The translations under genes and the position numbers were made by a program. The notes beneath the pieces were generated by a model. That model did not search any database. It had not been told where the DNA came from and was given only the letters and a program-made list of their open reading frames with translations. A stretch of DNA of 64,000 nt from Botrimarina mediterranea. Its GTDB lineage: Bacteria; Planctomycetota; Planctomycetia; Pirellulales; Lacipirellulaceae. Position 1 is the first letter of the stretch. Each line of letters opens with the position of its first letter. Positions 1-64,000 of this stretch are shown piece after piece. Location of the stretch: contig NZ_CP036349.1 of the NCBI RefSeq assembly GCF_007753265.1, positions 4,683,363-4,747,362 on the forward strand, written 5' to 3'.

Positions 1-494
1 AGCGTGAGCGACCAGAGTTTCGCCGGGTACCCGCTACAATGCCGGTCGCTCACGAGCATTCTGCCAGTGTTAATCAAAGGCTTGGCGATCAAGACGTCAC
101 GTCAAACGATAGGCAACGAGCCGGGGGCTAAGGCCCCGCGGCTAATAAGGGCTAGCCACCAAGATCAGCCGGCACGCCTTAGCGTCCGGTTCTTCGACTT
201 ACGACGATGGATGCAATATGCTCTCACGCTCCCGGCTCGCCACTGAACGCGCGGGGATCAGCGAATCGCTGTCACCGACGTCACCGAGGGTCGGTTTCAC
301 ATCGTCGGCACTACGGACAGTGAGTGGCTAAAAACAAGCGGAAAGGCCACAAAAAGCCGACAAAAGCGGCCACCCCGCAGGCCCCGCAAAAAGGGCCCTT
401 CTGTGCGTCAGAGGCCCGACCCCGGGGTAGACTCGCATGCCCCGCAAGGCGCCACAGGCGTGGACGCTAGGGCCCTTAGAATCGATGCTGTGGC
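1..494. other. Gene-free left edge with inverted repeats
   Basis: I see no convincing gene here; the open frames that cross it have no recognisable domain and are broken by repeat sequence. Positions 4-13 (GTGAGCGACC) and 43-52 (GGTCGCTCAC) form an inverted repeat. A 74-base palindromic repeat follows at 121-194. Around 386-398 there is AAAAAGGGCCCTT, with a second GGGCCCTT near 471-478, resembling the pair at 26522-26605. The stretch 222-242 carries the end of the CTCCCGGCTCGCC repeat family. Confidence 0.6.
121..194. repeat. CCGGGGGCTAAGG palindrome, copy 1
   Basis: The left arm CCGGGGGCTAAGG is answered about 45 bases later by CCTTAGCGTCCGG, so the unit can fold as an imperfect hairpin. 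A near-identical copy lies at 32042-32115 and one arm at 4097-4136. No coding sequence is associated with it. Confidence 0.8.
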
Positions 495-1256
495 TTACGC
501 CTCCCACACCCCCGATTCGACCAGCTGCCGGGTCGCCGCCGGGGCCCAACCGCGGTTGGCGGCCGGGCTCGCCGGGCTCGGATGGAGGACCGTCGTCACC
601 CGCACCGAGTCGCCCGCGACGCGCTTGAGGCACGCCTCGGCGTACTTGCCGACGCCGACCGCCCACTCGGGGTTGGTGACCTGTAGCAGTTCGGCCAAGT
701 GCTTGTCGCATGCCGCGTCGAGCGGCTTGCGCTCCGACTTCGGAAGATGGTCGGGCGTGTGGTTCTTGCCGCTTTCGGTCATGAAGACCAGCGGGCAGTA
801 GTTGGCGACGAAGTGTTCTTTGAAGAACTTGGCGGAGGTCCCGAAGCGCTCGCGGAAGAGTCCCCACAGTCGCTGGCCCGAGACCTCGCTGCGCTGGCAA
901 GCAAAGCCCTCGATGGGGCGCTTGGGGTGTTCAGCGGCGGGCCGCTTCACGGTCTCTTCGATGCCGATCCAATCGCGCACCGACGCGACCTCGCCAAAGG
1001 GGACGCCCGTCTGCGCCATGCCCCACGGCCCAGGGTTCATCCCGAGGAACAACACCCGCACACCCTTGGGGTTCAGCCGCCGCAAGTAGGCCTCGTGCGG
1101 CTTCCAAGCGTAAGCGAGCGGGTTGTAGACATGCGTCACCGGCGCGTCGAACGACAAAGCGCTGGCGGCCTTCGACAATCGCTTCGCCGAACGAATCGCT
1201 TCTTCAACGATGGACACGATCGCCCTCCTTGGCGGCGAAGTCTGACGGACTAGCAA
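495..1256 (-). CDS. SMUG1-type single-strand-selective uracil-DNA glycosylase
   Basis: The product should remove uracil and oxidised pyrimidines from DNA as the first step of base excision repair. The SMUG1 signatures are visible: GMNPGPWGM at residues 72-80 followed by the QTGVPFGEV segment, NYCPL at 152-156, and HPSP(x)4ANRGW at 225-237, which holds the catalytic-site His and the helix that enters the DNA. The length (about 253 residues) fits the family. The frame opens with a TTG at 1256; a GTG at residue 14 is an alternative, and no ribosome binding site decides between them. SMUG1 is best known from animals but also occurs scattered in bacteria. The gene stands alone, with repeats on both sides. 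Confidence 0.9.
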   Translation of the reverse strand: MLVRQTSPPRRAIVSIVEEAIRSAKRLSKAASALSFDAPVTHVYNPLAYAWKPHEAYLRRLNPKGVRVLFLGMNPGPWGMAQTGVPFGEVASVRDWIGIEETVKRPAAEHPKRPIEGFACQRSEVSGQRLWGLFRERFGTSAKFFKEHFVANYCPLVFMTESGKNHTPDHLPKSERKPLDAACDKHLAELLQVTNPEWAVGVGKYAEACLKRVAGDSVRVTTVLHPSPASPAANRGWAPAATRQLVESGVWEA

Positions 1257-1270
1257 TCGGAATTATTGAA

Positions 1271-1348
1271 CCACGGATGACACGGATTTCACGGATTTCA
1301 CGGATGGGTTGGACGCCGCATCATCCGTGCTATCCGTGTCATCCGTGG
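1271..1348. repeat. Word palindrome, ACGGAT word
   Basis: The left arm repeats CACGGATKWC-like words four times and the right arm carries ATCCGTG four times, separated by about 14 bases. It follows the start of the SMUG1 gene and the end of nothing on the other side. A second locus with the same word is at 57957-58024 before RNase R. Confidence 0.85.
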
Positions 1349-1390
1349 TTCTCTTCTTCTTTTTGATTCTACTTGAAGACAGGCCGTAGT

Positions 1391-1433
1391 CGGCGTGGTG
1401 CGCGTCATCGGCGTCTGGAGACGCCTCCCACAA
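1391..1433. repeat. Half unit of the GTGGGAGGCGTCTCC palindrome family
   Basis: This stretch contains CGGCGTCTGGAGACGCCTCC preceded by GGTGCGCGTCATCGG. It is the right arm plus part of the central spacer of the full unit seen at 28258-28346 and 57240-57326; the left arm is absent. It lies just beyond the stop codon of the PPK2 gene. Confidence 0.8.
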
Positions 1434-1450
1434 GGAGAGGTAAGGCGGCT

Positions 1451-2254
1451 TCACTCAACGACGACGCCGTCGAGGCCCGGTTCGCTGGGTGGGAACTGCG
1501 GGTCCATCGCTTCGAGCGTGTCTTTGACGAGCTCGCTCACGATGAGATTGCGGTACCATTTGCGGTCCGAGGGGATGATGCGCCACGGGGCGTGCTCGGT
1601 GTTGCACTTCTCGAGGGCGTCCTCGTAAGCCTCCTGGTACTTTCCCCACAGCTTCCGTTCGGCGAGGTCGCCCGAGCTGAACTTCCAACGCTTGTCAGGG
1701 TTGTCGAGCCGCGCCTGCAGCCGCTCGCGTTGCTCCTCCTTGCTGACATGCAGGAAGCACTTCACCATGGTCACTCGACCCTCAACCAACAGCCTTTCGA
1801 ACTCGTTGATCCGCTCATAGCGCCCCTTCCATTCATCCTCCGGAACGAGGTTGTGGACCCGCACCACGAGCACGTCTTCGTAGTGAGAACGATTGAAGAT
1901 GCCGATCTCGCCGCGCCGCGGGACCGACTTGTGAATTCGCCACAGAAAGTCATGGTCGAGCTCTTCGGGGCTAGGCTGCTTGAACGACTGGATATGGAAG
2001 CTCTGCGGGTTGATCCCCGTCATCACGGTGCGGATGGTGCCGTCCTTGCCCGCCGTGTCCATCCCTTGCAGCACCAAGAGCAGCGCCCGCCGGTTCTCGG
2101 CGTAGAGCCGGTAAGCCAAGTCGCGCGAGCGCTCGGTGTTCTCTTTGATCCGCTCGTGCGCCGACTCCTTGGTCCAATCGCCCTCGACGTGGCGCGGATC
2201 GATATCGGCAAGTTTGATCTTCGAGCCGGGCTTGAAGGTGATGGGCTTGGGCAT
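1451..2254 (-). CDS. Polyphosphate kinase 2 family protein
   Basis: This is a cytoplasmic PPK2-family enzyme, which moves phosphate between polyphosphate and nucleotides. The 267-residue protein has the single PPK2 domain. It shows the Walker A loop GMDTAGKDG at residues 64-72, the Walker B stretch around NRSHYEDVLVVRV at 111-123, and the lid segment near KRWKFS at 168-173. The one-domain length and general sequence resemble the class that phosphorylates AMP and/or ADP, but substrate choice cannot be read from sequence alone. I chose the ATG at 2254 over an in-frame TTG two codons upstream. There is no Shine-Dalgarno sequence. The next gene upstream (CPXCG protein) is on the same strand and is separated by a word palindrome. 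Confidence 0.93.
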   Translation of the reverse strand: MPKPITFKPGSKIKLADIDPRHVEGDWTKESAHERIKENTERSRDLAYRLYAENRRALLLVLQGMDTAGKDGTIRTVMTGINPQSFHIQSFKQPSPEELDHDFLWRIHKSVPRRGEIGIFNRSHYEDVLVVRVHNLVPEDEWKGRYERINEFERLLVEGRVTMVKCFLHVSKEEQRERLQARLDNPDKRWKFSSGDLAERKLWGKYQEAYEDALEKCNTEHAPWRIIPSDRKWYRNLIVSELVKDTLEAMDPQFPPSEPGLDGVVVE

Positions 2255-2260
2255 GAGCAA

Positions 2261-2346
2261 GGAGAGGCTAGAGGTAAGAGGCTAGAGGCTAGGGTAATCG
2301 GGTTGGCGGCGCATCCCTAGCCTCTCGCCTCCAAGCTCTACCCTCT
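2261..2346. repeat. Word palindrome, TAGCCTC word (first locus)
   Basis: The left arm (2261-2294) repeats GAGGCTA with short variations and the right arm (2314-2346) carries CTAGCCTCTCGCCTC and related words. It fills the whole gap between the CPXCG gene and the PPK2 gene. The same word is used at 2538-2630, one gene upstream. Confidence 0.85.
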
Positions 2347-2351
2347 TTTCC

Positions 2352-2534
2352 TCACTCCAACTCCGACCAAACCCGCGTCTCCCCCTCCGGACCGATCTCG
2401 ACCCGGATCACGTTGGGTCGGCAGCAGACAGGGCAGTCTTCGACGTACTCCTGTACCCGCCCGGCGGAGAGGTCGATCGGCACGACGATTTCTTCGCCGC
2501 ACTCGCCGCAGATGTAGGAGGTTTCGGGGGTCAT
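2352..2534 (-). CDS. CPXCG motif cysteine-rich mini-protein
   Basis: This 60-residue protein has two cysteine pairs, CGEC at about residues 9-12 and CPVC at 35-38, plus an adjacent Cys39. The spacing fits a small zinc-ribbon fold of the CPXCG cysteine-rich family. The role of that family is not known to me. It starts at an ATG and lies between RtcB and PPK2 on the same strand, with repeat-filled gaps of about 100 bases on each side. The three genes may form one transcript, but the palindromes between them make this uncertain. Confidence 0.85.
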   Translation of the reverse strand: MTPETSYICGECGEEIVVPIDLSAGRVQEYVEDCPVCCRPNVIRVEIGPEGETRVWSELE

Positions 2535-2537
2535 AAG

Positions 2538-2630
2538 TGGAGAGGCTAGAGGCTAGCGACTTAAGGCTGGAGGTTTGTAGGAAGCACGACGAGCGATCGC
2601 CAACCGCATTCTAGCCTCTAGCCTCTAGCC
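2538..2630. repeat. Word palindrome, TAGCCTC word (second locus)
   Basis: The left arm (2538-2572) contains GAGAGGCTAGAGGCTAG and the right arm (2610-2630) is CTAGCCTC repeated with a 7-base period. It fills the gap between rtcB and the CPXCG gene. Confidence 0.85.
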
Positions 2631-4070
2631 TCAGTCCTCCGCCCGGCTGCCGTCGCCGCACATCTTTACCAGGCGGGGCTCGAAGCGGGCGAGCACATCG
2701 ACAAGGTCTTGCTGCGCGGCCATTACGGCGTGGATGTCTTTGTAGACGCCCGGCACTTCGTCGGCGCCGGCGGCGAGGACCTCGACGCCGTCGGCAGCGA
2801 GCCGCTTCTGCTCGGCGCCGAAGCGGAAGGTGTCGTTCGCCTGGCGGCGGCTCATGCGACGTCCGGCCCCGTGCGACGCGCTCTTGAGGCTCGCCGCCAC
2901 GCCGCGGCCACGGACAACGAACGCCGGCGTCCCCATCGAGCCGGGGATCACGCCGAGTTCGCCCGCCGCCGCCGGGGTGGCGCCCTTGCGATGCACGATC
3001 ACCTCGCGTTCGCCACGGCCATCGGGGTTGTGCGTCTCTTTCCAGGCAAAGTTGTGGTGGTTCTCCACGCCGCCGACGACGTGGGCGCCGAGGAGCTTGG
3101 CGACGAGGCGATGGATCACCGCGTGGTTCGCCGCGGCGTACTCGCCCATCAGGTTCATCGCCGCCCAGTAAGCCTGCCCCTCTTCGGAGTCGAGCGACAG
3201 CCAACCCAAGCGACCAAACTCCGCGTAACGTTTCGGCAACAGGCGCTGCGCGATCTGGCTGTACGTGCTGCACACGGCCGCCCCGGCGCCGCGGCTGCCG
3301 CTGTGGCTGAGCAGCGCGACGTAGCGTCCCGGGTCGAGTCCAAGGTCATCCGAGCGTTCGTCAACGACCAGCTCGCCGAACTCAACGAAGTGATTGCCCG
3401 AGCCGCTCGTGCCGAGCTGTTTCCAGGCAGTGTCCTTCTTCTCGCGCGTAATGCGGGTGACATTCCAGTCGAGGTCCATCACGTCGTGCTGCTGCCGCGG
3501 CGTGTGCTCGACGCCGACGCCGAAGCGCGTCCCCTTCTCAAGCGATTCGCGGTAGGCGTTGCGACGCGTCGCAAGCGACTCGACCGGCATGTCGAGCACC
3601 GACAGCTTCATGCGACAAGCGATGTCCACGCCGACCGCGTAGGGGATGACCGCGTTCTCGCAAGCGAGCACGCCGCCGATCGGCAGGCCGTAGCCGATAT
3701 GCGCGTCGGGCATCAGCGCAGCGCCGACCGCCGACGGGACCCGACACGCCGCGCGCATCTGGTCGTGCGCGCCGGGATCGATGGCGTCTTCCGCCGTTGG
3801 GCACTCCCAAGCCGTGTAGTGAACCGGCGGCCGATCGGGTTCGCCCACGCGTTCGTCGTGGTGCTCCTTCAGCGCCGCGGCGAAGTCGGCCCACACGGGG
3901 TCGGCCGCGAACGCGTCGGCGTCCGCAAGCAGCGCCGTGATCGACTCCTTCGCGCGTTTCCCCTTGAGGCCGAAGCCGGTTCCCTTCTCCGCCGCGGTCG
4001 AGAGACAGCGGATGGCGACGGGCACGCACGCCGGCGGGACGCCGAGTTTTTCGAGTTGCTTGCGGTTCAT
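2631..4070 (-). CDS. rtcB: RtcB family RNA ligase
   Basis: RtcB joins RNA ends carrying 2',3'-cyclic phosphate or 3'-phosphate to 5'-hydroxyl ends, using GTP and manganese. The 479-residue protein carries the family landmarks in order: DAHIGYG at 122-128, VGVDIACRM at 146-154 (metal-binding Cys152), GSGNHFVEFG at 223-232, NHHNFAW at 337-343, HRKGATPA at 360-367, PGSMGT at 376-381, and SHGAGRRMSR at 399-408. His400 in the last motif is the expected guanylylated residue. All the active-site motifs look intact. No archease or RtcA gene is next to it, so its use (RNA repair or another role) is open. It starts at ATG without a clear ribosome binding site. Confidence 0.95.
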   Translation of the reverse strand: MNRKQLEKLGVPPACVPVAIRCLSTAAEKGTGFGLKGKRAKESITALLADADAFAADPVWADFAAALKEHHDERVGEPDRPPVHYTAWECPTAEDAIDPGAHDQMRAACRVPSAVGAALMPDAHIGYGLPIGGVLACENAVIPYAVGVDIACRMKLSVLDMPVESLATRRNAYRESLEKGTRFGVGVEHTPRQQHDVMDLDWNVTRITREKKDTAWKQLGTSGSGNHFVEFGELVVDERSDDLGLDPGRYVALLSHSGSRGAGAAVCSTYSQIAQRLLPKRYAEFGRLGWLSLDSEEGQAYWAAMNLMGEYAAANHAVIHRLVAKLLGAHVVGGVENHHNFAWKETHNPDGRGEREVIVHRKGATPAAAGELGVIPGSMGTPAFVVRGRGVAASLKSASHGAGRRMSRRQANDTFRFGAEQKRLAADGVEVLAAGADEVPGVYKDIHAVMAAQQDLVDVLARFEPRLVKMCGDGSRAED

Positions 4071-4096
4071 AATGGAATGATAAGGAAGGTCCCGAA

Positions 4097-4136
4097 CCGG
4101 GGGCTGAGGCCCCGCGGCTGATAAGCCTCCGCGCCC
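4097..4136. repeat. CCGGGGGCTRAGG repeat, single arm
   Basis: This is one arm of the palindrome family found complete at 121-194 and 32042-32115, with CCGGGGGCTGAGGCCCCGCG followed by GCTGATAAGCC. The second arm is missing. It lies just upstream of rtcB. Confidence 0.75.
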
Positions 4137-4388
4137 CTAGCGACCCGCCAACCGATTCACCGGCGTGATCGAGAATTGTGTGGAACGGGTGAAGACCCCC
4201 ACCAACTACCGAGGGTTCGCCAACCCTGCTAGTGCGACCGCTGAGAGTTGCCGGCGCCGCGAACTCAAGCAGCCGGCGCCGAAATCCTGAGCTTTTGCGC
4301 GAACTTTTTGGCGATAGCAGCGTCAGAAACTCTGTGGATCGACGTTTCTTCCGGAGAAATCTCTGATGCCTCCGAAGGGGACGCCGAT

Positions 4389-4394
4389 TAAGCT
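4389..4394 (+). promoter_or_regulatory. Putative -10 box TAAGCT
   Basis: TAAGCT in the context GATTAAGCTAGAGG matches the -10-like element in front of the genes at 5383 (GTTAAGCTAGAGG) and 60796 (GATAAGCTGACGG). It would start a transcript near 4401, where no coding gene follows but a structured stretch and a terminator do. No good -35 box is visible. Confidence 0.5.
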
Positions 4395-4400
4395 AGAGGC

Positions 4401-4678
4401 ATCGAGGTCGTGCTAACGCGGCGCGACAAACGAAAGGGCCCCGCGGGAGTGTCTCTGGCATTCACGCCCGCTCGGCCGGCACCAGTAAGAAGGAGGTGGT
4501 ACCTTGACCGACTGTTTCCCTAGCCAGCCCGGTGGTCTGGCCTGAAGCGACCGGCGGGTCGCTGATGCGACCACCACCTGCTTCGACACACTAGGGACTT
4601 GATCACCCCATGTGTGCTCAAAGCATGTAATTGAAAAAGCCCGGCCCCGTCGCCGTGACGGGGCCGGGCTTGTTTTTT
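4401..4678 (+). ncRNA. Candidate structured non-coding RNA
   Basis: Between a promoter-like box (4389-4394) and a strong terminator (4639-4678) lies about 230 bases without a normal gene. By eye the core can fold into a branched structure. TCCCTAG near 4517-4523 pairs with CTAGGGA near 4591-4597. Inside are CCAG/CTGG, GAAGC/GCTTC (about 4543-4547 with 4580-4584) and GCGACC/GGTCGC hairpins. An AGGAGGTGGT motif at 4491-4500 can pair with ACCACCT near 4573-4579. That motif also looks like a ribosome binding site in front of a 13-codon frame starting TTGACC at 4504. It could therefore be a small RNA, or a leader or peptide-coding RNA. I could not match it to tmRNA, SRP RNA, 6S or RNase P. Confidence 0.45.
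4639..4678 (+). terminator. Rho-independent terminator
   Basis: A 13-bp perfect stem (GCCCGGCCCCGTC with GACGGGGCCGGGC) and a 5-base loop are followed by TTGTTTTTT. It ends the candidate RNA and points away from the minus-strand genes to the left. An A-run at 4634-4638 could allow some function on the other strand. Confidence 0.9.
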
Positions 4679-4754
4679 GGCGGTCTCGACGTGGCTACGC
4701 CACGATCTCGCTACGCCTAGCGCCGCTGTTGGATCACCGCAGCTTAGCGGCGAT

Positions 4755-4760
4755 TAGGCT
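4755..4760 (+). promoter_or_regulatory. Putative -10 box TAGGCT
   Basis: TAGGCT in GATTAGGCTTG lies 66 bases upstream of the ATG at 4826 and matches the recurring TARGCT element of this window. Confidence 0.4.
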
Positions 4761-4825
4761 TGCTACGCGTTCGTAGGCGCTACACCCACTTGCGTAGGGC
4801 CTGCTGTTCGAGTCTCTTGCGGCGC

Positions 4826-5245
4826 ATGAGCCCCGCAGACGATCCGCTAGAGTTGCAGCAGTCGCTCGTTGAGAGCGCGCTCCCCCTGGTGTTTGAAGCC
4901 TACGACGAGGCCGTGGAGGCGGGCGTCGCCGCGCCGATTGTTGTGCTGGTCGATTGCGAAGACGAGCTGGGCGGCGAGATCGCCCGCGGTTGGCTCGGCG
5001 ATGACGCCATCGACGACGCCATCGCTGCGCAGGTTGCCTCCGAGGATGCGCCGGACGAAGGCGACCCGACGACCGTTTTCGCTAGGGCGATCGCCTGGGA
5101 CGACGCCCGCGATGACTTGGCGGCGGCTTTCCCGTATTTGAAGCCGATTCTCGACGGCAGGCCCCCAGAGGATGGGGTTTTCGTGGTGGGCGTCACCGCT
5201 GGTGGGGCCTCGGCCTTGACGGCGCCTTGGGACGCCCGGCCGTAA
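4826..5245 (+). CDS. Small acidic protein of unknown function
   Basis: The 139-residue product is strongly acidic and Ala-rich, with no signal peptide or membrane segment, so it is probably cytoplasmic. I do not recognise a family. A hydrophobic strand (APIVVLVDCED, about residues 36-46) and a second near the C-terminus (GVFVVGVTAGGA) suggest a small alpha/beta fold. The frame could open upstream, but the ATG at 4826 follows a TAGGCT promoter-like box, and the upstream part is Arg/Cys-rich and unlike the rest. It stands alone between the candidate RNA and the secretin-N-like gene. Confidence 0.7.
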   Translation: MSPADDPLELQQSLVESALPLVFEAYDEAVEAGVAAPIVVLVDCEDELGGEIARGWLGDDAIDDAIAAQVASEDAPDEGDPTTVFARAIAWDDARDDLAAAFPYLKPILDGRPPEDGVFVVGVTAGGASALTAPWDARP

Positions 5246-5304
5246 AGCGGCCCACGCTGGCGGCCCTTTACCCCCTCTTTGCTGGGCATTTTCCTAGACA
5301 TCGT

Positions 5305-5334
5305 TTGGGGTCGGACGCGCTCTCTCGTTAAGCT
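5305..5334 (+). promoter_or_regulatory. Putative promoter TTGGGG-N18-TAAGCT
   Basis: A -35-like TTGGGG (5305-5310) is 18 bases from TAAGCT (5329-5334), placing a transcript start about 40 bases before the ATG at 5383. Confidence 0.5.
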
Positions 5335-5382
5335 AGAGGTTTGTCGCCTCAGCCCCCCCACGGGTACGGAACGGAGAAAGGC

Positions 5383-8337
5383 ATGCCGGCTGCGCGTCCC
5401 TGTTACAAGAACCTACTCGTCGCCACGACGGGGTTTATCGCGGTGATCGCCTTGGGGCTGTTCGCCGACGATCGTGCTTTGGCGCAGCCGCCGGGGGTGG
5501 TGATTCAGGGGCAACCGTTCCGTGGCGGTCGCCCCCCGGGCATGGCCATGCCATCCGGCGCTCAACCCGGCCAGCCCCCCGGCGATCAATCGAAGTCCGA
5601 CGACAAGGACAAGAAGGAAGAAGGGGAGAAGAAGGACGACGACAAAGATAAGAAAGACGAAGAAAAGAAGGACGGCGCCGTCAAACGCCCCGACGAGCCG
5701 CCCAAGCCCGCCGACCCGCGCGAGCTCGACGCCAAGCCCGACGCCAGCGGCCGGATCACGTTCTCGTTCAACGGCCAGTCGTGGGCCGACGTGCTGCAAT
5801 GGCTGGCGAACGTTAGCGAGTTGTCGCTCGACTGGCGCGAGCTGCCGAGCGATTACCTCAACCTCACGACGCAGCGCTCGTATACGCTCGACGAGGCGCG
5901 GGACCTGATCAACCGCCACCTGCAAGCACGCGGCTACGCGCTGCTCTTATCGGGCGAGGTGCTCAGCGTCGTGAAGCTCGACGCGGTCGATCCGAGCCTC
6001 GTGCCCCGCGTCACCGAGGAAGACCTCTACGACCTGTTGCCGCACGACTTGGTGAAGCTGTCGATCGAGCTCCCCGAGGGCCTCGACGTCACGAAGGCCG
6101 TCGAGGACGTAAAGCAGGCGCTGAGCCCCAACGCCAAGGTGCTGCCGCTCGCCGCGACGAAGCGGCTGCTGATGATCGACACCGTGGCCAACCTGCGGAT
6201 GGTCAGCGCGCTGCTCAACGCCGAGCGGCTGGCGGTCGAGGGGCGCGCTGTGCCGCGGGAGTTCGTGCTGCAGTACGTCCAAGCGGCGTCGGTGATCGAC
6301 ACGCTGTATGTGGTGCTGGGACTCGACCCCAACAGCCGGCCGAGCCAGATGGAGTTGCAGATGCAGCAGCAGAAGATGCAGCTGATGCAGCAGTTAGCGC
6401 AGCGCGGCAAGGACGTGACGCAGATGCTCAAGAAGGATGGGCCGCCGGTCTACCTCGCTTACAACCGCCAGCGGAACAGCGTCCTCGTCAACGCCCCCGA
6501 AGCCGAGATGCGGGTCATCGAACGCACCATCAAGGCGCTCGACATCCCCGTCGGCGGCGCCGCCGCGGCAGACGACGACGGCCCGATGGTGCGGACGCTC
6601 GAGCAGTACCGCCTCAAGACGATCAGCCCCGACGCCGTGATCACCACACTCGAAGAGATCGGCAACCTCAGCCCCCGCGCCGAGCTACGCGGCGACTCCG
6701 ACAGCAAGACGATCTTCGCCCGTGCATCAGACGCGGACCACGAGAAGATCGCAGAACTGATCGAACAGCTGGACGGATCCGAGACGCAAGTCGAAGTCTT
6801 CTGGCTCCGCCGCTTGCCGGCCGAGGCGGTCGCAGGGTCCATCCAGTCATTGATCATCGAGAAGCCGAAGAAGAAAGACAACAACAACGATTACCCGTTC
6901 TATGTCTTTGGCGGCCGCCGCAACCAAGAGCCCGAGGAGCCCGAGACGCTGCTCCGTGTCGACGCCGACATCGAGAACAACCGGCTCATCGCCCGTGGCA
7001 CGCCGCAGCAACTTGATGAGGTGCGCGACCTCCTGGTCAAGCTCGGCGAACCGCTCGGCGAAGGGGGCGACAACCGCCGGGTCCGCGTGTTTGACGCGCT
7101 GGACCCCGACGAGACACAACGCCTCCTGGATCAGATCAAAGCGGCGTGGCCCGCCGTCGGCGGCGGCACGGAACTCGTCATCCCACCGGCGCCGGAAGAA
7201 GACGCACCGGCCGATGACGATAACGACGGTGATGACGACGATGACGACGATGACAAGGAGGAGCCGACGCGCGGTACGGTTGCCGTCGTGACCAACCCGA
7301 CCCCCTTCCGTCTGCTCACCACAACGACCGGGAGCAAACCTACGGACGCCGAGCCAACGCAGCAATCCAAGCGTGACGCCGAAGCGTCTGACGATTCATC
7401 GCCGGTCACCGTGCAAGTCGATCAGCGGGGCCGACTGGTAATCGCATCGGACGACACCGCGGCGCTGGACCGGTTGCAGGAGCTCGTCGAAGACTTGGCG
7501 CCGGAGCCCGCGAAGTACGAGGTGTTCCACGTCAAGAACCGCACCCCGGACGACATCGTCTACAACCTCGAGACCTACTTCAAAGACTTTCTCGCCGAGG
7601 ACGATGACGAGCCGATCCTTGACTGGTGGGGACGCATGCGCGGCGGCAACAGCGACAAAGAACCCGAGCCTGTGCGACTCTCGCGGCGGAAGCCGCTGCG
7701 GTTCCTGGCGGATGACTGGAGCAGTTCGATCCTGGTGGCTAACGCCACCGCGGCGCAGCTGGAAGAGATGGAACGGCTGATCAATGCTTGGGACCGCCAG
7801 CCAGTGAACGACCGCATCCTCACCCGCCGCACCGCGACGGTGAAGCTGCGGTTCTCTAAAGCGTCGGTGGTGGTCTCGGCGTTGAAGGACGTCTATCGCG
7901 ACCTCCTCAGCAAGGGCGACCGCGAGTTCGACACCGAGGAGGAAAAGGCTAGCGGCACGAGCCTGCGTTACCTGACGCGGATCCAGCATGCAGCGGGCGA
8001 CCCCACCGAGCCGGCCGGCATCCCCTTCGGCGGCGTCTTGTCGCTCGGTTCGGACGACGCGGCGAACGTGGTGATCGTCTCGGCGCGGAGCGAGGTCTTC
8101 GACAGCGTGCTGGAGACGATCGAGGACATCGACCAACAGGCGCGACCGACGACGACCGTCCAGGTGGTCCAGCTCGAAGGGGGGCTCGCCAGCAACGAAC
8201 TGCGGCAAGCGCTCTCTCGCGCGCTCACCGGCGAAGGCGCCGCGTCGGCGGGGAACAACAATGACCGCGACCGCCGAGGGGGCGATAGCCGTCGGGGGCG
8301 TGATCGTGGCCGCGGTCGCGGCCGCGGTCGAGATTGA
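5383..8337 (+). CDS. Large exported protein with secretin-type N domains, no visible pore domain
   Basis: The 984-residue protein begins with a signal peptide (hydrophobic core about residues 10-28, likely cut after ALA near 34). A Lys/Asp/Glu-only linker follows at about 65-115. Next comes an N0-like domain (about 130-210: ITFSFNGQSWADVLQWLA, then YALLLSGEVLSVVKLD), and then several repeats of the short NolW/secretin-N type. An Asp-rich run lies near 610-635. The C-terminus is not a secretin barrel but an Arg/Gly/Asp tail (DRGRGRGRGRD). The ATG at 5383 follows GGAGAAAGGC. Proteins of this plan are frequent in planctomycetes and have no assigned role; a periplasmic scaffold or export partner is a guess. 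A related smaller protein is at 26817. Confidence 0.85.
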   Translation: MPAARPCYKNLLVATTGFIAVIALGLFADDRALAQPPGVVIQGQPFRGGRPPGMAMPSGAQPGQPPGDQSKSDDKDKKEEGEKKDDDKDKKDEEKKDGAVKRPDEPPKPADPRELDAKPDASGRITFSFNGQSWADVLQWLANVSELSLDWRELPSDYLNLTTQRSYTLDEARDLINRHLQARGYALLLSGEVLSVVKLDAVDPSLVPRVTEEDLYDLLPHDLVKLSIELPEGLDVTKAVEDVKQALSPNAKVLPLAATKRLLMIDTVANLRMVSALLNAERLAVEGRAVPREFVLQYVQAASVIDTLYVVLGLDPNSRPSQMELQMQQQKMQLMQQLAQRGKDVTQMLKKDGPPVYLAYNRQRNSVLVNAPEAEMRVIERTIKALDIPVGGAAAADDDGPMVRTLEQYRLKTISPDAVITTLEEIGNLSPRAELRGDSDSKTIFARASDADHEKIAELIEQLDGSETQVEVFWLRRLPAEAVAGSIQSLIIEKPKKKDNNNDYPFYVFGGRRNQEPEEPETLLRVDADIENNRLIARGTPQQLDEVRDLLVKLGEPLGEGGDNRRVRVFDALDPDETQRLLDQIKAAWPAVGGGTELVIPPAPEEDAPADDDNDGDDDDDDDDKEEPTRGTVAVVTNPTPFRLLTTTTGSKPTDAEPTQQSKRDAEASDDSSPVTVQVDQRGRLVIASDDTAALDRLQELVEDLAPEPAKYEVFHVKNRTPDDIVYNLETYFKDFLAEDDDEPILDWWGRMRGGNSDKEPEPVRLSRRKPLRFLADDWSSSILVANATAAQLEEMERLINAWDRQPVNDRILTRRTATVKLRFSKASVVVSALKDVYRDLLSKGDREFDTEEEKASGTSLRYLTRIQHAAGDPTEPAGIPFGGVLSLGSDDAANVVIVSARSEVFDSVLETIEDIDQQARPTTTVQVVQLEGGLASNELRQALSRALTGEGAASAGNNNDRDRRGGDSRRGRDRGRGRGRGRD

Positions 8338-8344
8338 GGTTAAT

Positions 8345-8431
8345 CACCACAACGGAATCGACGACCACGACGGATCAATAGCGGGACAGTGTTGCCCCGT
8401 CGAAGAGTACGTCGTGTCCGTCGTGGTTCAC
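8345..8431. repeat. Word palindrome, CCACGACGG word
   Basis: The left arm carries CCACAACGGAATCGACGACC and CACGACGG; the right arm carries CGTCGTGTCCGTCGTGG. It fills the gap between the convergent 5383 and VWA genes, where a bidirectional terminator would be useful, but no T-run is present. Confidence 0.75.
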
Positions 8432-8447
8432 TTCTTGCAGAGCTCGA

Positions 8448-10031
8448 TCACGGCTCCCACGGCCGCACCGCACTCCCCCACACAGTTCCCGGCTTGTTGT
8501 GGTAGGGGATCGGCCGGGCCCGGGCTTGCGCGACCGCCCGCGGGTCGGCCAGGACCGGCCGTGCCGTGCCGCCGCTGGCGTCGGCGATCGCTTGCAGGAC
8601 CTGGGCGTGCTGCGGCGTCCTTGCGCCCATGCCGAGCGTGTGGATCGGGAAGTCCCACGACTCCGCGGCGGTCATCCGTTCGATGACGCGCGGGCTGCGG
8701 ATATCGCCGTCGGTAAGCAAGAAGACCACGTCGGGCTTCAGACCCACCGCGAAGTCCATCGCGTCGAGGAGGCGCCCGCCGAGGCACATCTCGACAGTGC
8801 GGAGCCACTTCATCGCCGCCTTCTTGTTCTCCTGCGTTGCTGGCAGGGTCTCCATGACGCTCTTGGGGTAGAACATCGGGTACGCTTGGTCGCTGAAGAA
8901 CACGACGTAGAACTCCTGGCTCTGTGAGAGCCGACGGATGGACGCGGCCAGCTCGAGGATCGTCATCTGCATGCGGCCGTGCTGCATGCTGCCGGAGTTA
9001 TCGACGACGAAGACGATGCGCTGGGCCTCGGCTTCGGCGCCGAAGAAGCTGACCTTGCCGGGGCCGCCGCCGGGGCGGGGGCTGCCGCCCGCGGCTGAGG
9101 CTTCAGCCTCGCCCTCCCCATCGGCCTGGCCTGTGTCGGTGGAATCGCCGCCGCCGGGGACGGCGGCCATCAGGCTCTCGGCGGAGACGCTCAGCGTTTG
9201 CCCGAGCAGGCTGACGTTCGATAACTCAGCCGAGAACTGGGCGGGTTCGACGAGCGACTCCAGCTCAAGATTCGCTGAGAGGTCGGCGACCTGCTCGGCG
9301 GGAGCTTCGGCCTCCGCTTCGGTCGGCGCCTCAAAACTCGTAAGCGTCACCTCGCTAGAGATATCTTCCCACGAGTCGCTGTCGTCGAACGTGGCGGTGA
9401 GGGTGAAGCCTTGCTCGCCGAAGGTGGCGAACGTGAACATCGCGAAGAGGGTTAGCATCGCGCTGTGAGCCGCCAGGCTCGTCGCCCACGGCGGGCGGCT
9501 CTGGACCCAGGCGAGCCAAGTCTTGGGCCGGCGGCGGCGTTTGGGACGGCGGGCCGATTTGAGCTTCGCGGTGACGCTCTTGGGGGCCGCTTGCTTGGGG
9601 GCGGTGCTTTTTGAAGCGATACGTTTCGGCGGTTTGCTCCGGGGGCTGACGCTTCCCGGCTCGCATGAAGTTGGTTTGGGCGGGGGCGTCTTTCGTGACG
9701 CAAGACTCGGCGATAGTGTCGGTTTGTGGGAGGCGTCTCCCGACGCCGATTTCAGCTTCTTGGCCGCTACGGTTGGCAGCGCGTCATCGGGGTCAGGAGA
9801 CCCCTCCCACAGCGGCTGCGCCGCCGCTTTAGGCTGCTCTTTCGTCCGGTCTTCCGGCGGGCTCTCACCGATCTCGGCTAGCAGCCGCCGGGCCGCCGCT
9901 TCTTCGCCGGCGGCGATCAGGCGGGCGACCTCCGCACGGCGGCGACGCCACTCGGCTTGCGAGAGCTTTTCGAGCCGGCGGGCTTCGTCGAGTCGTGTCG
10001 GGGTTTTGCCTGACGGCGATCGGGTAGGCAT
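8448..10031 (-). CDS. von Willebrand factor A domain protein with one membrane segment
   Basis: The 527-residue protein has a charged N-terminal coiled-coil region (about 12-55), a long basic low-complexity linker, one membrane segment at about 180-197 (AHSAMLTLFAMFTFATF), and then a VWA domain. The VWA domain begins near residue 335, with the metal-binding DNSGS at 344-348 and later T/D elements (LLTDGD). A Gly/Glu/Ala-rich linker joins the two. The VWA domain is probably outside the membrane. Residues 74-103 are encoded by a complete copy of a dispersed palindrome (see 9725-9812). It starts at ATG. The partner of the VWA domain is unknown; the neighbours (secretin-N protein, GltX) do not form an obvious operon with it. 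Confidence 0.88.
   Translation of the reverse strand: MPTRSPSGKTPTRLDEARRLEKLSQAEWRRRRAEVARLIAAGEEAAARRLLAEIGESPPEDRTKEQPKAAAQPLWEGSPDPDDALPTVAAKKLKSASGDASHKPTLSPSLASRKTPPPKPTSCEPGSVSPRSKPPKRIASKSTAPKQAAPKSVTAKLKSARRPKRRRRPKTWLAWVQSRPPWATSLAAHSAMLTLFAMFTFATFGEQGFTLTATFDDSDSWEDISSEVTLTSFEAPTEAEAEAPAEQVADLSANLELESLVEPAQFSAELSNVSLLGQTLSVSAESLMAAVPGGGDSTDTGQADGEGEAEASAAGGSPRPGGGPGKVSFFGAEAEAQRIVFVVDNSGSMQHGRMQMTILELAASIRRLSQSQEFYVVFFSDQAYPMFYPKSVMETLPATQENKKAAMKWLRTVEMCLGGRLLDAMDFAVGLKPDVVFLLTDGDIRSPRVIERMTAAESWDFPIHTLGMGARTPQHAQVLQAIADASGGTARPVLADPRAVAQARARPIPYHNKPGTVWGSAVRPWEP
9725..9812. repeat. GTGGGAGGCGTCTCC palindrome inside the VWA gene
   Basis: Both arms of the family are present (TGTGGGAGGCGTCTCCCGAC and GGTCAGGAGACCCCTCCCAC) around a central spacer of about 40 bases. 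The unit is read in frame by the VWA gene and encodes LWEGSPDPDDA (residues 74-84) and SASGDASHK (95-103). Confidence 0.9.
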
Positions 10032-10144
10032 GGCGTTGAGCGCGCGGAAGGGTTCGTTGCAACGACCTCCTCAGTTCCGCGTGGCACGCTAATTTGCCGC
10101 AGGGGCCTGCTCCAGAAAAAAGGGCGAAAGCCGGGTTTGGGGGA

Positions 10145-10162
10145 GTGACAGCAGTTTGTCAC
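10145..10162. promoter_or_regulatory. GTGACA-N6-TGTCAC palindrome
   Basis: A perfect dyad, GTGACA then six bases then TGTCAC, lies 114 bases upstream of the VWA start. The same dyad with the same spacing occurs at 23395-23412, upstream of a PEP-CTERM gene. It may be an operator or a short hairpin. Confidence 0.35.
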
Positions 10163-10192
10163 CCAAGCGACAGACTCCGTTATCGCCGGGTC

Positions 10193-10264
10193 TTAGCCGT
10201 GGGCGGAAGCCCTCGGTGGACGGCGGGTATCAGGGCTCTACCGAGGGCTACCGCCCACGGCTAA
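10193..10264. repeat. AGCCGTGGGCGGAAGCCCTCGG palindrome family, copy 1
   Basis: TTAGCCGTGGGCGGAAGCCC at the left is answered by GAGGGCTACCGCCCACGGC at the right. It lies next to the gltX stop codon. Related copies are at 23300-23372 and 60607-60679. Confidence 0.85.
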
Positions 10265-10271
10265 CGCCTAC

Positions 10272-11864
10272 TCAGTTGCCGAGCTTGGCGAGGGCCCGAT
10301 CGATGCGCGCCAGGCGGCGGTCGTGGCCGAGCAGCTCGAGCGTCTCGAACATGCCGAAGCCGACCGCTTTGCCGGTCGTCGCGACGCGGAGGGCGTGGAT
10401 GATCTGGCCGATGCCGATGCCCTGGGCTTCGCAGAACGCCTTGAGGCCCGCTTCGAGGTCGGCGGCGCTGGCGTCGGGGGTCTTTGCCAATTCGTCGCGG
10501 TACTTGGCGAGCAGCGGCCCGGCGGCGGCGTCTTTCACCAGCCGCTTCTGCCACGCCTTCTCGTCGTAGGTGAGCTGGTCGTCGGCGGTGAAGAAGTCGT
10601 CGTAGTCGAGGATGTCGCCGTAGACCTTAATGCGGTCGCCGGCGGCCGCGACGATCCCCGCCACCACAGGCCCGACGTCGCACGCCGGCGGGTCGGTCAC
10701 CAGCCGCGCCGTCTTGAGCATCTCGACAGAGCGCGCCGTCTTCTGCTTCGCGGGGACCTGCTGCATCGCGCGGTCTTGGAAGGCCGTCAGCTTCGCTGGG
10801 TCGAAGCTCGCCGGCGCCTTGTTGACGCGGTCGAGCGTGAAATGCTCAATCATCTCGGCGCGGGTGAACTCTTCGCGCGAATCATCGAGCGACCAACCCA
10901 AGAGCAAGAGGTAGTTGAGGATCGCGTCGGGGAGGAACCCGATCTGTTCGTAGAAATCGACGATCACCGGGTTGAACGTCTCGGCCGACGTTTCTAGCCC
11001 GAGGCGTCCCGCGATCTGCTGGCCCTTCTCGTTGAGGGCGGCGAAGTCGCGGTTCTTCAGGTACTTGTCGAGCTTCCGCTTGCTGAGCTTGTTCTTGCTC
11101 CCCGGCTCGGCGACGTACGGCAGGTGCGCAAACTCCGGCGGCGTGTAGCCGAGCGACTGGGCGATGAACACCTGCCGCGGCGTGTTGGAGAGGTGCTCCT
11201 CGGCGCGGATCACGTGGCTGATGCGCATCAGCTCGTCGTCGACCACCGACGCCAAGTGATAGATAGGCGAGCCGTCCGCGCGCTGGATAACGTGGTCCTG
11301 TTCGCGGGCCCAGTCGAAGCGGACCTCGCCGCGCACCAGGTCCTTGAGGACGAGCGTCCCCTCGCGCGGCATCAGGAGTCGCACCACCGCCTCACGGCCT
11401 TCGGCCTCGAAGCGTGCGCGGTCGGCGTCGGTCTCGGCCCGCCACTTACGACTGTAGACGAACGCCTCGCCCGCCTTCTCGGCGGCTTCGCGCTCGGCCT
11501 GGACCTCTTCGGGGCGGGCGTAGTCGCGGTACGCGGCGCCCGAGGCGATCAGCCGCTCGACAGCGTCGGTGTAATGCTCGAAGCGCTGCGACTGGAAGTA
11601 GGGGCCGTGATCGCCCTTGGACGCTTTGTCGGCGCCTTCAACGGGCCCTTCGTCCCAATCGAGGCCGAGCCACTCGAAGCCGTGCAGGATCGGCGCGAGC
11701 GCCGCCTCGACGTTGCGCTGCTGGTCGGTGTCGTCGACGCGGAGCAGGAACTGGCCCCCGTGCTGACGGGCGAACAGCCAGTTGAACAGCGCCGTGCGGA
11801 CGCCGCCGATGTGCAGGAAGCCGGTCGGGCTGGGGGCGAAGCGGGTGCGGACGGTCATCGGCAT
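10272..11864 (-). CDS. gltX: Glutamate--tRNA ligase
   Basis: This class I aminoacyl-tRNA synthetase charges tRNA-Glu in the cytoplasm. In planctomycetes it may also charge tRNA-Gln for the amidotransferase route, which the window cannot test. The 530-residue length is normal. The HIGH-type motif is [11 protein letters not shown] (residues 11-21), the KMSKS-type loop is KLSKRK (259-264), and the C-terminal helical anticodon-binding part is complete. I chose the ATG at 11864; an ATG two codons later (11858) is equally good, and the frame continues upstream only by a TTG. No Shine-Dalgarno is visible. A TACCTT box lies about 40 bases upstream on the same strand. Confidence 0.96.
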
Positions 11865-11903
11865 CGGAGAGAGGGTCGGACGGGCGCGAAGCGGCAAGCC
11901 GCT

Positions 11904-11909
11904 AAGGTA
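11904..11909 (-). promoter_or_regulatory. Putative -10 box TACCTT for gltX
   Basis: Read on the minus strand, GGGTACCTTAGC contains TACCTT, the same hexamer seen in the rpmF promoter. It is 40 bases from the gltX start. No convincing -35 box was found. Confidence 0.35.
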
Positions 11910-11956
11910 CCCGGCGGACCGGCCCGGCTCCTACCCACCGACGACCTCCAACCCGG

Positions 11957-13150
11957 TCACGCAGCCCGACGCTGCTTCTCACGCCGCAGGGCCTTGCGTT
12001 CGGCCTTGGTGCGCTTGCGCATCTGCGGGGCTTCGTCGTCGTAGCTCTCTTCGAAGTCCTCGGCGCCGCTGACCCAGCGGCTGGAATCGGGGGCCGTTTC
12101 TTCCGCCAGCTTGGGGCGGGACAATTCGCGTTTGGATTTCCTCATGGCGCTACCCTTGCCGGACGCCGGTTCCTCTTCGTTTTCGGATTTGTAAACAGCT
12201 GTCGAATGCTTCTTCAGGGCGGCCGATTGGCGGACCGGCTCGTCGTGGGATGCTTCTTGTTCGGGAGTGTCGTCGAGTTCCAAGGCAGAGGCCTTCACGG
12301 CCTCGCTGGGCTTCTTGACGACGACCGGTGGCGCGACTTCGCCGTGGGTCTCACGGACGATGCGCCGCGCGTAAGCGAGCAGCATGCCTAGCGTCGTCAC
12401 CGCGGCCGCGGTCGTGGAGATGGCGCCGATCACCGTTGGCGTCAGCGCGGGGCCGAGCGAGGGCACAAAGCCCGCTGACGAAGCCAACGCGACAACGACC
12501 GCCCCGCCCGTGGCGCCGGCGAACGTCGCGGCGGCGGGGCATTCGCGGACTTCCATCACGGTCCAGACCGCGGCGCCCAAAGCGAGCAGTCCGCCGGGGA
12601 TCAGTTTCCACATCAGGTCGCCGCCGATCGGCGAGAACCCGGTGACCGAAGCGGCCTGCGAAGCAAAGGCGGTCCCGGCGTGCGTCGCCGAGCAGAGACT
12701 CATGCCTGTCGCGACGGCGGCGGCGAACAGCCACCAGCGGTACGAGCCGCGCAGGTCGCTGGTCCGGTGCCGACGCATGCCGAACAGCACCACGCACTGC
12801 CCGGCGACGGCGAGCCACAGGCACGCCTCCCACCAAGCGGCGAGCGAGCCGGGGCGTTCGGGGTTCAGCAGCAAGGCGAGCGAGGAATCAGCCGCCGCTG
12901 TCGTCGCGCCGACGCCGCTCATCCAACCCACCAGAGCCGTCGCGCCGAGCAGTCCGGCCATCAGGGTGGTGAGCGCCATCGGCGTGCGGGGCAGCACCCG
13001 TGACGCCAACGCGAAGCTTGCGCTGTCGGATGGGGGCGTGTATCGGACTTGGACGCCGGCGGGCTGGTCACCGTCGACGACGGTTGTTGGGGCGGAGGCC
13101 CCTTCATGGAGCAAGCGGCGACGTCGACCGGTGCGGGTCGAAGAGGTCAT
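11957..13150 (-). CDS. Polytopic membrane protein with charged cytoplasmic tail
   Basis: The 397-residue protein has about six to seven hydrophobic segments between roughly residues 50 and 270. They include one near ALTTLMAGLLGATALVGWM, one near EACLWLAVAGQCVVLFGM, one near WWLFAAAVATGMSLC, and a last one near TTAAAVTTLGMLLAYA. A hydrophilic, Lys/Arg/Glu-rich tail of about 120 residues follows and ends KAERKALRREKQRRAA. The N-terminus is also basic, and the first 45 residues are hydrophilic. I do not recognise a family; the tail is probably cytoplasmic. The ATG at 13150 is used; the upstream frame begins only with TTG. It is divergent from the GGDEF gene and about 90 bases upstream of gltX. 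Confidence 0.75.
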   Translation of the reverse strand: MTSSTRTGRRRRLLHEGASAPTTVVDGDQPAGVQVRYTPPSDSASFALASRVLPRTPMALTTLMAGLLGATALVGWMSGVGATTAAADSSLALLLNPERPGSLAAWWEACLWLAVAGQCVVLFGMRRHRTSDLRGSYRWWLFAAAVATGMSLCSATHAGTAFASQAASVTGFSPIGGDLMWKLIPGGLLALGAAVWTVMEVRECPAAATFAGATGGAVVVALASSAGFVPSLGPALTPTVIGAISTTAAAVTTLGMLLAYARRIVRETHGEVAPPVVVKKPSEAVKASALELDDTPEQEASHDEPVRQSAALKKHSTAVYKSENEEEPASGKGSAMRKSKRELSRPKLAEETAPDSSRWVSGAEDFEESYDDEAPQMRKRTKAERKALRREKQRRAA

Positions 13151-13453
13151 GCGGCGATCCCTCGCACGTGACGGCAATCAAGGCCTTGGCGACGCACAAG
13201 ACGGCGCCGTGGCGGAATAGGAAGGACGGGCTCCCTGCCCGGCAATTGGATTTTCGGTCAGCGGCGGCGGCGGCGTGAGGCGATCCCTCGACGCCGGCGC
13301 CAGCGAGTCCTACGCGGTCCGGTTGTGCCGATTAGGCCGGGCTTGGTTGCGGATCGGCGCGACGATCCTTCGCAAGAGGCGTAACGAACCGAGACCCCCC
13401 GAGAGCGTGACCTAGCCTTTAGCGTCCCGATCCCTGCGCTAGCTCGGTCCCCA

Positions 13454-15712
<2,259 letters not shown>

Positions 15713-15729
15713 CCGCCCCATCGAGCACG

Positions 15730-15981
15730 ATGCCCTACACGACGGAACCCACTGGACTGCGCCTCGCCCGGCAATCGACGCTTGCGGCTGTCGCTGAGGC
15801 CGCGCTCGACGAGGCGTTCGCAACGGTGTCCGTCCCCGAACGGCGCCGCGATGCGGGACACGCCACTCGGGAAACGCTCACGGAGACGGCCCAGCTAGCC
15901 GAAACCCTGCGCGAGCAACTCTCCTCGCTCGACGCCCAGCGCCGGCATCTGGCCCAGTTGCTTGAGGGAATGGGCGCGTAA
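15730..15981 (+). CDS. Small coiled-coil protein downstream of the GGDEF gene
   Basis: The 83-residue protein is Ala/Glu/Leu/Arg-rich and mostly helical, with heptad-like leucines in the second half (LAETLREQLSSLDAQRRHLA). It has no signal peptide or membrane segment. It begins 17 bases after the stop of the HD/PAS/GGDEF gene and is probably co-transcribed, so a partner role is plausible. The family is not recognised. Confidence 0.65.
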   Translation: MPYTTEPTGLRLARQSTLAAVAEAALDEAFATVSVPERRRDAGHATRETLTETAQLAETLREQLSSLDAQRRHLAQLLEGMGA

Positions 15982-15989
15982 TCTTCAGG

Positions 15990-16075
15990 CGAGCTGGGAG
16001 CGTCCGCGACTGGAGTTGCGCCACAGTTGAGTCGCCCGGTCGTTCAACTCCGGTCGCTGACGCTCCCGGCTCGCC
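15990..16075. repeat. GAGCYGGGAGCGTC...GGAGTTG palindrome family
   Basis: The left arm CGAGCTGGGAGCGTCCGCGA plus CTGGAGTTGCG is answered by CAACTCCGGTCGCTGACGCT plus CCCGGCTCG. It follows the stop codon of the 15730 gene. Related units are at 18826-18931, 47670-47749 and 48921-49006, with single arms near the left edge and near 51170. Confidence 0.85.
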
Positions 16076-16164
16076 GTCTATCGCTAAGTGAGCTCGGCTG
16101 TCGGGGCCAAACTCATACCCACGGTCCGCACAGCGGACCCTACGCGCTGGCGCGGGGATTGCGT

Positions 16165-16170
16165 TAGGCT
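16165..16170 (+). promoter_or_regulatory. Putative -10 box TAGGCT
   Basis: TAGGCT in GCGTTAGGCTCAGGG lies 112 bases before the superoxide dismutase start. It would give a leader of about 100 bases. No clear -35 box was found. Confidence 0.4.
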
Positions 16171-16281
16171 CAGGGACATGGCCCCACGCTCTGGCGGGGG
16201 TTCTTTACTCGCCCCCAACTGGCCGCCGCTCGCTCAGGGCGCCCGGCCTGCAACCATCCCGATCATAGGAGTCTCGCCACT

Positions 16282-16893
16282 ATGGCTTACACCCTCCCGG
16301 ACCTGCCGTACGCCTTCGACGCGCTCGAGCCCCACATCGACGCGAAGACGATGGAGATCCATCACGACAAGCACCACGCCGCTTACGTGACGAAGGTCAA
16401 CGCCGCCCTCGAAGGCGCCGGCGTTGCCGAGCAGTCGATCGAGGACCTCTGCCGCAACATCAACTCGGTTCCCGAGAACATCCGCACCGCGGTCCGCAAC
16501 AACGGCGGCGGCCACGCCAACCACTCGCTGTTCTGGGTCACGCTCAGCGGCTCGGGCGGCGGCAAGCCCTCGGGCGACCTTGCCTCGGCGATCGACGCCG
16601 AGCTGGGCGGCTTCGACAAGTTCAAGGAAGACTTCGCCGCCGCCGCCGCCAACCGCTTCGGCAGCGGCTGGGCTTGGCTGAGCGTCGCGAAGGACGGCAA
16701 GCTCCAAGTCGAAAGCACCCCGAACCAGGACAACCCCTACATGGACGGCCGCACGCCGATCCTGGGCCTGGACGTGTGGGAGCACGCCTACTACCTGAAG
16801 TACCAAAACAAGCGCCCCGACTACATCACCGCGTTCTGGAACGTGGTGGATTGGGCGAAGGTCGCGGAGCTATACAAGGCGGCGAAGGGCTGA
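16282..16893 (+). CDS. sodA: Superoxide dismutase, Mn/Fe family
   Basis: The enzyme converts superoxide to hydrogen peroxide and oxygen. The 203-residue length is typical, and there is no signal peptide. The four metal ligands are His27 (MEIHHDKHH), His81 ([10 protein letters not shown]), Asp164 and His168 ([10 protein letters not shown]). Gly77 and the NQDNPYM segment before the third ligand favour manganese or a cambialistic enzyme rather than strict iron, but this is inference. It is a single gene bounded by a promoter-like box upstream and a strong terminator at 16998. The ATG is preceded by GATCATAGGAG, which can serve as a ribosome binding site. Confidence 0.96.
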
Positions 16894-16997
16894 GTTGCTG
16901 AGGGGTTAGGGGCATAGGGACGGGGCACTAGGGAACGCGCAAGCGGGGCTCGATCTCTACGCAGTTCTTTGCCTTGTATTGGTTATCAACACGCATT

Positions 16998-17032
16998 TAG
17001 CCCCCGGTCATTCGACCGGGGGCTAATTTTTT
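16998..17032 (+). terminator. Rho-independent terminator made from the TAGCCCCCGGTC repeat
   Basis: TAGCCCCCGGTC, loop ATTC, GACCGGGGGCTA, then ATTTTTT. It ends the superoxide dismutase transcript. The hairpin is a member of a repeat family also found at 26405-26456 and 54529-54559, where no long T-run follows. Confidence 0.9.
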
Positions 17033-17050
17033 GCCCACAGTAATCCGCCG

Positions 17051-17080
17051 TTGACTCCCCCCGCGGCCTCTCACTAAGGT
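17051..17080 (+). promoter_or_regulatory. Promoter TTGACT-N18-TAAGGT
   Basis: TTGACT (17051-17056) and TAAGGT (17075-17080) are separated by 18 bases. This is one of the two best sigma-70-like pairs in the window. Transcription would begin near 17087, 140 bases before the lipoprotein ATG. Confidence 0.55.
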
Positions 17081-17226
17081 CCCGCCGCGCAAGCGTGCGC
17101 GGTTTTTTCGCTCCAGTCGGCGGGTTTGGCTCAATCGCTACGCCCCGAACTGCCGAGCGAACAAGGATAAGCCGCGTACCCGCGCGCCGCCGTTACGACC
17201 CACCTGGCCGCTTTCCACCGCCAGCT

Positions 17227-18294
17227 ATGAACACCATCGCACGTTTCGCCCCCGTGGCCCTGGCCGTCCTCGCCGCCGCTAGCACCGGATGCAAGTCGGG
17301 TGGTGGTTCGCGTTGGGCCTGGAACCCGTGGTCGAAGCCCGCCGCCGAGGCCGAGGCTCTCGCCGCAACCGACGCCCAGCTCCCATCCAGTGGCGCGACG
17401 CCGCAGGTCGAGACGCTCGGCGCCAAGGCCGCACCGACCGCCGTCGCAACGTCCACCAAGACAACACCGCCGGCGCTTGAGGGCGTCGCGCCGAAGTTCG
17501 AGGCCGTCGCCGCCGCTGCGCCGACGCCGACCATCAATAAGCCGGCGCCAACTTCGCCGAACTGGTCGCCGTACCCAACCTCGCCGTCGTCGAACCCGGC
17601 AGGCGCTGCTGCAAAGACGATTGCCTCGACGCCCGTAACGCCCGCCGCGGCCAAGAGCGCCGCGCCCGCCGGGACTTCCGGCCCGTACAACCCTAATGGC
17701 TACAAGCCGCAAGTCGCCGCCGCTACGACCGCCGCCGGGGAGGACCGCTACGGCATCACGCCGACGACGCCCCTCCCGGACCTGAAGTCCAACGCAACCA
17801 CGACGGCTCAGACCGCTCAGCAGGCGGCGGATCGTTACGCGGCTTCGACCGCGGCGGCTGCGTCGAACTGGTTCGACGCGGTCGATTCGTCCGCTCCGGC
17901 GAAGGCGATGGCTTCCGCGGCGGAGAAATCGCCGACCGCTGCGTCTCCGTTCCCGACGACTTCGCCGACCAGCACGGCGCCGACCGCAACGTCGACGTAC
18001 CCCTCAACAGGAAGCGTCGCCACGGCGGCCCCGGCGGCGAGCCCCTACCCGTCCACGTCATCGGCGGCGTCGCCGTACCCGACGACGGTCGGGGCCCTGC
18101 CGCCTGCGACGACGCCGATCGCCTCGACGACGCCAGCCGAGAATGGTTCGGTGATCAAGCTGACCTCGGCGCCCGGTGGATACCGTCCCGGCGGCACCAG
18201 CACCTACCCGACCTCGGTGAGCGTGGCGACGCGGCCGACCGAATCGACAACCAAGCCCGAGGCGCCGGCTTCGACGACGCCTTCGCGGTATTGA
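17227..18294 (+). CDS. Ala/Pro/Ser/Thr-rich lipoprotein
   Basis: The 355-residue protein starts with a lipoprotein signal (hydrophobic about 8-19) and a lipobox ASTGC with the lipidated Cys22. The rest is low-complexity, dominated by Ala, Pro, Ser and Thr. Recurring segments of the form SPYPTTS, STYPSTG and STYPTSV contain tyrosine at regular intervals. No catalytic domain is visible. It is probably an extended envelope-anchored spacer or adhesive protein. I chose the ATG at 17227; the open frame continues upstream to 17095, but that part is before the plausible transcript start. Confidence 0.8.
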   Translation: MNTIARFAPVALAVLAAASTGCKSGGGSRWAWNPWSKPAAEAEALAATDAQLPSSGATPQVETLGAKAAPTAVATSTKTTPPALEGVAPKFEAVAAAAPTPTINKPAPTSPNWSPYPTSPSSNPAGAAAKTIASTPVTPAAAKSAAPAGTSGPYNPNGYKPQVAAATTAAGEDRYGITPTTPLPDLKSNATTTAQTAQQAADRYAASTAAAASNWFDAVDSSAPAKAMASAAEKSPTAASPFPTTSPTSTAPTATSTYPSTGSVATAAPAASPYPSTSSAASPYPTTVGALPPATTPIASTTPAENGSVIKLTSAPGGYRPGGTSTYPTSVSVATRPTESTTKPEAPASTTPSRY

Positions 18295-18367
18295 GAGTGC
18301 TTGGGTGGCGCGGGCCGCTCCGCTTCCTTGCTCCGCTTTCCTTACGGGCGCGGCTCAAGCAGCTGGA

Positions 18368-18697
18368 TTACCAGCCCATCACCATGTTGGACTCGATGGC
18401 CTTGCGGGCTTGATCGAGGTCGACGCCCTTCTCGTGCATGAAGAGGCGGATGGCGTGGACCTTGTCCCCCTCGGCCTTGGCGAGACATTCGCGCGCGGTC
18501 GTGCACGGGTCGAGCTTCCCTTTGGTCGTTATGCCTAGGGCGGCCTTCGAGATCACCCAGGTGTCGCGGGGCCGCTTGATGAGCCGGAGGATCTCTTCGT
18601 TGGGATAACTCTCGGCGACGACCGCACGGGCCGCGTCGGTGTCCTCGGCCCACATGATCATGATGTGGCCACGGGTCTCGACTTCGTACAGGGGCAT
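18368..18697 (-). CDS. Conserved small protein of unknown function
   Basis: The 109-residue protein begins MPLYEVETRGHIMIMWAED, has no signal peptide, and looks like a compact alpha/beta protein with a helical second half. Two cysteines (about residues 65 and 71, DPCTTAREC) are close together. I do not know its family, but normal composition and an ATG start suggest a real gene. It is on the strand opposite its neighbours, convergent with the lipoprotein gene. Confidence 0.75.
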   Translation of the reverse strand: MPLYEVETRGHIMIMWAEDTDAARAVVAESYPNEEILRLIKRPRDTWVISKAALGITTKGKLDPCTTARECLAKAEGDKVHAIRLFMHEKGVDLDQARKAIESNMVMGW

Positions 18698-19009
18698 TTC
18701 GCGGGTCGCTCCTCGGCTGCGGTGGGGCCTGACGCCTGATTGTTCCTACGAGCGATCGTAGGGAACCGGCGGAGGGGGCGTCAACGCGCGGGGGTTGCAA
18801 TAGAGGTTGGATTGCGGGCGTAAGCGTGTTCTGGGGCAACTCCGGGCGCTAACGCGTTCCAGCTCACCGCCCAACGCATGGCTCGCCAAAAGAGGGGCAA
18901 GGAGCCGGAACGCGTTGGCGCCCGGAGTTGCCTCACCAAACCGCCCGCCATCCCAAGAGAACCGCCCCTCACGCCGCCAATACCGCCAACCACCCCGCAC
19001 TTTCACTCG
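18698..19009. other. Gene-free gap before the rpmF promoter
   Basis: This stretch holds the repeat at 18826-18931 and pyrimidine-rich sequence (18950-19009). No gene is visible; open frames across it are of repeat composition. Confidence 0.6.
18826..18931. repeat. GGCAACTCCGGGCGC palindrome
   Basis: GGCAACTCCGGGCGCTAACG plus CGTTCC is answered by GGAACGCGTTGGCGCCCGGA plus GTTGCC about 45 bases later. It belongs to the same broad family as 48921-49006 (CCGGAATTCGTTAGCGCCCG). Confidence 0.85.
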
Positions 19010-19039
19010 TTGACACCCCACCGCCTGCCCCCTTACCTT
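19010..19039 (+). promoter_or_regulatory. Promoter TTGACA-N18-TACCTT for rpmF
   Basis: A perfect TTGACA (19010-19015) is followed after 18 bases by TACCTT (19034-19039), or after 17 bases by TTACCT. Transcription would start near 19046, about 80 bases before rpmF. Confidence 0.65.
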
Positions 19040-19124
19040 ATGGGGCTCGCAACCAACCACCCCCTCAAATACTGGGTCCTCCGCCTCTGGCGGGCTCCCA
19101 CCCCCGAATCGCCGGGCGAATCCG

Positions 19125-19301
19125 ATGGCCGTTCCCAAGCGTAAGCAGTCCAACTCCCGCACCGGCAAGCGCCGCGCGCACGACTTCCTCAAGGCCCGTG
19201 AGCTGCAGGCCTGCCCGCGTTGCGGCGCCGCCAAGCCCTCGCACGTCGTCTGCGGCAACTGCGGCCACTACATGGGCCGGACGGTCGTCGAGGTCGAGTG
19301 A
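19125..19301 (+). CDS. rpmF: 50S ribosomal protein L32
   Basis: This 58-residue component of the large ribosomal subunit begins MAVPKRKQSNSRTGKRRAHD, the standard L32 opening. It has the zinc-ribbon cysteines in CPRCG (30-34) and CGNCG (43-47), so this is the zinc-binding form. In many bacteria rpmF leads a plsX-fabH-fabD-fabG-acpP operon. Here fabD follows after 232 bases with neither plsX nor fabH between. The gene has its own good promoter upstream. Confidence 0.97.
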   Translation: MAVPKRKQSNSRTGKRRAHDFLKARELQACPRCGAAKPSHVVCGNCGHYMGRTVVEVE

Positions 19302-19533
19302 TCGCCCCAGCGATCGTTGACCGTCCGTCGAGCGTCCCCGCCGGGCGACGCTGCGGCTAGCCGTTGGGCCCTGCTTGGGCCCGCGTCGGTCGTGACCCAC
19401 GTTAATACGCGAAGAGTTCCAGTCGATCCCCCCCAACGGCAGCCAATAACCGTCTCGCCCTGTCGGGCTAAGCCGCAAGCGGTCGAGTCGGAGGCGCCGT
19501 GTCCTCTAGCGGCGCCCCCCGTGAGGCGTTCCG

Positions 19534-20442
19534 ATGGCCCAGCCTGCCTTTTTGTTTCCCGGTCAAGGCGCCCAGAGCGTCGGCATGGCGGGCGCCCTCT
19601 GTGACGAGGTCCCCGCGGCCCGTGAGCTCTTCGACCGCGCTGCGGAGCAGCTCGGCTTCGACCTGCTGAAGCTCTGCGTCGAAGGCCCCGCCGAGCAGCT
19701 CGACGCCACCGTCAACAGCCAGCCGGCCCTCTACGTGGCGAGCCTGGCGGCCCTCGAGAAGCTCAAGCGGGACGACCCGGCGACCGTCGAAGCCTGTGTC
19801 GCCACCGCGGGCCTAAGCCTCGGCGAGTACACGGCCCTCTGCTTCGCCGAGGCGTTGTCGTTCGAGGATGGCTTGAAAGTGGTCGCCGAACGCGGCGCCG
19901 CGATGCAGGACGCTGCTGAGGCCGTTCCTAGCGGCATGGTGAGCGTCCTGGGCCTGGAGGTTCCGCAAGTCGAGGAGCTGTGCGACCAATGCCGCGGCGG
20001 CGAGACGCTGCAAGTCGCCAACTTGCTCTGCCCCGGCAACACGGTTGTGTCCGGCACTACGGCAGCTTGCGAGCGGATCGCCGAGGCGGCCGAGAAGGCG
20101 GGCGCCATGAAAGTGATTCCCCTAGCCGTTGCCGGGGCGTTCCACACGCCGCTGATGCAGCCCGCCGTCGAACGCCTGTCGGCCGTGCTCGACGAAGTCG
20201 AGCTGGTGACGCCCCGCGTGCCGGTGGTGTCGAACGTCGACGCCCGGGCCCACAACGATCCCAACGAGATCCGCTCGCTGCTGGTGAAGCAGGTGGTGAG
20301 CCCCGTTCTCTGGGAGAAGAGCCTCCGCCAGATGATCGACGGCGGCGTAGACAGCTTCTATGAGATCGGCCCAGGCCGCGTGCTGCGGGGCCTGCTGAAG
20401 CGGATCGACCGGAAGTTCCCGAGTGAGGGAGTAGAAGCATAA
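19534..20442 (+). CDS. fabD: Malonyl-CoA:ACP transacylase
   Basis: FabD moves malonyl groups from CoA to acyl carrier protein for fatty-acid elongation. The 302-residue protein begins with the family signature FLFPGQGAQ (residues 6-14). It has the nucleophile Ser95 in GLSLGEY and the catalytic His204 in GAFHTPLM. It is the first of the fab block fabD-fabG-acpP-fabF. The start ATG has no strong ribosome binding site. A word palindrome separates it from fabG. Confidence 0.96.
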   Translation: MAQPAFLFPGQGAQSVGMAGALCDEVPAARELFDRAAEQLGFDLLKLCVEGPAEQLDATVNSQPALYVASLAALEKLKRDDPATVEACVATAGLSLGEYTALCFAEALSFEDGLKVVAERGAAMQDAAEAVPSGMVSVLGLEVPQVEELCDQCRGGETLQVANLLCPGNTVVSGTTAACERIAEAAEKAGAMKVIPLAVAGAFHTPLMQPAVERLSAVLDEVELVTPRVPVVSNVDARAHNDPNEIRSLLVKQVVSPVLWEKSLRQMIDGGVDSFYEIGPGRVLRGLLKRIDRKFPSEGVEA

Positions 20443-20525
20443 AGAGGCGCTAGTTTTGAGTCGCTAGACGCTGGTTCTCGCTTGGACTCCAACAACTAGC
20501 GCCCAGCGCCTCCCAACTAGCGCCC
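20443..20525. repeat. Word palindrome, CTAGCGCC word
   Basis: The left arm has GAGGCGCTAGTTTTGAGTCG then CTAGACGCTGG; the right arm has CAACAACTAGCGCCCAGCGC followed by CTCCCAACTAGCGCCC. It is followed by a short CCCCTAACCCC tract. It lies inside the fab block, between fabD and fabG. Confidence 0.8.
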
Positions 20526-20556
20526 CCATAAGCCCCTAACCCCTGTCCCCTCCCCA

Positions 20557-21336
20557 ATGCCCAGCCGCATCAACGCCGATCTCACCGACCAAGTCGCCAT
20601 CGTCACCGGCGCCTCGCGCGGCATCGGCAAGGCGATCGCCCTGCGGCTGGCGGCCGCGGGGGCCAAGGTCGCCTGCGTCGCCCGCAGCGCCGACAAGCTC
20701 GCCGAGACGGTCGCAGAGATCACCGCCGGCGGCGGCACAGCCGAGGCGATTCCCTGCGACGTAGCCGACTCGGACGCCGCCACGAAGCTCGTGGAGGGCG
20801 TCGCCGAGAAGTGGGGCCGCGTCGATGTGATGGTCAACAACGCCGGCATCACCCGCGACACGCTGCTGCCGCGGATGAGCGACGACGACTGGGACTCGGT
20901 CATCGCCACCAACCTGCGGAGCGTCTTCCTGTTCACCCGCGCCGCCACGGGCCCGATGATGCGGGCTAAGAAGGGGCGCATCATCAATATCAGCAGCACG
21001 TCGGGCCTCCGCGGCAATGAGGCCCAGTGCAACTACTCCGCGTCGAAGGCGGGCGTCATCGGCTTCACGCAGACCGTAGCCCGCGAACTCGCCAGCAAGC
21101 GGCGTCAGATTACCGTCAACGCGATCTGCCCAGGCTTTATCGCCACGGACATGACGGCCGCCCTCAAAGAGGCCGCCGGCGAAGAGGCCGTCATGGAGCG
21201 GATCAAGGCCGTCGTCCCGCTGCAACGCCAGGGCGAAGCCGAAGAAGTCGCCGACGCGGTCCTGTTCCTCGCCAGCGACTCCGCCGCCTACATCACGGGC
21301 CAAACCCTGGTGATCGACGGAGGAATGACCTGCTAG
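20557..21336 (+). CDS. fabG: 3-oxoacyl-ACP reductase
   Basis: FabG reduces 3-oxoacyl-ACP with NADPH in fatty-acid elongation. The 259-residue protein is a classical short-chain dehydrogenase. It has the cofactor loop TGASRGIG (about 18-25), NNAG near 89-92, the catalytic Ser147-Tyr160-Lys164, and the FabG-like end ITGQTLVIDGGM. Its position between fabD and acpP supports the assignment over other SDR functions. The ATG follows a pyrimidine-rich stretch without a Shine-Dalgarno. Confidence 0.95.
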   Translation: MPSRINADLTDQVAIVTGASRGIGKAIALRLAAAGAKVACVARSADKLAETVAEITAGGGTAEAIPCDVADSDAATKLVEGVAEKWGRVDVMVNNAGITRDTLLPRMSDDDWDSVIATNLRSVFLFTRAATGPMMRAKKGRIINISSTSGLRGNEAQCNYSASKAGVIGFTQTVARELASKRRQITVNAICPGFIATDMTAALKEAAGEEAVMERIKAVVPLQRQGEAEEVADAVLFLASDSAAYITGQTLVIDGGMTC

Positions 21337-21352
21337 GCCGCCTGACTGCGGC

Positions 21353-21438
21353 AGGGACGAGGGGTTAGGGACGAGGGACGAGGGAAAAATTGAAGCATCC
21401 TGCTTCCCCTCGTCCCCCGTCCCTAGCCCCTAACCCCT
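21353..21438. repeat. Word palindrome, GGGACGAGG word
   Basis: The left arm is GGGACGAGGGGTTAGGGACG followed by AGGGACGAGGG; the right arm is CCCCTCGTCCCCCGTCCCTA plus GCCCCTAACCCC. It lies between fabG and acpP. Single arms with the same words occur at 16898-16934 and 53040-53073. The rest of the gap (21439-21655) shows no gene. Confidence 0.85.
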
Positions 21439-21667
21439 GGGCATAAGCCCCATCCCACCTTGACCCGCTTTGCGGAGACCTTCTATTTTGTGACGCTTCG
21501 CATGACTGCGAAGGCTTTGACAGCGTCGGTGCGATGCATAGGTCGCTGCCCCCCCGGCAGCGGCTTAGAGAACGCCCCTCAAATAGGCCCACCCCCACCA
21601 TGGCTGGCGGCGTCCGCCTCGCCCCATGGGGAAATCTGACAACCAGGCGACAGTAAGGAGAGTGACC

Positions 21668-21910
21668 GTGGCAAGCGTGCTGGAACGCGTGACGGAGATC
21701 GTGTCCGAGCAACTCGGCGTCGATAAGGACAAGATCACGCCAGAGACCTCGTTCGTGACCGACCTGGGCGCCGACTCGCTCGACACGGTCGAGTTGGTCA
21801 TGGAACTCGAGGAAGAGTTCGACATCAACATCCCCGACGACGCCGCCGAGAAGATCCAGACCGTGGGTCAAGCGGTGGCGTTCATCGAAAAGGAACAGGG
21901 CGGCGAGTGA
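21668..21910 (+). CDS. acpP: Acyl carrier protein
   Basis: The 80-residue acidic carrier holds growing acyl chains on a 4'-phosphopantetheine arm. The attachment site is Ser37 in [10 protein letters not shown]. The start is GTG at 21668, placed by an AAGGAGAG ribosome binding site seven to eight bases upstream and by homology of the first residues ([17 protein letters not shown]). The frame is open further upstream, but that part does not match the family. fabF follows after about 130 bases. Confidence 0.96.
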
Positions 21911-22039
21911 TCTCGCCCGCTGCGTATTATTGAGAACCACGCCGCCCGCGCGCCACGCCGCTCGCGGGCGGTTTCTCTAGTGAGATCGTCGTTGGCGACC
22001 GCCGATTGCGGTGGGTACGCCAGAGGAGCTATGCGAAGA

Positions 22040-23278
22040 ATGAGTCGCCGCGTCGTCGTCACCGGACTGGGAGTCGTCACTTCACTCGCGCGCAAGGTCG
22101 AGGCCCTGTGGTCCGGCCTGCTCGAGGGGCAGAGCGGCATCCACCCCTTCAAGAACATCGACGTCAGCGACATGAAGGTCACCTTCGCTGGCGAGATCCA
22201 AGACTGGGACATGGAGGGCTACGTCAGCCGCAAGGACGCCGGCCGGATCGAGCTGTTCACGCAGTTCGCGATGGTCGCGGCGATCGACGCGGTGACCGAC
22301 TCGGGCCTCGACTTCGCGAAGGAAGACCCCTTCCGCTGCGGCGTCGTGATCGGCTCGGGCGTCGGCGGCATCAACGAGATCGAGCTCCAGACCGGCCGCC
22401 TGCTGCTCAAGGGCCCCGACAAGGTCTCGGCCTTCACGATCCCCAAGCTGATGCTCAACGCGGCCAGCGGCCACGTGTCGATCCACTACGGCCTAAAGGG
22501 CCCGAACTTCGCCGTCGCGACCGCGTGCGCCAGCGCCACCAACGCAATGGGGAGCGCCTTCAAGCTCATCCAACGCGGCGCGGCCGACATGGTGATTACC
22601 GGCGGCGCCGAGGCGGCGTGCTCGCGGATGGCGCTGGCGGGCTTCGCCAACATGCGGGCCCTCAGCGAACGCAACGACGCTCCCACCAAGGCGAGCCGCC
22701 CGTTCGACACCGACCGTGACGGCTTCGTCCTTTCCGAGGGCGCCGGCGCGTTGGTGTTCGAAGAGTACGAGCACGCCAAGGCCCGCGGCGCGCGGATCTA
22801 TGGCGAGGTGCTCGGCTACGGCGCGTCGGGCGACGGCGGCCATATCACGCAGCCCAATCCCGAGGGCGAGGGCGCCGGCCGCGCGATGTCCGAGGCCCTC
22901 AAGGACGGCGGCCTCAACCCCGACGCCATCGATTACATCAACGCCCACGGCACCAGCACGCCGCTCGGCGACAAGGCCGAGACCGTCGCCATCAAGCGCG
23001 TCTTCGGCGACCACGCCTACAAGCTCAGCGTCTCGAGCACCAAGAGCCAACTCGGCCACTCCCTGGGCGCGAGTGGCGGCATCGAGGCGGTCGCGTCGCT
23101 CAAGGCGATCCAGAACAGCGTCTGCCCGCCGACGATCAATCTCGAAAACCCTGACCCGGCGTGCGATCTCGACTACACGCCCAATGTCCCCAAGCAGCGC
23201 CCGATCCGCGCCGCGATGAGCAACAGCTTCGGCTTCGGCGGCCACAACGCGACGATCATCTTCGGCCAAGCCCCGTAG
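22040..23278 (+). CDS. fabF: 3-oxoacyl-ACP synthase II
   Basis: FabF condenses malonyl-ACP with acyl-ACP. With the start at the ATG at 22040 (MSRRVVVTGLGVVTSL) the catalytic triad falls at Cys163 (TACASATN), His303 (HGTSTPLGD) and His340 (GHSLGASGG). These are the positions known for the E. coli enzyme, which supports this start. An in-frame ATG at 22031 is only two bases from the AGGAG ribosome binding site, whereas 22040 is 11 bases away. The protein has 412 residues. It closes the fab block. Confidence 0.96.
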   Translation: MSRRVVVTGLGVVTSLARKVEALWSGLLEGQSGIHPFKNIDVSDMKVTFAGEIQDWDMEGYVSRKDAGRIELFTQFAMVAAIDAVTDSGLDFAKEDPFRCGVVIGSGVGGINEIELQTGRLLLKGPDKVSAFTIPKLMLNAASGHVSIHYGLKGPNFAVATACASATNAMGSAFKLIQRGAADMVITGGAEAACSRMALAGFANMRALSERNDAPTKASRPFDTDRDGFVLSEGAGALVFEEYEHAKARGARIYGEVLGYGASGDGGHITQPNPEGEGAGRAMSEALKDGGLNPDAIDYINAHGTSTPLGDKAETVAIKRVFGDHAYKLSVSSTKSQLGHSLGASGGIEAVASLKAIQNSVCPPTINLENPDPACDLDYTPNVPKQRPIRAAMSNSFGFGGHNATIIFGQAP

Positions 23279-23299
23279 AGCGGGCGTCGCCGCAGCGTC

Positions 23300-23372
23300 T
23301 GAGCCGGGGGCGTTAGCCCTCGGTGGGCAGCGCAACCCGCGCCTCACACCGAGGGCTCGCGCCCCCGGCTCA
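23300..23372. repeat. GAGCCGGGGGCGTTAGCCCTCGG palindrome family, copy 2
   Basis: TGAGCCGGGGGCGTTAGCCC is answered by GAGGGCTCGCGCCCCCGGCTC. It follows the fabF stop codon by about 20 bases. See 10193-10264 and 60607-60679. Confidence 0.85.
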
Positions 23373-23394
23373 GAGGTTCACTAGGGGCGTGACG

Positions 23395-23412
23395 GTGACA
23401 GAAGGCTGTCAC
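23395..23412. promoter_or_regulatory. GTGACA-N6-TGTCAC palindrome, second site
   Basis: The same dyad and spacing as at 10145-10162, here 114 bases upstream of the PEP-CTERM gene at 23526. Both sites are followed a few bases later by CGACAG. Confidence 0.35.
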
Positions 23413-23525
23413 CGACAGTGGCGGCGTCCCGTGAAAATGCCGCATGAATGGTTGGGATTCGGTTTGATGGGTAATTAGAGTGCAGGGCCTGCCAGCCCTA
23501 AGCACCCAAACCCCGCAAACCACCC

Positions 23526-25097
23526 ATGTCGCGATCTTGGTTGTTTGCCTTCGCCTCGCTATCGGTATCCCTCATCGCCGCGGCGGCTAGCGCCCAGACG
23601 CGTTCCTGGGATGCGGTCGCCAATGGCCTCTGGAACACGCCCGCCAGTTGGTCGCCGGCCGACGTGCCGGACACGGCCGCCGAGTCGGCGACGTTCGACC
23701 TCTTCGGGACCTACACCGTCACGCTCGACGGCTCGACCGGCCCGGTGGCGATCAACCACCTGAACGTCGTCCGCGGCGGCGTGACGCTACGGCCCAACGG
23801 CCTCGCCGACGCGACCATCTCCGCCGTGGGGAACGTTTCGCTCGCTGGAGACGTGACACTGGCGGAAATCGTCGGCACACACCTCCACCTCCAGGCCCAG
23901 GGCGCCCTGTCGGTGGTGGCAGGCACGCAGGTCGATGTCGAGGGCGGTTCCCTTGCGGCGTCGTCCACGACAATCGCCGGTGGAACGGCCACCGACTCGA
24001 CCGTCGTTGTCCTCGACGATGGCGCAACGGGCGACTTCGGCTCACTAGTGATCGCTCCCTCGGGAAGCCTCATCAGCCGAGCGGGCCTGGATCTTTACGA
24101 CGGTTCGAGCGCCACGGTGCACGGTTTGTCGATCGCCGCCGCCGCCGCGTCGGGCGTGGGCGAACTCAACGTCAAAGGCTCGACGCTGACGCAACCCGCT
24201 GCGAGCACGACCACCGTCGGCGCGGTCAACAGCGTCACCGACGCGCGCGGAGCGCTCACCGTTTCGACGGGGGGCGTGATGCAGCTCGGGTCTGTCGTGG
24301 TGAACCCCACAGGTCTGTTGATTAACGACCGCAGCTCGCTGAGCGTCGCCGGCCCGAGCTTCACCGTCCACGGCGGCAAGTACGTCGAGAGCGGCGCCGC
24401 GATGCGCAACTTCACTGCGGCGACGAACCTACGCATCGAAGCGGGCGGCGAGATGTCGCTGGCCGGCGCGCCGCTCACCATCCCTGCCCATCAGACCGTC
24501 ACGGTGCTCGACGGAGTCCTCCGATCGTCGGGCGGTATCTCGATCGAAGGCGGTGCCCTTGCCATCGGCGCCGGCGCGTCGGTGATCGGCGACGTCTCTT
24601 GGGAGAGCGAGGCGCGACTCGTCGTTGATTTCGACTCCGGCGAAGAGGTCGCCGCTCTTTACGTCAACGGCGTCGCCTCGCTTGGCGGGACGCTCGACTT
24701 CGAGTCGCTCGGTTCGATGGCAATCGACCTCGAGGAAGGCGTCAGCCTCCCGCTGCTAACCGCCAGCTCGCTCATCGGCGAGTTCGACGCCTTAATGGGA
24801 CCGGCGCTCGCTAGCGGGCTTGATTGGAGCTTCGAGCAGACCCCGACCTCGCTGGTGGCGACAGTGATCGCTGCCCCACTCGACGGTGATTACAACGACG
24901 ATGGCCTCGTCAACGCCGCGGATTACACCGTCTGGCGGGACAGCGTCGCCGCGGGCGCGCCGGTCGGCTCGCACGCCGAGTGGGCCGCCAATTACGGGGC
25001 GACCGCTGCCGGGGCCGTTGTCTCCGTGCCAGAGCCCGGCCTATCAGCGGTCGCCGTGGCCCTCCTCGGGGGGGCGGTCCGCCGGCGGCTGCGCTAA
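23526..25097 (+). CDS. Exported repeat protein with dockerin-like and PEP-CTERM ends
   Basis: The 523-residue protein has a signal peptide (hydrophobic about 6-22, cut after ASA). A long Gly/Ala/Thr/Val-rich body follows, made of short beta strands. It begins WDAVANGLWNTPASWSPADVP, a pattern seen at the start of PEP-CTERM autotransporter-like passenger proteins, so a beta-helix is likely. Near the end is GDYNDDGLVNAADYTVWRDS (about 448-467), a dockerin-like calcium loop followed by a conserved AEWAANYG segment. The last residues, VPEPGLSAVAVALLGGAVRR, are a PEP-CTERM signal for exosortase. It is presumably a surface or matrix protein. The next gene carries the same C-terminal module. Confidence 0.88.
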   Translation: MSRSWLFAFASLSVSLIAAAASAQTRSWDAVANGLWNTPASWSPADVPDTAAESATFDLFGTYTVTLDGSTGPVAINHLNVVRGGVTLRPNGLADATISAVGNVSLAGDVTLAEIVGTHLHLQAQGALSVVAGTQVDVEGGSLAASSTTIAGGTATDSTVVVLDDGATGDFGSLVIAPSGSLISRAGLDLYDGSSATVHGLSIAAAAASGVGELNVKGSTLTQPAASTTTVGAVNSVTDARGALTVSTGGVMQLGSVVVNPTGLLINDRSSLSVAGPSFTVHGGKYVESGAAMRNFTAATNLRIEAGGEMSLAGAPLTIPAHQTVTVLDGVLRSSGGISIEGGALAIGAGASVIGDVSWESEARLVVDFDSGEEVAALYVNGVASLGGTLDFESLGSMAIDLEEGVSLPLLTASSLIGEFDALMGPALASGLDWSFEQTPTSLVATVIAAPLDGDYNDDGLVNAADYTVWRDSVAAGAPVGSHAEWAANYGATAAGAVVSVPEPGLSAVAVALLGGAVRRRLR

Positions 25098-25152
25098 TCG
25101 ATGGTGGCGCTAATCGATGGTGGCGCCAACCTATGGTGGCGCCAACCGATTA
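25095..25152. repeat. Tandem repeat TAATCGATGGTGGCGC, three units
   Basis: Units of 16-17 bases (TAATCGATGGTGGCGC, TAATCGATGGTGGCGCC, AACCTATGGTGGCGCC) run directly from the stop codon of the preceding gene. They end in AACCGATTA, the complement of the opening TAATCG. This is the only tandem array of this kind in the window. Confidence 0.9.
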
Positions 25153-25247
25153 AGGGAGTTAGTTGCTGAATCTCGACCCGGACCGTAGCCTGATACTTGT
25201 TCGATGCCGGCAAATCGGCGTCGCTACTCGTCAGCGGGAACAGGCGG

Positions 25248-26411
25248 ATGAAGCCCCTACTTCGGTCCTTTGCGAGCGCGACGACGCTCGCCGCGGTGCT
25301 CTTGGTCGCCGCGGCGGCCCCGGCGGCCAGCATCGTGCTCGACTACACCTACGCGGGTGGGTCGTTCTTCAGCACCGCTACCGCCAACGGCGTGAAGGCC
25401 CGCTCGTCGGTGCAAGCCGCGGCGGACTACTTCTCGACGATCCTCACCGATTCGCTCCCGCAGGTCAGCAGGCCCAGCAACTACATCAGCACCCCTCCGG
25501 GCGGCGGGACGCCGCTGACCTACAGCTGGACCTGGCAAGCCCGCTTCGATAACCCGTCCTCCGGGAACGAGGTCCTAATCTCGAACCCGACCATCCCGGC
25601 CGATGAGTTCCGAGTGTACGTCGGCGCCCGCGACTTGCCGGGCTCAACGCTCGGCGTCGGCGGCCCCGGCGACTTTACCTCCAGCAGCGGGGGCAGCTTG
25701 TACACGCCCGAACAACAGGCCGAAATCCAAGCGATCAGCGCCGACTTCTCCGAGCTCCTCAACAACCGCAGCCAGGGCGCTGGCAATTTCGGAGCCTGGG
25801 GCGGAATGCTCTCGTTCGACACCACTTCCAACTGGAACTACGACCACACGATTTCCCCCACCGGTGGGCAGAACGACCTCTACTCCGTGGCGCTGCACGA
25901 GATCGCTCACGCCCTGGGAATGGGGACGTCGAACGAATGGAACGCGTTGGTGTCGGGGGGGAAGTTCACCGGCCCGAACGCCTACGCCGCCAACGGCAAC
26001 TCGCAACCTTCCGTCACGGGGGGCCACTGGGCCAACGGCACCACGAGCACCGTCTTCGGCAGCTCCACCAGCCAAGAGGCGGCGATGGACCCTACCATCA
26101 CCACCGGCACCCGGAAGTTCTGGACGACGCTCGACGCCGCTGGCCTGGCGGACATCGGCTGGGACGTCGAGGCCCCCGGCCTTCCGGGCGATTACAACTC
26201 CGACAACCTCGTCGACGCCGCCGACTACACCGTGTGGCGTGACAGCGTCGCCAGCGGCGGCGTCATTGGCAGTTACGCCGAGTGGTCCGTCAACTACGGC
26301 CGCTCCGCCGCCGCTAGCGGTCTGGCGGTCCCCGAGCCGACAACCGGCGTGCTGCTGATTATCGGGGCGTGCTGGGGCGCCGTTGGGATGCGGAGAAAGT
26401 CGGTCATTTAG
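25248..26411 (+). CDS. PEP-CTERM metalloprotease with dockerin-like segment
   Basis: The 387-residue protein has a signal peptide (SFASATTLAAVLLVAAAAPAA). The zinc-binding motif HEIAHALGMG, near residues 216-225, fits the HExxHxxG pattern of metzincin-type peptidases, although the usual third His/Asp ligand is not obvious. The next segment (GTSNEW) may contribute. After the catalytic part come GDYNSDNLVDAADYTVWRDS, YAEWSVNYG, and a PEP-CTERM tail (VPEPTTGVLLIIGACWG) ending in basic residues. It was probably exported and anchored by exosortase. The ATG at 25248 gives a proper signal peptide; the longer frame from 25197 does not. The C-terminal 90 residues closely match those of the preceding gene product. 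Confidence 0.88.
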   Translation: MKPLLRSFASATTLAAVLLVAAAAPAASIVLDYTYAGGSFFSTATANGVKARSSVQAAADYFSTILTDSLPQVSRPSNYISTPPGGGTPLTYSWTWQARFDNPSSGNEVLISNPTIPADEFRVYVGARDLPGSTLGVGGPGDFTSSSGGSLYTPEQQAEIQAISADFSELLNNRSQGAGNFGAWGGMLSFDTTSNWNYDHTISPTGGQNDLYSVALHEIAHALGMGTSNEWNALVSGGKFTGPNAYAANGNSQPSVTGGHWANGTTSTVFGSSTSQEAAMDPTITTGTRKFWTTLDAAGLADIGWDVEAPGLPGDYNSDNLVDAADYTVWRDSVASGGVIGSYAEWSVNYGRSAAASGLAVPEPTTGVLLIIGACWGAVGMRRKSVI

Positions 26412-26456
26412 CCCCCGGACCCGCCATTTAGCCCCCGGTCATTGACCGGGGCCTAA
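26405..26456. repeat. TTTAGCCCCCGGTC palindrome, copy 2 with extra half
   Basis: CATTTAGCCCCCGG is present twice; the second is completed as a hairpin by TCATTGACCGGGGCCTAA. The stop codon of the metalloprotease gene lies inside the first half. Confidence 0.85.
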
Positions 26457-26521
26457 GTGCGATGGCGTGTCGATTTGGGGCGGCCCAACCCTCGTGGTCA
26501 TGAACACCCGTCCAGACGCTC

Positions 26522-26605
26522 AAAAAGGGCCCTTCCAACGCACCTTGGGGGTCCCTCCAACCTGAGTGTCGAGTTGGCGATTGAACGCGTTCTAGGGCCC
26601 TTTTT
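26522..26605. repeat. AAAAAGGGCCCTT inverted repeat
   Basis: AAAAAGGGCCCTT at 26522-26534 is matched by AGGGCCCTTTTT at 26594-26605; the 59 bases between contain CCAACCTGAGTGTCGAGTTGG, itself a small dyad. A similar pair of arms is at 386-398 and 471-478. Confidence 0.75.
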
Positions 26606-26727
26606 GGGGCTCTCAGAAGGCGCCCCCAAAAACCCCGGGAAATGCCGCGGCGGTGCCGTCGCTCCTTGCCCCGTGCCGCCAGCACGCGCCGCGGGCAATC
26701 CGTCTTCCGCCATCCGGCCCCGGCGCC

Positions 26728-26733
26728 TACGAT
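26728..26733 (+). promoter_or_regulatory. Putative -10 box TACGAT
   Basis: TACGAT lies 84 bases before the ATG at 26817 and matches the box in front of the 37199 gene. Confidence 0.3.
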
Positions 26734-26816
26734 CCGGCCCCTCACTGTGGGCCCCGCGTTGCTCGTGGCACGAAGCCACCCGCGCTCCGCCCGCTTGCGT
26801 ACCGGGAGACCTGCGG

Positions 26817-28184
26817 ATGGACCGACGGATCGGCGCCACGCTCTGCCTCGCCCTTGGCGTTACCCTTGCGATTGCCCCGGGCGCTAGGGCGCAGTCCGTC
26901 AGCCCCCCTGCCCCGTTTGCGGGCGGCGGCGACGCGCTGCAGCTCGAGCAACCCCGCGGCGAGATCACCCCGGTGCGTTACGGCGAACCCGAGCCGACGC
27001 CGCCCACGAACAACGGCGGCGGCGCTTATTCGGGCGCGTCCGTTCCGTCGCGGCCAGCCGCCACTTCCGGGCAGGGTCGCGCGGCAACAACCGACGGCGG
27101 CCTCACGCCCGTCGGGTCCCCGAGCGTCAGTCGGGCGCAAGTCTCCAAGGGCTCGGGCAAACTCCCCAACGATGCCGGCCAGGTATGGCGTGAGTACGAC
27201 ATCCGTCCCTACACGCAGCGGCTCGCCGCCGACGCCAAGCCGCAGCAACGCGTCGTCGATTGGGTCCTGCGCGAGACCGGCTACGAGGCGTGGCACGGCG
27301 AGACCGTCGGCATTCTCAACGCCACGCGCGAAACGCTCACCGTCTATCACACGCCCGCGATGCAGGCGATCGTCACTGACATTGTCGACCGCTTCGTCAA
27401 CAGCAAGGCGGCCGAGCAGGCGTTCTCGATGCGGATCGTCACGGTCCGCAACCCCGACTGGCGCGTGCGGGCCCTCGGCTTGATGACGCCGATCAGCGTG
27501 CAGTCGCCCGGCCTGCAAGGTTGGGTCATGCCCAAAGAGAACTACGCGTTGCTCTCGGCCGAACTCGGGCGCCGCGGCGACGTGCGTGAGTACAACGCCG
27601 CGGGGCAGCTGGTCCCCAACGGTCAGTCGGTCCACTTCAGCACGATGCGTCCGCGCGGGTACGTGAAGGGGATCGTCCCTACGCAGAACGTTTGGCCCGG
27701 CTACCAACCCGAGACGGCGCAGATCGACGAGGGCGCGTCGCTAGAGTTCAGCCCGCTGCTGTCGCTCAACCTCGAGTCGGCCGAAGCGGTGATCAAGCTG
27801 CGACTCAACCAGATCGAGAAGATGCGACGCGTCTCGCTCGACCTGCCCACCCCCGGCGTCAACGCAGGCGCCACGCCGGGGCAGCGTTTGCAGGTCGAGG
27901 TGCCGCAGGTCACCAGCGCCGACCTCCACGAACGCTTCCGCTGGCCGGCGAACCAGGTGCTCGTCCTGTCGCTGGGGATGGTCGCCACACCGGGCCCCGA
28001 AACGGGCGGCGCGTTCAGCGAGATGCTGCCCGACATGATGAAGAGCCCGCCACGCGCCGACGCGCTATTGTTCGTCGAAGCGCGGAGCTCGGCGATCCCC
28101 ACCGCGGCGCCCAGCGCCGCCCCAACCGGCGACCGCATTCAAACCGCCGTCCGGCCGACGCCAACGTTTCATGGGCGGTATTGA
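26817..28184 (+). CDS. Exported secretin-N-like protein
   Basis: The 455-residue protein has a signal peptide (hydrophobic about 7-20, cut after ARA near 25) and then a Pro/Gly/Ser-rich linker to about residue 110. The middle (about 125-195) resembles a secretin N0 domain: YDIRPYTQRL, then VVDWVLRETGYEAWHGETVG, then TLTVYHTPAMQAIVTDIVD. The remainder contains beta-rich segments (SLEFSPLLSLNLESAEAVIK; SADLHERFRWPANQVLVLSL) that recall parts of secretin pores, but no clear barrel or channel motif can be claimed. It may act with the larger secretin-N protein at 5383. The ATG follows GGGAGACCTGCGG, a weak ribosome binding site. A repeat cluster lies downstream. Confidence 0.75.
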   Translation: MDRRIGATLCLALGVTLAIAPGARAQSVSPPAPFAGGGDALQLEQPRGEITPVRYGEPEPTPPTNNGGGAYSGASVPSRPAATSGQGRAATTDGGLTPVGSPSVSRAQVSKGSGKLPNDAGQVWREYDIRPYTQRLAADAKPQQRVVDWVLRETGYEAWHGETVGILNATRETLTVYHTPAMQAIVTDIVDRFVNSKAAEQAFSMRIVTVRNPDWRVRALGLMTPISVQSPGLQGWVMPKENYALLSAELGRRGDVREYNAAGQLVPNGQSVHFSTMRPRGYVKGIVPTQNVWPGYQPETAQIDEGASLEFSPLLSLNLESAEAVIKLRLNQIEKMRRVSLDLPTPGVNAGATPGQRLQVEVPQVTSADLHERFRWPANQVLVLSLGMVATPGPETGGAFSEMLPDMMKSPPRADALLFVEARSSAIPTAAPSAAPTGDRIQTAVRPTPTFHGRY

Positions 28185-28231
28185 GCATTCGTCCTTAAGA
28201 ACTTAAGCACGGATATGACTACGGTTGAATA

Positions 28232-28374
28232 TGGGAGGGGTCTCCCGACAACTTGTGTTGTGGGAGGCGTCTCCAGACGCCGATGACGCGCACCATGCCG
28301 TGTTCGGCCAAGAAACCGTAATCGGGGTCTGGAGACCCCTCCCACAAGTTGTTAGAGACCCCTCCCACAAGTTG
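28232..28374. repeat. GTGGGAGGCGTCTCC palindrome, full unit with flanking fragments
   Basis: The complete unit is 28258-28346: GTGGGAGGCGTCTCCAGACG at the left, a central GCGCACCATGCCG, and CGGGGTCTGGAGACCCCTCC at the right. Extra pieces of the same words (GGGAGGGGTCTCCCGACAAC and GAGACCCCTCCCACAAGTTG) flank it, as if units had been duplicated or nested. Two GTTGATGGGGGCGCCT copies follow at 28372-28410. Confidence 0.9.
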
Positions 28375-28439
28375 ATGGGGGCGCCTCCTATACGTTGATG
28401 GGGGCGCCTACGGCATGCGCTTCGCATCCAAGGCTGGGC

Positions 28440-29390
28440 ATGGACGCTAGCCCGATTTCGAAGTCGACCCCGATCCGCCTGTTTCTCAACCCCAACGCCC
28501 GCGACGGCGCCGTTGATCGGTTGCGTGACGCCGCCCGCCGCGCGCTGGGCGATCAGGCTGAGGTGATCGAAACCACCTCCAGCGACGATACGACCCACGA
28601 GATCCACCGCGTCTGCGACGAGGGGGGCGTCGTCGTCGCCGCCGGTGGGGATGGGACCGTACACGGCGTCATCAACGCGTTGATGACCGCTGCGTCACCC
28701 GCGGTGCTCGGACTGGCGCCGATGGGGACCTCCAATAACTTCTGCCGCGACCTCGGGCTGCCGCTCGAGGTGGACGAAGCGCTCGCGGTATTGCGGGACG
28801 GCGTCCCTACCCCCGTTGATCTGATCCGCATCACGATTGATGACAGGGTGCGTTACTGTGCGACCGTCGCCACCGCCGGCAACGCCGACCGCGTCATCGA
28901 CGCACTGGAAGATCAGGACAAGCAGAGCTGGGGGGCCTGGTGCTACCTCCGCGCCGCGCTGCCCGTGATGACCGACCTCCAGAGTTACGAGGTCGAGGTC
29001 GCGGTGGATGGCGGCCCCGTCGAGATGCTCCCGCTATGGAACCTGATTGTCGCCAATGGTCGCTACGCCGGCGGCGGGCTCGATGTGGCGTCGCGAGCGC
29101 GGCTCGACGACGGGCTGCTCGACCTGGTGCTCATCGGCGAGGGCGAGGGGATCGACTTGGCGTCGCTCGCCTCGGGCTTCTTGCTCGGCGATTACCTCGA
29201 GCACGAACGGGTCACTTTCCGTCAGGCCCAGCGAATCGACATCCGCGCACCCGGCGGGCTTTGTTTCATCGCCGACGGCGAGCCCCTCGAAGGCCAGGCG
29301 TTCCGCTTCGAAGCCCTGCCCGGCGCTTTGCAGGTACTGGTTCCGCGCTACTCATTCCGACCGATAAACGACGACGCCGACCGCCGCTAG
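28440..29390 (+). CDS. Diacylglycerol kinase-family lipid kinase
   Basis: The 316-residue cytoplasmic protein belongs to the bacterial DAGK/YegS family, which phosphorylates lipids such as diacylglycerol or related alcohols. It has the family start LFLNPNARDG (15-24), the nucleotide loop GGDGTVHGVINALM (69-82), PMGTSNNFCRDLGLP near 96-110, and the C-terminal FIADGEPLEG segment. The exact lipid is unknown. I chose the ATG at 28440 because the upstream part of the frame is repeat-derived. It is convergent with the PEP-CTERM gene at 29451. Confidence 0.9.
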   Translation: MDASPISKSTPIRLFLNPNARDGAVDRLRDAARRALGDQAEVIETTSSDDTTHEIHRVCDEGGVVVAAGGDGTVHGVINALMTAASPAVLGLAPMGTSNNFCRDLGLPLEVDEALAVLRDGVPTPVDLIRITIDDRVRYCATVATAGNADRVIDALEDQDKQSWGAWCYLRAALPVMTDLQSYEVEVAVDGGPVEMLPLWNLIVANGRYAGGGLDVASRARLDDGLLDLVLIGEGEGIDLASLASGFLLGDYLEHERVTFRQAQRIDIRAPGGLCFIADGEPLEGQAFRFEALPGALQVLVPRYSFRPINDDADRR

Positions 29391-29450
29391 ATGCGGCGGT
29401 CGGCGGGACGCAAGTCCATGGGGCGGCGTCTCAAGCCGCCCGCCGATTCA

Positions 29451-30374
29451 TCAACGGCGACGCAGCATTACCCCGGCCCCAAGGAGGCAGAGGGCGATCG
29501 CGGTCGGCTCGGGGATCTGGGACACCTCGACGTTGTCGATCACGCCGAACGTCAGGTCGGGACGCGACGTCACCGACGTGAAGAAGTCGGCGTAGACCAG
29601 GCTGATGTTGCCGTCCGACGAGAAGGGCTCGTCGATCGTGACGATCTGGAGACGGTCGCCCGAGGGCTTCTCGATCCAGATATCGGCTACGGACCCGTCG
29701 GTGGTGACCTCAAAGGTGACCCACTGGAAGCCAGGAGTGCCGGCGATGCCAGGAGGAAAGGCAACTTGGGACTGGGAGGCAGGAGGCGCGACCCCCGTCA
29801 AGAAATCGGCGTAGTAAGCGTCTTCGCCGTTGCGAGTGCCGGCCGTCATTTCGGTTGCGGCAAGGAAGGTGGTATCGGCGAAGGCGCGCCAATCGCTTGC
29901 CGAACCGCCTTCGTTGGTGGCTAGAATCTGCGCGCCGCTGCCGACGTCGGCGTTGGTGCCGTTGTAGCCGATCCCGCCGCCGATGAACTCGGTCGTGCCG
30001 GCCGACGCACCGTTGACCCGCTCGTTGACGTCGTAGTTGGTCCAGACATCGAAGCGGAGCTGGTACGCCCCCGTGAAGTTCTGACCGGTCGGGTACAGGG
30101 TGAAGACCGATAGTGTTCCCGTCGAGATGTTGGCTTCGAGTTTCACACCGCTTGTCGCGGTGTCGCCGCCTCGGCTATTCGGCGCCTCGGGGATGCCATC
30201 GGCGCTGTAGTCGTAGCCGAAAGTCGCGGCGGAGTCGGCGTTATTGGCGTTGACGCCCCAGCCTGCGCCGCTGGCCATTTCGTCACGGAACAGCTCGGCG
30301 CCTTGAGCGGCGCCGGAGAACAGCATTCCACAGCCTAGAGCGGCCGTAGCAAACAGGAGACATCGCTTCATCAT
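29451..30374 (-). CDS. PEP-CTERM sorting domain protein
   Basis: The protein has about 307 residues, with a signal peptide (MMKRCLLFATAALGCGMLFS, cut after AQG) and a beta-rich, Gly/Asn/Thr/Asp-rich body. The C-terminus is IPEPTAIALCLLGAGVMLRR, a PEP-CTERM signal. The body (DRLQIVTIDE, LTFGVIDNVEVSQ) resembles the sandwich-like surface proteins common in planctomycetes; its ligand is unknown. Two adjacent ATGs (30374, 30371) are possible; GAGG lies three and six bases upstream respectively. There is no dockerin-like segment, unlike the proteins at 23526 and 25248. Confidence 0.85.
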   Translation of the reverse strand: MMKRCLLFATAALGCGMLFSGAAQGAELFRDEMASGAGWGVNANNADSAATFGYDYSADGIPEAPNSRGGDTATSGVKLEANISTGTLSVFTLYPTGQNFTGAYQLRFDVWTNYDVNERVNGASAGTTEFIGGGIGYNGTNADVGSGAQILATNEGGSASDWRAFADTTFLAATEMTAGTRNGEDAYYADFLTGVAPPASQSQVAFPPGIAGTPGFQWVTFEVTTDGSVADIWIEKPSGDRLQIVTIDEPFSSDGNISLVYADFFTSVTSRPDLTFGVIDNVEVSQIPEPTAIALCLLGAGVMLRRR

Positions 30375-30624
30375 GAACCTCACAGCAAATTGGGGGTGTG
30401 GCGTCACTAGCTTCCGAATCAAAGGATGCTTGCAGTGGGTGAGTCCCGCCCGTCGGCCACCGTCGGGATTTTCGGCCGGGACACATACGGGCACCCTACC
30501 CAACATCCCTCCCTCGTACAAATTATTGGGCCGTATTCTGGGGGTTTTCTGCGCCAGAGGGTGATTTCTCCGCCCCGATAGGCCGTCTAGGGCAGGCCTC
30601 TCGCGACGCCCCGGGCGGGGACGG

Positions 30625-30630
30625 TACCCT
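30625..30630 (+). promoter_or_regulatory. Putative -10 box TACCCT for ndh
   Basis: TACCCT in GGTACCCTGATGCC would start transcription near 30637. This makes the GTG at 30642 an unlikely start and the ATG at 30669 likely. Confidence 0.4.
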
Positions 30631-30668
30631 GATGCCTTCGCGTGCCGCCCCCTTCGTCAACTGTGCCG

Positions 30669-31979
30669 ATGACTCCCCCGACGCCTACCCCCGACCGCCC
30701 CTGCGTCGTCATCGTCGGTGGCGGCTTCGGCGGCTTGCACGCCGCCAAGGCGCTGCGTCGGGCGGCGGTGGAGGTGACGCTCGTCGATCGCACGAACTAC
30801 CACCTCTTCCAGCCGCTGCTCTATCAAGTGGCGACCGGCGCGCTGTCGCCCGCCAACATCGCGGCGCCGCTGCGGGCGATCGTCGATCGCCAGCAGAACA
30901 CGACCGTCCTGCAAGCCGCCGTCGTCGGCTTCGACCTCGACGCGAAGCGGGTCTTGCTCGACGAAGGGGACGCGTTCCCCTTCGATACGCTCGTCGTCGC
31001 CGCCGGCGCCAAGCACAGCTACTTCGGCCGCGACGAGTGGGAACGGCTCGCGCCGGGCCTGAAGACCGTCGAGGACGCCACGCGGATCCGCTCGGACATC
31101 CTGTTGGCGTTCGAGCGCGCCGAGCGGACCGACGACCCCACGGAACGCCAGCGGTTGCTGACGTTCGTCATCGTCGGCGGTGGGCCGACCGGTGTCGAGC
31201 TCGCCGGCGCGTTGTCCGAGCTGTCACGTCATGCGCTGCGGCACGACTTCCGCCGCATCGAACCCGGCGACGCCCACATCTACCTAATCGACGCCGGAGA
31301 TCGGGTGTTGTCCAACTTCGATGAGTCGCTGTCGGCGAACGCGCTGAAATCGCTCGAGCGTCGCGGGGTCATCGTCCGCAACGGCGAACGGGTGACGGCG
31401 ATCACGCCGACCGACGTGACGATCGAGGGCCCGCAGGGGAGCCAGACGCTGCCGACCGAGACGGTGCTGTGGGCCGCGGGCGTCCACGCCTCGCCGCTGG
31501 CGAAGATGCTCGGCGAAGCAAGCGGCGCGGAGGTCGATCGCGCGGGCCGCGTCACCGTGACGCCGACGCTGCACCTGCCGAACCGCCCCGACGTGTTCGC
31601 GATCGGCGACATGGCCAACTGCGCGGGCGCCGACGGCAAGCCACTGCCGGGCGTCGCGCCGGTCGCGATCCAGCAGGGCCAGCATGTCGCGCGGACGATC
31701 GCCAATCGATTGCACGGCAAGCCCGACAAGCCGTTCGAGTACCGCGACTACGGCTCGATGGCGACGATCGGCCGCTCCGCCGCGGTGGCCGAGTTGGGGC
31801 GATTCCGCTTCACGGGTTACCTGGCGTGGCTGATCTGGCTCTTCATCCATCTGATGCAGCTAGTGACGTTCCAGAACCGCGTCCTGGTGCTGACGCAGTG
31901 GGCGTGGAACTACGTCACACGCGACCGCTCAGCCCGGCTGATCACCGCCGTGCCAGAAGAACGCGAGCACATCAAATGA
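30669..31979 (+). CDS. ndh: Type II NADH dehydrogenase
   Basis: NDH-2 passes electrons from NADH to quinone at the inner face of the cytoplasmic membrane without pumping protons. The 436-residue protein has the FAD loop VIVGGGFGGLHAAKAL (about 14-29), DRTNYHLFQPLLYQVATG (about 40-57), the NADH loop FVIVGGGPTGVELAGAL (near 166-182), AAGVHASPL, and FAIGDMANC, where the flavin ribityl is bound. The C-terminal hydrophobic amphipathic stretch (AWLIWLFIHLMQLVTFQN) is the expected membrane anchor. It is a single gene with a TACCCT box upstream. The downstream gap holds a repeat. Confidence 0.94.
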   Translation: MTPPTPTPDRPCVVIVGGGFGGLHAAKALRRAAVEVTLVDRTNYHLFQPLLYQVATGALSPANIAAPLRAIVDRQQNTTVLQAAVVGFDLDAKRVLLDEGDAFPFDTLVVAAGAKHSYFGRDEWERLAPGLKTVEDATRIRSDILLAFERAERTDDPTERQRLLTFVIVGGGPTGVELAGALSELSRHALRHDFRRIEPGDAHIYLIDAGDRVLSNFDESLSANALKSLERRGVIVRNGERVTAITPTDVTIEGPQGSQTLPTETVLWAAGVHASPLAKMLGEASGAEVDRAGRVTVTPTLHLPNRPDVFAIGDMANCAGADGKPLPGVAPVAIQQGQHVARTIANRLHGKPDKPFEYRDYGSMATIGRSAAVAELGRFRFTGYLAWLIWLFIHLMQLVTFQNRVLVLTQWAWNYVTRDRSARLITAVPEEREHIK

Positions 31980-32041
31980 GCAGTCGGCGCTAGCCGCGGG
32001 TAGCGCCAAGTTGTGCCTGACATTCGACTTGTTGGCACAAA

Positions 32042-32115
32042 CCGGGGGCTAAGGCCCCGCGGCTGATAAGCCTTTGCCAGCCATATCAGCCGGCACACCT
32101 TAGCGTCCGGTTCTG
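32042..32115. repeat. CCGGGGGCTAAGG palindrome, copy 2
   Basis: It matches the unit at 121-194 almost base for base at both ends (CCGGGGGCTAAGGCCCCGCG at the left, CCTTAGCGTCCGGTTCT at the right) but differs in the middle. It lies between the convergent ndh and 32138 genes. Confidence 0.9.
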
Positions 32116-32137
32116 CCGAAAGAAGACTACGCTGCGC

Positions 32138-33607
32138 CTATGCCGCGTTCGAGTACCCGCTGCCCGGCGCCGCGCGGAGCACTGAGAGGTACTTGTTCCG
32201 CACGTCGATGTACGCGATCCAGGTGAAACACGTCGCGCCGCCGAGGATCAGCATCAGCAGCCGGTCGATGACCACCGAGCTGTCGGAGCGCTCGTTCACC
32301 ACGACCGTGCTCGGGTCCGCAGCGGCGCCCGGGTCGGCGAACTCGCGGCCGGTCCAACCGGTGGAAGGGGTGTTGTTCGCCTCGGCGCCCCCAGTGTTGG
32401 ACGTCGTGTTGGCGGGGGGCCGGCTGGCGGCGAAGTCGTCGTCGTAGAACGACGAGCGGGGGGGCGGAGTGTTCGGGCCGCTATTAGCGCGCGGTTGCAA
32501 GTCCGCAAACGCCGAGCCGTCACGCTGCGCGCCTTGCGACGTGCCAGCTTGTGAACGGGACGGGTCGTTCGAGGCGTTGTAGTTGGGGTCCCAAACATTC
32601 GATTGCGATGACGAGGGCGCGCTGGCGCTGTTGTCGCTTTCGGCGGCGCTTTCGCGGCGCTGCACGGGCGTCAGCACGCTGCGAGACGTGGCGGCGTAGG
32701 GGTCGTCGGTGAATCGTTGAACAAGGTCGTCTCGTGAATCCCGATCGTAGCTATTTACTCGTGAAGGGCTGCCAAAGTCGTCCCGTGGGGGATTGCTCGC
32801 ATTGCTCTGCGGTGAGGTCTGGGCGGGGTAGTTCTGGGGCGGGTAGCTCTCCGACGGATACCGCGGCTGCTGGTTGGAGTAAGGAGGCGTCGTGAACTGC
32901 GCCTGTTGGGGCGCGTCGGCGCCGGTCGAGGTATCGGGCGCCGCCAGGCGCGACGGCTCGTCGTACTGTGGACGACTGGCGTAAGGCGTCGTCGTGTTGT
33001 TCGGGACGATCCTCTCAAGAGTCTCGCCGGCGCCATTGAGCAGGCTTTCCGCGCCGCGGCGGAGCTGGTCGCCACTTTGTTCGAAGAGTCGCGCCGTCCC
33101 GTCGGCGAGGTTGCGTGTCTGGCTGTCGATCGCTTGGCCGACCTCCGCCAAAGGCCGCGTCGCTTCCGCGAAGCCGTCCTGCAAGGTCGGGGGGTTCTGG
33201 TAAGCCGTCCGGCGCTCGGCGGTCTCGCCAACGTTGGCGTCGTCCGCATCGAGCAGCGCGGCGTCCTTCCACTCGGGCGTCACGGGTTTCTTGACCTCGT
33301 ACCGCTTCGCCTGTGACTCGGCGAAGATCCGTTGCGGCGACAGCCGGTCGCGATCGCGGAGCTGCCGCGGCGCCTCGCCCTCGCCGACGTAGACGCGCAC
33401 GCGCTCGATCGGGCCGACGTCGTCGGGCAACTCGCTCACGAGGTCCACCGCGCGGCCGTCACGCATCGCTTCGAGGTCCTCGGGCGAAAGCTTGACGAGG
33501 TAGTCGTAGCCCTCGGCCGGCTGCGACTCGCTGGCGCGCTCGGAAGGGACCCAGCCAAACGTGACGGCGACCAGCGAGGCCGCCAGGTAGGTCGAGATGG
33601 TCGTCAC
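32138..33607 (-). CDS. Exported Ser/Pro/Asn-rich protein with C-terminal membrane segment
   Basis: The 489-residue protein starts at GTG with a signal-like hydrophobic segment (YLAASLVAVTFGW). A folded part follows (about 30-130: YDYLVKLSPEDLEAMRDGRA and a YVGEGE segment), then a helical part (about 140-210). Next is a long disordered stretch rich in Ser, Pro, Asn, Gln, Arg and Asp, and finally one membrane segment at about 450-470 (LLMLILGGATCFTWIAYIDV) with a short tail. The family is not recognised. Its form suggests an envelope-spanning or tethered protein. A TACCAT box lies about 65 bases upstream. Confidence 0.75.
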   Translation of the reverse strand: MTTISTYLAASLVAVTFGWVPSERASESQPAEGYDYLVKLSPEDLEAMRDGRAVDLVSELPDDVGPIERVRVYVGEGEAPRQLRDRDRLSPQRIFAESQAKRYEVKKPVTPEWKDAALLDADDANVGETAERRTAYQNPPTLQDGFAEATRPLAEVGQAIDSQTRNLADGTARLFEQSGDQLRRGAESLLNGAGETLERIVPNNTTTPYASRPQYDEPSRLAAPDTSTGADAPQQAQFTTPPYSNQQPRYPSESYPPQNYPAQTSPQSNASNPPRDDFGSPSRVNSYDRDSRDDLVQRFTDDPYAATSRSVLTPVQRRESAAESDNSASAPSSSQSNVWDPNYNASNDPSRSQAGTSQGAQRDGSAFADLQPRANSGPNTPPPRSSFYDDDFAASRPPANTTSNTGGAEANNTPSTGWTGREFADPGAAADPSTVVVNERSDSSVVIDRLLMLILGGATCFTWIAYIDVRNKYLSVLRAAPGSGYSNAA

Positions 33608-33795
33608 GGAGGGTCTCGCTCGCAGGGGCCCAAAAGGGAAGTCATCGCATCAACACAGCGCCGCCTAGCTATGGTACGCCGCCCCACACCCGGGGGCGAC
33701 AAGCTGGCGCCGGCGGCGATTCTATCCCCCCGGCTGGAACCGACCTAGCCGAGTTACCCGGATAACGCGGCTTGCCAGGGCGGGGCTGCTAGCAG

Positions 33796-33874
33796 CGTGA
33801 GGCTTAAGGCCTGAGGGTTGCGCCGCCATCCTGTTCCGGTCCGCTGCGCAACCCTCGGGTCTCGAGCCTCATGC
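33796..33874. repeat. Word palindrome, TGAGGCTTAAGGC word
   Basis: GCGTGAGGCTTAAGGCCTGA then GGGTTGCGC at the left is answered by GCGCAACCCTCGGGTCTCGA then GCCTCATGC at the right. It lies just after the stop of the 33882 gene. The gap 33608-33795 has no gene. Confidence 0.8.
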
Positions 33875-33881
33875 CTCAGCT

Positions 33882-34538
33882 CTATGCGGCTGGCTTGAAG
33901 ACTCCAAAGACCGGTGCGACGACTGAAAAGAGAGTGAAGACGGCCAAGATGACTAACGCGACGATTGTCGTCGTCGCCAGGCGGTTGCTGATCTGTGGAG
34001 TCTCTGCGATTACCTCGGCCTGGTACTGCGGGGACACCACGCGGCGTGTCTTGCGGGCGAACGTGAGCCACCACAAGTAGGCAGCGAGGAGGCCGAAGCC
34101 GATCGCCATCGTTAAAATCAAGTTGCCAACAAAAGCGGCCAGACTCTCATTCTCCGTTGGGGCCACCGCGGCGGCTCCCCGGGCCGTCCCGACCACCGTC
34201 CAGACCACCGTAAGGGACGTAAGGGTCAGCGAGGCCGCCCAGAGGCCAATCGCTAGGCGCCCCCAACGATCCAGACGCCACAGCCGCCAACTGCCCCAGA
34301 GCATCACGGCGGACAGCACTTGGCCGTACACAAAGGTGGGCAAAGCATACTCTTCGAACTCAAATGAGCCAGCGAAGTAGAGCACCAGCGTCACCACTCC
34401 ACTCAGCAGCCCGGCGATACTAGACAAGCCCATCAGCGCCGCGATCGCCTTCAACGTCCGCTCGCGGCCGAGATGGCGCTGACGCTCAGCGACAACATCC
34501 GAAACAGCCGGAGCGGCCCTAGCGGCGAGTACGGTCAT
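33882..34538 (-). CDS. Membrane protein with about five transmembrane segments
   Basis: The 218-residue protein has a basic N-terminus (RHLGRERTLKA) and hydrophobic segments near 33-57, 67-85, 95-117, 130-157 and 190-212. The fourth ends in KTRRV. No catalytic motif is visible and the family is not recognised, although a simple four-to-five-helix plan like this is common in planctomycetes. It starts at ATG without a clear ribosome binding site. Confidence 0.75.
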   Translation of the reverse strand: MTVLAARAAPAVSDVVAERQRHLGRERTLKAIAALMGLSSIAGLLSGVVTLVLYFAGSFEFEEYALPTFVYGQVLSAVMLWGSWRLWRLDRWGRLAIGLWAASLTLTSLTVVWTVVGTARGAAAVAPTENESLAAFVGNLILTMAIGFGLLAAYLWWLTFARKTRRVVSPQYQAEVIAETPQISNRLATTTIVALVILAVFTLFSVVAPVFGVFKPAA

Positions 34539-34647
34539 CGGGGCCTGGGGGCTAGCGGCTCGTAGGCGTTCGTCGCCGAAAGAATAGGACCGCGAGTGTT
34601 CTCAAATCGGTCCGCAGCACACGCCTCACGCCTCAAGCGAAGCCTGT

Positions 34648-35397
34648 TCACCCCATCGCCGCCAGCGTCGCCTCGTCCACCTCGAAGTTCGCCGCGGCCT
34701 TTTGCACGTCGTCGTGGTCGTCGAGGGCTTCCATCAGCTTGATCGCCTTTTGGGCGTCGTCGCCGGAGAGCGTCACCGTGTCGTTGGGGACGTAGCCGAG
34801 CGACTGGCTGTCGGGCGTGAGGCCCTCGGCCTTATCGACCGCGGCGCAGAGGTCGTTGAACGACTCGACGGGGCACGTCACATGGAAGAAGTCGCCTTGC
34901 AGCGAGACGTCGTCGGCGCCCGCCTCGAGGACGATGTCCATCAGCGACTCTTCGTCGGTCTGGTCGGCGGGGATCGTGATGATCCCCTTGCGGGTGAACA
35001 TCCAGGCCGCGCAGCCCGTAGCGCCGAGCTTGCCGCCGGCCTTCTCGAAGACCTTGCGGATCTCAGGGGCGGTGCGGTTGCGGTTGTCGGTGAGGATCTC
35101 GACCATCACCATCACGCCCGAGGGGCCCTGCCCTTCGTAGACGACCTCTTCATAGTTGTCGCCGCCCGCCTCGCCCGAGCCCTTGGCGATCGCACGCTCG
35201 ATGTTGTCCTTGGGCATCGAGATCGCTTTGGCGTCGTTGATCGCGTAGCGGAGCTTGAGGTTGGTGTCCGGGTCCGATCCACCGGCCTTCGCCGCGACGA
35301 TGATCGCGCGGCTGAGCTTGCTCCACACCTTGCCGCGCTTGGCGTCGATGGCGGCTTTCTTGTGCGCGATGTTTGCCCAGTGGGAGTGTCCGGCCAT
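34648..35397 (-). CDS. yebC: YebC/TACO1 family protein
   Basis: YebC-family proteins were long annotated as transcriptional regulators; more recent work links some members to translation of difficult proline stretches. The 249-residue protein begins with the family signature MAGHSHWANIAHKKAAIDAK (1-20) and continues with the KLSRAI, PKDNIERAI and EILTDNRNRT segments, then the third domain with SFNDLCAAVDKAEG. The length and all three domains look complete. The ATG at 35397 is fixed by the conserved start. The gene is preceded by a terminator belonging to the upstream gene. Confidence 0.95.
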   Translation of the reverse strand: MAGHSHWANIAHKKAAIDAKRGKVWSKLSRAIIVAAKAGGSDPDTNLKLRYAINDAKAISMPKDNIERAIAKGSGEAGGDNYEEVVYEGQGPSGVMVMVEILTDNRNRTAPEIRKVFEKAGGKLGATGCAAWMFTRKGIITIPADQTDEESLMDIVLEAGADDVSLQGDFFHVTCPVESFNDLCAAVDKAEGLTPDSQSLGYVPNDTVTLSGDDAQKAIKLMEALDDHDDVQKAAANFEVDEATLAAMG

Positions 35398-35559
35398 GGG
35401 GGGATCGTCGGTTGGATTCGGCAGGCTAGGGAGGACGCCCCTTCGTTGAGGGCGTGAGCCGCGCTGGGGCGGCGAACCGCGTAGTTTCGCCGCCCGGCGT
35501 CCAGCCCGCAAGTCGGACTGCGGCAAGACGGCCACGACGCCCAACGGACAGCCCCAACG

Positions 35560-35595
35560 AAAAAACCCCGCCACGCCGGCAGGGGCGTGGCGGGG
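35560..35595 (-). terminator. Rho-independent terminator for the 35648 gene
   Basis: On the minus strand CCCCGCCACGCC and GGCGTGGCGGGG form a 12-bp stem followed by TTTTTT. It lies about 50 bases after the stop codon of the gene at 35648 and ahead of yebC. Confidence 0.9.
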
Positions 35596-35647
35596 CGGTG
35601 GCCGCTATCCGGCGGGAGAGCGGCCCTCTTGCCGATGGCAAGCCAAA

Positions 35648-36994
35648 TCAGTCGCGGATGTCGGTCGCCTCGATGCGGCCGGCGTTGCGGTCGGCGGCCG
35701 TCTCATACGAGCCATCCGCGGGGCCAGCTTGGGTCGCTTGGCCCGACCGGTAAGCCGGCTGAGGCGTTGCCGGGACCTGCTGCTGGGTATCGGTCACCGG
35801 CTTCGCGGCCGAGTACGACTGGTTGCTCGAAGTCGTCGCCGACTGAAGGCTCTCCGCCGAGGGCGCCTCGGGGCGGTCTGCCGACTCGTTGCTAGCGCTG
35901 TCGTTGGGCTGCGGCACGGGCGGCGGGGTCATCCGGTCGCTATCCGATTCGTTGCGATCGCGATCCTGTTGGTCTTGGTCACGATTGCGGTCGTTCTGCC
36001 ACTCGTCCTGCGGGGCGGCGGGCATCGGCTGCTGATTGCCGTCGTTCTGAGCGGCGCGTTCGGGGTAGTACTGACCGCCCTCTCCCGCCGTTACCGGCGT
36101 CACGGAGACAACCGTCACGAGCGTGCGGCGACCATCGATGCACATCCACTCTTGCTGACCGACGCTCGGGTGCTCTTCGCCCCAGCCGTGATTAGCGCCC
36201 TCGTGGTGCGAGGTCTGGCGGACATTCTGGCCTTGGCGACCCTCATTGTAATAGGCCTGTTGCTGGCCACGCTGGCCTTGGTAGCCGTCGTTGTAATAGG
36301 CCTGCTGCTGGCCCTGGTAAACGGGCTGGCCCGGCTGGTTGTTGTAGTACTGCCCACGCTGTGCGCCACGGTAACCAACCGAATACGGCTGGGCCTGCCA
36401 CTGCCCGCCTTGGTGGATCATCCACGTGTTCATCGGCGTGCGGTACCACCAGACGCCATTACGCTCGACAAAGCGCCACGACGCGTTGCGGTCCTCGTCG
36501 GTGAAGCGAGTATTCGACTGCGATCCAACAGCGGCGTCGGCACGCAATTGAGCCTCATCGTCCAGCTGAGCTTCGGCGTCGAGCTGCGGCGCTTCGTTGT
36601 CACGGTTCGCTTCATTGTCGCGATCGGCTTCCGCCGCCAGGTCCGTGTCCAACTCGTCGTCAGCACGATTCGCGACATCGTCGCCGGCTTGCTGCGCTTC
36701 GTCGGCGCGGTCGTCGGCTTCGTTCTGTGCTCGATCCGCGGCGTCATCCGCCGTGTCGATGGCTTGGTCGGTCGAGCTTTCAACGGCGTCGCCGGCGGTG
36801 TCCGAAGCATTGTCCGCGGCGTCGATCGCCGTGGCGGTCGCGTCGTTAGCCTCCTGAGCGGCCGTATCCACGGCGCCGGACGAGGCGTCGGTAGCGTCGG
36901 TCGCCGGCGCTGGCGGGTCAAGTTGTGCGAAGGTGGTGGCGGGGAGCGCCAGCATCAGCGCGGTCGCCATGGCGACTCCAATTGTCATCTTCAT
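35648..36994 (-). CDS. Exported Ala/Asp coiled-coil protein with Gln/Tyr repeats
   Basis: The 448-residue protein has a signal peptide (GVAMATALMLALPATTFAQ). A stretch of about 140 residues made almost only of Ala, Asp, Glu, Thr, Asn and Gln follows, with an 11-residue-like helical repeat (for example AIDTADDAADRAQNEADDRA), resembling LEA or apolipoprotein-type amphipathic helices. A short folded segment has many Trp/Tyr residues (WRFVERNGVWWYRTPMNTWM). Next come Gln/Tyr/Gly/Asn repeats (QGQQQAYYNDGYQGQRGQQQ) and a disordered Asp/Arg/Asn/Gln-rich tail. The family is not recognised; a matrix, cell-wall or stress role is a guess. The ATG at 36994 follows CAGGAG at about 10 bases. A strong terminator ends the gene. 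Confidence 0.8.
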   Translation of the reverse strand: MKMTIGVAMATALMLALPATTFAQLDPPAPATDATDASSGAVDTAAQEANDATATAIDAADNASDTAGDAVESSTDQAIDTADDAADRAQNEADDRADEAQQAGDDVANRADDELDTDLAAEADRDNEANRDNEAPQLDAEAQLDDEAQLRADAAVGSQSNTRFTDEDRNASWRFVERNGVWWYRTPMNTWMIHQGGQWQAQPYSVGYRGAQRGQYYNNQPGQPVYQGQQQAYYNDGYQGQRGQQQAYYNEGRQGQNVRQTSHHEGANHGWGEEHPSVGQQEWMCIDGRRTLVTVVSVTPVTAGEGGQYYPERAAQNDGNQQPMPAAPQDEWQNDRNRDQDQQDRDRNESDSDRMTPPPVPQPNDSASNESADRPEAPSAESLQSATTSSNQSYSAAKPVTDTQQQVPATPQPAYRSGQATQAGPADGSYETAADRNAGRIEATDIRD

Positions 36995-37153
36995 CGAACT
37001 AACTCCTGATGGTCGTGTGACCGGTGCGGTTCCAAACCGCTCGAACGGCAAGCTGCCTGGTTCGAGAATGTTCACGCCTCGGCGATCTTGCTTCGGCAAA
37101 AGAGGGGTGTCGCGTGCTCAGTCAGCAAACACTGCGCCAACCCGTGGGCGTGG

Positions 37154-37159
37154 TACGAT
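37154..37159 (+). promoter_or_regulatory. Putative -10 box TACGAT
   Basis: TACGAT in GGTACGATGACTG lies 40 bases before the ATG at 37199. Confidence 0.35.
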
Positions 37160-37198
37160 GACTGTAGCGGCTTTGAAGAATTCGTTGTAGGAACTCGG

Positions 37199-38524
37199 AT
37201 GCAGACGATTCGCACACTGATCACGATCGGGCTCGTTGCAACAGCGGCAGCGCTGCGTGGTGACGAGAACACCATTTCGATCCCGCCCGAACCGCCCGGC
37301 GGCACCGTCTACCAGCGCGTGAAGCAGATGCTGCCGCCGCATGTGGGCTGCGCCGTGATGGTGTTCGGCAAGGGCGCCAGCGGGAAGCCGATCGTCTTCA
37401 AGCACGGTTATGGCGCCTGTCGCTACCAGATCGAAGACGGCTCCAAGCCCGAGCCGATTACGCCGGCGACCACCTTCCGCGTCGCGTCGTTCACCAAGGT
37501 GCTGACCGCCGCCGCCGTGCTTAAGCTCGTCGACGATGAGAAGCTGTTGCTCGAAGACTCCGCGTTGAAATGGCTGCCCGGCCTTCCCGAGACGTTTCGC
37601 CCCGTGACAATCGGCATGATGCTCGACCACACGTCGGGCCTGCCGCCCTACCACGGATTGCTGAACATCCAGCAACTTCCCGAGGCAACCGACCTGAACG
37701 TGCTGCGGACACTTAGCCGGCTGCCGGACGCCGCGCTGACGTCGATGCATCCGCGCACGACCTACAACAACACCGCCTACGTCCTGCTAGGGCTCGTCGT
37801 GCAACAAGCGAGCGGCCAACCCTTCGCCGACTACCTGCGCGACGAGGTGCTCCACCCGGCGGGCATGGAGGGCAGCCTGCTTTTCGTCGAGGGCCTCAAC
37901 TCGCCGCCCAACCGCGCCTTCGGTCACCAGCCCGGCCCCGACATCGTCGTCCAGCAGACGCGGCAGCGGCTCCAGCAAATGATCGCCCTACGCGAGCGGA
38001 TCGCCCAGCAACAGGCGCAACCCAACGCGGCGATCGAACAGCAGATCCTCATGGCCCAGCGGCAACTTGCGGCCGTTCCCGACAATGCGGACTGGCACGA
38101 AGAGGACCAAGGACCTTACACGAGGCTCGGCGGCGACGGCGCCCTCTACACGTCCCTCAACGACCTCGAAGCCTTCCTCCACGCGGTGCGCGATCGCAAG
38201 GTCCCACTCTCTGAGGCTGGTTACGACCTGTGGATGACGCCCCGCGTCTCGCCGCCCGAGAACGACGGCTTCGGCGACTCACGCCGCGGCCGGACGTACG
38301 CCTGCGGTTGGATGGTCGATGAAAGGCTGGGCGAGCCGCGTTACTCGCACCGCGGCGCCACCAAGGGCTTTCGGCAAACGATCCAGTGGCTCCCCGAAAA
38401 TGATCGCGCGGTCGTCGTCCTGATGAACAGCGTCCCACCCGGTCCCGAAGGGCCCGAGTCGTGGGACGACGCGCTGATCGAAGCCCTCGGCGAGCGCGTG
38501 ATGCAGGTTGTACTGGGGGAATAG
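37199..38524 (+). CDS. Serine hydrolase, class C beta-lactamase family
   Basis: The 441-residue exported protein has a short signal peptide (TIRTLITIGLVATAAALRG) and a penicillin-binding-protein/beta-lactamase fold. It shows the nucleophile motif SxxK at Ser97-Lys100 (ASFTK), the YxN motif at Tyr189-Asn191 (TYNNTAY), DHTSGLP near 143-149, and an HRG third motif near the end (YSHRGATKGF). A helical insertion with AQQQAQPNAAIEQQILMAQR lies near 275-295. Its substrate could be a peptide, ester or peptidoglycan fragment; beta-lactamase activity should not be assumed. The ATG at 37199 gives the signal peptide. Confidence 0.9.
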   Translation: MQTIRTLITIGLVATAAALRGDENTISIPPEPPGGTVYQRVKQMLPPHVGCAVMVFGKGASGKPIVFKHGYGACRYQIEDGSKPEPITPATTFRVASFTKVLTAAAVLKLVDDEKLLLEDSALKWLPGLPETFRPVTIGMMLDHTSGLPPYHGLLNIQQLPEATDLNVLRTLSRLPDAALTSMHPRTTYNNTAYVLLGLVVQQASGQPFADYLRDEVLHPAGMEGSLLFVEGLNSPPNRAFGHQPGPDIVVQQTRQRLQQMIALRERIAQQQAQPNAAIEQQILMAQRQLAAVPDNADWHEEDQGPYTRLGGDGALYTSLNDLEAFLHAVRDRKVPLSEAGYDLWMTPRVSPPENDGFGDSRRGRTYACGWMVDERLGEPRYSHRGATKGFRQTIQWLPENDRAVVVLMNSVPPGPEGPESWDDALIEALGERVMQVVLGE

Positions 38525-38532
38525 CCACCCGC

Positions 38533-38641
38533 TACGAAGAAGGAAGGGAACCATTATGGCACGAAGAGCAGGAAGGTCGCCAATTCAAGACTGACCGGGC
38601 TCAAGAATCTTTCCTTTGTGTCCTTCGTGCCTTCGCGGTTC
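38533..38641. repeat. Word palindrome, GAAGGCACGAAGG word
   Basis: The left side has GAAGAAGGAAGGGAACC and GGCACGAAGAGCAGGAAGG; the right side has TTTCCTTTGTGTCCTTCGTG then CCTTCGCGGTTCG. The match of the arms is looser than at other loci. It lies between the convergent 37199 and 38662 genes. Confidence 0.7.
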
Positions 38642-38661
38642 GCTAAAATTGCCCCGCGAAC

Positions 38662-40908
38662 TCAGTTGGCGGGGGCCGTGGCGGACTCGACGACTTCGGC
38701 CTCTTCGGCGCGGCCGTTGGCGCGGAGGGCTTCGGCGAGTTCGTTGCGGAAGAAGTCGCGTTCCCAGAGTGAGAGTCGCTGCTCGTCGGACATCGCGATC
38801 GCCTGACGGAGGGATTCGATTCCTTTCTCAACTCGCCCCGCACGCAACTGCACGACGCCGAGATAGCCGCGTGATTCGCCTGCGCCGGGGCGGGTCCGCA
38901 CCGCGTCTCCGACGAGCCGCAGCGCGCGGCCGAGTCGATCAGGCGAGCGGCTGTCATGCCACGCCAGATAAGTCATCGCCGTCGCACTTTGCGGCCAAGC
39001 ATCGAGCGACGCTTCCAAAAGTTCGGCGGCGCGATCGGCGTCGCCCGGTTCGTTCCGCTGCAACAGCGCCGCGGCGAAGAGCTCGCTGGCTTGATGGAAT
39101 CGCTGGGAGCCGAACAGGCTTTCTTTGTCCGGCGCCGGCCAGCGTTTGAAGACCTGCTCGCAAACAGCGATGGCTTCCGCTGTCCGGCCCATATACAGCA
39201 AATCGAACACGACGCGGTACGCAATGAGTCCGTTGTCGGGCGACTGGCCTCGAGCCGCGGTGAGTATCCGCTGCGCTTCATCGGCAACGGCGTCGTCGAT
39301 CTGACCCGCCTTGACCTGCTGGTTGATGATCGCGCGCGCCAGCCTTGTCCGCAGGCCTGCGGTTACCGTCGCGTTTGGCTTGCCTTCAAGCCGATCGATC
39401 GCCGCTTCGAGCAACGCCCGCGCGGCGGCGTCGTGGCGATCGTTGAGCAGGTAGTCCGCCCAACTCGCGCACTCGTCCGCGATCGCCCCTGCTTGAACGT
39501 CTTGCTCCCAGGCCTGTTCGAGCAAGGCCAAGATGTAGACCGCGACTTCCTCCGGACGACCGATAAGGTATGCGATTGTCGCCGGCGCCAAGTTCTCTGC
39601 CGCGGGCGCTTCCGGGTCGGCTCGGTGCTCGTCGAGCCATTGGGAGGCCTCCGATCCGAAGCCGTCCTCGCGGCACAGCGCGGCGAGTTCGTCCCAGACA
39701 AGATCGAGACTGCCGAGCCGCTCGGTCCATTCCACACTATCGCTGAGCACTTCGCGAACCCGCCCCATGCGCGTCGCCAGTCTCAACCGCCTCGTCGCGG
39801 CGTCGGCGAACCGGTCGAGTTGGACCGGGTCGGCGGACGAGTAGGCGCTCAGGTGCCCTTCTACCGGTGATAGCCCGGCCGACAACTCTTCGATCAACGC
39901 GCCGCATGCGTTCCAGGCTGGTTCGAGCTGCCCCGCATCCACCCTCGCGTCGATCACTGCTAGCGCGAGCGCGACATTGTCGGGCGCCGCTGTCGCGTCC
40001 TTGGCGAGTTGATCGGCGGCGCGGTCGGACTGGTTGATCGTGTGCATCGCGTCGACATACACCGAGTACGCGCCTTCGGCCGCTTCATCGGCAGCTCCTG
40101 AGAGCTTGCCGATCGCCCGCTCCGCATGATCGATCGCCACGAGGGGCTCGTCGAGCGCCAGCGCTAGCCTTGATTGCAGCACAAGGACACGTGGCGTCTC
40201 GCCCTCTCGATCTCGCATCAACTCAATGGCGGACCCAGCGCGTGTCGGCTGAGCGGCGTCGAGGTGGAAGCCTGCGATCAGGTCCCAGCGATAGGCTTGT
40301 TTCAGTTCTTCGCCTTCGGTAGCCGCGACAACCCGCTGCATCAGATCGTACGCGCCAGAGGCCGCCGACAGGTCGCCACGCGAGGCGTAGGCGCTGCCGG
40401 CGTCCGCCCACAGCTGAGCCGCCTGCAAGGCTTGTTCGGGACCGAGCTTCGCTGTCAGTTCGGCTGCCGCACGGGTTAGTTCGGCGGCGTCTTGCCAAGT
40501 GGCGTCATCATCGGACTCGTCCGCCGCTTTGGCCAGCCGGCTCAACAACGCCGCATCTGCCCCGACGAATCGTGCCCGCCCGCGCAGTTCAGCGACTGCG
40601 TGCCGAGCGGCCGCCTCGGGATCGACCGATTCCAAGAGGTCGATCGCAGAGCGGTAGTCGTCCCATCGTGAGGGGTCCCATCGGACCACGCGCAACAAGA
40701 GCCTCGCCGCCTCGGCGGGATCGTTGCTTTTGAGGTCGTCATCGACCTGCGACGCCCACCCTTCCGCAACGGCACGATCGGCCTCCGAGACGGCCGGGAG
40801 ATCGGCTTGCGGAGGCGCCGCTGCTGCTAACGCCGCCGATAGCGACATCATCAAGAGCCGGGCGACAACCCTTCGCCAACCGCTCCGCCTGCCCCTCGCC
40901 GGGTTCAC
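38662..40908 (-). CDS. Large helical-repeat (TPR-like) protein
   Basis: The 748-residue protein has an N-terminal hydrophobic segment (about 13-32, ARLLMMSLSAALAAAA) that may be a signal peptide. Many Ala/Leu-rich helical pairs follow, with TPR-like patterns near the end (for example ESRGYLGVVQLRAGRVEKGI). The start is GTG and overlaps the stop codon of the upstream gene by four bases (GTGA), so translation is probably coupled to the HhH/H1-like protein. The function is unknown; a scaffold role is likely. It is the last gene of the nusA-infB-rbfA run. Confidence 0.82.
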   Translation of the reverse strand: MNPARGRRSGWRRVVARLLMMSLSAALAAAAPPQADLPAVSEADRAVAEGWASQVDDDLKSNDPAEAARLLLRVVRWDPSRWDDYRSAIDLLESVDPEAAARHAVAELRGRARFVGADAALLSRLAKAADESDDDATWQDAAELTRAAAELTAKLGPEQALQAAQLWADAGSAYASRGDLSAASGAYDLMQRVVAATEGEELKQAYRWDLIAGFHLDAAQPTRAGSAIELMRDREGETPRVLVLQSRLALALDEPLVAIDHAERAIGKLSGAADEAAEGAYSVYVDAMHTINQSDRAADQLAKDATAAPDNVALALAVIDARVDAGQLEPAWNACGALIEELSAGLSPVEGHLSAYSSADPVQLDRFADAATRRLRLATRMGRVREVLSDSVEWTERLGSLDLVWDELAALCREDGFGSEASQWLDEHRADPEAPAAENLAPATIAYLIGRPEEVAVYILALLEQAWEQDVQAGAIADECASWADYLLNDRHDAAARALLEAAIDRLEGKPNATVTAGLRTRLARAIINQQVKAGQIDDAVADEAQRILTAARGQSPDNGLIAYRVVFDLLYMGRTAEAIAVCEQVFKRWPAPDKESLFGSQRFHQASELFAAALLQRNEPGDADRAAELLEASLDAWPQSATAMTYLAWHDSRSPDRLGRALRLVGDAVRTRPGAGESRGYLGVVQLRAGRVEKGIESLRQAIAMSDEQRLSLWERDFFRNELAEALRANGRAEEAEVVESATAPAN

Positions 40909-41993
40909 TTTGGCTTCCGCTTGGCCGGCTTCTTGTCGGCGGCTTTCTTGGCGGCGGGTTTAGCCGACGCCTTCGTGGCGGGCTTTTTCTTCGCGGTGGA
41001 CGACGCCGCGGCGGGTTTCTTGGAGGCCGGCTTCTTCGCGGCCTGCGCGGCTTTCTTGGGCGCTGGCTTCTTCGTCTCAACCTTCTTCGCGGGCGCCTTG
41101 GCGGCGGGTTTCTTTTCGGGCGCCTTGTCCGGAGCTTTCTTGGCCGGCGCTGCCGGCTTGGTTGGCGTCGCCTTCGCTTTGGAATCGACAGCAGGGGTGG
41201 CGGCTTTCTTCGGCGGCGCCTTCTTGTCGTCCGATTCCTTCGGGCCCTTCTTGTCAGTGACGGGAGCCTTCGCGGCGGGAGCCTCCTCGGCCGGCGCCGG
41301 CTCTGGGGGCTTGGGCCTCTTCGGCAAGCGGTCCTTGCACGACGGGTCGAGTTCGGTCAGCAGCTTCTTCGCCGCCGCGCCGTAGGGATTGCGGCCGACT
41401 TCGACGCCCATCTCATGGAGCACGAGCATCGCCTCGACCCCCTTGCTCTTCGGGATTGCCCGCTCAAGGCCGGGGACAATGCCCTTCTTCGCTTCGGCCT
41501 CGGTGATGATTTCCATCACCTGCATCGCGATGAGAACGCCACCATTACAAGCGATCGCGTGCCCGGAGAGGCCGTTCTGCGTCGCGTAGCTGACCACGAA
41601 CGGCGTCACGCCGTCGAAGCCCTCGAGCGTCTTCACCGCTTGACCGAGGTTTTGCTTCTTGAGCTCTTCGAGATCGAACTTGTAGAAGGTCTCGAAGATG
41701 CTCTGCACCGTCCGCTTCAGGCGGTCGGCCGACCCGTTCGGGTCGCTCAGCACCTTCATGTGCTCGGCGAGTTCCGAGCGGGAACTGACGCGGACCTCGT
41801 TCCAGTCGTAGTAGGACGACTCGATCTCCGAAAACACCTTGTCCGCAACATCGGGGGGTGAGTTCTCCAGCAGCGTCGCGAACAGGATCGTCTCAAACAA
41901 CGCCCGCTGCGGCGGAGCCGTCGGCTTGTAGCGTTTCTTGAGGTCCGAGACGAGCTTCGTCAGTCGAGCGGCGCGGTTGGAAGCGGCGGCCAT
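40905..41993 (-). CDS. HhH-fold (endonuclease III-like) domain with histone H1-like tail
   Basis: The 362-residue protein has two parts. Residues 1-220 look like the helical fold of endonuclease III-type glycosylases: FETILFATLLENSPP at 33-47, LKRTVQSIFETFYKFDLEEL at 92-111, and EGFDGVTPFVVSYA at 124-137 where the enzymes have the hairpin GVGRKTA. The catalytic Lys and the following Asp are not present, and the iron-sulphur cysteines are missing. Residues 224-362 are almost only Lys, Ala and Pro (PKKAAQAAKKPASKKPAAAS), like histone H1 tails or bacterial H1-like proteins. DNA or RNA binding without catalysis is the likely role. It lies about 90 bases after rbfA. Confidence 0.8.
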   Translation of the reverse strand: MAAASNRAARLTKLVSDLKKRYKPTAPPQRALFETILFATLLENSPPDVADKVFSEIESSYYDWNEVRVSSRSELAEHMKVLSDPNGSADRLKRTVQSIFETFYKFDLEELKKQNLGQAVKTLEGFDGVTPFVVSYATQNGLSGHAIACNGGVLIAMQVMEIITEAEAKKGIVPGLERAIPKSKGVEAMLVLHEMGVEVGRNPYGAAAKKLLTELDPSCKDRLPKRPKPPEPAPAEEAPAAKAPVTDKKGPKESDDKKAPPKKAATPAVDSKAKATPTKPAAPAKKAPDKAPEKKPAAKAPAKKVETKKPAPKKAAQAAKKPASKKPAAASSTAKKKPATKASAKPAAKKAADKKPAKRKPK

Positions 41994-42082
41994 TGGCGGT
42001 CGGTATTGAGCGTTTTCAGCGGGAGTTGTTCGTCGGCCACGCGACGCGTGGCGGGGTCTCTGAAGAGGCGGCTTTCGACAGG

Positions 42083-42544
42083 CTAATCACGGGAATCGCC
42101 GGGGGAAGCCTCTTGCGGGTCTTCCCCCCCAATGTCTTCTGACAGATCGTCGGGGACCGCGTCGCCAGAGGGGGCGTCGGCCCCCGCCGCTGCGGGTTCG
42201 TCTTGGGGAAGGACCTCGGCCAGCATCTTCGCGATGGCGATCGACTTCTTGACGCCGTCGTCTAACTTGAAGACCAGCTTGGGGGTGTAGCGGGTGTCGA
42301 TCCGGTCGCCGATCTTGCTTTGCAGGTAGCCGGCAGAGCTTTCGAGCCCCTTGATCGCCAGATTCTGCTTCGCCTCGCTCCCCATCACTGAGACGTGCAC
42401 CTTGGCGTTACGCATATCGGGCGAAACCTCGACGCGCGTGACCGTGACGTTCGCCACCCGCGGGTCGCGCAGGCCAGTTAGGATCGTCATGCTGACGACT
42501 TCGCGGATCGCTTCGGCGGCTTTAAGGACTCGGCGGGAAGACAT
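42083..42544 (-). CDS. rbfA: Ribosome-binding factor A
   Basis: RbfA helps mature the 30S subunit and is needed for growth in the cold. The 153-residue protein has the single KH-like domain (SSRRVLKAAEAIREVVSMTI, then RVEVSPDMRNAKVHVSVMG, then LVFKLDDGVKKSIAIAKML) in residues 1-115. An acidic tail of about 38 residues follows and is not part of the core family. It is preceded by infB (about 120 bases), the standard order nusA-infB-rbfA. Confidence 0.95.
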   Translation of the reverse strand: MSSRRVLKAAEAIREVVSMTILTGLRDPRVANVTVTRVEVSPDMRNAKVHVSVMGSEAKQNLAIKGLESSAGYLQSKIGDRIDTRYTPKLVFKLDDGVKKSIAIAKMLAEVLPQDEPAAAGADAPSGDAVPDDLSEDIGGEDPQEASPGDSRD

Positions 42545-42664
42545 CGCAGGAGGCTTGAGGCTTGGGGTCGGGCTTGGGGACAGGTGGGGTGGCCCTCCGA
42601 GGGGCGGGACGCGTCAACCCTCGGGCCGAAACCCTGAGGAATCACGCCGCACAACACATGCCTG

Positions 42665-45541
42665 TCAATCGTCAAAGCTCCGGGAGACTTCTTCGACCTT
42701 GTAGACCTCTAGCAAGTCCGCTTCCTTCACGTCGTTGAAGCCGGCGAGCTTGATGCCGCACTCGTAGCCCTCGCGCACTTCCTTCGCGTCGTCCTTCTCG
42801 CGGCGGAGCGTGTCGATCGCGTAATCGCCGATCACCGTGTTCTCGCGGATGACCCGGGCGCGGGCGTTACGCTCGACGACGCCTTGCAGCACACGGCAGC
42901 CGGCGATGGCGCCGACTCGGCTGATCTTGAAGACCATCTGCACCAACACCCGGCCCAACTCGACCTCGCGCTGCTCGGGCTTGAGCATCCCTTCCAGCGC
43001 AAGCTTCAGATCGTCGGCGACCTTGTAGATGATGCCGTAACGGCGGATCTCGACGCCCAGTTGGTCCGCCTTGGCGCGGGCCTTGTCGTCGGGGACCACG
43101 TTGAAGGCAATGATGACCGCTTCGGAAGCGTCCGCCAGCACCACGTCGCCCTCGGTGACGCCGCCGACGCTCTTCTGCAGGATGCGGAGGCGGACCTCCG
43201 GGTGCTCCAGCTTGGTGAGCTCTTTCTCGAGCGCCTCGATCGAACCACGGACATCGGCCCGCAGGATGAGGTTGAGGGTCTGCACCTCGTTGACGCCGTC
43301 GAGCCGGTCAAACAGGTTCTCCAGCGTCGCCGCCTGGAAGCCTGTCGAGCCGAGGAAATCGGCCCGCTCTTGAACGGCGCGAGTGTCGGCGATCTCGCGG
43401 GCCTGGGCGATGTCCTCCAGCACATAGAGCCGCTCACCCGCCGAAGGCGCGCGGTTGAGGCCGATCAGGTTCACGGGAACGCTGGGGCCTGCCTCTTGCA
43501 ACCGCTGCGACGGTTGCAGCGGGTTGGTCATCGCCTTGATTTTGCCGTAACCGTCGCCGCAGACGACGATGTCGCCTACACGCAGGGTGCCGTTCTGCAC
43601 GAGGACCTTGGTGACAACACCGCGATCGGCGTCTTGCTGACTCTCGAGGCAGGCGCCGATCGCCGGGCGGTCGGGGTTCGCCTTGTACTCGTTCAGCTCG
43701 GCGACGGTGAGGATCGTCTCGCGGAGCGTGTCGAGGCCCTCACCGGTCATGGCGCTGGTCTTCACGACTTCGATGTCGCCGCCCCACTCGCTCGGCAAGA
43801 GGTCGTTCGCCGCCAAGTCCTGCAGCACCCGCAACGGATCAACGCCAGGCAGGTCGATCTTGTTGAGCGCCACGATGATCGGCGCCCCAGAGGCCTTGGC
43901 GTGGGCGATTGCTTCCTCGGTCTGTGGCATCACGCCGTCGTCAGCCGCCACGACCAGCACGACGATGTCGGTCACCCCGGCGCCGCGGGCGCGCATTTCG
44001 GTGAACGCCTCGTGGCCCGGCGTGTCGACAAACGAGATCGGCCGACCGTCGTTCTCCATCTGGTAGGCGCGGATGTGCTGCGTGATGCCGCCTTCCTCGC
44101 CCTTTGCGACTTCGATGCCGATCAGCTTGTCGAGGAGCGACGTCTTGCCGTGGTCGACGTGGCCCAGGAACGTAACGACCGGCGCGCGGGGTTTGAGCGA
44201 CTCTTCGGGGTCCTCGATTTCGTCGATCGTCGCAAGGAGCTGGTCCTCGAGTGTCTGCGCGTCGACGAAGTCGATATCGACGCCCAGGTCGGCCGCCACC
44301 AGCTCGGTGAGCTCGGGGTCCATCACCGCGTTGATGTTGGTCATGACCCCCTCCTCCATCAGGATTCGGAGGATCGAGACCGCGGGAACGCCCGCCGCTT
44401 CGGACAGTTCCTTGACCGTGCATGGGAGTTGAACCGAGACGCGGTCCTTACGCGGAGCGGCGGTGTTGACGCCCGTCTTGCGGCGGCGGCCAAGCATCCG
44501 GCGGGGACGCATGCCCCCCTTGCCGCTGGCGCGGTTGCGGGTGAGCTGACGCTGCTCGCGACCGCCGAGCATCGGGGCGCCGTCGCCCTGGCCCGGCGTC
44601 GCGCCGCGGCGACCGCGGCCTTTGCTCTCGGCCTCTTCCTTCTCTTTGAGCTTGGCGGCTTCGAGCGTCCGCTCGGCCCGCTTGAGCTGCTGGGCGAGCG
44701 GCTTGGCGCCCCCCTTGCTGACGCCGAGCACGTCGGCCGGCAGCTTCATGTCGGGCTTCTGTGTGGGCGTATCGTCCTTGGCCTTGGCGCGAGGGTCCTC
44801 GCGACGCTGCGTCTGCGCGGGGATGGCCGCGAGCTTCACCACCGGCCGCGGCCGAGCCGTCTCGCCGGGACGCTTTTTCGCGGCGCCCTCGCCCTGGTTA
44901 CTGCTCCCCTGGTTGCCGCCGATGACGGGCATCTTGCCGGTCGCGCCGCGACCGCCCCCCATCATCCGGGCGAGCGGGCCGGGCTGCGCCAATTCGGCTT
45001 TACGGTTTTCGTCGGCTTCCGCCTTGGCGGCTTCGGCGGCTTCGGCGGCCTCAGCCGCCTCGGCTGCTTCAACCACTGCCGCTGCATTGGCGGCTTCGTC
45101 GGCAACGTCCGACGTCGGAGCGGGGGCCTCGGGGACTGGGTCGTTGGCGACCTCGACGGGGGTCGTCTCTTCGACGGCCGGCGTTTCGTCCTCGGTCGGA
45201 ATGATGTCGAGCGGACGGCTCTCGCCCGTATCGCCGGGCTCACGCCGCAGCGCCGAACGCCCCGCCTTCGGGGCCTGGATTGTCCGCAACTTGTTTTCGC
45301 GGGCGTCGGAGCCGGGGCGACGCATTGGCGCCGGGCCCGAGGAACTCGCCGGGGCGGTCGCGGTGGCGGGTCCGCCGCCGCTGCCGCCACGCAGGTACTC
45401 CTTGACCTTGACGACTTCGTCTTCGTTCAGGCTAGCGAGAGCGGACCCTTTGCCCGTCACACCGGCACGGGTGCAGATATCGACCAGATCTTTGCTGTCG
45501 ACATCGAGTTCTTTCGCGAGTGCGTAAATGCGTACCGCCAA
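42665..45541 (-). CDS. infB: Translation initiation factor IF-2
   Basis: IF-2 is the GTPase that places initiator tRNA on the ribosome. The 958-residue protein starts [20 protein letters not shown] (N-terminal IF2 domain). A long Ala/Glu/Pro/Arg-rich linker follows to about 400, then the G domain with G1 GHVDHGKT (460-467), DTPGHEAF and NKIDLPG, then domains II-IV. The start is TTG at 45541: its first residues match the family and AGGTGGTGA lies six to eight bases upstream. The linker includes runs of [17 protein letters not shown] type. It is the second gene of the operon. Confidence 0.96.
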
Positions 45542-46006
45542 GTCTCACCACCTCGTTAAAACCGCCATCCAAGCCGCTGCGCACCCGGCTAATCCGGGGG
45601 CGCCTTGCGGGCCCGATCGTCGGCGACCTAGTAATTGAGCCGGGGCGGGCCAGCGGGCCTTCAACAAGGCAACGGCGCTAGCGGGACGGTTCGCGCCGCT
45701 CTCACAAGCCTCTGGGCTACGAAGCCACGGGACCAGCGAGAGCGTATTTCCGAACGAGGATCACGAGACCATTCCGCACGCCTCCGGTTGAAGGGAGCCG
45801 CTTGGGTGAGAACTCCTCACCCAAGCCCCTAATTGTTTCAGCTTCAAAGTTGCATCGTAGACCCAACAGTATGCCATCCGATTGAGCCGCGTGGGGAGGG
45901 GGGCGCCAAGAAAACCGGTGAAATCCGGCTAACCAGCCCCCCTTCGATCCTCTCCAACGCTTCACCCCCTCAACGCGACCCGATCGGGGGCTCCCAAATC
46001 ATACCT
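45542..46006. other. 465-base gap between nusA and infB
   Basis: I see no gene in this gap, which is unusually long for the nusA-infB junction. A short dyad-rich stretch lies at about 45885-45950 (GGGGAGGGGGGCGCC then GCCCCCCTTCG). The YlxR-type gene that often sits here in other bacteria is absent. Confidence 0.6.
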
Positions 46007-47398
46007 TCACGCCGGCTCGTCGGCTGGCTTGGACTCTTCGGCGTCCGCCTCCGCTGCTCCGGGTTCTCCCGACTCCTCGGCGGCTTCTTCCGATTCCGTC
46101 TGTGCAACGGCTTCGTCTGACTCCGTCACGTCTTCTGATACGGTTTCGCCGGACTCCTCGGCGGTTTCATCCGCATCTTCCGGGCTGCCCTGGACTTCCG
46201 CGAGCTTGTCCTGCTCGCGCTTCGCCCGGCGGGCTTCCGAAGCGGCCTTTTCGGCCTCCTCGGCCAGTTCCTCGGCCTGCATCACGATCGCGTCGGCCTG
46301 CTCTTCGGTCAGGCCGCCCATCGCCATCAGGTCGTCCGGCTCGATAATCGAGAGGTCGTCGTAGCTCAAGAAGCCTTCTTCGACCAGCTTCTCGGCGACT
46401 TCCATTTCCAGCCCCTCGATGCGGCTGAAGCCCTCGATCGCCCGGTCGATGTTCTCGGCCAGCTCCTCCTGGGTCATGATCTCGATGTCCCAGCCCGACA
46501 GCTTGCTAGCGAGGCGGACGTTCTGGCCGCGGCGGCCAATCGCCAGCGACAGGTTGTCCTCCTGCACCAGGGCGATCGCCCGGCCGAGCATCTTACAGAG
46601 GATGACTTGATCGACCTCTGCCGGCTGCAGGGCGTTGGGGATCAGCACCTCGAGGTCCTCGTCCCAGCGGACGATGTCGATCCGCTCGCCGGAGAGCTCA
46701 TCGACGATGTTCTTGATGCGGTTGCCGCGGACGCCGACGCAGGCGCCGACGCAGTCGATGCGGTTGTCGCTGCTGATGACGGCGACCTTCGAGCGGTAGC
46801 CCGGCTCGCGGGCCATGGCGCGGATCTCGATGACGCCGTCGGCGATCTCGGGGATCTCCTGCTCGAACAGCCGCTGCACGAGCGCCGGCATCTTGCGGCT
46901 GAGAATCACCTTCACGCGGCTGCCGGCCTTACGGGCCTCGTAGACCGTCGCCCGCACGCGCTCGTTGACGTGGTGCGTCTCGCCGGGGATCTGCTCGCTC
47001 CGCGGCAACAGGGCCTCGACGTTGTGCAGAGCGACCGTCGCGGCGGCGCCCTCGTTGCGGTGGATCACGCCGCTGACCATCTGGCCGACGAGCTCGTTGT
47101 ACTCGTCGTACAGGGCGTCCCGCTCCGCCTCGCGGATCTTCTGGATCATCACTTGTTTGGCCGTTTGGGCGCCGATACGGCCCACGACCTCCTCGCTGTC
47201 GAGCTGCTCGCCGTCGCAGGTAGCGGCGACTTCGCCCGTCTTGCGGTCGATGACGCAGGTGATCTCCGCCTCTTCGCCGTAGTACTTGGCGAGGGCCGAC
47301 GTGAGGGCCGCCTCGATCCCCTCGAAGACGATCTCTTGGTCGATGTTCTTGTCGCGGTGGATCGCGTCAACGATCCGGAGGATTTCGGCGGCGTTCAT
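46007..47398 (-). CDS. nusA: Transcription termination/antitermination factor NusA
   Basis: NusA binds RNA polymerase and controls pausing, termination and antitermination. The 463-residue protein begins [20 protein letters not shown] (N-terminal domain, 1-125). An S1 domain follows near 135-200 and two KH domains near 230-345, with [20 protein letters not shown] and [21 protein letters not shown] single hairpin-helix-like acidic segment ([20 protein letters not shown]) comes next. The last 60 residues are almost only Glu, Ala, Ser and Asp. The ATG at 47398 is set by homology. Confidence 0.96.
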
Positions 47399-47556
47399 GG
47401 CGGGGATCCTCGGCGTCCCCCCTCCCTCGACACGAGGGGCGGGCTTGGCCGAGCGGCCTTTCGGGTTGTCGGATTGTCTGGATTGTCGCAACACGGCCGG
47501 CGCAGGCCCGTCCATAGGCCGCAGCCGCCACGCCGTTGATAAAAACCATTGACAGA

Positions 47557-47579
47557 AAAAGCCGGCCACGGGGCCGGCT
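47557..47579 (-). terminator. Rho-independent terminator of the 47775 gene
   Basis: On the minus strand GCCGGCC, loop CCGT, GGCCGGC is followed by TTTTTC. It separates the hydrolase gene from the nusA operon, whose promoter should lie between here and 47398. Confidence 0.85.
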
Positions 47580-47669
47580 TCTCCGCTATCCACCGACGAG
47601 ACGCGCCGGCTTCATCCCGAAAGGTAGGTCGCGCGCCTGCCAGTGTCAACCCAACGACTCTCTTGCGAA

Positions 47670-47749
47670 ACGGGAAGCCCTAAGCGACTGCGTCGGGAGT
47701 TGAAGCGGGTGACCACTTCACTCCGGTCGCTGACGCTCCCGGCTCGCCT
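47670..47749. repeat. CTCCGGTCGCTGACGCTCCCGG palindrome
   Basis: The right arm CTCCGGTCGCTGACGCTCCC plus GGCTCGCC is identical over most of its length to the arm at 16045-16075. The left arm (CGGGAAGCCCTAAGCGACTG...GGAGTTGAAG) is more diverged. It lies beyond the stop of the 47775 gene. Confidence 0.8.
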
Positions 47750-47774
47750 GCCAATCGCGAGACGAAGCCATGCC

Positions 47775-48818
47775 TCAGAACGGCGCCTTCTCCGCCACCT
47801 TGAACTGCGGCGTCACGTTGCCCGACAAGCCGATGTCATCGGGGTCGAGCGTCTGCACGGGCGCCCCCGCCTCGAGGTCGAACTTCGACAGGTCCGCCCA
47901 GATCACATTCGGCGCCGTGGTCAGCTCGAAGTAGTAGCGCAGGTCCGACAGGTTCACCACCGTCCGGTACTCGGTGTTGTAGATGCCAAAGCCCTTGTAC
48001 GGCGCGCCGAATGGCACCGACACGTTCCGCGCGATCGCCAGCACGCCGGCGACCGCTTCCCGCTCGTCCTTGGGGTCGGGCAACAACGCCGAGTAGTACG
48101 ACGCCCGCGCGAAGCGGTCCGTCGGCCGGACGTTGCCCGGCAGCGGCGTGTCGCTGGTGGGGTTCGTGAAATCCCACTCCTTGAGTAGCGCAAGCTGCTC
48201 GTCGTACGTCGGATCGTTGGTCATCACCCGGTACTCACGGCCGCGATGGATGACCGGCTTGCCGTCGATGTACTCGATGATGGCCGAGTCGCCGCTGGCG
48301 TCTTCGATCGCTAGGTGGACGAACGTCTTGTGCCCCCGCGCGCTGGCCATTACGACTTGAATCCCTTCATGGAGCTTCAGCGCCTCTTCGACCGTTGCGG
48401 CGTTGTCGAGCAGGTACTGTGCCCAAAGACCGGCGTGGAGGCCCGGCTTCGCCGTGTCGCGCGAGCCGAAGTCGGTTGCGTTGAGGTACAGCATGTGGGC
48501 GGCGAGGCCCTTCTCATTGAGGCCGTCGGCGGTCCCGATCCCATAGATCGTCGTGACGAGGCTGCCGTACTTGCTAGTCCATTTGGCGGCGTTCTCCGCG
48601 ACCATCACTTCGCCGCCGGCGACGCCGCCGTCGCGCTCCAGTCCGCGCGGGAAGACCGTCAGCACGGGCTCGGTCCATTCGGGCCAGTCCATCGTCCGCG
48701 AAGCGACGACCGGCTCCGTCTTGTTCCAGAGCACGCGCGTACACGCCGGCGATTGAGAGGCCGCGACGATCATGGCGCCAACCACCACAACCATCCACCG
48801 CTGCTTTGTCCGTAGCAT
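47775..48818 (-). CDS. Exported choloylglycine hydrolase-family (linear amide C-N) hydrolase
   Basis: This Ntn-type hydrolase of the penicillin V acylase/bile salt hydrolase family cuts a linear amide bond. The 347-residue precursor has a signal peptide that ends just before Cys26 (SPACTRVLW), which would become the N-terminal nucleophile. Arg41 and Asp44 (SRTMDW) and the later YLNATDFGSRD and GNVRPTDRFARASYYSALLP segments fit the family. The substrate cannot be told; planctomycetes often carry several of these. The ATG at 48818 follows AAGGGG. It has its own terminator. Confidence 0.92.
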   Translation of the reverse strand: MLRTKQRWMVVVVGAMIVAASQSPACTRVLWNKTEPVVASRTMDWPEWTEPVLTVFPRGLERDGGVAGGEVMVAENAAKWTSKYGSLVTTIYGIGTADGLNEKGLAAHMLYLNATDFGSRDTAKPGLHAGLWAQYLLDNAATVEEALKLHEGIQVVMASARGHKTFVHLAIEDASGDSAIIEYIDGKPVIHRGREYRVMTNDPTYDEQLALLKEWDFTNPTSDTPLPGNVRPTDRFARASYYSALLPDPKDEREAVAGVLAIARNVSVPFGAPYKGFGIYNTEYRTVVNLSDLRYYFELTTAPNVIWADLSKFDLEAGAPVQTLDPDDIGLSGNVTPQFKVAEKAPF

Positions 48819-48920
48819 TTCGATCCCCTTTCAACTGCCCAGTAAATTACGACAGTGGAAAGTCTAGCTTACGCGCCGCCATCAAGAGGCGGCGTTTTGA
48901 CAGCCGCAAGGCATTAGTTG

Positions 48921-49006
48921 AGAGCCGGAATTCGTTAGCGCCCGGGGTTGCGCCACGGGTGAGTCGCTCGGCGCTTCAACTCCGGCGCTGACGCATTCAT
49001 GCTCCC
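48921..49006. repeat. CCGGAATTCGTTAGCGCCCGGGG palindrome
   Basis: AGAGCCGGAATTCGTTAGCG then CCCGGGGTTGCGCC is partly answered by CTTCAACTCCGGCGCTGACG then CATTCATGCTCCC. It lies between the convergently spaced AIM24 and hydrolase promoters on the minus strand and is related to 15990-16075 and 18826-18931. Confidence 0.75.
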
Positions 49007-49036
49007 TCACAATAAGCCCGTTTGCTCAAGGTAGTG

Positions 49037-49744
49037 TCACGCACCGCTCTGGAAGTACACCTCTTCCATCGGCTGGATCACCACAAACCCCTCGCCGTCG
49101 AACTCCATCTGGATCGAGTCGCCGCTGCCGCGACCGAAGAACGTCTTGAGGGAGACGTCGGTGCGGAGCGTCGGCTCGAGCGTGCCCGACCAAGCGACCG
49201 TTGCGTTCGGGTCGGTGTGGACAGGGCAGCCGGGTGTGACGCACAGGGTCACCGGGTCGTAGTGCGTCGTGATCGCCACGAGGCCGCTCCCTTGCAACCG
49301 CACGTTAAAGAGTCCGCCTGCGAGCAGGCCCGAGATCCGCTTCATCATCTTGATCTCGTTGCGGATCGGCGTCTCGAACGCCAGCAAGTCGTTGCCGTTG
49401 ACGTAGATCGCCTCGCCCTCCAGACGCAGGATCGTCACCTTCTTCGCGGCGTCCGCCAAGTAAACACGCCCCACCCCTTGCGCCTTGGTGAGCCGCGCGC
49501 CCTCGCCGCTAACCGCTTTCTTGAGCAGATTGCCGACGCCCTGCTCCAACAGCCCCTCGCGCGTGAATCGCACCTGCCCGGTGTAACCGACCATCGCCCC
49601 GGCCTTGATCCACGCCTCGCTCGGCATCGACGGCGCGCCGAGATTCAACTCCAGCAACCGTGAGTTTTCCAGCTCAAAGAACCCCTGCTGGCGGTCGGTC
49701 TGACGGGTGGCCTCGAGAAACTCCTCGAGCGTGTAGCGCGACAT
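49037..49744 (-). CDS. AIM24 family protein
   Basis: The 235-residue protein resembles the AIM24/TerB-neighbour family of beta-rich proteins found in bacteria and mitochondria. The landmarks are ELNLGAPSMPSEAWIKAGAMVGYTG early, GGLFNVRLQGSGLVAITTHY in the middle, and PVHTDPNATVAWSGTLEP near the end. The family has no established biochemical activity. There is no signal peptide. I chose the ATG at 49744; a TTG two codons earlier is also in frame. Confidence 0.88.
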   Translation of the reverse strand: MSRYTLEEFLEATRQTDRQQGFFELENSRLLELNLGAPSMPSEAWIKAGAMVGYTGQVRFTREGLLEQGVGNLLKKAVSGEGARLTKAQGVGRVYLADAAKKVTILRLEGEAIYVNGNDLLAFETPIRNEIKMMKRISGLLAGGLFNVRLQGSGLVAITTHYDPVTLCVTPGCPVHTDPNATVAWSGTLEPTLRTDVSLKTFFGRGSGDSIQMEFDGEGFVVIQPMEEVYFQSGA

Positions 49745-49836
49745 GGGCAAGCCCCTGCTGGTGACAACGAAATGGCAGACGGAACTATCCGCTAAGTTCG
49801 CCGCTCCGCAAGTGATCTTGCTGATAAGTCAACGAA

Positions 49837-49871
49837 AACGCCCCGGCAGCGACTCGCGCTACCGGGGCGTT
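49837..49871 (-). terminator. Terminator of the 49895 gene
   Basis: AACGCCCCGG and CCGGGGCGTT form a 10-bp outer stem, with AGCG/CGCT inside. On the minus strand it is followed by TTTTCGTT, a short T-rich tail. It lies about 25 bases after the stop of the PEP-CTERM gene. Confidence 0.8.
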
Positions 49872-49894
49872 GAAGTGCAATCACACTCAATTGT

Positions 49895-50824
49895 TCAGGC
49901 GGCGCGGCGCGCGAAGGCCGCAAGCGTCGCCAGGCCGACTAGCACGGCGGTCGTCGGCTCGGGCACCAGGGTGATGCTCGCGGTCAGGCCCGGATTGAGC
50001 GATCCGAGTTGAGCGACCAAGCCCGTCGCCTCAAGTGTTCCGTAGCCAGAAACGCCGAGCGTCAAGAAGTCATAAATCCCCGGTGACAAGGTGTCCGAAC
50101 CGTACGATGCGAATACTTGGTTCGCCGCGAAGTTCGTGTAAAGCCCATTCGTCACGGTCCCAGTGAACGGATTGTCGCCTGGGTTGGGAGTGTCAAAGAC
50201 TGAATCGACAATCATGGCGCTCTCAATCGACAAGCCGTCTCCAACCTGTACAGAAAAAGCCAGCTCCGAACCGGTCGATCCCGTCTCGTAAGCGACGATC
50301 TGCAACGTCACCGTACCGTTCCCGTTGTTAACAAACTGGATGGTCGGCAGCAACGCATCCCCAACCACGATGCTCGTGGCGAGGTTGGAAAAATTCTGAC
50401 CGTCTTGCGCCACCACGCCGTTGGCAAGGATGGAGCCGGCGCCGGTGTAGTTGATCGTCAGAAAGTCGGTCGGCGCCGGCGAATTGAGCACGGCCGATCC
50501 GTACGAAGCGAATATCTGATTTAGCGGCAAGTTCAAGTAGAGACCGTCGGTCGTTGTGCCGGTGAAGGGATTGCTGCCTGGGTTTGCAAAGTCCCAGACA
50601 GCCGGGTCAGCGATCGACACACCAATGAAGTCCACGCCAACGCCCTGAACCGTCAGCGCCGTCTCCGCCCCGAGAGATCCCGGCAGCAATGCCGCGTCCG
50701 GCGTGACCTGCAGCGTTACGCTACCGTTGTTATTATCAACGAAGTTCAACATCGGCGCCGCCCAGACAGGCGACAAGCTGGCTGCCGCAAAAACCGCGGC
50801 GCACAGCAAAAATGTCCGCTTCAT
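49895..50824 (-). CDS. PEP-CTERM protein with internal duplication
   Basis: The 309-residue protein has a signal peptide (MKRTFLLCAAVFAAASLSP, cut after VWA). Two tandem domains of about 125 residues share the pattern NPGxNPFTGTxTxGLYxN, then QIFASYGS or QVFASYGS, then DFLTI or DFLTL. A PEP-CTERM tail (VPEPTTAVLVGLATLAAFAR) ends in RRAA. Each domain opens with a strand of type NNNGSVTLQV or NNGNGTVTLQI. The fold recalls cohesin-like beta sandwiches, but I cannot confirm it. The ATG follows GAGGAGCGTCTA. A terminator follows the gene. Confidence 0.88.
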   Translation of the reverse strand: MKRTFLLCAAVFAAASLSPVWAAPMLNFVDNNNGSVTLQVTPDAALLPGSLGAETALTVQGVGVDFIGVSIADPAVWDFANPGSNPFTGTTTDGLYLNLPLNQIFASYGSAVLNSPAPTDFLTINYTGAGSILANGVVAQDGQNFSNLATSIVVGDALLPTIQFVNNGNGTVTLQIVAYETGSTGSELAFSVQVGDGLSIESAMIVDSVFDTPNPGDNPFTGTVTNGLYTNFAANQVFASYGSDTLSPGIYDFLTLGVSGYGTLEATGLVAQLGSLNPGLTASITLVPEPTTAVLVGLATLAAFARRAA

Positions 50825-51210
50825 TAGACGCTCCTCAAAGTGTGACGGCCCCTGAAAAGTGGATGGAAAGCGATGAGACCGGCGTCGGGGCAGTACGCCG
50901 CAGACGTTATCCGCTGCTCATCCGCCACCGGTCAAGCAAAAACCGCCGGCTTCACCGGGGTTTCAACAAATAGAGCGAGCGGCCGAAGCGACAAGTGTTT
51001 GTCACGACAAATGACGAGCACCCCGCTAATGATATCAGCGGGTGGGACGAAACTTCGCACGCCGGCTACATACTACGCACCAAAATTCGCAGTGCGAATC
51101 TCCCAACGGCGAACCCTAAGCCTCAACGCCCGGAACTGTCATGGCGTCCGGCGCACTCCAGGCACTGACGCTGACGGCTCGCCTACGCTCGCAGGGCGGC
51201 GCGATACGTC
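50825..51210. other. Gap upstream of the 49895 gene
   Basis: No gene is visible. The gap has a small hairpin at about 51031-51051 (CCCGCT with AGCGGG) and CGACAAGTGTTTGTCACGAC near 50990. A diverged arm of the CTGACGCTGACGGCTCGCC repeat lies at 51164-51183. Confidence 0.6.
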
Positions 51211-52968
51211 TTAATACAAACCTTCGTGCGCCACTTCGGGCCAGTACTTCTGGAAATCGAAGTCGGGCGAGTTGTCGAGGTCGTGACAGCCCAAGCAGTT
51301 GTTCACGACTTGGCCGAGCTTCTGCCCCTTCATGTTGCCTTCATTCTCGCCGATCTCCAGGTGCAGCGCCGCGCGAAGCGCTGTCTCTTCTTCTTCGTCC
51401 ACTTCGATGTCGCCATTCTCGACTGCGACGTGCCGTGCGGCGGGGCCGTGGCAGTTCTCACATCCCTGGCCGTACATCTCGGGGGTCTCGCTGTAGCTGA
51501 GCCAGCCCGTCTTGAACGGGTAGTACTTCTGAGGCTCCCAGCCGACCGCGTGGCAAGCGATGCACTCCGGGTCGAAGTGCCGCGCCGGTTGCAGCGCGAC
51601 GAGCGTCTCGGTCGTGTGGAAGTGGGGCGTCTTCTCGAACACCTCCCACGCCTCCGTGTGGCAGTCGCGACACGCATTGGAGCCGGCAAAGTCGCGCGTC
51701 GTCGGGTGCTCGGCGGGCTTGAGGCCGAGGCCTTCCCAGCCGAGCTGCTCCAGCTCCGCCTGGTACGCGGTGAGCCGCTCGACCATCTCGGGCGAGTCGG
51801 CCCAGCGGTGGTCGAGCGGTGTCTTTTGGTAGCGAGCCTCCCAGCCTTCGCCGGGTTTCGACGCCTCCTGCTTGCGGTATAGCCCGACGACCACCGCGTA
51901 CATCCCTTTATGGCCCACCTCGACGAGATACGCCCCGCCGCCCCGCTTCGTCCCCTCGATGCGTTGGGCGATATGCGGCGGCTCGTCGGCGCCGCGCGCC
52001 GCGACGACCCAGTCGAAGTGGTCGAACCGACGCGCCAACTCCCTCGCCTCGTCCGGCGTGCCGTAGACCATCAGCACGTTCTGATCGCACGCGTCCTGCT
52101 CGATCTGCGGCTCGATCTCCTTGAGCGCATCGACCGGGTCCATCGTCACGAAATCATCGCTCGGCGAGACCTCGCCCAGCGCGCTCTTGGCCAAGACTTG
52201 CGTCACTCCGATTCGGACGGGGGCCGCGGTCGGGGAGGACGACGCGGCTCTCAGTTCAACAACGCGCCAACGCTTCGAGAAGCCGCTGTCGAAATCGAGC
52301 AGGCCGACGTTCGCCGACGTCAGCGGGTTCTCCGCTTCATCGAGATTGAGCGCCATGCCCAAGACCTCGGTCCGCAGGTCCTTCACGCCGAAGCCGACCG
52401 CTTGGTAACCGATCTCGATCAGCGCTTCGATCGTCCGGCGGTGCTTGATGTCGGCCTGCGGGCCGAAGTAGCGCACCTGCTCGCCGGCGTCGAACAGCGC
52501 TAGCGGCCAGCCCCATTGGTCTCTGAGGATGCGGACCAGCGTGTGGCGCCGCTTGAGTCCGCCCTTCTGATTTTCGAGTCCCGCACAGCCGCAGGGCTCA
52601 AGGTAGCCGATCTGCTCGCCGGTGAAGATGATCGCCGCGTCGGGCTTGGGCCACGGCTCGCCGTTGGCCTGGGTAAAAACCTCGCCGTTGGCCTTCACCG
52701 GGTCGGGCTTCGGATGGGCTTGGTGCTCTGCGAGCGCGTGGTGCGCCTTGCGCAGCCGGGCGAGGCCCTCTTCGTCGAGGCCGAACTTCTCCGCGACCGC
52801 CGGCAGGTCTTTCTCGTCAACGAGGTACTTTGGCGGGTTGGCGCCGCCGGGCTGCTCGGACAGCGGCGGGGCGGCGCCCCCCGCTAGCATCACCAGCGCG
52901 CCGATAGCAATCGTGGCGGCGGACCACACCGTTTTCTTGGAAAGGATAAGAGCGTTGCGAGCAAGCAC
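51211..52968 (-). CDS. Four-heme cytochrome c with metallophosphoesterase-like N-terminal part
   Basis: The protein of about 585 residues has a signal segment (SKKTVWSAATIAIGALVMLA). A first domain (about 100-430) carries IIFTGEQIGYLEPCGCAGLE and later segments resembling the 5'-nucleotidase/phosphoesterase-type domain often joined to cytochromes. A C-terminal part has four CxxCH heme-binding sites: CRDCH, CIACH, CENCH and CLGCH, encoded near 51672, 51564, 51462 and 51297. The last part resembles the cytochrome c554 family. It should be a periplasmic redox protein; donor and acceptor are unknown. The start is uncertain: GTG at 52968 gives a normal signal peptide and GTG at 53001 is the longest. 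It is next to the DUF1573 gene on the same strand. Confidence 0.88.
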   Translation of the reverse strand: MLARNALILSKKTVWSAATIAIGALVMLAGGAAPPLSEQPGGANPPKYLVDEKDLPAVAEKFGLDEEGLARLRKAHHALAEHQAHPKPDPVKANGEVFTQANGEPWPKPDAAIIFTGEQIGYLEPCGCAGLENQKGGLKRRHTLVRILRDQWGWPLALFDAGEQVRYFGPQADIKHRRTIEALIEIGYQAVGFGVKDLRTEVLGMALNLDEAENPLTSANVGLLDFDSGFSKRWRVVELRAASSSPTAAPVRIGVTQVLAKSALGEVSPSDDFVTMDPVDALKEIEPQIEQDACDQNVLMVYGTPDEARELARRFDHFDWVVAARGADEPPHIAQRIEGTKRGGGAYLVEVGHKGMYAVVVGLYRKQEASKPGEGWEARYQKTPLDHRWADSPEMVERLTAYQAELEQLGWEGLGLKPAEHPTTRDFAGSNACRDCHTEAWEVFEKTPHFHTTETLVALQPARHFDPECIACHAVGWEPQKYYPFKTGWLSYSETPEMYGQGCENCHGPAARHVAVENGDIEVDEEEETALRAALHLEIGENEGNMKGQKLGQVVNNCLGCHDLDNSPDFDFQKYWPEVAHEGLY

Positions 52969-53071
52969 GGCGAGAGTCGTTCCATCACAGGTAAAAAACA
53001 CGAGCCGCTACCGTCTACCGGCCTCGAACGTCTTGGGTTTTCCCTCGTCCCCCGCCCCTAGCCCCTCGTCC

Positions 53072-54298
53072 CTACTGCGCTATCACAAAGCGGACCCTAA
53101 CGTCGAGCTCAGGCGTGCTGGGGTTGTTGGTCTTGAGGCGGATGTGGGCGTCTCCCTCGCCCTGCCCCCCGTCGTCGGCGCCGGCGCCGCTGCGGACCTC
53201 GGCCGGACGGTGCGGGGGGATACGCACTTTCATCGGCTGATGGGCGACCCCCTCACGAATCACTTTCGGCTCGCCCAACTCCACTTCGAGCCATTCGGGG
53301 TCGGTCGACGCCACCTCGGCGCGGGTTGTCGCGGCGTTGTTTCCCTTGAACGACAAAAACAGGTTCTCTTCCGCGCCATCCCGGCTAGCGACCGTTCCGA
53401 AGTTCAGGAAATCTCGTTCCTTCGACCAGTGGGCGCCGCGCACCGAGACGTCCCCCTCGACGACCGCAAACAGCGGCACCTGCAGCGTGTCGCCGTCGAG
53501 CTTGTCCCCCTTGGGGACGCCGTCGTGCAGGTTGGTCTTCACCGACACCCACTCGGTGATGTGGCCGATCGGCAGGCCCGGCTTCGCCTTAACCACCAAC
53601 TTGACGCCCGCCACGGCGCGTTCGAGCGGCAGGTCCTCGGCCTCGACCGGCACCACCTCGAACTCGTACTTGTCGGCCTGCGGCGATTGCGGGTCCGCCG
53701 CCGCTTCGACGAGGATCGGATCGCTGTCCTTCTCGTAGGTCGTCAGGTAGACCGCCGCGGTGGACTCTTGGTCGGCCGAGACCCGCCCCAGCAAGAACTC
53801 TTCGGGCGTCAGGCCCGAGGTCTCGGTGATCAGACCGACGACCGACAGATTCACGGTCGGCTTGCGGGGGTCATTGGTGAGGATCGTCGCCTCTTGGCGG
53901 AACTCCCCGGGGAGCGACTTAGCGACCCACTCCAGCCGCACCGGCGACGACTCGCCCGGCGCCAGCGGCTTGTCCGAAACCTCGCCGAGCGTGCACTTGC
54001 ACGTCGTGCGGCCCACCTCGAGCGTCAGCGGCGCCGTGCCCGTGTTGGTGAAGACGAACTCGTGCGACTTGGTGACGCCACGCTGCATCGTGCCGAAGTC
54101 GTAGAGCTCCTTATCGACCGTCGCGACCGGCCCGTCGTACACCTTCAGCGGCCCCGACAACGCGGTCGGCGGCAGCTCCCCCTCGCGCGGCGGCGGCGCG
54201 AAGGCGGTCTCGACCTTGCCGACCTCGACATAGGCCAGCGCAACGCCGATCCCGGCACCAAGCGCAAGCGACACCACGGCAATCGGCAACAACTTCAT
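53072..54298 (-). CDS. DUF1573 domain protein
   Basis: The 408-residue protein has an N-terminal membrane/signal segment (LLPIAVVSLALGAGIGVALA). A DUF1573 domain at about 65-160 has the hallmark DFGTMQRG then FTNTGTAPLTL and the paired cysteines CKC (TTCKCTLGE). A second Ig-like part follows to the end. DUF1573 domains are predicted beta sandwiches in exported proteins and are frequent in planctomycetes and Bacteroidetes. It is upstream of the cytochrome gene with a 103-base gap or less, so the two may be co-expressed. The ATG at 54298 is set by the signal segment. Confidence 0.88.
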   Translation of the reverse strand: MKLLPIAVVSLALGAGIGVALAYVEVGKVETAFAPPPREGELPPTALSGPLKVYDGPVATVDKELYDFGTMQRGVTKSHEFVFTNTGTAPLTLEVGRTTCKCTLGEVSDKPLAPGESSPVRLEWVAKSLPGEFRQEATILTNDPRKPTVNLSVVGLITETSGLTPEEFLLGRVSADQESTAAVYLTTYEKDSDPILVEAAADPQSPQADKYEFEVVPVEAEDLPLERAVAGVKLVVKAKPGLPIGHITEWVSVKTNLHDGVPKGDKLDGDTLQVPLFAVVEGDVSVRGAHWSKERDFLNFGTVASRDGAEENLFLSFKGNNAATTRAEVASTDPEWLEVELGEPKVIREGVAHQPMKVRIPPHRPAEVRSGAGADDGGQGEGDAHIRLKTNNPSTPELDVRVRFVIAQ

Positions 54299-54415
54299 CA
54301 GTGCGGCTCCCCCAACCCAAGACGGACAAAGCACGACCCAGGGATCGATTCCAGAAGCCACATTATAGCCGATCTAGTGGCTAAAATCGCGGCGTTTTTG
54401 GCCACCTCCAAGTGG

Positions 54416-54530
54416 AATGACCAATGATCAAATCCCAATGACTAATGCCATGAAACCGCGAAGGCCCTCCCCTTCAGCCCCTAGCCCTCCGCCATTGGTC
54501 ATTGGGGCTTGGTCATTGGGATTTATCATT
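54416..54530. repeat. Word palindrome, CAATGACCAATGA word
   Basis: GAATGACCAATGATCAAATC then CCAATGACTAATG at the left is answered by CATTGGTCATTGGGGCTTGG then TCATTGGGATTTATCATT at the right. It runs straight into the repeat at 54529-54559. It lies between proS and the DUF1573 gene on the minus strand. Confidence 0.85.
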
Positions 54531-54559
54531 TAGCCCCCGGTCAATGACCGGGGGCTAAA
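54529..54559. repeat. TTTAGCCCCCGGTC palindrome, copy 3
   Basis: TTTAGCCCCCGGTC, loop AATG-type, ACCGGGGGCTAAA: a perfect hairpin about 20 bases after the proS stop codon. It is the same hairpin as the terminator at 16998 and the unit at 26425-26456. On the minus strand it has no long T-run. Confidence 0.9.
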
Positions 54560-54577
54560 TAGGAGTGGGAGCGAAGA

Positions 54578-56080
54578 TCAATAAGCCCGCGCGAACACCG
54601 CCCGCCGCTCGCTCCGCCCGCCGGTGAAGAGGCACTCGCCCGCGCCGTCGTCCCCCAGCAGCGGCTCCAGCGGCACGCAGCGCGGCGTCACCTTCAGCGC
54701 TTTGCACTTGGCTTCCATCTCGGGGCCGTCGGTGAAGTGGGCGTAGGCGAGGCCGCCCGGCTGGCCCTCGGCGAAAAACGCTTCGAAGTCGGCCAGCGTG
54801 TCGATCACGACCGACGCCTCGTCGCGGGCCCGCTTCGCCCGATCGAACAGCTGCTGCTGCAACTCGCCGAGCATCTTCGGCGCGTCGGCGACGAACTTGG
54901 CCCGCTCGACGCCGACACCCTTCTCCATCAGCCGTGAGGCGGCGAAGACGCTCGCCGAGGCCACGTCGCGCGGGCCGACCTCGACGCGCAGCGGCACGCC
55001 ACGCTTCACCCACTGCCACTTCTTCTCGCCGCCACGTAGGTCGCGGGTATCGATCCGCACCCGCAACTTTTCGCCGTCGTACTCCTGGGTGGACAGTTCG
55101 TTCTTGAGCGACTCGCAGTAAGGCAGCACCGCGGCGCGCTCCTCATCGTTCTTGAAGATCGGCAGAATCACGGCGTGCGCCGGCGCGAGCTTCGGCGGGC
55201 AGATCAAACCATCGTCATCGGCGTGCGACATGATCAGGCCGCCAACGAGCCGCGTGCTAACACCCCAGCTGGTGGTCCAGGCGTATTGGAACTCACCGGC
55301 CTGGTTCTGGAATTTGATCTCTTGCGCCTTGGCGAAGTTCTGGCCGAGGAAGTGGCTCGTGCCCGCTTGCAGGGCTTTGCGGTCCTGCATCATCGCCTCG
55401 ATCGAGTAGGTCGCCGCCGCGCCGGGGAACCGCTCGCCGGCCGTCTTCTCGCCTTTGATGACCGGCATCGCCATCGCCCCCTCGGCGAACTCGGCGTACA
55501 CGTCGAGCATCTTGCGCGTCTCTTCCTGCGCCTCCTCAGCGGTCGCGTGGACCGTGTGGCCTTCTTGCCAAAGGAACTCGGCCGTGCGGAGGAACATCCG
55601 CGTCCGCAGCTCCCAGCGCACGACGTTCGCCCATTGGTTGATGAGGATCGGCAGGTCGCGGTAGCTCTGCACCCACCGCGCGAACGTTGCGCCGATGATC
55701 GTCTCGCTGGTGGGCCGGACGATCAGCGGCTCCTCAAGCTTCGCGCTCGGCGCCGGCTGCAAGCCGCCCTTGCCGTTCGGCTCGAGGCGGTGGTGCGTCA
55801 CGACGGCGCACTCCTTGGCGAACCCCTCGACGTGCTCGGCCTCCTTCTCCAGGAAGCTCATCGGGATGAAGAGCGGGAAGTAGGCGTTGTCGTGCCCCGT
55901 CTCCTTGAAGCGCGTGTCGAGCCGCCGCTGGATGTTCTCCCACAGGGCGTACCCCCACGGCTTGATGACCATGCAGCCCCGCACGTCCGAGTTCTCAGCC
56001 AGGTCGGCCGCCTTAACGACCTGCTGGTACCACTCGGGGTAGTTTTCGGAGCGGGTGGGGGAGATGGCAGTCTTGGCCAT
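54578..56080 (-). CDS. proS: Proline--tRNA ligase, archaeal/eukaryotic-type
   Basis: ProRS charges tRNA-Pro. At 500 residues with no editing insertion, and with the end ERRAVFARAY, it is the short type found in archaea, eukaryotes and some bacteria, not the long bacterial type. Class II features are visible: PMSFLEKEAEHVEGFAKEC early, RPTSETIIGATFARW, the motif 2 loop RTRMFLRTAEFLWQEGHTVH, and GTSHFLGQNFA further on. It starts at ATG and is divergent from the yhaM-type gene. Its 5' leader begins directly with an arm of a word palindrome. Confidence 0.96.
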   Translation of the reverse strand: MAKTAISPTRSENYPEWYQQVVKAADLAENSDVRGCMVIKPWGYALWENIQRRLDTRFKETGHDNAYFPLFIPMSFLEKEAEHVEGFAKECAVVTHHRLEPNGKGGLQPAPSAKLEEPLIVRPTSETIIGATFARWVQSYRDLPILINQWANVVRWELRTRMFLRTAEFLWQEGHTVHATAEEAQEETRKMLDVYAEFAEGAMAMPVIKGEKTAGERFPGAAATYSIEAMMQDRKALQAGTSHFLGQNFAKAQEIKFQNQAGEFQYAWTTSWGVSTRLVGGLIMSHADDDGLICPPKLAPAHAVILPIFKNDEERAAVLPYCESLKNELSTQEYDGEKLRVRIDTRDLRGGEKKWQWVKRGVPLRVEVGPRDVASASVFAASRLMEKGVGVERAKFVADAPKMLGELQQQLFDRAKRARDEASVVIDTLADFEAFFAEGQPGGLAYAHFTDGPEMEAKCKALKVTPRCVPLEPLLGDDGAGECLFTGGRSERRAVFARAY

Positions 56081-56122
56081 TGCGGATTGGGGATTGTGGA
56101 TTGCGGATTCTTGAAGCGGGGC

Positions 56123-56128
56123 ATTCTA
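56123..56128 (-). promoter_or_regulatory. Putative -10 box TAGAAT for proS
   Basis: Read on the minus strand, GCCTAGAATGCC contains TAGAAT 43 bases before the proS start. Confidence 0.4.
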
Positions 56129-56189
56129 GGCGCCGCCTGCCTCGCTCGGGAATGGAGCTGCCCCCCGGGTCCCGGCGAGCCCTATCTGA

Positions 56190-56195
56190 TAGGCT
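56190..56195 (+). promoter_or_regulatory. Putative -10 box TAGGCT for the YhaM-type gene
   Basis: TAGGCT in TGATAGGCTCATACC lies 42 bases before the ATG at 56237. It matches the boxes at 16165 and 4755. Confidence 0.45.
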
Positions 56196-56236
56196 CATAC
56201 CCAATCCGCAATCCGAAATCCCCAATCCCCAATCCA

Positions 56237-57208
56237 ATGTCCCGCTTCTTCGTCTCGCAGCTGCAACACAACCAGCAGGTCGACCAAGTCTTCCTCGCTA
56301 GCAACAAGCAGCTGCGGCCCAATCGGCAGGGAAACTTGTTCCTGCAGATCGACCTCTCGGACCGCTCCGGCTCGATGCCCTGCCGGATGTGGAACGCGAC
56401 CGAGCGGGACTACGCCGCGATCGAGAACGGCGACTATGTCTATGTCGAGGGAACCGCGCAGCTCTTCCAGGGGTCGATGCAGCTGATCGCCCAGTCGATC
56501 AAGCGGGCCGAACCGGGGGATGTCGACGAGTCGGACTTCATGACCCTGCAAACCAGCGAGGTGCAAGAGCTCAAGGAACGCCTCCTGAAGACGCTGCGGG
56601 GGATCAAGTCGAAGCCCCTGGCGGCGCTCGTCGAGGCCTACCTCACCGACGACGTCTTCATGGACAAGTTCTGCCGCGCGCCGGCGGGGATCAAGAACCA
56701 CCACGCCTACAAGGGCGGCCTGCTCGACCACGTGGTGAACCTGATGGACGTCGCCCAGGCCGTCGCGCCGAAGTACCCGCAGGTGGACGTCGAGAAGCTG
56801 CTCGTGGGCGTCTTCCTTCACGACTCGGGCAAGGTCGATGAGCTGGAGTACGAGCGCGACCTCGCTTACACCGACGAGGGCCAGATGATCGGCCACATCG
56901 TCCAAGCCGCCTGCCTGCTCGACCGCAAGGCGCGCGAGGCCGAGGGGCGCGCGCAGCTCGCCTTCCCGCCGATGCTCCTCATGGAACTCAAGCACATGGT
57001 GCTCAGCCACCACGGCCACTTGGCGTTCGGCAGCCCCAAGCTGCCGATGACACTCGAAGCGGTGGTCCTTTCCGCGATCGACGACATGGACGCGAAGCTC
57101 GCCAGCTTCACGGGCCTGATCAAAGAATGCCCCAACGCCGACAGCCGCTGGACGCAGTACTTCCCCAACATCGACCGCAAGCTGTGGAAGGGCGTGAAGG
57201 GCGACTGA
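56237..57208 (+). CDS. YhaM-type 3'-5' exoribonuclease (OB fold plus HD domain)
   Basis: The 323-residue protein has an OB-fold nucleic-acid-binding part (about 1-95) with FLQIDLSDRSGSMPCRMWN and VEGTAQLFQGSMQLIA. An HD phosphohydrolase domain follows, with His156/His165 in NHHAYKGGLLDHVV, the metal-binding HDSGK at 195-199, and LSHHGHLAFGSPKLP near 268-282. This layout and length match the YhaM/CBF1 family of 3'-to-5' exonucleases acting on RNA ends (and single-stranded DNA). It starts at ATG immediately after a word palindrome arm and has no Shine-Dalgarno, the word occupying that place. Confidence 0.93.
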   Translation: MSRFFVSQLQHNQQVDQVFLASNKQLRPNRQGNLFLQIDLSDRSGSMPCRMWNATERDYAAIENGDYVYVEGTAQLFQGSMQLIAQSIKRAEPGDVDESDFMTLQTSEVQELKERLLKTLRGIKSKPLAALVEAYLTDDVFMDKFCRAPAGIKNHHAYKGGLLDHVVNLMDVAQAVAPKYPQVDVEKLLVGVFLHDSGKVDELEYERDLAYTDEGQMIGHIVQAACLLDRKAREAEGRAQLAFPPMLLMELKHMVLSHHGHLAFGSPKLPMTLEAVVLSAIDDMDAKLASFTGLIKECPNADSRWTQYFPNIDRKLWKGVKGD

Positions 57209-57239
57209 GGCTCGCCCATACGAGCGGAAGCAAGAAAAT

Positions 57240-57326
57240 TGTGGGAGGCGTCTCCAGACGCCGATTACGCGCACCATGCCGTTTCGGAATGGAAACCGTA
57301 ATCGGCGTCTGGAGACGCCTCCCACA
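57240..57326. repeat. GTGGGAGGCGTCTCC palindrome, reference unit
   Basis: This is the most symmetric copy: TGTGGGAGGCGTCTCCAGAC then GCCGATTACG, a centre GCGCACCATGCCG...GGAAAC, then CGTAATCGGCGTCTGGAGAC then GCCTCCCACA. It lies between the convergent YhaM-type and HPF-like genes. Confidence 0.95.
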
Positions 57327-57350
57327 TGAAAATTTTTGTTTAGGTCGAGG

Positions 57351-57710
57351 CTAGATTGCCTGCTCCGGAATCGGCTCCGCGCTACGCCGCGCGGACTCCT
57401 GACGCCGGCGCTTTTTGGCGAGCGCATTGATGCGTTCACCGGCGACGCGTTTTGCGCGGGTGAGCGCGCCACCAATCGCGGTGGCGACGGACTCGCTCAG
57501 TTCTTTCACAACAAAGGTCTGCCCGTTGCGTAGCGACACCTGCACGAGGCACGCCTGATCGCGTCCGCCGCGGGGGCCGTTCTCGTCACGCAGGCGGACG
57601 AGCACGTTGTCCACCAGCGACGCGTAGCGCTCGAGCCCTTCCTCGAAACGCTGCTTGATAGAGGGGAGGGAAACTTTCGACGCCGACTTCGAGAACACCG
57701 AAACTTGCAT
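57351..57710 (-). CDS. HPF/RaiA family ribosome-associated protein (short type)
   Basis: The 119-residue protein resembles the S30AE domain of hibernation factors, which bind the decoding region of idle ribosomes. It has a first strand MQVSVFSKSA, a helix SLPSIKQRFEEGLERYASLV, strands VDNVLVRLRDENG and ACLVQVSLRNGQTFVVKE, and a helix with SVATAIGGALTRAKRVAGER. It lacks the long-form C-terminal dimerisation domain and ends in a basic, Arg-rich tail. The ATG at 57710 follows AGGAGG at six bases. Similarity to hibernation factors is moderate, so the role is a likely but not certain assignment. Confidence 0.75.
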   Translation of the reverse strand: MQVSVFSKSASKVSLPSIKQRFEEGLERYASLVDNVLVRLRDENGPRGGRDQACLVQVSLRNGQTFVVKELSESVATAIGGALTRAKRVAGERINALAKKRRRQESARRSAEPIPEQAI

Positions 57711-57956
57711 CACATGCCTCCTAATCACGGTGAAAAGCAGGGCCCCGCCAATCCAGCGACGGCCCTATCAATTCTACGCGGCTGGTCCCCGCGGGGTTCC
57801 CACGACGGCGTTCGGCAAGCCGCCGCCCATGGAGCCTTCCACGGCAGAACCCGCAAAGACCGCCAACTCCGCTCCCTAAATCCGCTATAGTTAGGGACTT
57901 ATGCGAGTCGCGCCCGGCCGGGCCTCCGAACAGCGACCCCCACTTTCGGTAAAGGA
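57711..57956. other. Gap upstream of RNase R
   Basis: No gene is visible. A TATAGT box at 57886-57891 (CGCTATAGTTAGGGAC) may be the -10 element of the rnr promoter, about 185 bases before its ATG. The word palindrome at 57957-58024 would then lie in the rnr leader. Confidence 0.5.
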
Positions 57957-58024
57957 CCACGGATTACACGGATGTCACGGAGAGACGCTGCGATAGCGAT
58001 CCGTGGAATCCGTGTCATCCGTGG
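57957..58024. repeat. Word palindrome, ACGGAT word (second locus)
   Basis: CCACGGATTACACGGATGTC then ACGG at the left is answered by ATCCGTGGAATCCGTGTCAT then CCGTGG at the right. It uses the same word as 1271-1348. It ends 49 bases before the rnr start. Confidence 0.85.
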
Positions 58025-58073
58025 TCACAACTAAGCGTCTCCAAGCGCGCCAACAACGAGAACCAATTCCACC

Positions 58074-60578
58074 ATGGACGACGAACTCCGCTCTGCCATC
58101 CTCTCCTACACCAGCAACCCCGCCTACCGCGCGGTTAAGCCGAAGGTCATCGCCGAGCGGCTCGGGCTCGAGGGCGACGCGGCGGTGAACTGCAAGAAGC
58201 TCGTCAAGAAGCTCATCCGCGAAGGCGAACTCGAGTACGGTCCCAACCACCTCGTCATACCAATCGATCCCGAGCACCCCGCGCGCACGAACCTGATGCC
58301 CGCGGTCACCGGTGAAAGTGGCCATCCCGTCGCCGACAGTGGACAGGCGACAAGCGACAGCCGTCGCGACCGCGGCAACTACGTCGTCGGCACGCTGCGG
58401 CGCATCAGCTCGGGCGACGCCTTCGTCCGTCCCGAAGGGACGCCCGCCTCGGCCGAGCGCGACCTCGACATCTTCGTCCCCGGTCGGCAATCGGGCGACG
58501 CCGCCAGCGGCGACGTGGTGCGACTGGCCGTCTCCAGCCGCCCCGGCGCCTACGGCAAACCGACCGGCAAGGTGGTCGACATCGTCGAGCGGGCCACCAA
58601 TGTCTTCGTCGGCACGTATCTCGAAGAGGCGGGCTCGGCCCTCGTCGAAGTCGATGGCAAGGTCTTCGGCCAGCCGATCTACGTCGGCGACCCCGGCGCG
58701 AAGGGCGCTAAGGAAAGCGACAAGGTCGTCATCGAGATGGTCCGCTTCCCGTCGCAGGTCCGCGACGGCGAGGGCGTCATCTCCCGTATCCTCGGCGACC
58801 GCAGCGCGCCGGGCGTCGACACCCTGTCGATCAAGTACGAGTTCAACCTGCCGGGTGATTTCCCCGAGGAAGTCCTCGAAGACGCCCGCCAGCAAGCGGC
58901 CAAGTTCGACGAGTCGATCCCGGAGGGCCGTCGCGACCTGACCGGCGAGGTGATCGTCACGATCGACCCGCTCACCGCGCGGGACTTCGACGACGCGATC
59001 TCGCTGAAGAAGCTCGACAACGGCCACTGGGAACTGGGCGTCCACATCGCCGACGTCTCGCACTTCGTCGTCCCCAAGTCGGCGCTCGACCGCGAGGCTT
59101 ACGATCGCGCGACGAGCGTCTACCTGCCCGACGAAGTGATCCCGATGCTGCCGGAGATCATCAGCAACAACCTGGCGAGCCTCCAGCCCGACCGCGTCCG
59201 CTACGCCGTGACGGCGCTGCTGGAAATGAGCCCCGAGGGGATGCCGATCAACTGCGAGGTGTTCAAGAGCGCAATCAAGAGCCGCCGGCGGTTCACCTAC
59301 GAGGAAGTCGATCTGTATCTGCTGGCGAAGGGTTTGGTAAGCGCTGACCCGTCGCGAGCCACGTCGTCCCCGACCGCGGCCGATGTCGTGTCGACCCTCT
59401 CCCCCGAAGTCGATCGCCTCCTCGCCGACATGTTCGAGCTCGCCATGAAGCTGCGTAAGCGCCGCTTCGACCGCGGGGCGCTCGAGCTCAGCATGCCCGA
59501 GGTCCAGATCGACCTCGACAAGGACGGCCGCGTCTCCGGCGCGCACGTCGAGAAGAACACCGAGAGCCATCAGGTCATCGAAGAGTTCATGCTGGCGGCC
59601 AACATCGCCGTGGCGACGAAGCTCGCCGACTCAGGACTCCTCTTCCTGCGGCGTATCCACGGCTCGCCCGATCCACGAAAGTCCCGCGCCCTCACGGAGT
59701 TCATCCGTTCGCTCGGCATCCCGGTCGAGAACCTGCAAGACCGCTTCGAGTTGCAACAGGTGCTCGACCGTGTGAAGGGAGACCCGCGACAGCACGCCGT
59801 CAACTTCTCGACGCTGCGTTCGATGCAGAAGGCGATCTACAGCCCCGAGGAAGAGGGCCACTACGCCCTCGCCGCCGATTGCTACTGCCACTTCACGTCG
59901 CCGATCCGTCGTTACCCCGACCTGACGATCCACCGCCTGATCGACGCGCTGAACCATCATCAAGCGGGGACCGGGCCGAAACCCGTCAACGAGATGAGCC
60001 AGCTCTTGCTCGAAGGCGACCACTGCAGCGAGCGTGAGCAACGCGCGTCCGGCGCCGAGCGTGAGCTGAAGAAGATGAAGTTGCTCAACTACCTGAGCGA
60101 CAAGGTCGGCACGGAGATGGACGGCGTCATCACCGGCGTCGAGAAGTTCGGCGTCTTCATCATGGGCCGCGACATGCCGGCCGAGGGCTTCATCCACATC
60201 ACCGCTCTCGGCGACGACTTCTACCAGTTCGACCGCGCCAGCCACTCGATCGCCGGCAAGCGCGAAGGGAACACGTTCCGCCTCGGCGACGCGGTGCGGG
60301 TCGCCGTCGCCAATGTGGATGTCGACGCCCGTGAGCTCGATTTCCGTTACCTCGGCCGGGCCAAGGGCCCCGGCGCGGGGAAACACGCGCAGGAAAAATC
60401 CGCTGGCGGTCGCAAGGGCCGGCCGCTGCCTCCTGAGAAGAAACGACGACCCTCGCAAGGCAAGAACCGCCAGGCACGGGAGCGATCCGCCGGCGCGGGC
60501 GGCAACATGGATAGCCAATCCCCCGCTTCCGGAAACAAGCCGCCCCGCGGCAAAAAGCCCGGCAAGAAGCGCCGGTAG
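58074..60578 (+). CDS. rnr: Ribonuclease R
   Basis: RNase R degrades structured RNA from the 3' end. The 834-residue protein has an N-terminal helix-turn-helix part (ILSYTSNPAYRAVKPKVIAE), cold-shock domains (about 95-260), and the RNB catalytic domain with the metal-binding aspartates Asp304, Asp306 and Asp307 in ARDFDDAISL. An S1 domain follows at about 680-765. The tail of about 70 residues is Lys/Arg/Gly/Pro-rich (GKKPGKKRR at the end), as in other RNase R proteins. The length is typical. Together with RtcB and the YhaM-type enzyme it gives this window three RNA-end-processing enzymes. Confidence 0.96.
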   Translation: MDDELRSAILSYTSNPAYRAVKPKVIAERLGLEGDAAVNCKKLVKKLIREGELEYGPNHLVIPIDPEHPARTNLMPAVTGESGHPVADSGQATSDSRRDRGNYVVGTLRRISSGDAFVRPEGTPASAERDLDIFVPGRQSGDAASGDVVRLAVSSRPGAYGKPTGKVVDIVERATNVFVGTYLEEAGSALVEVDGKVFGQPIYVGDPGAKGAKESDKVVIEMVRFPSQVRDGEGVISRILGDRSAPGVDTLSIKYEFNLPGDFPEEVLEDARQQAAKFDESIPEGRRDLTGEVIVTIDPLTARDFDDAISLKKLDNGHWELGVHIADVSHFVVPKSALDREAYDRATSVYLPDEVIPMLPEIISNNLASLQPDRVRYAVTALLEMSPEGMPINCEVFKSAIKSRRRFTYEEVDLYLLAKGLVSADPSRATSSPTAADVVSTLSPEVDRLLADMFELAMKLRKRRFDRGALELSMPEVQIDLDKDGRVSGAHVEKNTESHQVIEEFMLAANIAVATKLADSGLLFLRRIHGSPDPRKSRALTEFIRSLGIPVENLQDRFELQQVLDRVKGDPRQHAVNFSTLRSMQKAIYSPEEEGHYALAADCYCHFTSPIRRYPDLTIHRLIDALNHHQAGTGPKPVNEMSQLLLEGDHCSEREQRASGAERELKKMKLLNYLSDKVGTEMDGVITGVEKFGVFIMGRDMPAEGFIHITALGDDFYQFDRASHSIAGKREGNTFRLGDAVRVAVANVDVDARELDFRYLGRAKGPGAGKHAQEKSAGGRKGRPLPPEKKRRPSQGKNRQARERSAGAGGNMDSQSPASGNKPPRGKKPGKKRR

Positions 60579-60606
60579 CGCTGGCAGACGAACCACTTCG
60601 AGTGCT

Positions 60607-60679
60607 CACAGCCGTAGGCGGAAGCCCGCGGCGCGCAGCGGGAACATGGCGTCCACCGTTGGCTGCCGCCTCCGGCTGT
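60607..60679. repeat. AGCCGTAGGCGGAAGCCCGCGG palindrome family, copy 3
   Basis: ACAGCCGTAGGCGGAAGCCC at the left is answered by GGCTGCCGCCTCCGGCTGTGG at the right. It follows the rnr stop codon by about 30 bases. See 10193-10264 and 23300-23372. Confidence 0.8.
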
Positions 60680-60739
60680 GGCCCATCGGAATGGTGCGAT
60701 TGCCATCACGGCGCCCCTTCAACCGCCGGCGCTGTCCGA

Positions 60740-60745
60740 TAAGCT
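60740..60745 (+). promoter_or_regulatory. Putative -10 box TAAGCT for the gcv operon
   Basis: TAAGCT in CCGATAAGCTGACGG lies 51 bases before the gcvT ATG, with a possible -35 TTCAAC 16 bases upstream. No glycine riboswitch was recognised in the leader, which is too short for one. Confidence 0.5.
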
Positions 60746-60795
60746 GACGGTCCTAGGAGACCTCGCCCGCCCCCTCCCCCACCGCGACGTAACGG

Positions 60796-61899
60796 ATGTC
60801 GTCCACCGCAGAGCTCTTACGAACGCCGCTCTACGATTGGCACGCGGCCAATGGGGGTCGGCTTGTCGACTTCGCCGGCTGGGCGATGCCGGTACAGTAC
60901 AGGTCGATCGTCGAGGAGCACAACGCCACACGCCAGCGTGTCGGCCTGTTCGACGTGTCGCATATGGGCCGGCTCACCGTCCAGGGCGCCGCGGCAGAGA
61001 TGTGGCTCGACGGCCTCGCCACCCGCCGCGCCGCCGGCACGCCGGTCGGACGCGTGCGGTACTCGCTCATCTGCAACGAGTCGGGAGGCGTCCTCGATGA
61101 CATCCTCTTCACCCGCGTCACCGAAAATCGTTTCGACCTCGTTGTGAACGCGTCGAACCGCGCGAAGTTGCTCGACTGGTTCGCCGAGCACGCCATGGCG
61201 GACGCCGACCTCATCGACCGCACCGAGGCGACCGCGATGATCGCCGTCCAAGGCCCCGGCGCGGTGGAGATGGTCGCTTCGCTCGCCGACGCCGATGTCG
61301 CGTCGATCCGCTACTACCGTTCGGGCGAAGCCAACATCGCCGGCGCCCCGTGTGTCGTCAGCCGCACCGGCTACACCGGCGAAGACGGCTTTGAACTGAT
61401 CGCCAACGCCAACCAAGCCGAAGCCATTTGGAAGGCCCTAATCAACCTCGGGGCAGCCGCTTGCGGCTTAGCGTCGCGCGACACGCTCCGTCTTGAAGCC
61501 GGCATGCCCCTCTACGGCCACGAGCTCCGCGAAAGACTCAATCCGCTCCATGCCGGGCTCGGCTTCGCCGTTGACTTTGAGGACGCCGATGGCGGTCGGC
61601 GGACGTTCGTCGGCAGCGACGCACTGCTGAAGGCAAGAGAGGACGGCTCGGTGGCCCGGCGCGTCGGTCTCAGGGTCGAAGGCAAGCGCCCGCCGCGCGA
61701 GGAGTACCGCGTGCTGGTCGATGGCCGGCCGTGCGGCGTCGTCACCAGCGGGACGCACTCGCCGACGCTCGGGTATCCGATCGCAATGGCTTACATCGAG
61801 CCGGAGCTAACCCAAGAAGGGACGCGCGTCGCCATCGACATCCGCGGAACGGAGACGCCCGCGATGGTCGTTCCGTTGCCGTTTTATAAGAGGTCGTAG
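60796..61899 (+). CDS. gcvT: Aminomethyltransferase (glycine cleavage T protein)
   Basis: The T protein takes the aminomethyl group from lipoylated H protein and makes methylene-tetrahydrofolate and ammonia. The 367-residue protein opens LRTPLYDWHAANGGRLVDFA and has VGLFDVSHMGRL near 50-60, ALINLGAAACGLASRDTLRL for the folate-side segment, EAGMPLYGHEL, and the C-terminal domain ending PAMVVPLPFYKR. It heads a gcvT-gcvH-gcvPA run. The ATG at 60796 is preceded by a TAAGCT promoter-like box. Confidence 0.96.
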   Translation: MSSTAELLRTPLYDWHAANGGRLVDFAGWAMPVQYRSIVEEHNATRQRVGLFDVSHMGRLTVQGAAAEMWLDGLATRRAAGTPVGRVRYSLICNESGGVLDDILFTRVTENRFDLVVNASNRAKLLDWFAEHAMADADLIDRTEATAMIAVQGPGAVEMVASLADADVASIRYYRSGEANIAGAPCVVSRTGYTGEDGFELIANANQAEAIWKALINLGAAACGLASRDTLRLEAGMPLYGHELRERLNPLHAGLGFAVDFEDADGGRRTFVGSDALLKAREDGSVARRVGLRVEGKRPPREEYRVLVDGRPCGVVTSGTHSPTLGYPIAMAYIEPELTQEGTRVAIDIRGTETPAMVVPLPFYKRS

Positions 61900-61951
61900 T
61901 CGTTCGTGGCTCGACCGCGGTCGGGGACGACGCGGCTCTCGTGCGACGGCT

Positions 61952-61997
61952 CGCTTTCAAAACTCGAAACTCACGACTCAAAACGTACAACTCCCTC
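61952..61997. repeat. Word repeat arm, AACTCGAAACTC word
   Basis: AAAACTCGAAACTCACGACT then CAAAACGTACAACTCCC runs up to the gcvH start codon. Only this one arm is clear; no matching complement was found nearby. Confidence 0.65.
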
Positions 61998-62393
61998 ATG
62001 AACCCTGAATCCTTGCTGTTCGCCAAGACGCACGAGTGGGTCGCCGTCGCCGAGACTGGCGGCGAGAAGGTCGCCACCATCGGCATCTCCAAGCACGCCG
62101 TCGAAGCGCTGACGGACCTCGTCTTCATCGAGCTGCCGAAAGTGGGCCGCTCCGTCGACGCCGAGGAGTCGTTCTGTGAAGTCGAGTCCGTCAAGGCGGT
62201 TAGCGATGTCTACAGCCCGGTGACCGGCGAGGTCGTCGAGGTCAACGAGCCGCTCGCCGACCAGCTCGAAGTCCTCAGCGACGACCCCTACGGCAAGGGC
62301 TGGATCGCCAAGGTCAAGATCACCGACGAGACTTCGCTCGCCGGCCTGATGGACTACGAGGCGTATGAGAAAATGTGTGCGGAAGAGGCGTGA
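61998..62393 (+). CDS. gcvH: Glycine cleavage system H protein
   Basis: The H protein carries the aminomethyl group on a lipoyl arm between the P, T and L proteins. The 131-residue protein shows the lipoyl attachment site Lys66 in CEVESVKAVSDVYSPVTGEV, and KTHEWVAV near the start. The length is typical. The ATG at 61998 follows a word-repeat arm rather than a ribosome binding site; the longer frame from 61941 is repeat-derived. Confidence 0.96.
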   Translation: MNPESLLFAKTHEWVAVAETGGEKVATIGISKHAVEALTDLVFIELPKVGRSVDAEESFCEVESVKAVSDVYSPVTGEVVEVNEPLADQLEVLSDDPYGKGWIAKVKITDETSLAGLMDYEAYEKMCAEEA

Positions 62394-62394
62394 C

Positions 62395-62486
62395 GAAGTT
62401 GGAAGTGCGAAGTGGGAAGTGGGAAATCCCTTTCGCTAACTCCAACGTGCTTCTTCCAACTTCCGACTTCCTACTTCCCACTTCGA
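62395..62486. repeat. Word palindrome, GGAAGTGGGAAGT word
   Basis: GAAGTTGGAAGTGCGAAGTG then GGAAGTGGGAA at the left is answered by TTCTTCCAACTTCCGACTTC then CTACTTCCCACTTCG at the right. It fills the whole gap between gcvH and gcvPA inside an operon, overlapping the sequences just after the stop and just before the start. Confidence 0.9.
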
Positions 62487-62487
62487 C

Positions 62488-63912
62488 ATGCCTTTCACTT
62501 ACAACACCGAAGAAGACGTCGCCGCGATGCTCCAGGCGATCGGCGTGGCGTCGATCGAAGAGCTGCTCGAGCAGGTGCCCGCCGACTTCCGGTTGCAGCG
62601 GACGCTCGACCTGCCGCAGGCGATGGGGGAGATGGAGCTCGACCGCCACATGCGCGAACTCGCCGGCAAGAACGTCGGCGCCGCGTCGGGGGCGGTGTCG
62701 TATCTGGGCGGCGGGACGTACGACCACTTCATCCCGGCGGTGGTCGACACGATCGCCAGCCGCGGCGAGTTCTACACCAGCTACACGCCTTATCAGGCCG
62801 AGGTCGCGCAGGGCAACCTGCAGGCGATGTTCGAGTACCAGACGTTGATCACACGGCTGACGGGGCTCGATGTCTCCAACTGCAGCCTCTACGACGGCGC
62901 CAGCGCCGCGGCCGAGGCGGTGATGATGGCGCTCGCCTCGGGCAAAGGCCGCACGCGCGTCGTCCTGCCGGCGAGCGTTCACCCCGAGTACCGCCAGACG
63001 ATCACGACCTACGTCTCGTGCCTCGACGCCGAGGTCGTCACCGTAGCCGCGCCGAACGGCGTGGTCGATCTCGACGAGTTGCGTTCGGTCGTCAACGACC
63101 AGACGGCGTGCGTCGTGCTCCAGCAACCGAACTTCTTCGGCTGTGTCGAAGACGCCGACGAAGCGACCCGCATCACGCACGCCGCCGGCGCGCTGATGAT
63201 CGCCGCGTTCGACCCGATCAGTCTGGGTCTCATGAAGCGGCCCGGCGATTGGGTCGGCGTTGGTGAGGGCGCCGACATCGCCGTCTGCGAAGGCCAATCA
63301 CTCGGCACGCCGATGCAGTACGGCGGGCCGTTCCTCGGCATCCTGGCGTGCCGCGAGTCGCTCGTCCGCCGCATGCCGGGCCGCATCGTCGGCCAAACAA
63401 CCGACCGCCGCGGCAAGCGCTGTTTTGTGCTGACGATGCAAACCCGTGAGCAGCACATCCGCCGCGACAAGGCGACCAGCAACGTCTGCAGCAACCAAGC
63501 CTTGTTCGCGCTGCGGGCGACGGTGTACCTCTCGTTGCTCGGCCCCGAGGGCCTCAAAGAGACGGCGCACTTGTGCCTCCAGAAGAGCCGCTACCTGGCC
63601 GAGCGCCTCGTCGAAACGGACCGTTTTGAATTGGCGTTCGCCGCGCCAACATTCAAAGAGTTCGTCCTCCGCGACCGCCAAAACAAGATCGACGACCTGA
63701 TCGCTTGCGGCTTAGCCAACGACATCCTAGCCGGCCTCCCCCTCGGTCAGTTCGACCCCGAGCTCGACGACTGCCTGCTGGTCTGCGTCACCGAGAAACG
63801 CACCCGCGAAGAGCTCGACCGCTTCGTCGAAGTCCTGACCCAAAACGCCGCCCACCCTAACGGCGGCAATCGAGCAAAATCGCCCCACTTCGAGCCGGCG
63901 TCAATTGCTTAG
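62488..63912 (+). CDS. gcvPA: Glycine dehydrogenase (decarboxylating) subunit 1
   Basis: This is the N-terminal half of the two-subunit P protein, which decarboxylates glycine and passes the rest to lipoylated H protein. The 474-residue protein has the subunit 1 features SYLGGGTYDHFIPAVVDTIA, FYTSYTPYQAEVAQGNLQAM, YDGASAAAEAVMMA, and GGPFLGILACRESLVRRMPG near the middle. The lysine that binds pyridoxal phosphate is expected on subunit 2 (gcvPB), which is not in the window and probably follows to the right. The split form is normal for planctomycetes. It starts at ATG. Confidence 0.96.
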   Translation: MPFTYNTEEDVAAMLQAIGVASIEELLEQVPADFRLQRTLDLPQAMGEMELDRHMRELAGKNVGAASGAVSYLGGGTYDHFIPAVVDTIASRGEFYTSYTPYQAEVAQGNLQAMFEYQTLITRLTGLDVSNCSLYDGASAAAEAVMMALASGKGRTRVVLPASVHPEYRQTITTYVSCLDAEVVTVAAPNGVVDLDELRSVVNDQTACVVLQQPNFFGCVEDADEATRITHAAGALMIAAFDPISLGLMKRPGDWVGVGEGADIAVCEGQSLGTPMQYGGPFLGILACRESLVRRMPGRIVGQTTDRRGKRCFVLTMQTREQHIRRDKATSNVCSNQALFALRATVYLSLLGPEGLKETAHLCLQKSRYLAERLVETDRFELAFAAPTFKEFVLRDRQNKIDDLIACGLANDILAGLPLGQFDPELDDCLLVCVTEKRTREELDRFVEVLTQNAAHPNGGNRAKSPHFEPASIA

Positions 63913-64000
63913 AAAGAGTTAACCACTGAGGCACAGAGAGCGCTAAGGAAGCACTGAGAAGTCGGTAGCTGTGGGAGGGGTCTCCAGACCCCGATTACGC
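63913..64000. repeat. Repeat cluster at the right edge, cut by the window
   Basis: Two elements begin here. GTTAACCACTGAGGCACAGA then GAGCGCTAAGGAAGCACTGAG (63918-63958) is the arm of a word palindrome. GCTGTGGGAGGGGTCTCCAG then ACCCCGATTACGC (63968-64000) is the start of a unit of the GTGGGAGGCGTCTCC family. Both continue beyond the window. Confidence 0.8.

What the first reader, a model, noticed from the sequence alone, without database searches (positions are those of the whole stretch)
2261..62486. Word palindromes: intergenic hairpins that share a grammar but not a sequence
At least ten gaps contain an inverted repeat in which one arm is a 7-10 base word repeated with slight variation and the other arm is its complement. 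Words include TAGCCTC (2261, 2538), ACGGAT (1271, 57957), CCACGACGG (8345), CTAGCGCC (20443), GGGACGAGG (21353), TGAGGC (33796), CAATGACCAATGA (54416), GGATTGCGGATT (56081) and GGAAGTGGGAAGT (62395). Apart from two shared words the loci are unrelated in sequence, so they are not copies of one element. Yet the design (repeated word, spacer of about 15-90 bases, complementary repeated word) is constant. This suggests a process that writes or maintains palindromes, for instance slippage plus template-switch repair, or a selected RNA structure that tolerates any sequence. I recall similar word-like palindromes (for example CACGGATTTCACGGATT) from other environmental bacterial genomes, but know of no agreed description or mechanism.
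Basis: partly seen in the sequence, partly recalled or inferred. Interest (0 to 1): 0.8.

Follow-up and report, generated by a model that had tools for sequence, protein, structure and literature searches.

The report
Mobile hairpins made of repeated words
The odd intergenic hairpins in this genome look like small mobile elements whose two ends are runs of a freely varying 7-10 letter word, some of which carry one of two little-understood small genes, and the same architecture recurs in many bacterial phyla.

Summary
In detail: in 464 kb of this genome 36 gaps hold inverted arms with one equal period of 7-10, against 0.1 expected. The words mark two element classes. All six PF05635 loci of the genome (four-helix-bundle "23S rRNA intervening sequence" protein, IVP) and all six PF13366 loci (GxxExxY, PD-(D/E)XK-like) lie between word arms. 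IVP goes with period 7 (elsewhere also 8), GxxExxY mostly with 8-10. Of 74 named IVP loci from many phyla 61 have significant inverted arms (54 also clearly periodic), against 3 of 73 neighbour genes. Filled and empty versions of the same junctions show insertion between stop and start codons, even inside operons. The window's palindromes are gene-less versions. In one gap the loop is conserved between congeners while the words differ. Best reading: small selfish elements recognised by word period plus a weak AG code. Presence/absence is shown; the chemistry, and the resident protein's role in movement, are inferred. Earlier papers hold the pieces; in ten searches of an open-licence library I found none that joins them.

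The parts
1268..1351 (.). gene-less class B (period 9, CACGGAT-NN) word palindrome; arms 1268-1296 and 1323-1351, 27 of 29 positions complementary
2264..2345 (.). gene-less class A (period 7, GAGGCTA) palindrome filling the gap 2255-2351; arms 2264-2294 and 2315-2345
2541..2626 (.). gene-less class A (GAGGCTA) palindrome filling the gap 2535-2630; arms 2541-2556 and 2611-2626, 16 of 16
8346..8427 (.). gene-less class B-like palindrome (ACCAC.ACGG words, weak periodicity) between convergent genes
   Evidence: 27 of 36, gapped; not found by the strict detector
20446..20524 (.). gene-less class A (GGCGCTA) palindrome in a tandem gene gap; word shared with IVP element L081; no inverted arms at this junction in G001, G002, G003
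21352..21439 (.). gene-less class A (GGGACGA) palindrome; word shared with IVP element L082; conserved in congener G001, a different and degenerate array in G003, none in G002
33795..33874 (.). gene-less class A-like (TGAGGCT) palindrome, imperfect words
   Evidence: 26 of 32
   Evidence: 23 of 32
54421..54519 (.). gene-less class A (CAATGAC) palindrome; one of a family with 66 arm matches genome-wide that includes IVP element L087
56079..56233 (.). gene-less class A (GGATTGC) palindrome whose arms lie next to the start codons on both sides; loop conserved and words different in G001 and G003
57955..58026 (.). gene-less class B (CACGGAT-NN) palindrome between divergent genes
62394..62485 (.). 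gene-less class A (GAAGTGG) palindrome filling the gap inside a gcv operon (gcvH|gcvPA, gene names recalled)

Best explanation
The word palindromes are small mobile elements of two classes. Class A has arms of 7-letter (in some lineages 8-letter) words and, when complete, carries one gene for an IVP/S23 four-helix-bundle protein in the loop. Class B has arms of 8-10-letter words, often beginning ACCAC or ACCGC, and carries one gene for a GxxExxY protein. The window's palindromes are gene-less derivatives, so they resemble MITEs or REPINs. SHOWN: the resident-gene association, the period-protein match, a strong strand polarity (G-rich 5' arm), a weak common AG in the heptamers, and presence/absence at otherwise homologous junctions between stop and start codons. 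INFERRED: the resident protein binds the word array at both ends and drives spread; the period and a few letters are read rather than a fixed sequence, so the word can drift while both arms stay alike (slippage plus hairpin-mediated correction, or co-evolution with the protein); gene-less copies move in trans; the hairpin is tolerated in operons, perhaps because RNase III trims it as it does 23S intervening sequences. For class B, a PD-(D/E)XK nuclease cut followed by copying repair is the likeliest route. For class A the catalytic step is unknown.
For: Own genome: 6 of 6 PF05635 loci and 6 of 6 PF13366 loci have word arms on both sides, judged by reading (L093 and the broken L084/L086 are the weakest; alignment scores). 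Order level, best-scoring loci only: inverted arms z > 4 in 27 of 33 IVP and 27 of 31 GxxExxY loci against 2 of 64 neighbour ORFs; also periodic (fraction 0.5 or more) in 19 of 33 and 16 of 31; best period 7 in 26 of the 27 IVP, 8-10 in 23 of the 27 GxxExxY. Named IVP loci: 61 of 74 z > 4, 54 also periodic, against 3 of 73 neighbours, those three being word arrays too; period 7 in 44, 8 in 16, 10 in 1 of the 61. Plasmids: all 12 IVP loci fetched (of 34 records found) and 3 of 7 GxxExxY loci fetched (of 8 found) have the gene between word arms; in Gemmatirosa the GxxExxY gene lies between two complete word palindromes. Filled/empty pairs: Picosynechococcus PCC 7003/7002 in cas10|cmr3; three junctions of a Nostoc plasmid operon filled in 1, 2 and 4 of the 6 copies fetched; Sphingomonas fabD|fabG. 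TTCTA is duplicated at one Nostoc site and ATG at another. Word similarity rises with IVP identity, Mantel r = 0.24, p = 0.0005, n = 80. AG in 67 of 80 words against GA in 35. G exceeds C in 101 of 115 5' arms, the reverse in 10. One GxxExxY pair, G000/G001, has pN 0.10 against pS 0.84. The GxxExxY model is confident (pLDDT 95.7) and its best PDB matches are Cas4- and lambda-exonuclease-type nucleases, at weak E-values.
Against: No movement was observed and no protein has been tested. Foldseek finds nothing at E <= 0.001 for GxxExxY; the best is 0.0026. 13 of 74 named IVP loci, 6 of 33 order-level IVP and 4 of 31 GxxExxY loci lack significant arms; Treponema, Prevotella and Persicobacter GxxExxY loci have weak or no arms. 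Target-site duplications are not consistent: none was clear at the Picosynechococcus site or the third Nostoc site. The Mantel test controls for GC, not phylogeny. Gene-less density tracks the proteins only loosely: outside this genus, samples from genomes with one or both genes show 0-1 strict elements per 80 kb, so the co-occurrence test is underpowered. One gatA|gatB palindrome (G007) has reversed polarity. In G001 the gap matching 56078-56239 has different words in its two arms. Own gene-bearing arms match sampled own gaps only somewhat more often (7 of 11) than foreign arms do (17 of 51). An IVP pair (75 codons, one copy broken) shows no strong constraint, pN 0.079 against pS 0.125.
Confidence: 0.6

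Rival explanations
1. The hairpins are mobilised by other machinery, such as Y1 (IS200/RAYT-type) transposases or a reverse transcriptase, and IVP and GxxExxY are passengers or regulators.
For: The genome has 5 Y1_Tnp and 3 RVT matches; 3 of 5 Y1_Tnp genes sit inside palindromes, one of them (L346) also inside a word array. 10 of 11 other genomes searched have Y1_Tnp. IVP resembles the DGR accessory protein Avd (NF033474 at 2.2e-6, below its cut-off; PMC10053308, passages).
Against: The palindromes closest around those Y1 genes are not word palindromes. G022 has 4 IVP loci and no Y1_Tnp match. Period goes with protein family, which a common mobiliser would not give. Neither RVT locus checked (2 of 3) has word arms.
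Confidence: 0.2
2. In-place writing: slippage makes word arrays and template-switch repair copies them into inverted arms; no mobile element is needed.
For: Words differ between congeners in the same gap with a conserved loop; variation inside arrays is moderately concentrated at particular phases (variance 0.0203 against 0.0159, sd 0.0016, 27 elements); array length varies between strains in the Coxiella IVS (PMC4990558, passages).
Against: A resident gene between the arms, with neighbours as control; filled and empty sites; a 25-nt arm repeated at dozens of sites with fixed polarity; nested complete palindromes.
Confidence: 0.12
3. Selected RNA structures: terminators, mRNA-stability hairpins or regulator binding sites that tolerate any sequence.
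For: Strong folding; intergenic position; such readings were proposed for heptamers in Geobacter (PMC2700814, passages) and Beggiatoaceae (PMC4679880, abstract and passages).
Against: TTTT within 12 nt of an arm in 3 of 36; no excess between convergent genes (5 of 36, against 41 of 307 gaps with both neighbours called); insertion inside operons (gcv, cas, fab); no palindrome in many orthologous gaps.
Confidence: 0.05
4. G-quadruplex or other non-B DNA function of G-rich heptamers, as proposed for GGGAATC repeats in Xanthomonas.
For: G-rich 5' arms; PMC4692102 (passages).
Against: Many words have no run of three G (CAATGAC, TTAGTTT, CACAGAT); the complementary arm and the resident gene are unexplained.
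Confidence: 0.03

Closest known systems
23S rRNA intervening sequences (IVS) with an S23p/IVP ORF
   Same: Same protein family (PF05635); stem with the ORF in the loop; insertions with and without an ORF at the same rRNA sites (PMC11270868, passages); in Coxiella tandem heptamers GACAGAT lie beside the S23p ORF and vary in number between strains (PMC4990558, passages).
   Different: Here the sites are between protein genes; inverted heptamer arms and a link to dispersed gene-less copies were not in the passages read.
REPIN/RAYT elements
   Same: Intergenic inverted pairs predicted to form hairpins, dispersed by a partner protein (PMC3116915, passages); this genome also has non-word palindromes, three with a Y1_Tnp gene inside.
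   Different: Word elements carry IVP or GxxExxY instead of a Y1 transposase, and have internally periodic arms of free sequence.
Intergenic heptamer repeats: STRRs of cyanobacteria (recalled, Mazel 1990), GGGAATC in Xanthomonas (PMC4692102, passages), MTYCTGA class 3 sites in Geobacter (PMC2700814, passages)
   Same: Heptamer arrays, mostly intergenic; facing pairs in 70 and 75 cases in two xanthomonads.
   Different: Described word by word as repeats, G4s or regulator sites; no resident gene was linked in the passages read.
Degenerate heptanucleotide hairpin in P6b of the cyanobacterial tRNA-Leu(UAA) intron (PMC3488679, passages; Costa 2002 recalled)
   Same: Degenerate heptamers that pair arm to arm; copy-number change and inserted extra sequence.
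   Different: Lies inside a group I intron loop; relation to class A is a lead, not tested.
23S_rRNA_IVP genes in cas loci (PMC3936711, passages)
   Same: IVP genes between cas genes, e.g. Cmr2 and Cmr3.
   Different: There reported among functions associated with CRISPR-Cas; here the flanking word arms and the empty site in PCC 7002 point to insertion.

Membership tests
REPIN/RAYT | Y1 (HUH) transposase as partner protein | tested here: inconclusive
   The gene-bearing word loops examined hold IVP or GxxExxY; G022 has 4 IVP and no Y1_Tnp; but the own genome has 5 Y1_Tnp, so help in trans is not excluded there
REPIN/RAYT | Two inverted copies of one REP of fixed sequence | tested here: not met
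   Arms are tandem words; the word differs between sites and species
23S rRNA IVS (S23p type) | IVP/S23p ORF in the loop of a stem | tested here: met
   gene-bearing class A only
23S rRNA IVS (S23p type) | Located in an rRNA gene | tested here: not met
   No Rfam match in the window at gathering threshold; window elements lie between called protein genes
23S rRNA IVS (S23p type) | Excised by RNase III | not testable with these tools
   needs RNA
MITE | Terminal inverted repeats, no ORF, many dispersed copies | tested here: met
MITE | Shares its ends with a fuller, gene-bearing element in the same genome | tested here: met
   Window words shared with IVP loci L081 and L082, and the 25-nt CAATGAC arm with L087; overall 7 of 11 own gene-bearing arms match sampled own gaps against 17 of 51 foreign arms, a modest contrast
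MITE | Consistent target-site duplication | tested here: inconclusive
   5 nt at one Nostoc site, 3 nt at another, none clear at two more
Intrinsic terminator | Hairpin followed by a T-run, at gene 3' ends | tested here: not met
   3 of 36 with TTTT; no excess between convergent genes
Homing-endonuclease-like element | Resident nuclease with an intact active-site motif | tested here: inconclusive
   GxxExxY: invariant D62, E72 and K74 in 13 of 13, Cas4/lambda-exo-like matches at weak E-values; for IVP no nuclease motif is known to me

The most novel reading that the evidence does not exclude
A new category of selfish element: short hairpins whose ends are defined by a repeat period and a minimal AG code rather than by a sequence, so that the word drifts freely while a small protein (S23/IVP or GxxExxY) still recognises them. 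The 23S rRNA IVSs with S23p, cyanobacterial and Xanthomonas heptamer repeats, and the heptamer hairpin in the tRNA-Leu intron would be local forms of this one element, and the widespread 'four helix bundle' and 'GxxExxY' proteins would gain a function: mobilising the hairpin that carries them.
Probability: 0.4. Interest if true: 0.95.

Novelty: new variant of a known kind. Interest (0 to 1): 0.83.

Why it matters
If right, two very common protein families without assigned function become the protein partners of a very widespread kind of small mobile element in bacteria, and several long-standing puzzles (S23p intervening sequences, cyanobacterial heptamer repeats, IVP genes in CRISPR operons) share one explanation. 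It also offers an element whose recognition may rest on period rather than sequence, which makes protein-word co-evolution directly testable.

Tried and rejected
Terminators: rejected. Rfam RNAs (gathering threshold) and tRNAs in the window: none. Defence-system proteins: no PADLOC match for one IVP and one GxxExxY. Co-occurrence of gene-less density with the two proteins over 13 sample sets (14 genomes): direction as expected (G002 and G033, with neither protein, 1 strict hit in 240 kb and that one not word-like, against 36 in 464 kb in G000, 3 in 100 kb in G001 and 2 in 100 kb in G003, some of these last not word-like), but too few elements elsewhere to test. First Mantel attempt gave NaN from empty overlaps and was replaced. 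The cross-locus null is hard to beat because loci share words: 12 of 34 IVP and 15 of 31 GxxExxY exceed its 99th percentile, 0 of 34 and 13 of 31 its maximum; the per-locus shuffle and neighbour controls were used instead. Rows dropped: L113, L132, L140, L144, L151 (short or odd length); L084 and L113 among IVP; six named loci too near contig ends;-106 loci with early stops, short proteins, z of 4 or less (named and order sets) or other periods. The 80 named loci are the best 80 of 580 confirmed, and the order-level loci the best-scoring ones, so neither is a random sample. Only 12 of 34 IVP and 7 of 8 GxxExxY plasmid records were fetched; of 10 other records spanning the Nostoc operon query L207, 5 were fetched. 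Whether rRNA IVSs themselves have inverted word arms was not tested; it rests on the heptamer passage in PMC4990558. The identity of the ORF in L065 is by eye only (one search failed).
Full report
CHECK. The window is 64 kb of a 5.87 Mb single-contig genome. I called genes with a home-made codon-usage caller and searched for 7-letter words repeated in one arm and repeated as complement in the other. In 464 kb (window plus 20 sampled stretches) 49 clusters lie in 349 gaps against 1.1 in shuffles; 36 have one equal period of 7-10 in both arms, against 0.10.

GRAMMAR. Words fall into period 7 (GAGGCTA, GGGACGA, GGATTGC, GAAGTGG, CAATGAC, AGTGGGC, GGCGCTA) and period 8-10 (CACGGAT-NN, CACGAAG-NN, CGCGGATGAA, GGAACGAA). 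The strand is fixed: in the CACGGAT family the word is on + at the left and on - at the right (22 forward and 23 reverse matches, reversed control 0). Part of each word is constant and part free, e.g. CACGGAT followed by two varying letters, or GAAGT-N-G; the phase variance is moderately above random. Single words form families: a 25-nt CAATGAC arm has 66 matches in the genome, again in facing pairs, with loops that differ and sometimes hold a second palindrome.

RESIDENT GENES. In unnamed relative G017 the gcvH|gcvPA gap holds a word palindrome with an ORF in its loop, which I recognised by eye as a four-helix-bundle protein. That led to PF05635: all six loci of the own genome (seven matches, two being halves of one broken gene) lie between word arms, judged by reading, and so do all six PF13366 loci. 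In 117 genomes of the order, PF05635 occurs in 70 and PF13366 in 60. Of the best-scoring loci fetched, 27 of 33 IVP and 27 of 31 GxxExxY have significant inverted arms (z > 4), against 2 of 64 neighbouring ORFs; 19 and 16 of them are also clearly periodic. The best period is 7 in 26 of the 27 IVP; 8, 9 or 10 in 23 of the 27 GxxExxY and 11 or 12 in 4. Named genomes: of 80 IVP loci (the best 80 of 580) 74 could be tested, 61 have z > 4, 59 exceed all 60 shuffles and 54 are also periodic; neighbours 3 of 73. Those with z > 4 include Planctomycetota, Bacteroidota, Acidobacteriota, Gemmatimonadota, Clostridia, several proteobacterial groups, Verrucomicrobiota, Kiritimatiellaeota, Nitrospirae, SAR324, KSB1, Cloacimonadota and CPR lineages. 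On plasmids, the 12 IVP loci fetched of 34 have word arms; of 7 GxxExxY loci fetched of 8, three do (Bacteroides, Bernardetia, Sphingomonas), Gemmatirosa has a complete word palindrome on each side of the gene, and Treponema, Prevotella and Persicobacter are weak or lack them.

INSERTION. Picosynechococcus PCC 7003 has the IVP element between cas10 and cmr3; PCC 7002 has 12 bases there. In a Nostoc plasmid operon, of 6 copies fetched, site 1 is filled in 1 and empty in 5 (stop and start overlap as TAATG in three of the five); site 2 is filled in 2 with TTCTA duplicated; site 3 is filled in 4, two of them with nested inner palindromes. At another Nostoc junction one plasmid is empty, one has a gene-bearing element and one a gene-less element. 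Sphingomonas parapaucimobilis fabD|fabG has a GxxExxY element between the stop codon and the presumed ribosome-binding region; S. paeninsulae has none. Anabaena 90 has an IVP element at cas6|cas4 where Dolichospermum, 99% identical in the flanks, has a different, non-word palindrome.

WORD CHANGE. At gcvH|gcvPA, of 27 loci with both genes adjacent (own included; 29 found), 8 have a word palindrome by reading, with words GAAGTGG (two congeners), GGAATGCG, GAAAGGC, GGATTGC (two), GAATGAC and GAAGGGG; 7 have gaps of 15 nt or less; 12 have longer gaps without clear word arms on both sides. At 56078-56239 the loop aligns among three congeners while the arms read GGATTGC in G000, GGAATGG in G003, and GGAAGTG left / GGATTGC right in G001, where the arms therefore do not match. 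At 21352 the G000 and G001 arms differ by few changes and both fold. At gatA|gatB, G000 and G001 share a GxxExxY element with the same word; G003 has a gene-less one with another word; G007 a gene-less one with reversed polarity; G013 a longer word-flanked one; G110 a partial one; G005 and G121 short one-sided arrays; G002 and G009 none; G008 an 18-nt gap.

RECOGNITION. Over 80 period-7 IVP loci the words share a weak logo, Y-A-G-K-N-R-Y; its likelihood (-606) is above that of position-shuffled words (-652, sd 2.9, best -644, 20 runs), and AG occurs in 67 words against GA in 35. Word similarity rises with IVP identity (Mantel with GC partialled out, r = 0.24, p = 0.0005; not corrected for phylogeny). 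G exceeds C in the 5' arm in 101 of 115 loci, the reverse in 10. IVP matches TIGR02436 and, weakly and below cut-off, the DGR protein Avd, and solved structures 2gsc and 2rld. GxxExxY has invariant D, E and K, a confident model, no sequence match in the PDB and best structural matches to Cas4-type SSO0001 and lambda exonuclease, at E-values above 0.001. Between G000 and G001 its gene is under purifying selection (pN 0.10, pS 0.84); one short IVP pair, with one copy broken, is not clearly so (0.079, 0.125).

MECHANISM. The sequences show ends, a resident gene, gene-less derivatives and insertion. That the resident protein recognises the ends is inferred from period-protein matching and co-variation. 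That it moves the element is inferred by analogy with REPIN/RAYT, which seems to be present in the same genome: 3 of 5 Y1_Tnp genes lie inside non-word palindromes. Insertion between stop and start codons is the simplest way for such an element to survive in operons.

LITERATURE. Passages only, unless stated: PMC4990558 (Coxiella IVS: heptamers GACAGAT beside S23p, RNase III excision), PMC11270868 (IVP in rRNA insertions; ORF-less insertions at the same sites), PMC3936711 (IVP genes in cas loci), PMC10053308 (IVP resembles Avd), PMC8934634, PMC4692102 (GGGAATC heptamers, 70 and 75 facing pairs), PMC2700814 (Geobacter paired heptamers), PMC3488679 (tRNA-Leu intron heptamer hairpin), PMC3116915 (REPIN), PMC4679880 (abstract and passages, TAACTGA). 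Elhai 2008, Mazel 1990, Costa 2002: recalled. Ten searches gave no paper whose listing, or the passages I read, joins word palindromes to IVP or GxxExxY; the library holds only open-licence PMC papers.

VERDICT. This is a new variant of the mobile-palindrome kind, with a case for a category of its own if binding and mobility are shown.

Noticed in passing
window 57020-57350, 28185-28439, 10032-10271, 23279-23525, 60579-60795, 15713-16281: Long inverted repeats without words (e.g. TGTGGGAGGCGTCTCCAGACGCCGATTACG); the first shares its core with a palindrome around a Y1_Tnp gene (L346), so these are probably REPIN/RAYT-type.
   Followed up: partly
window 25098-25247: Direct (not inverted) copies of about 17 nt, TAATCGATGGTGGCGCC with variation, right after a stop codon.
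   Followed up: no
L048:15270-15891: A 143-aa ORF with no NCBIfam match inside a CGCAGAGA (period 8) word palindrome; perhaps a third resident gene family.
   Followed up: partly
L296 (Dolichospermum cas6|cas4): A non-word palindrome GTAGGTTGGGTTG...CAACCCAACCTAC sits where Anabaena 90 has an IVP element, in 99% identical flanks.
   Followed up: no
L355 (G007 gatA|gatB): A gene-less palindrome with ACCACGAAGG words facing the loop, i.e. polarity reversed against most others.
   Followed up: no
L166-L195 (CAATGAC elements), loops: Several CAATGAC elements have a short apical hairpin such as GGAGC-NNNN-GCTCC or GTGC-NNNN-GCAC in otherwise unrelated loops.
   Followed up: no
window 56195-57019: My caller's minus-strand gene is doubtful: a conserved plus-strand start (ATGTCCCG) lies at about 56237 in all four congeners compared.
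   Followed up: partly
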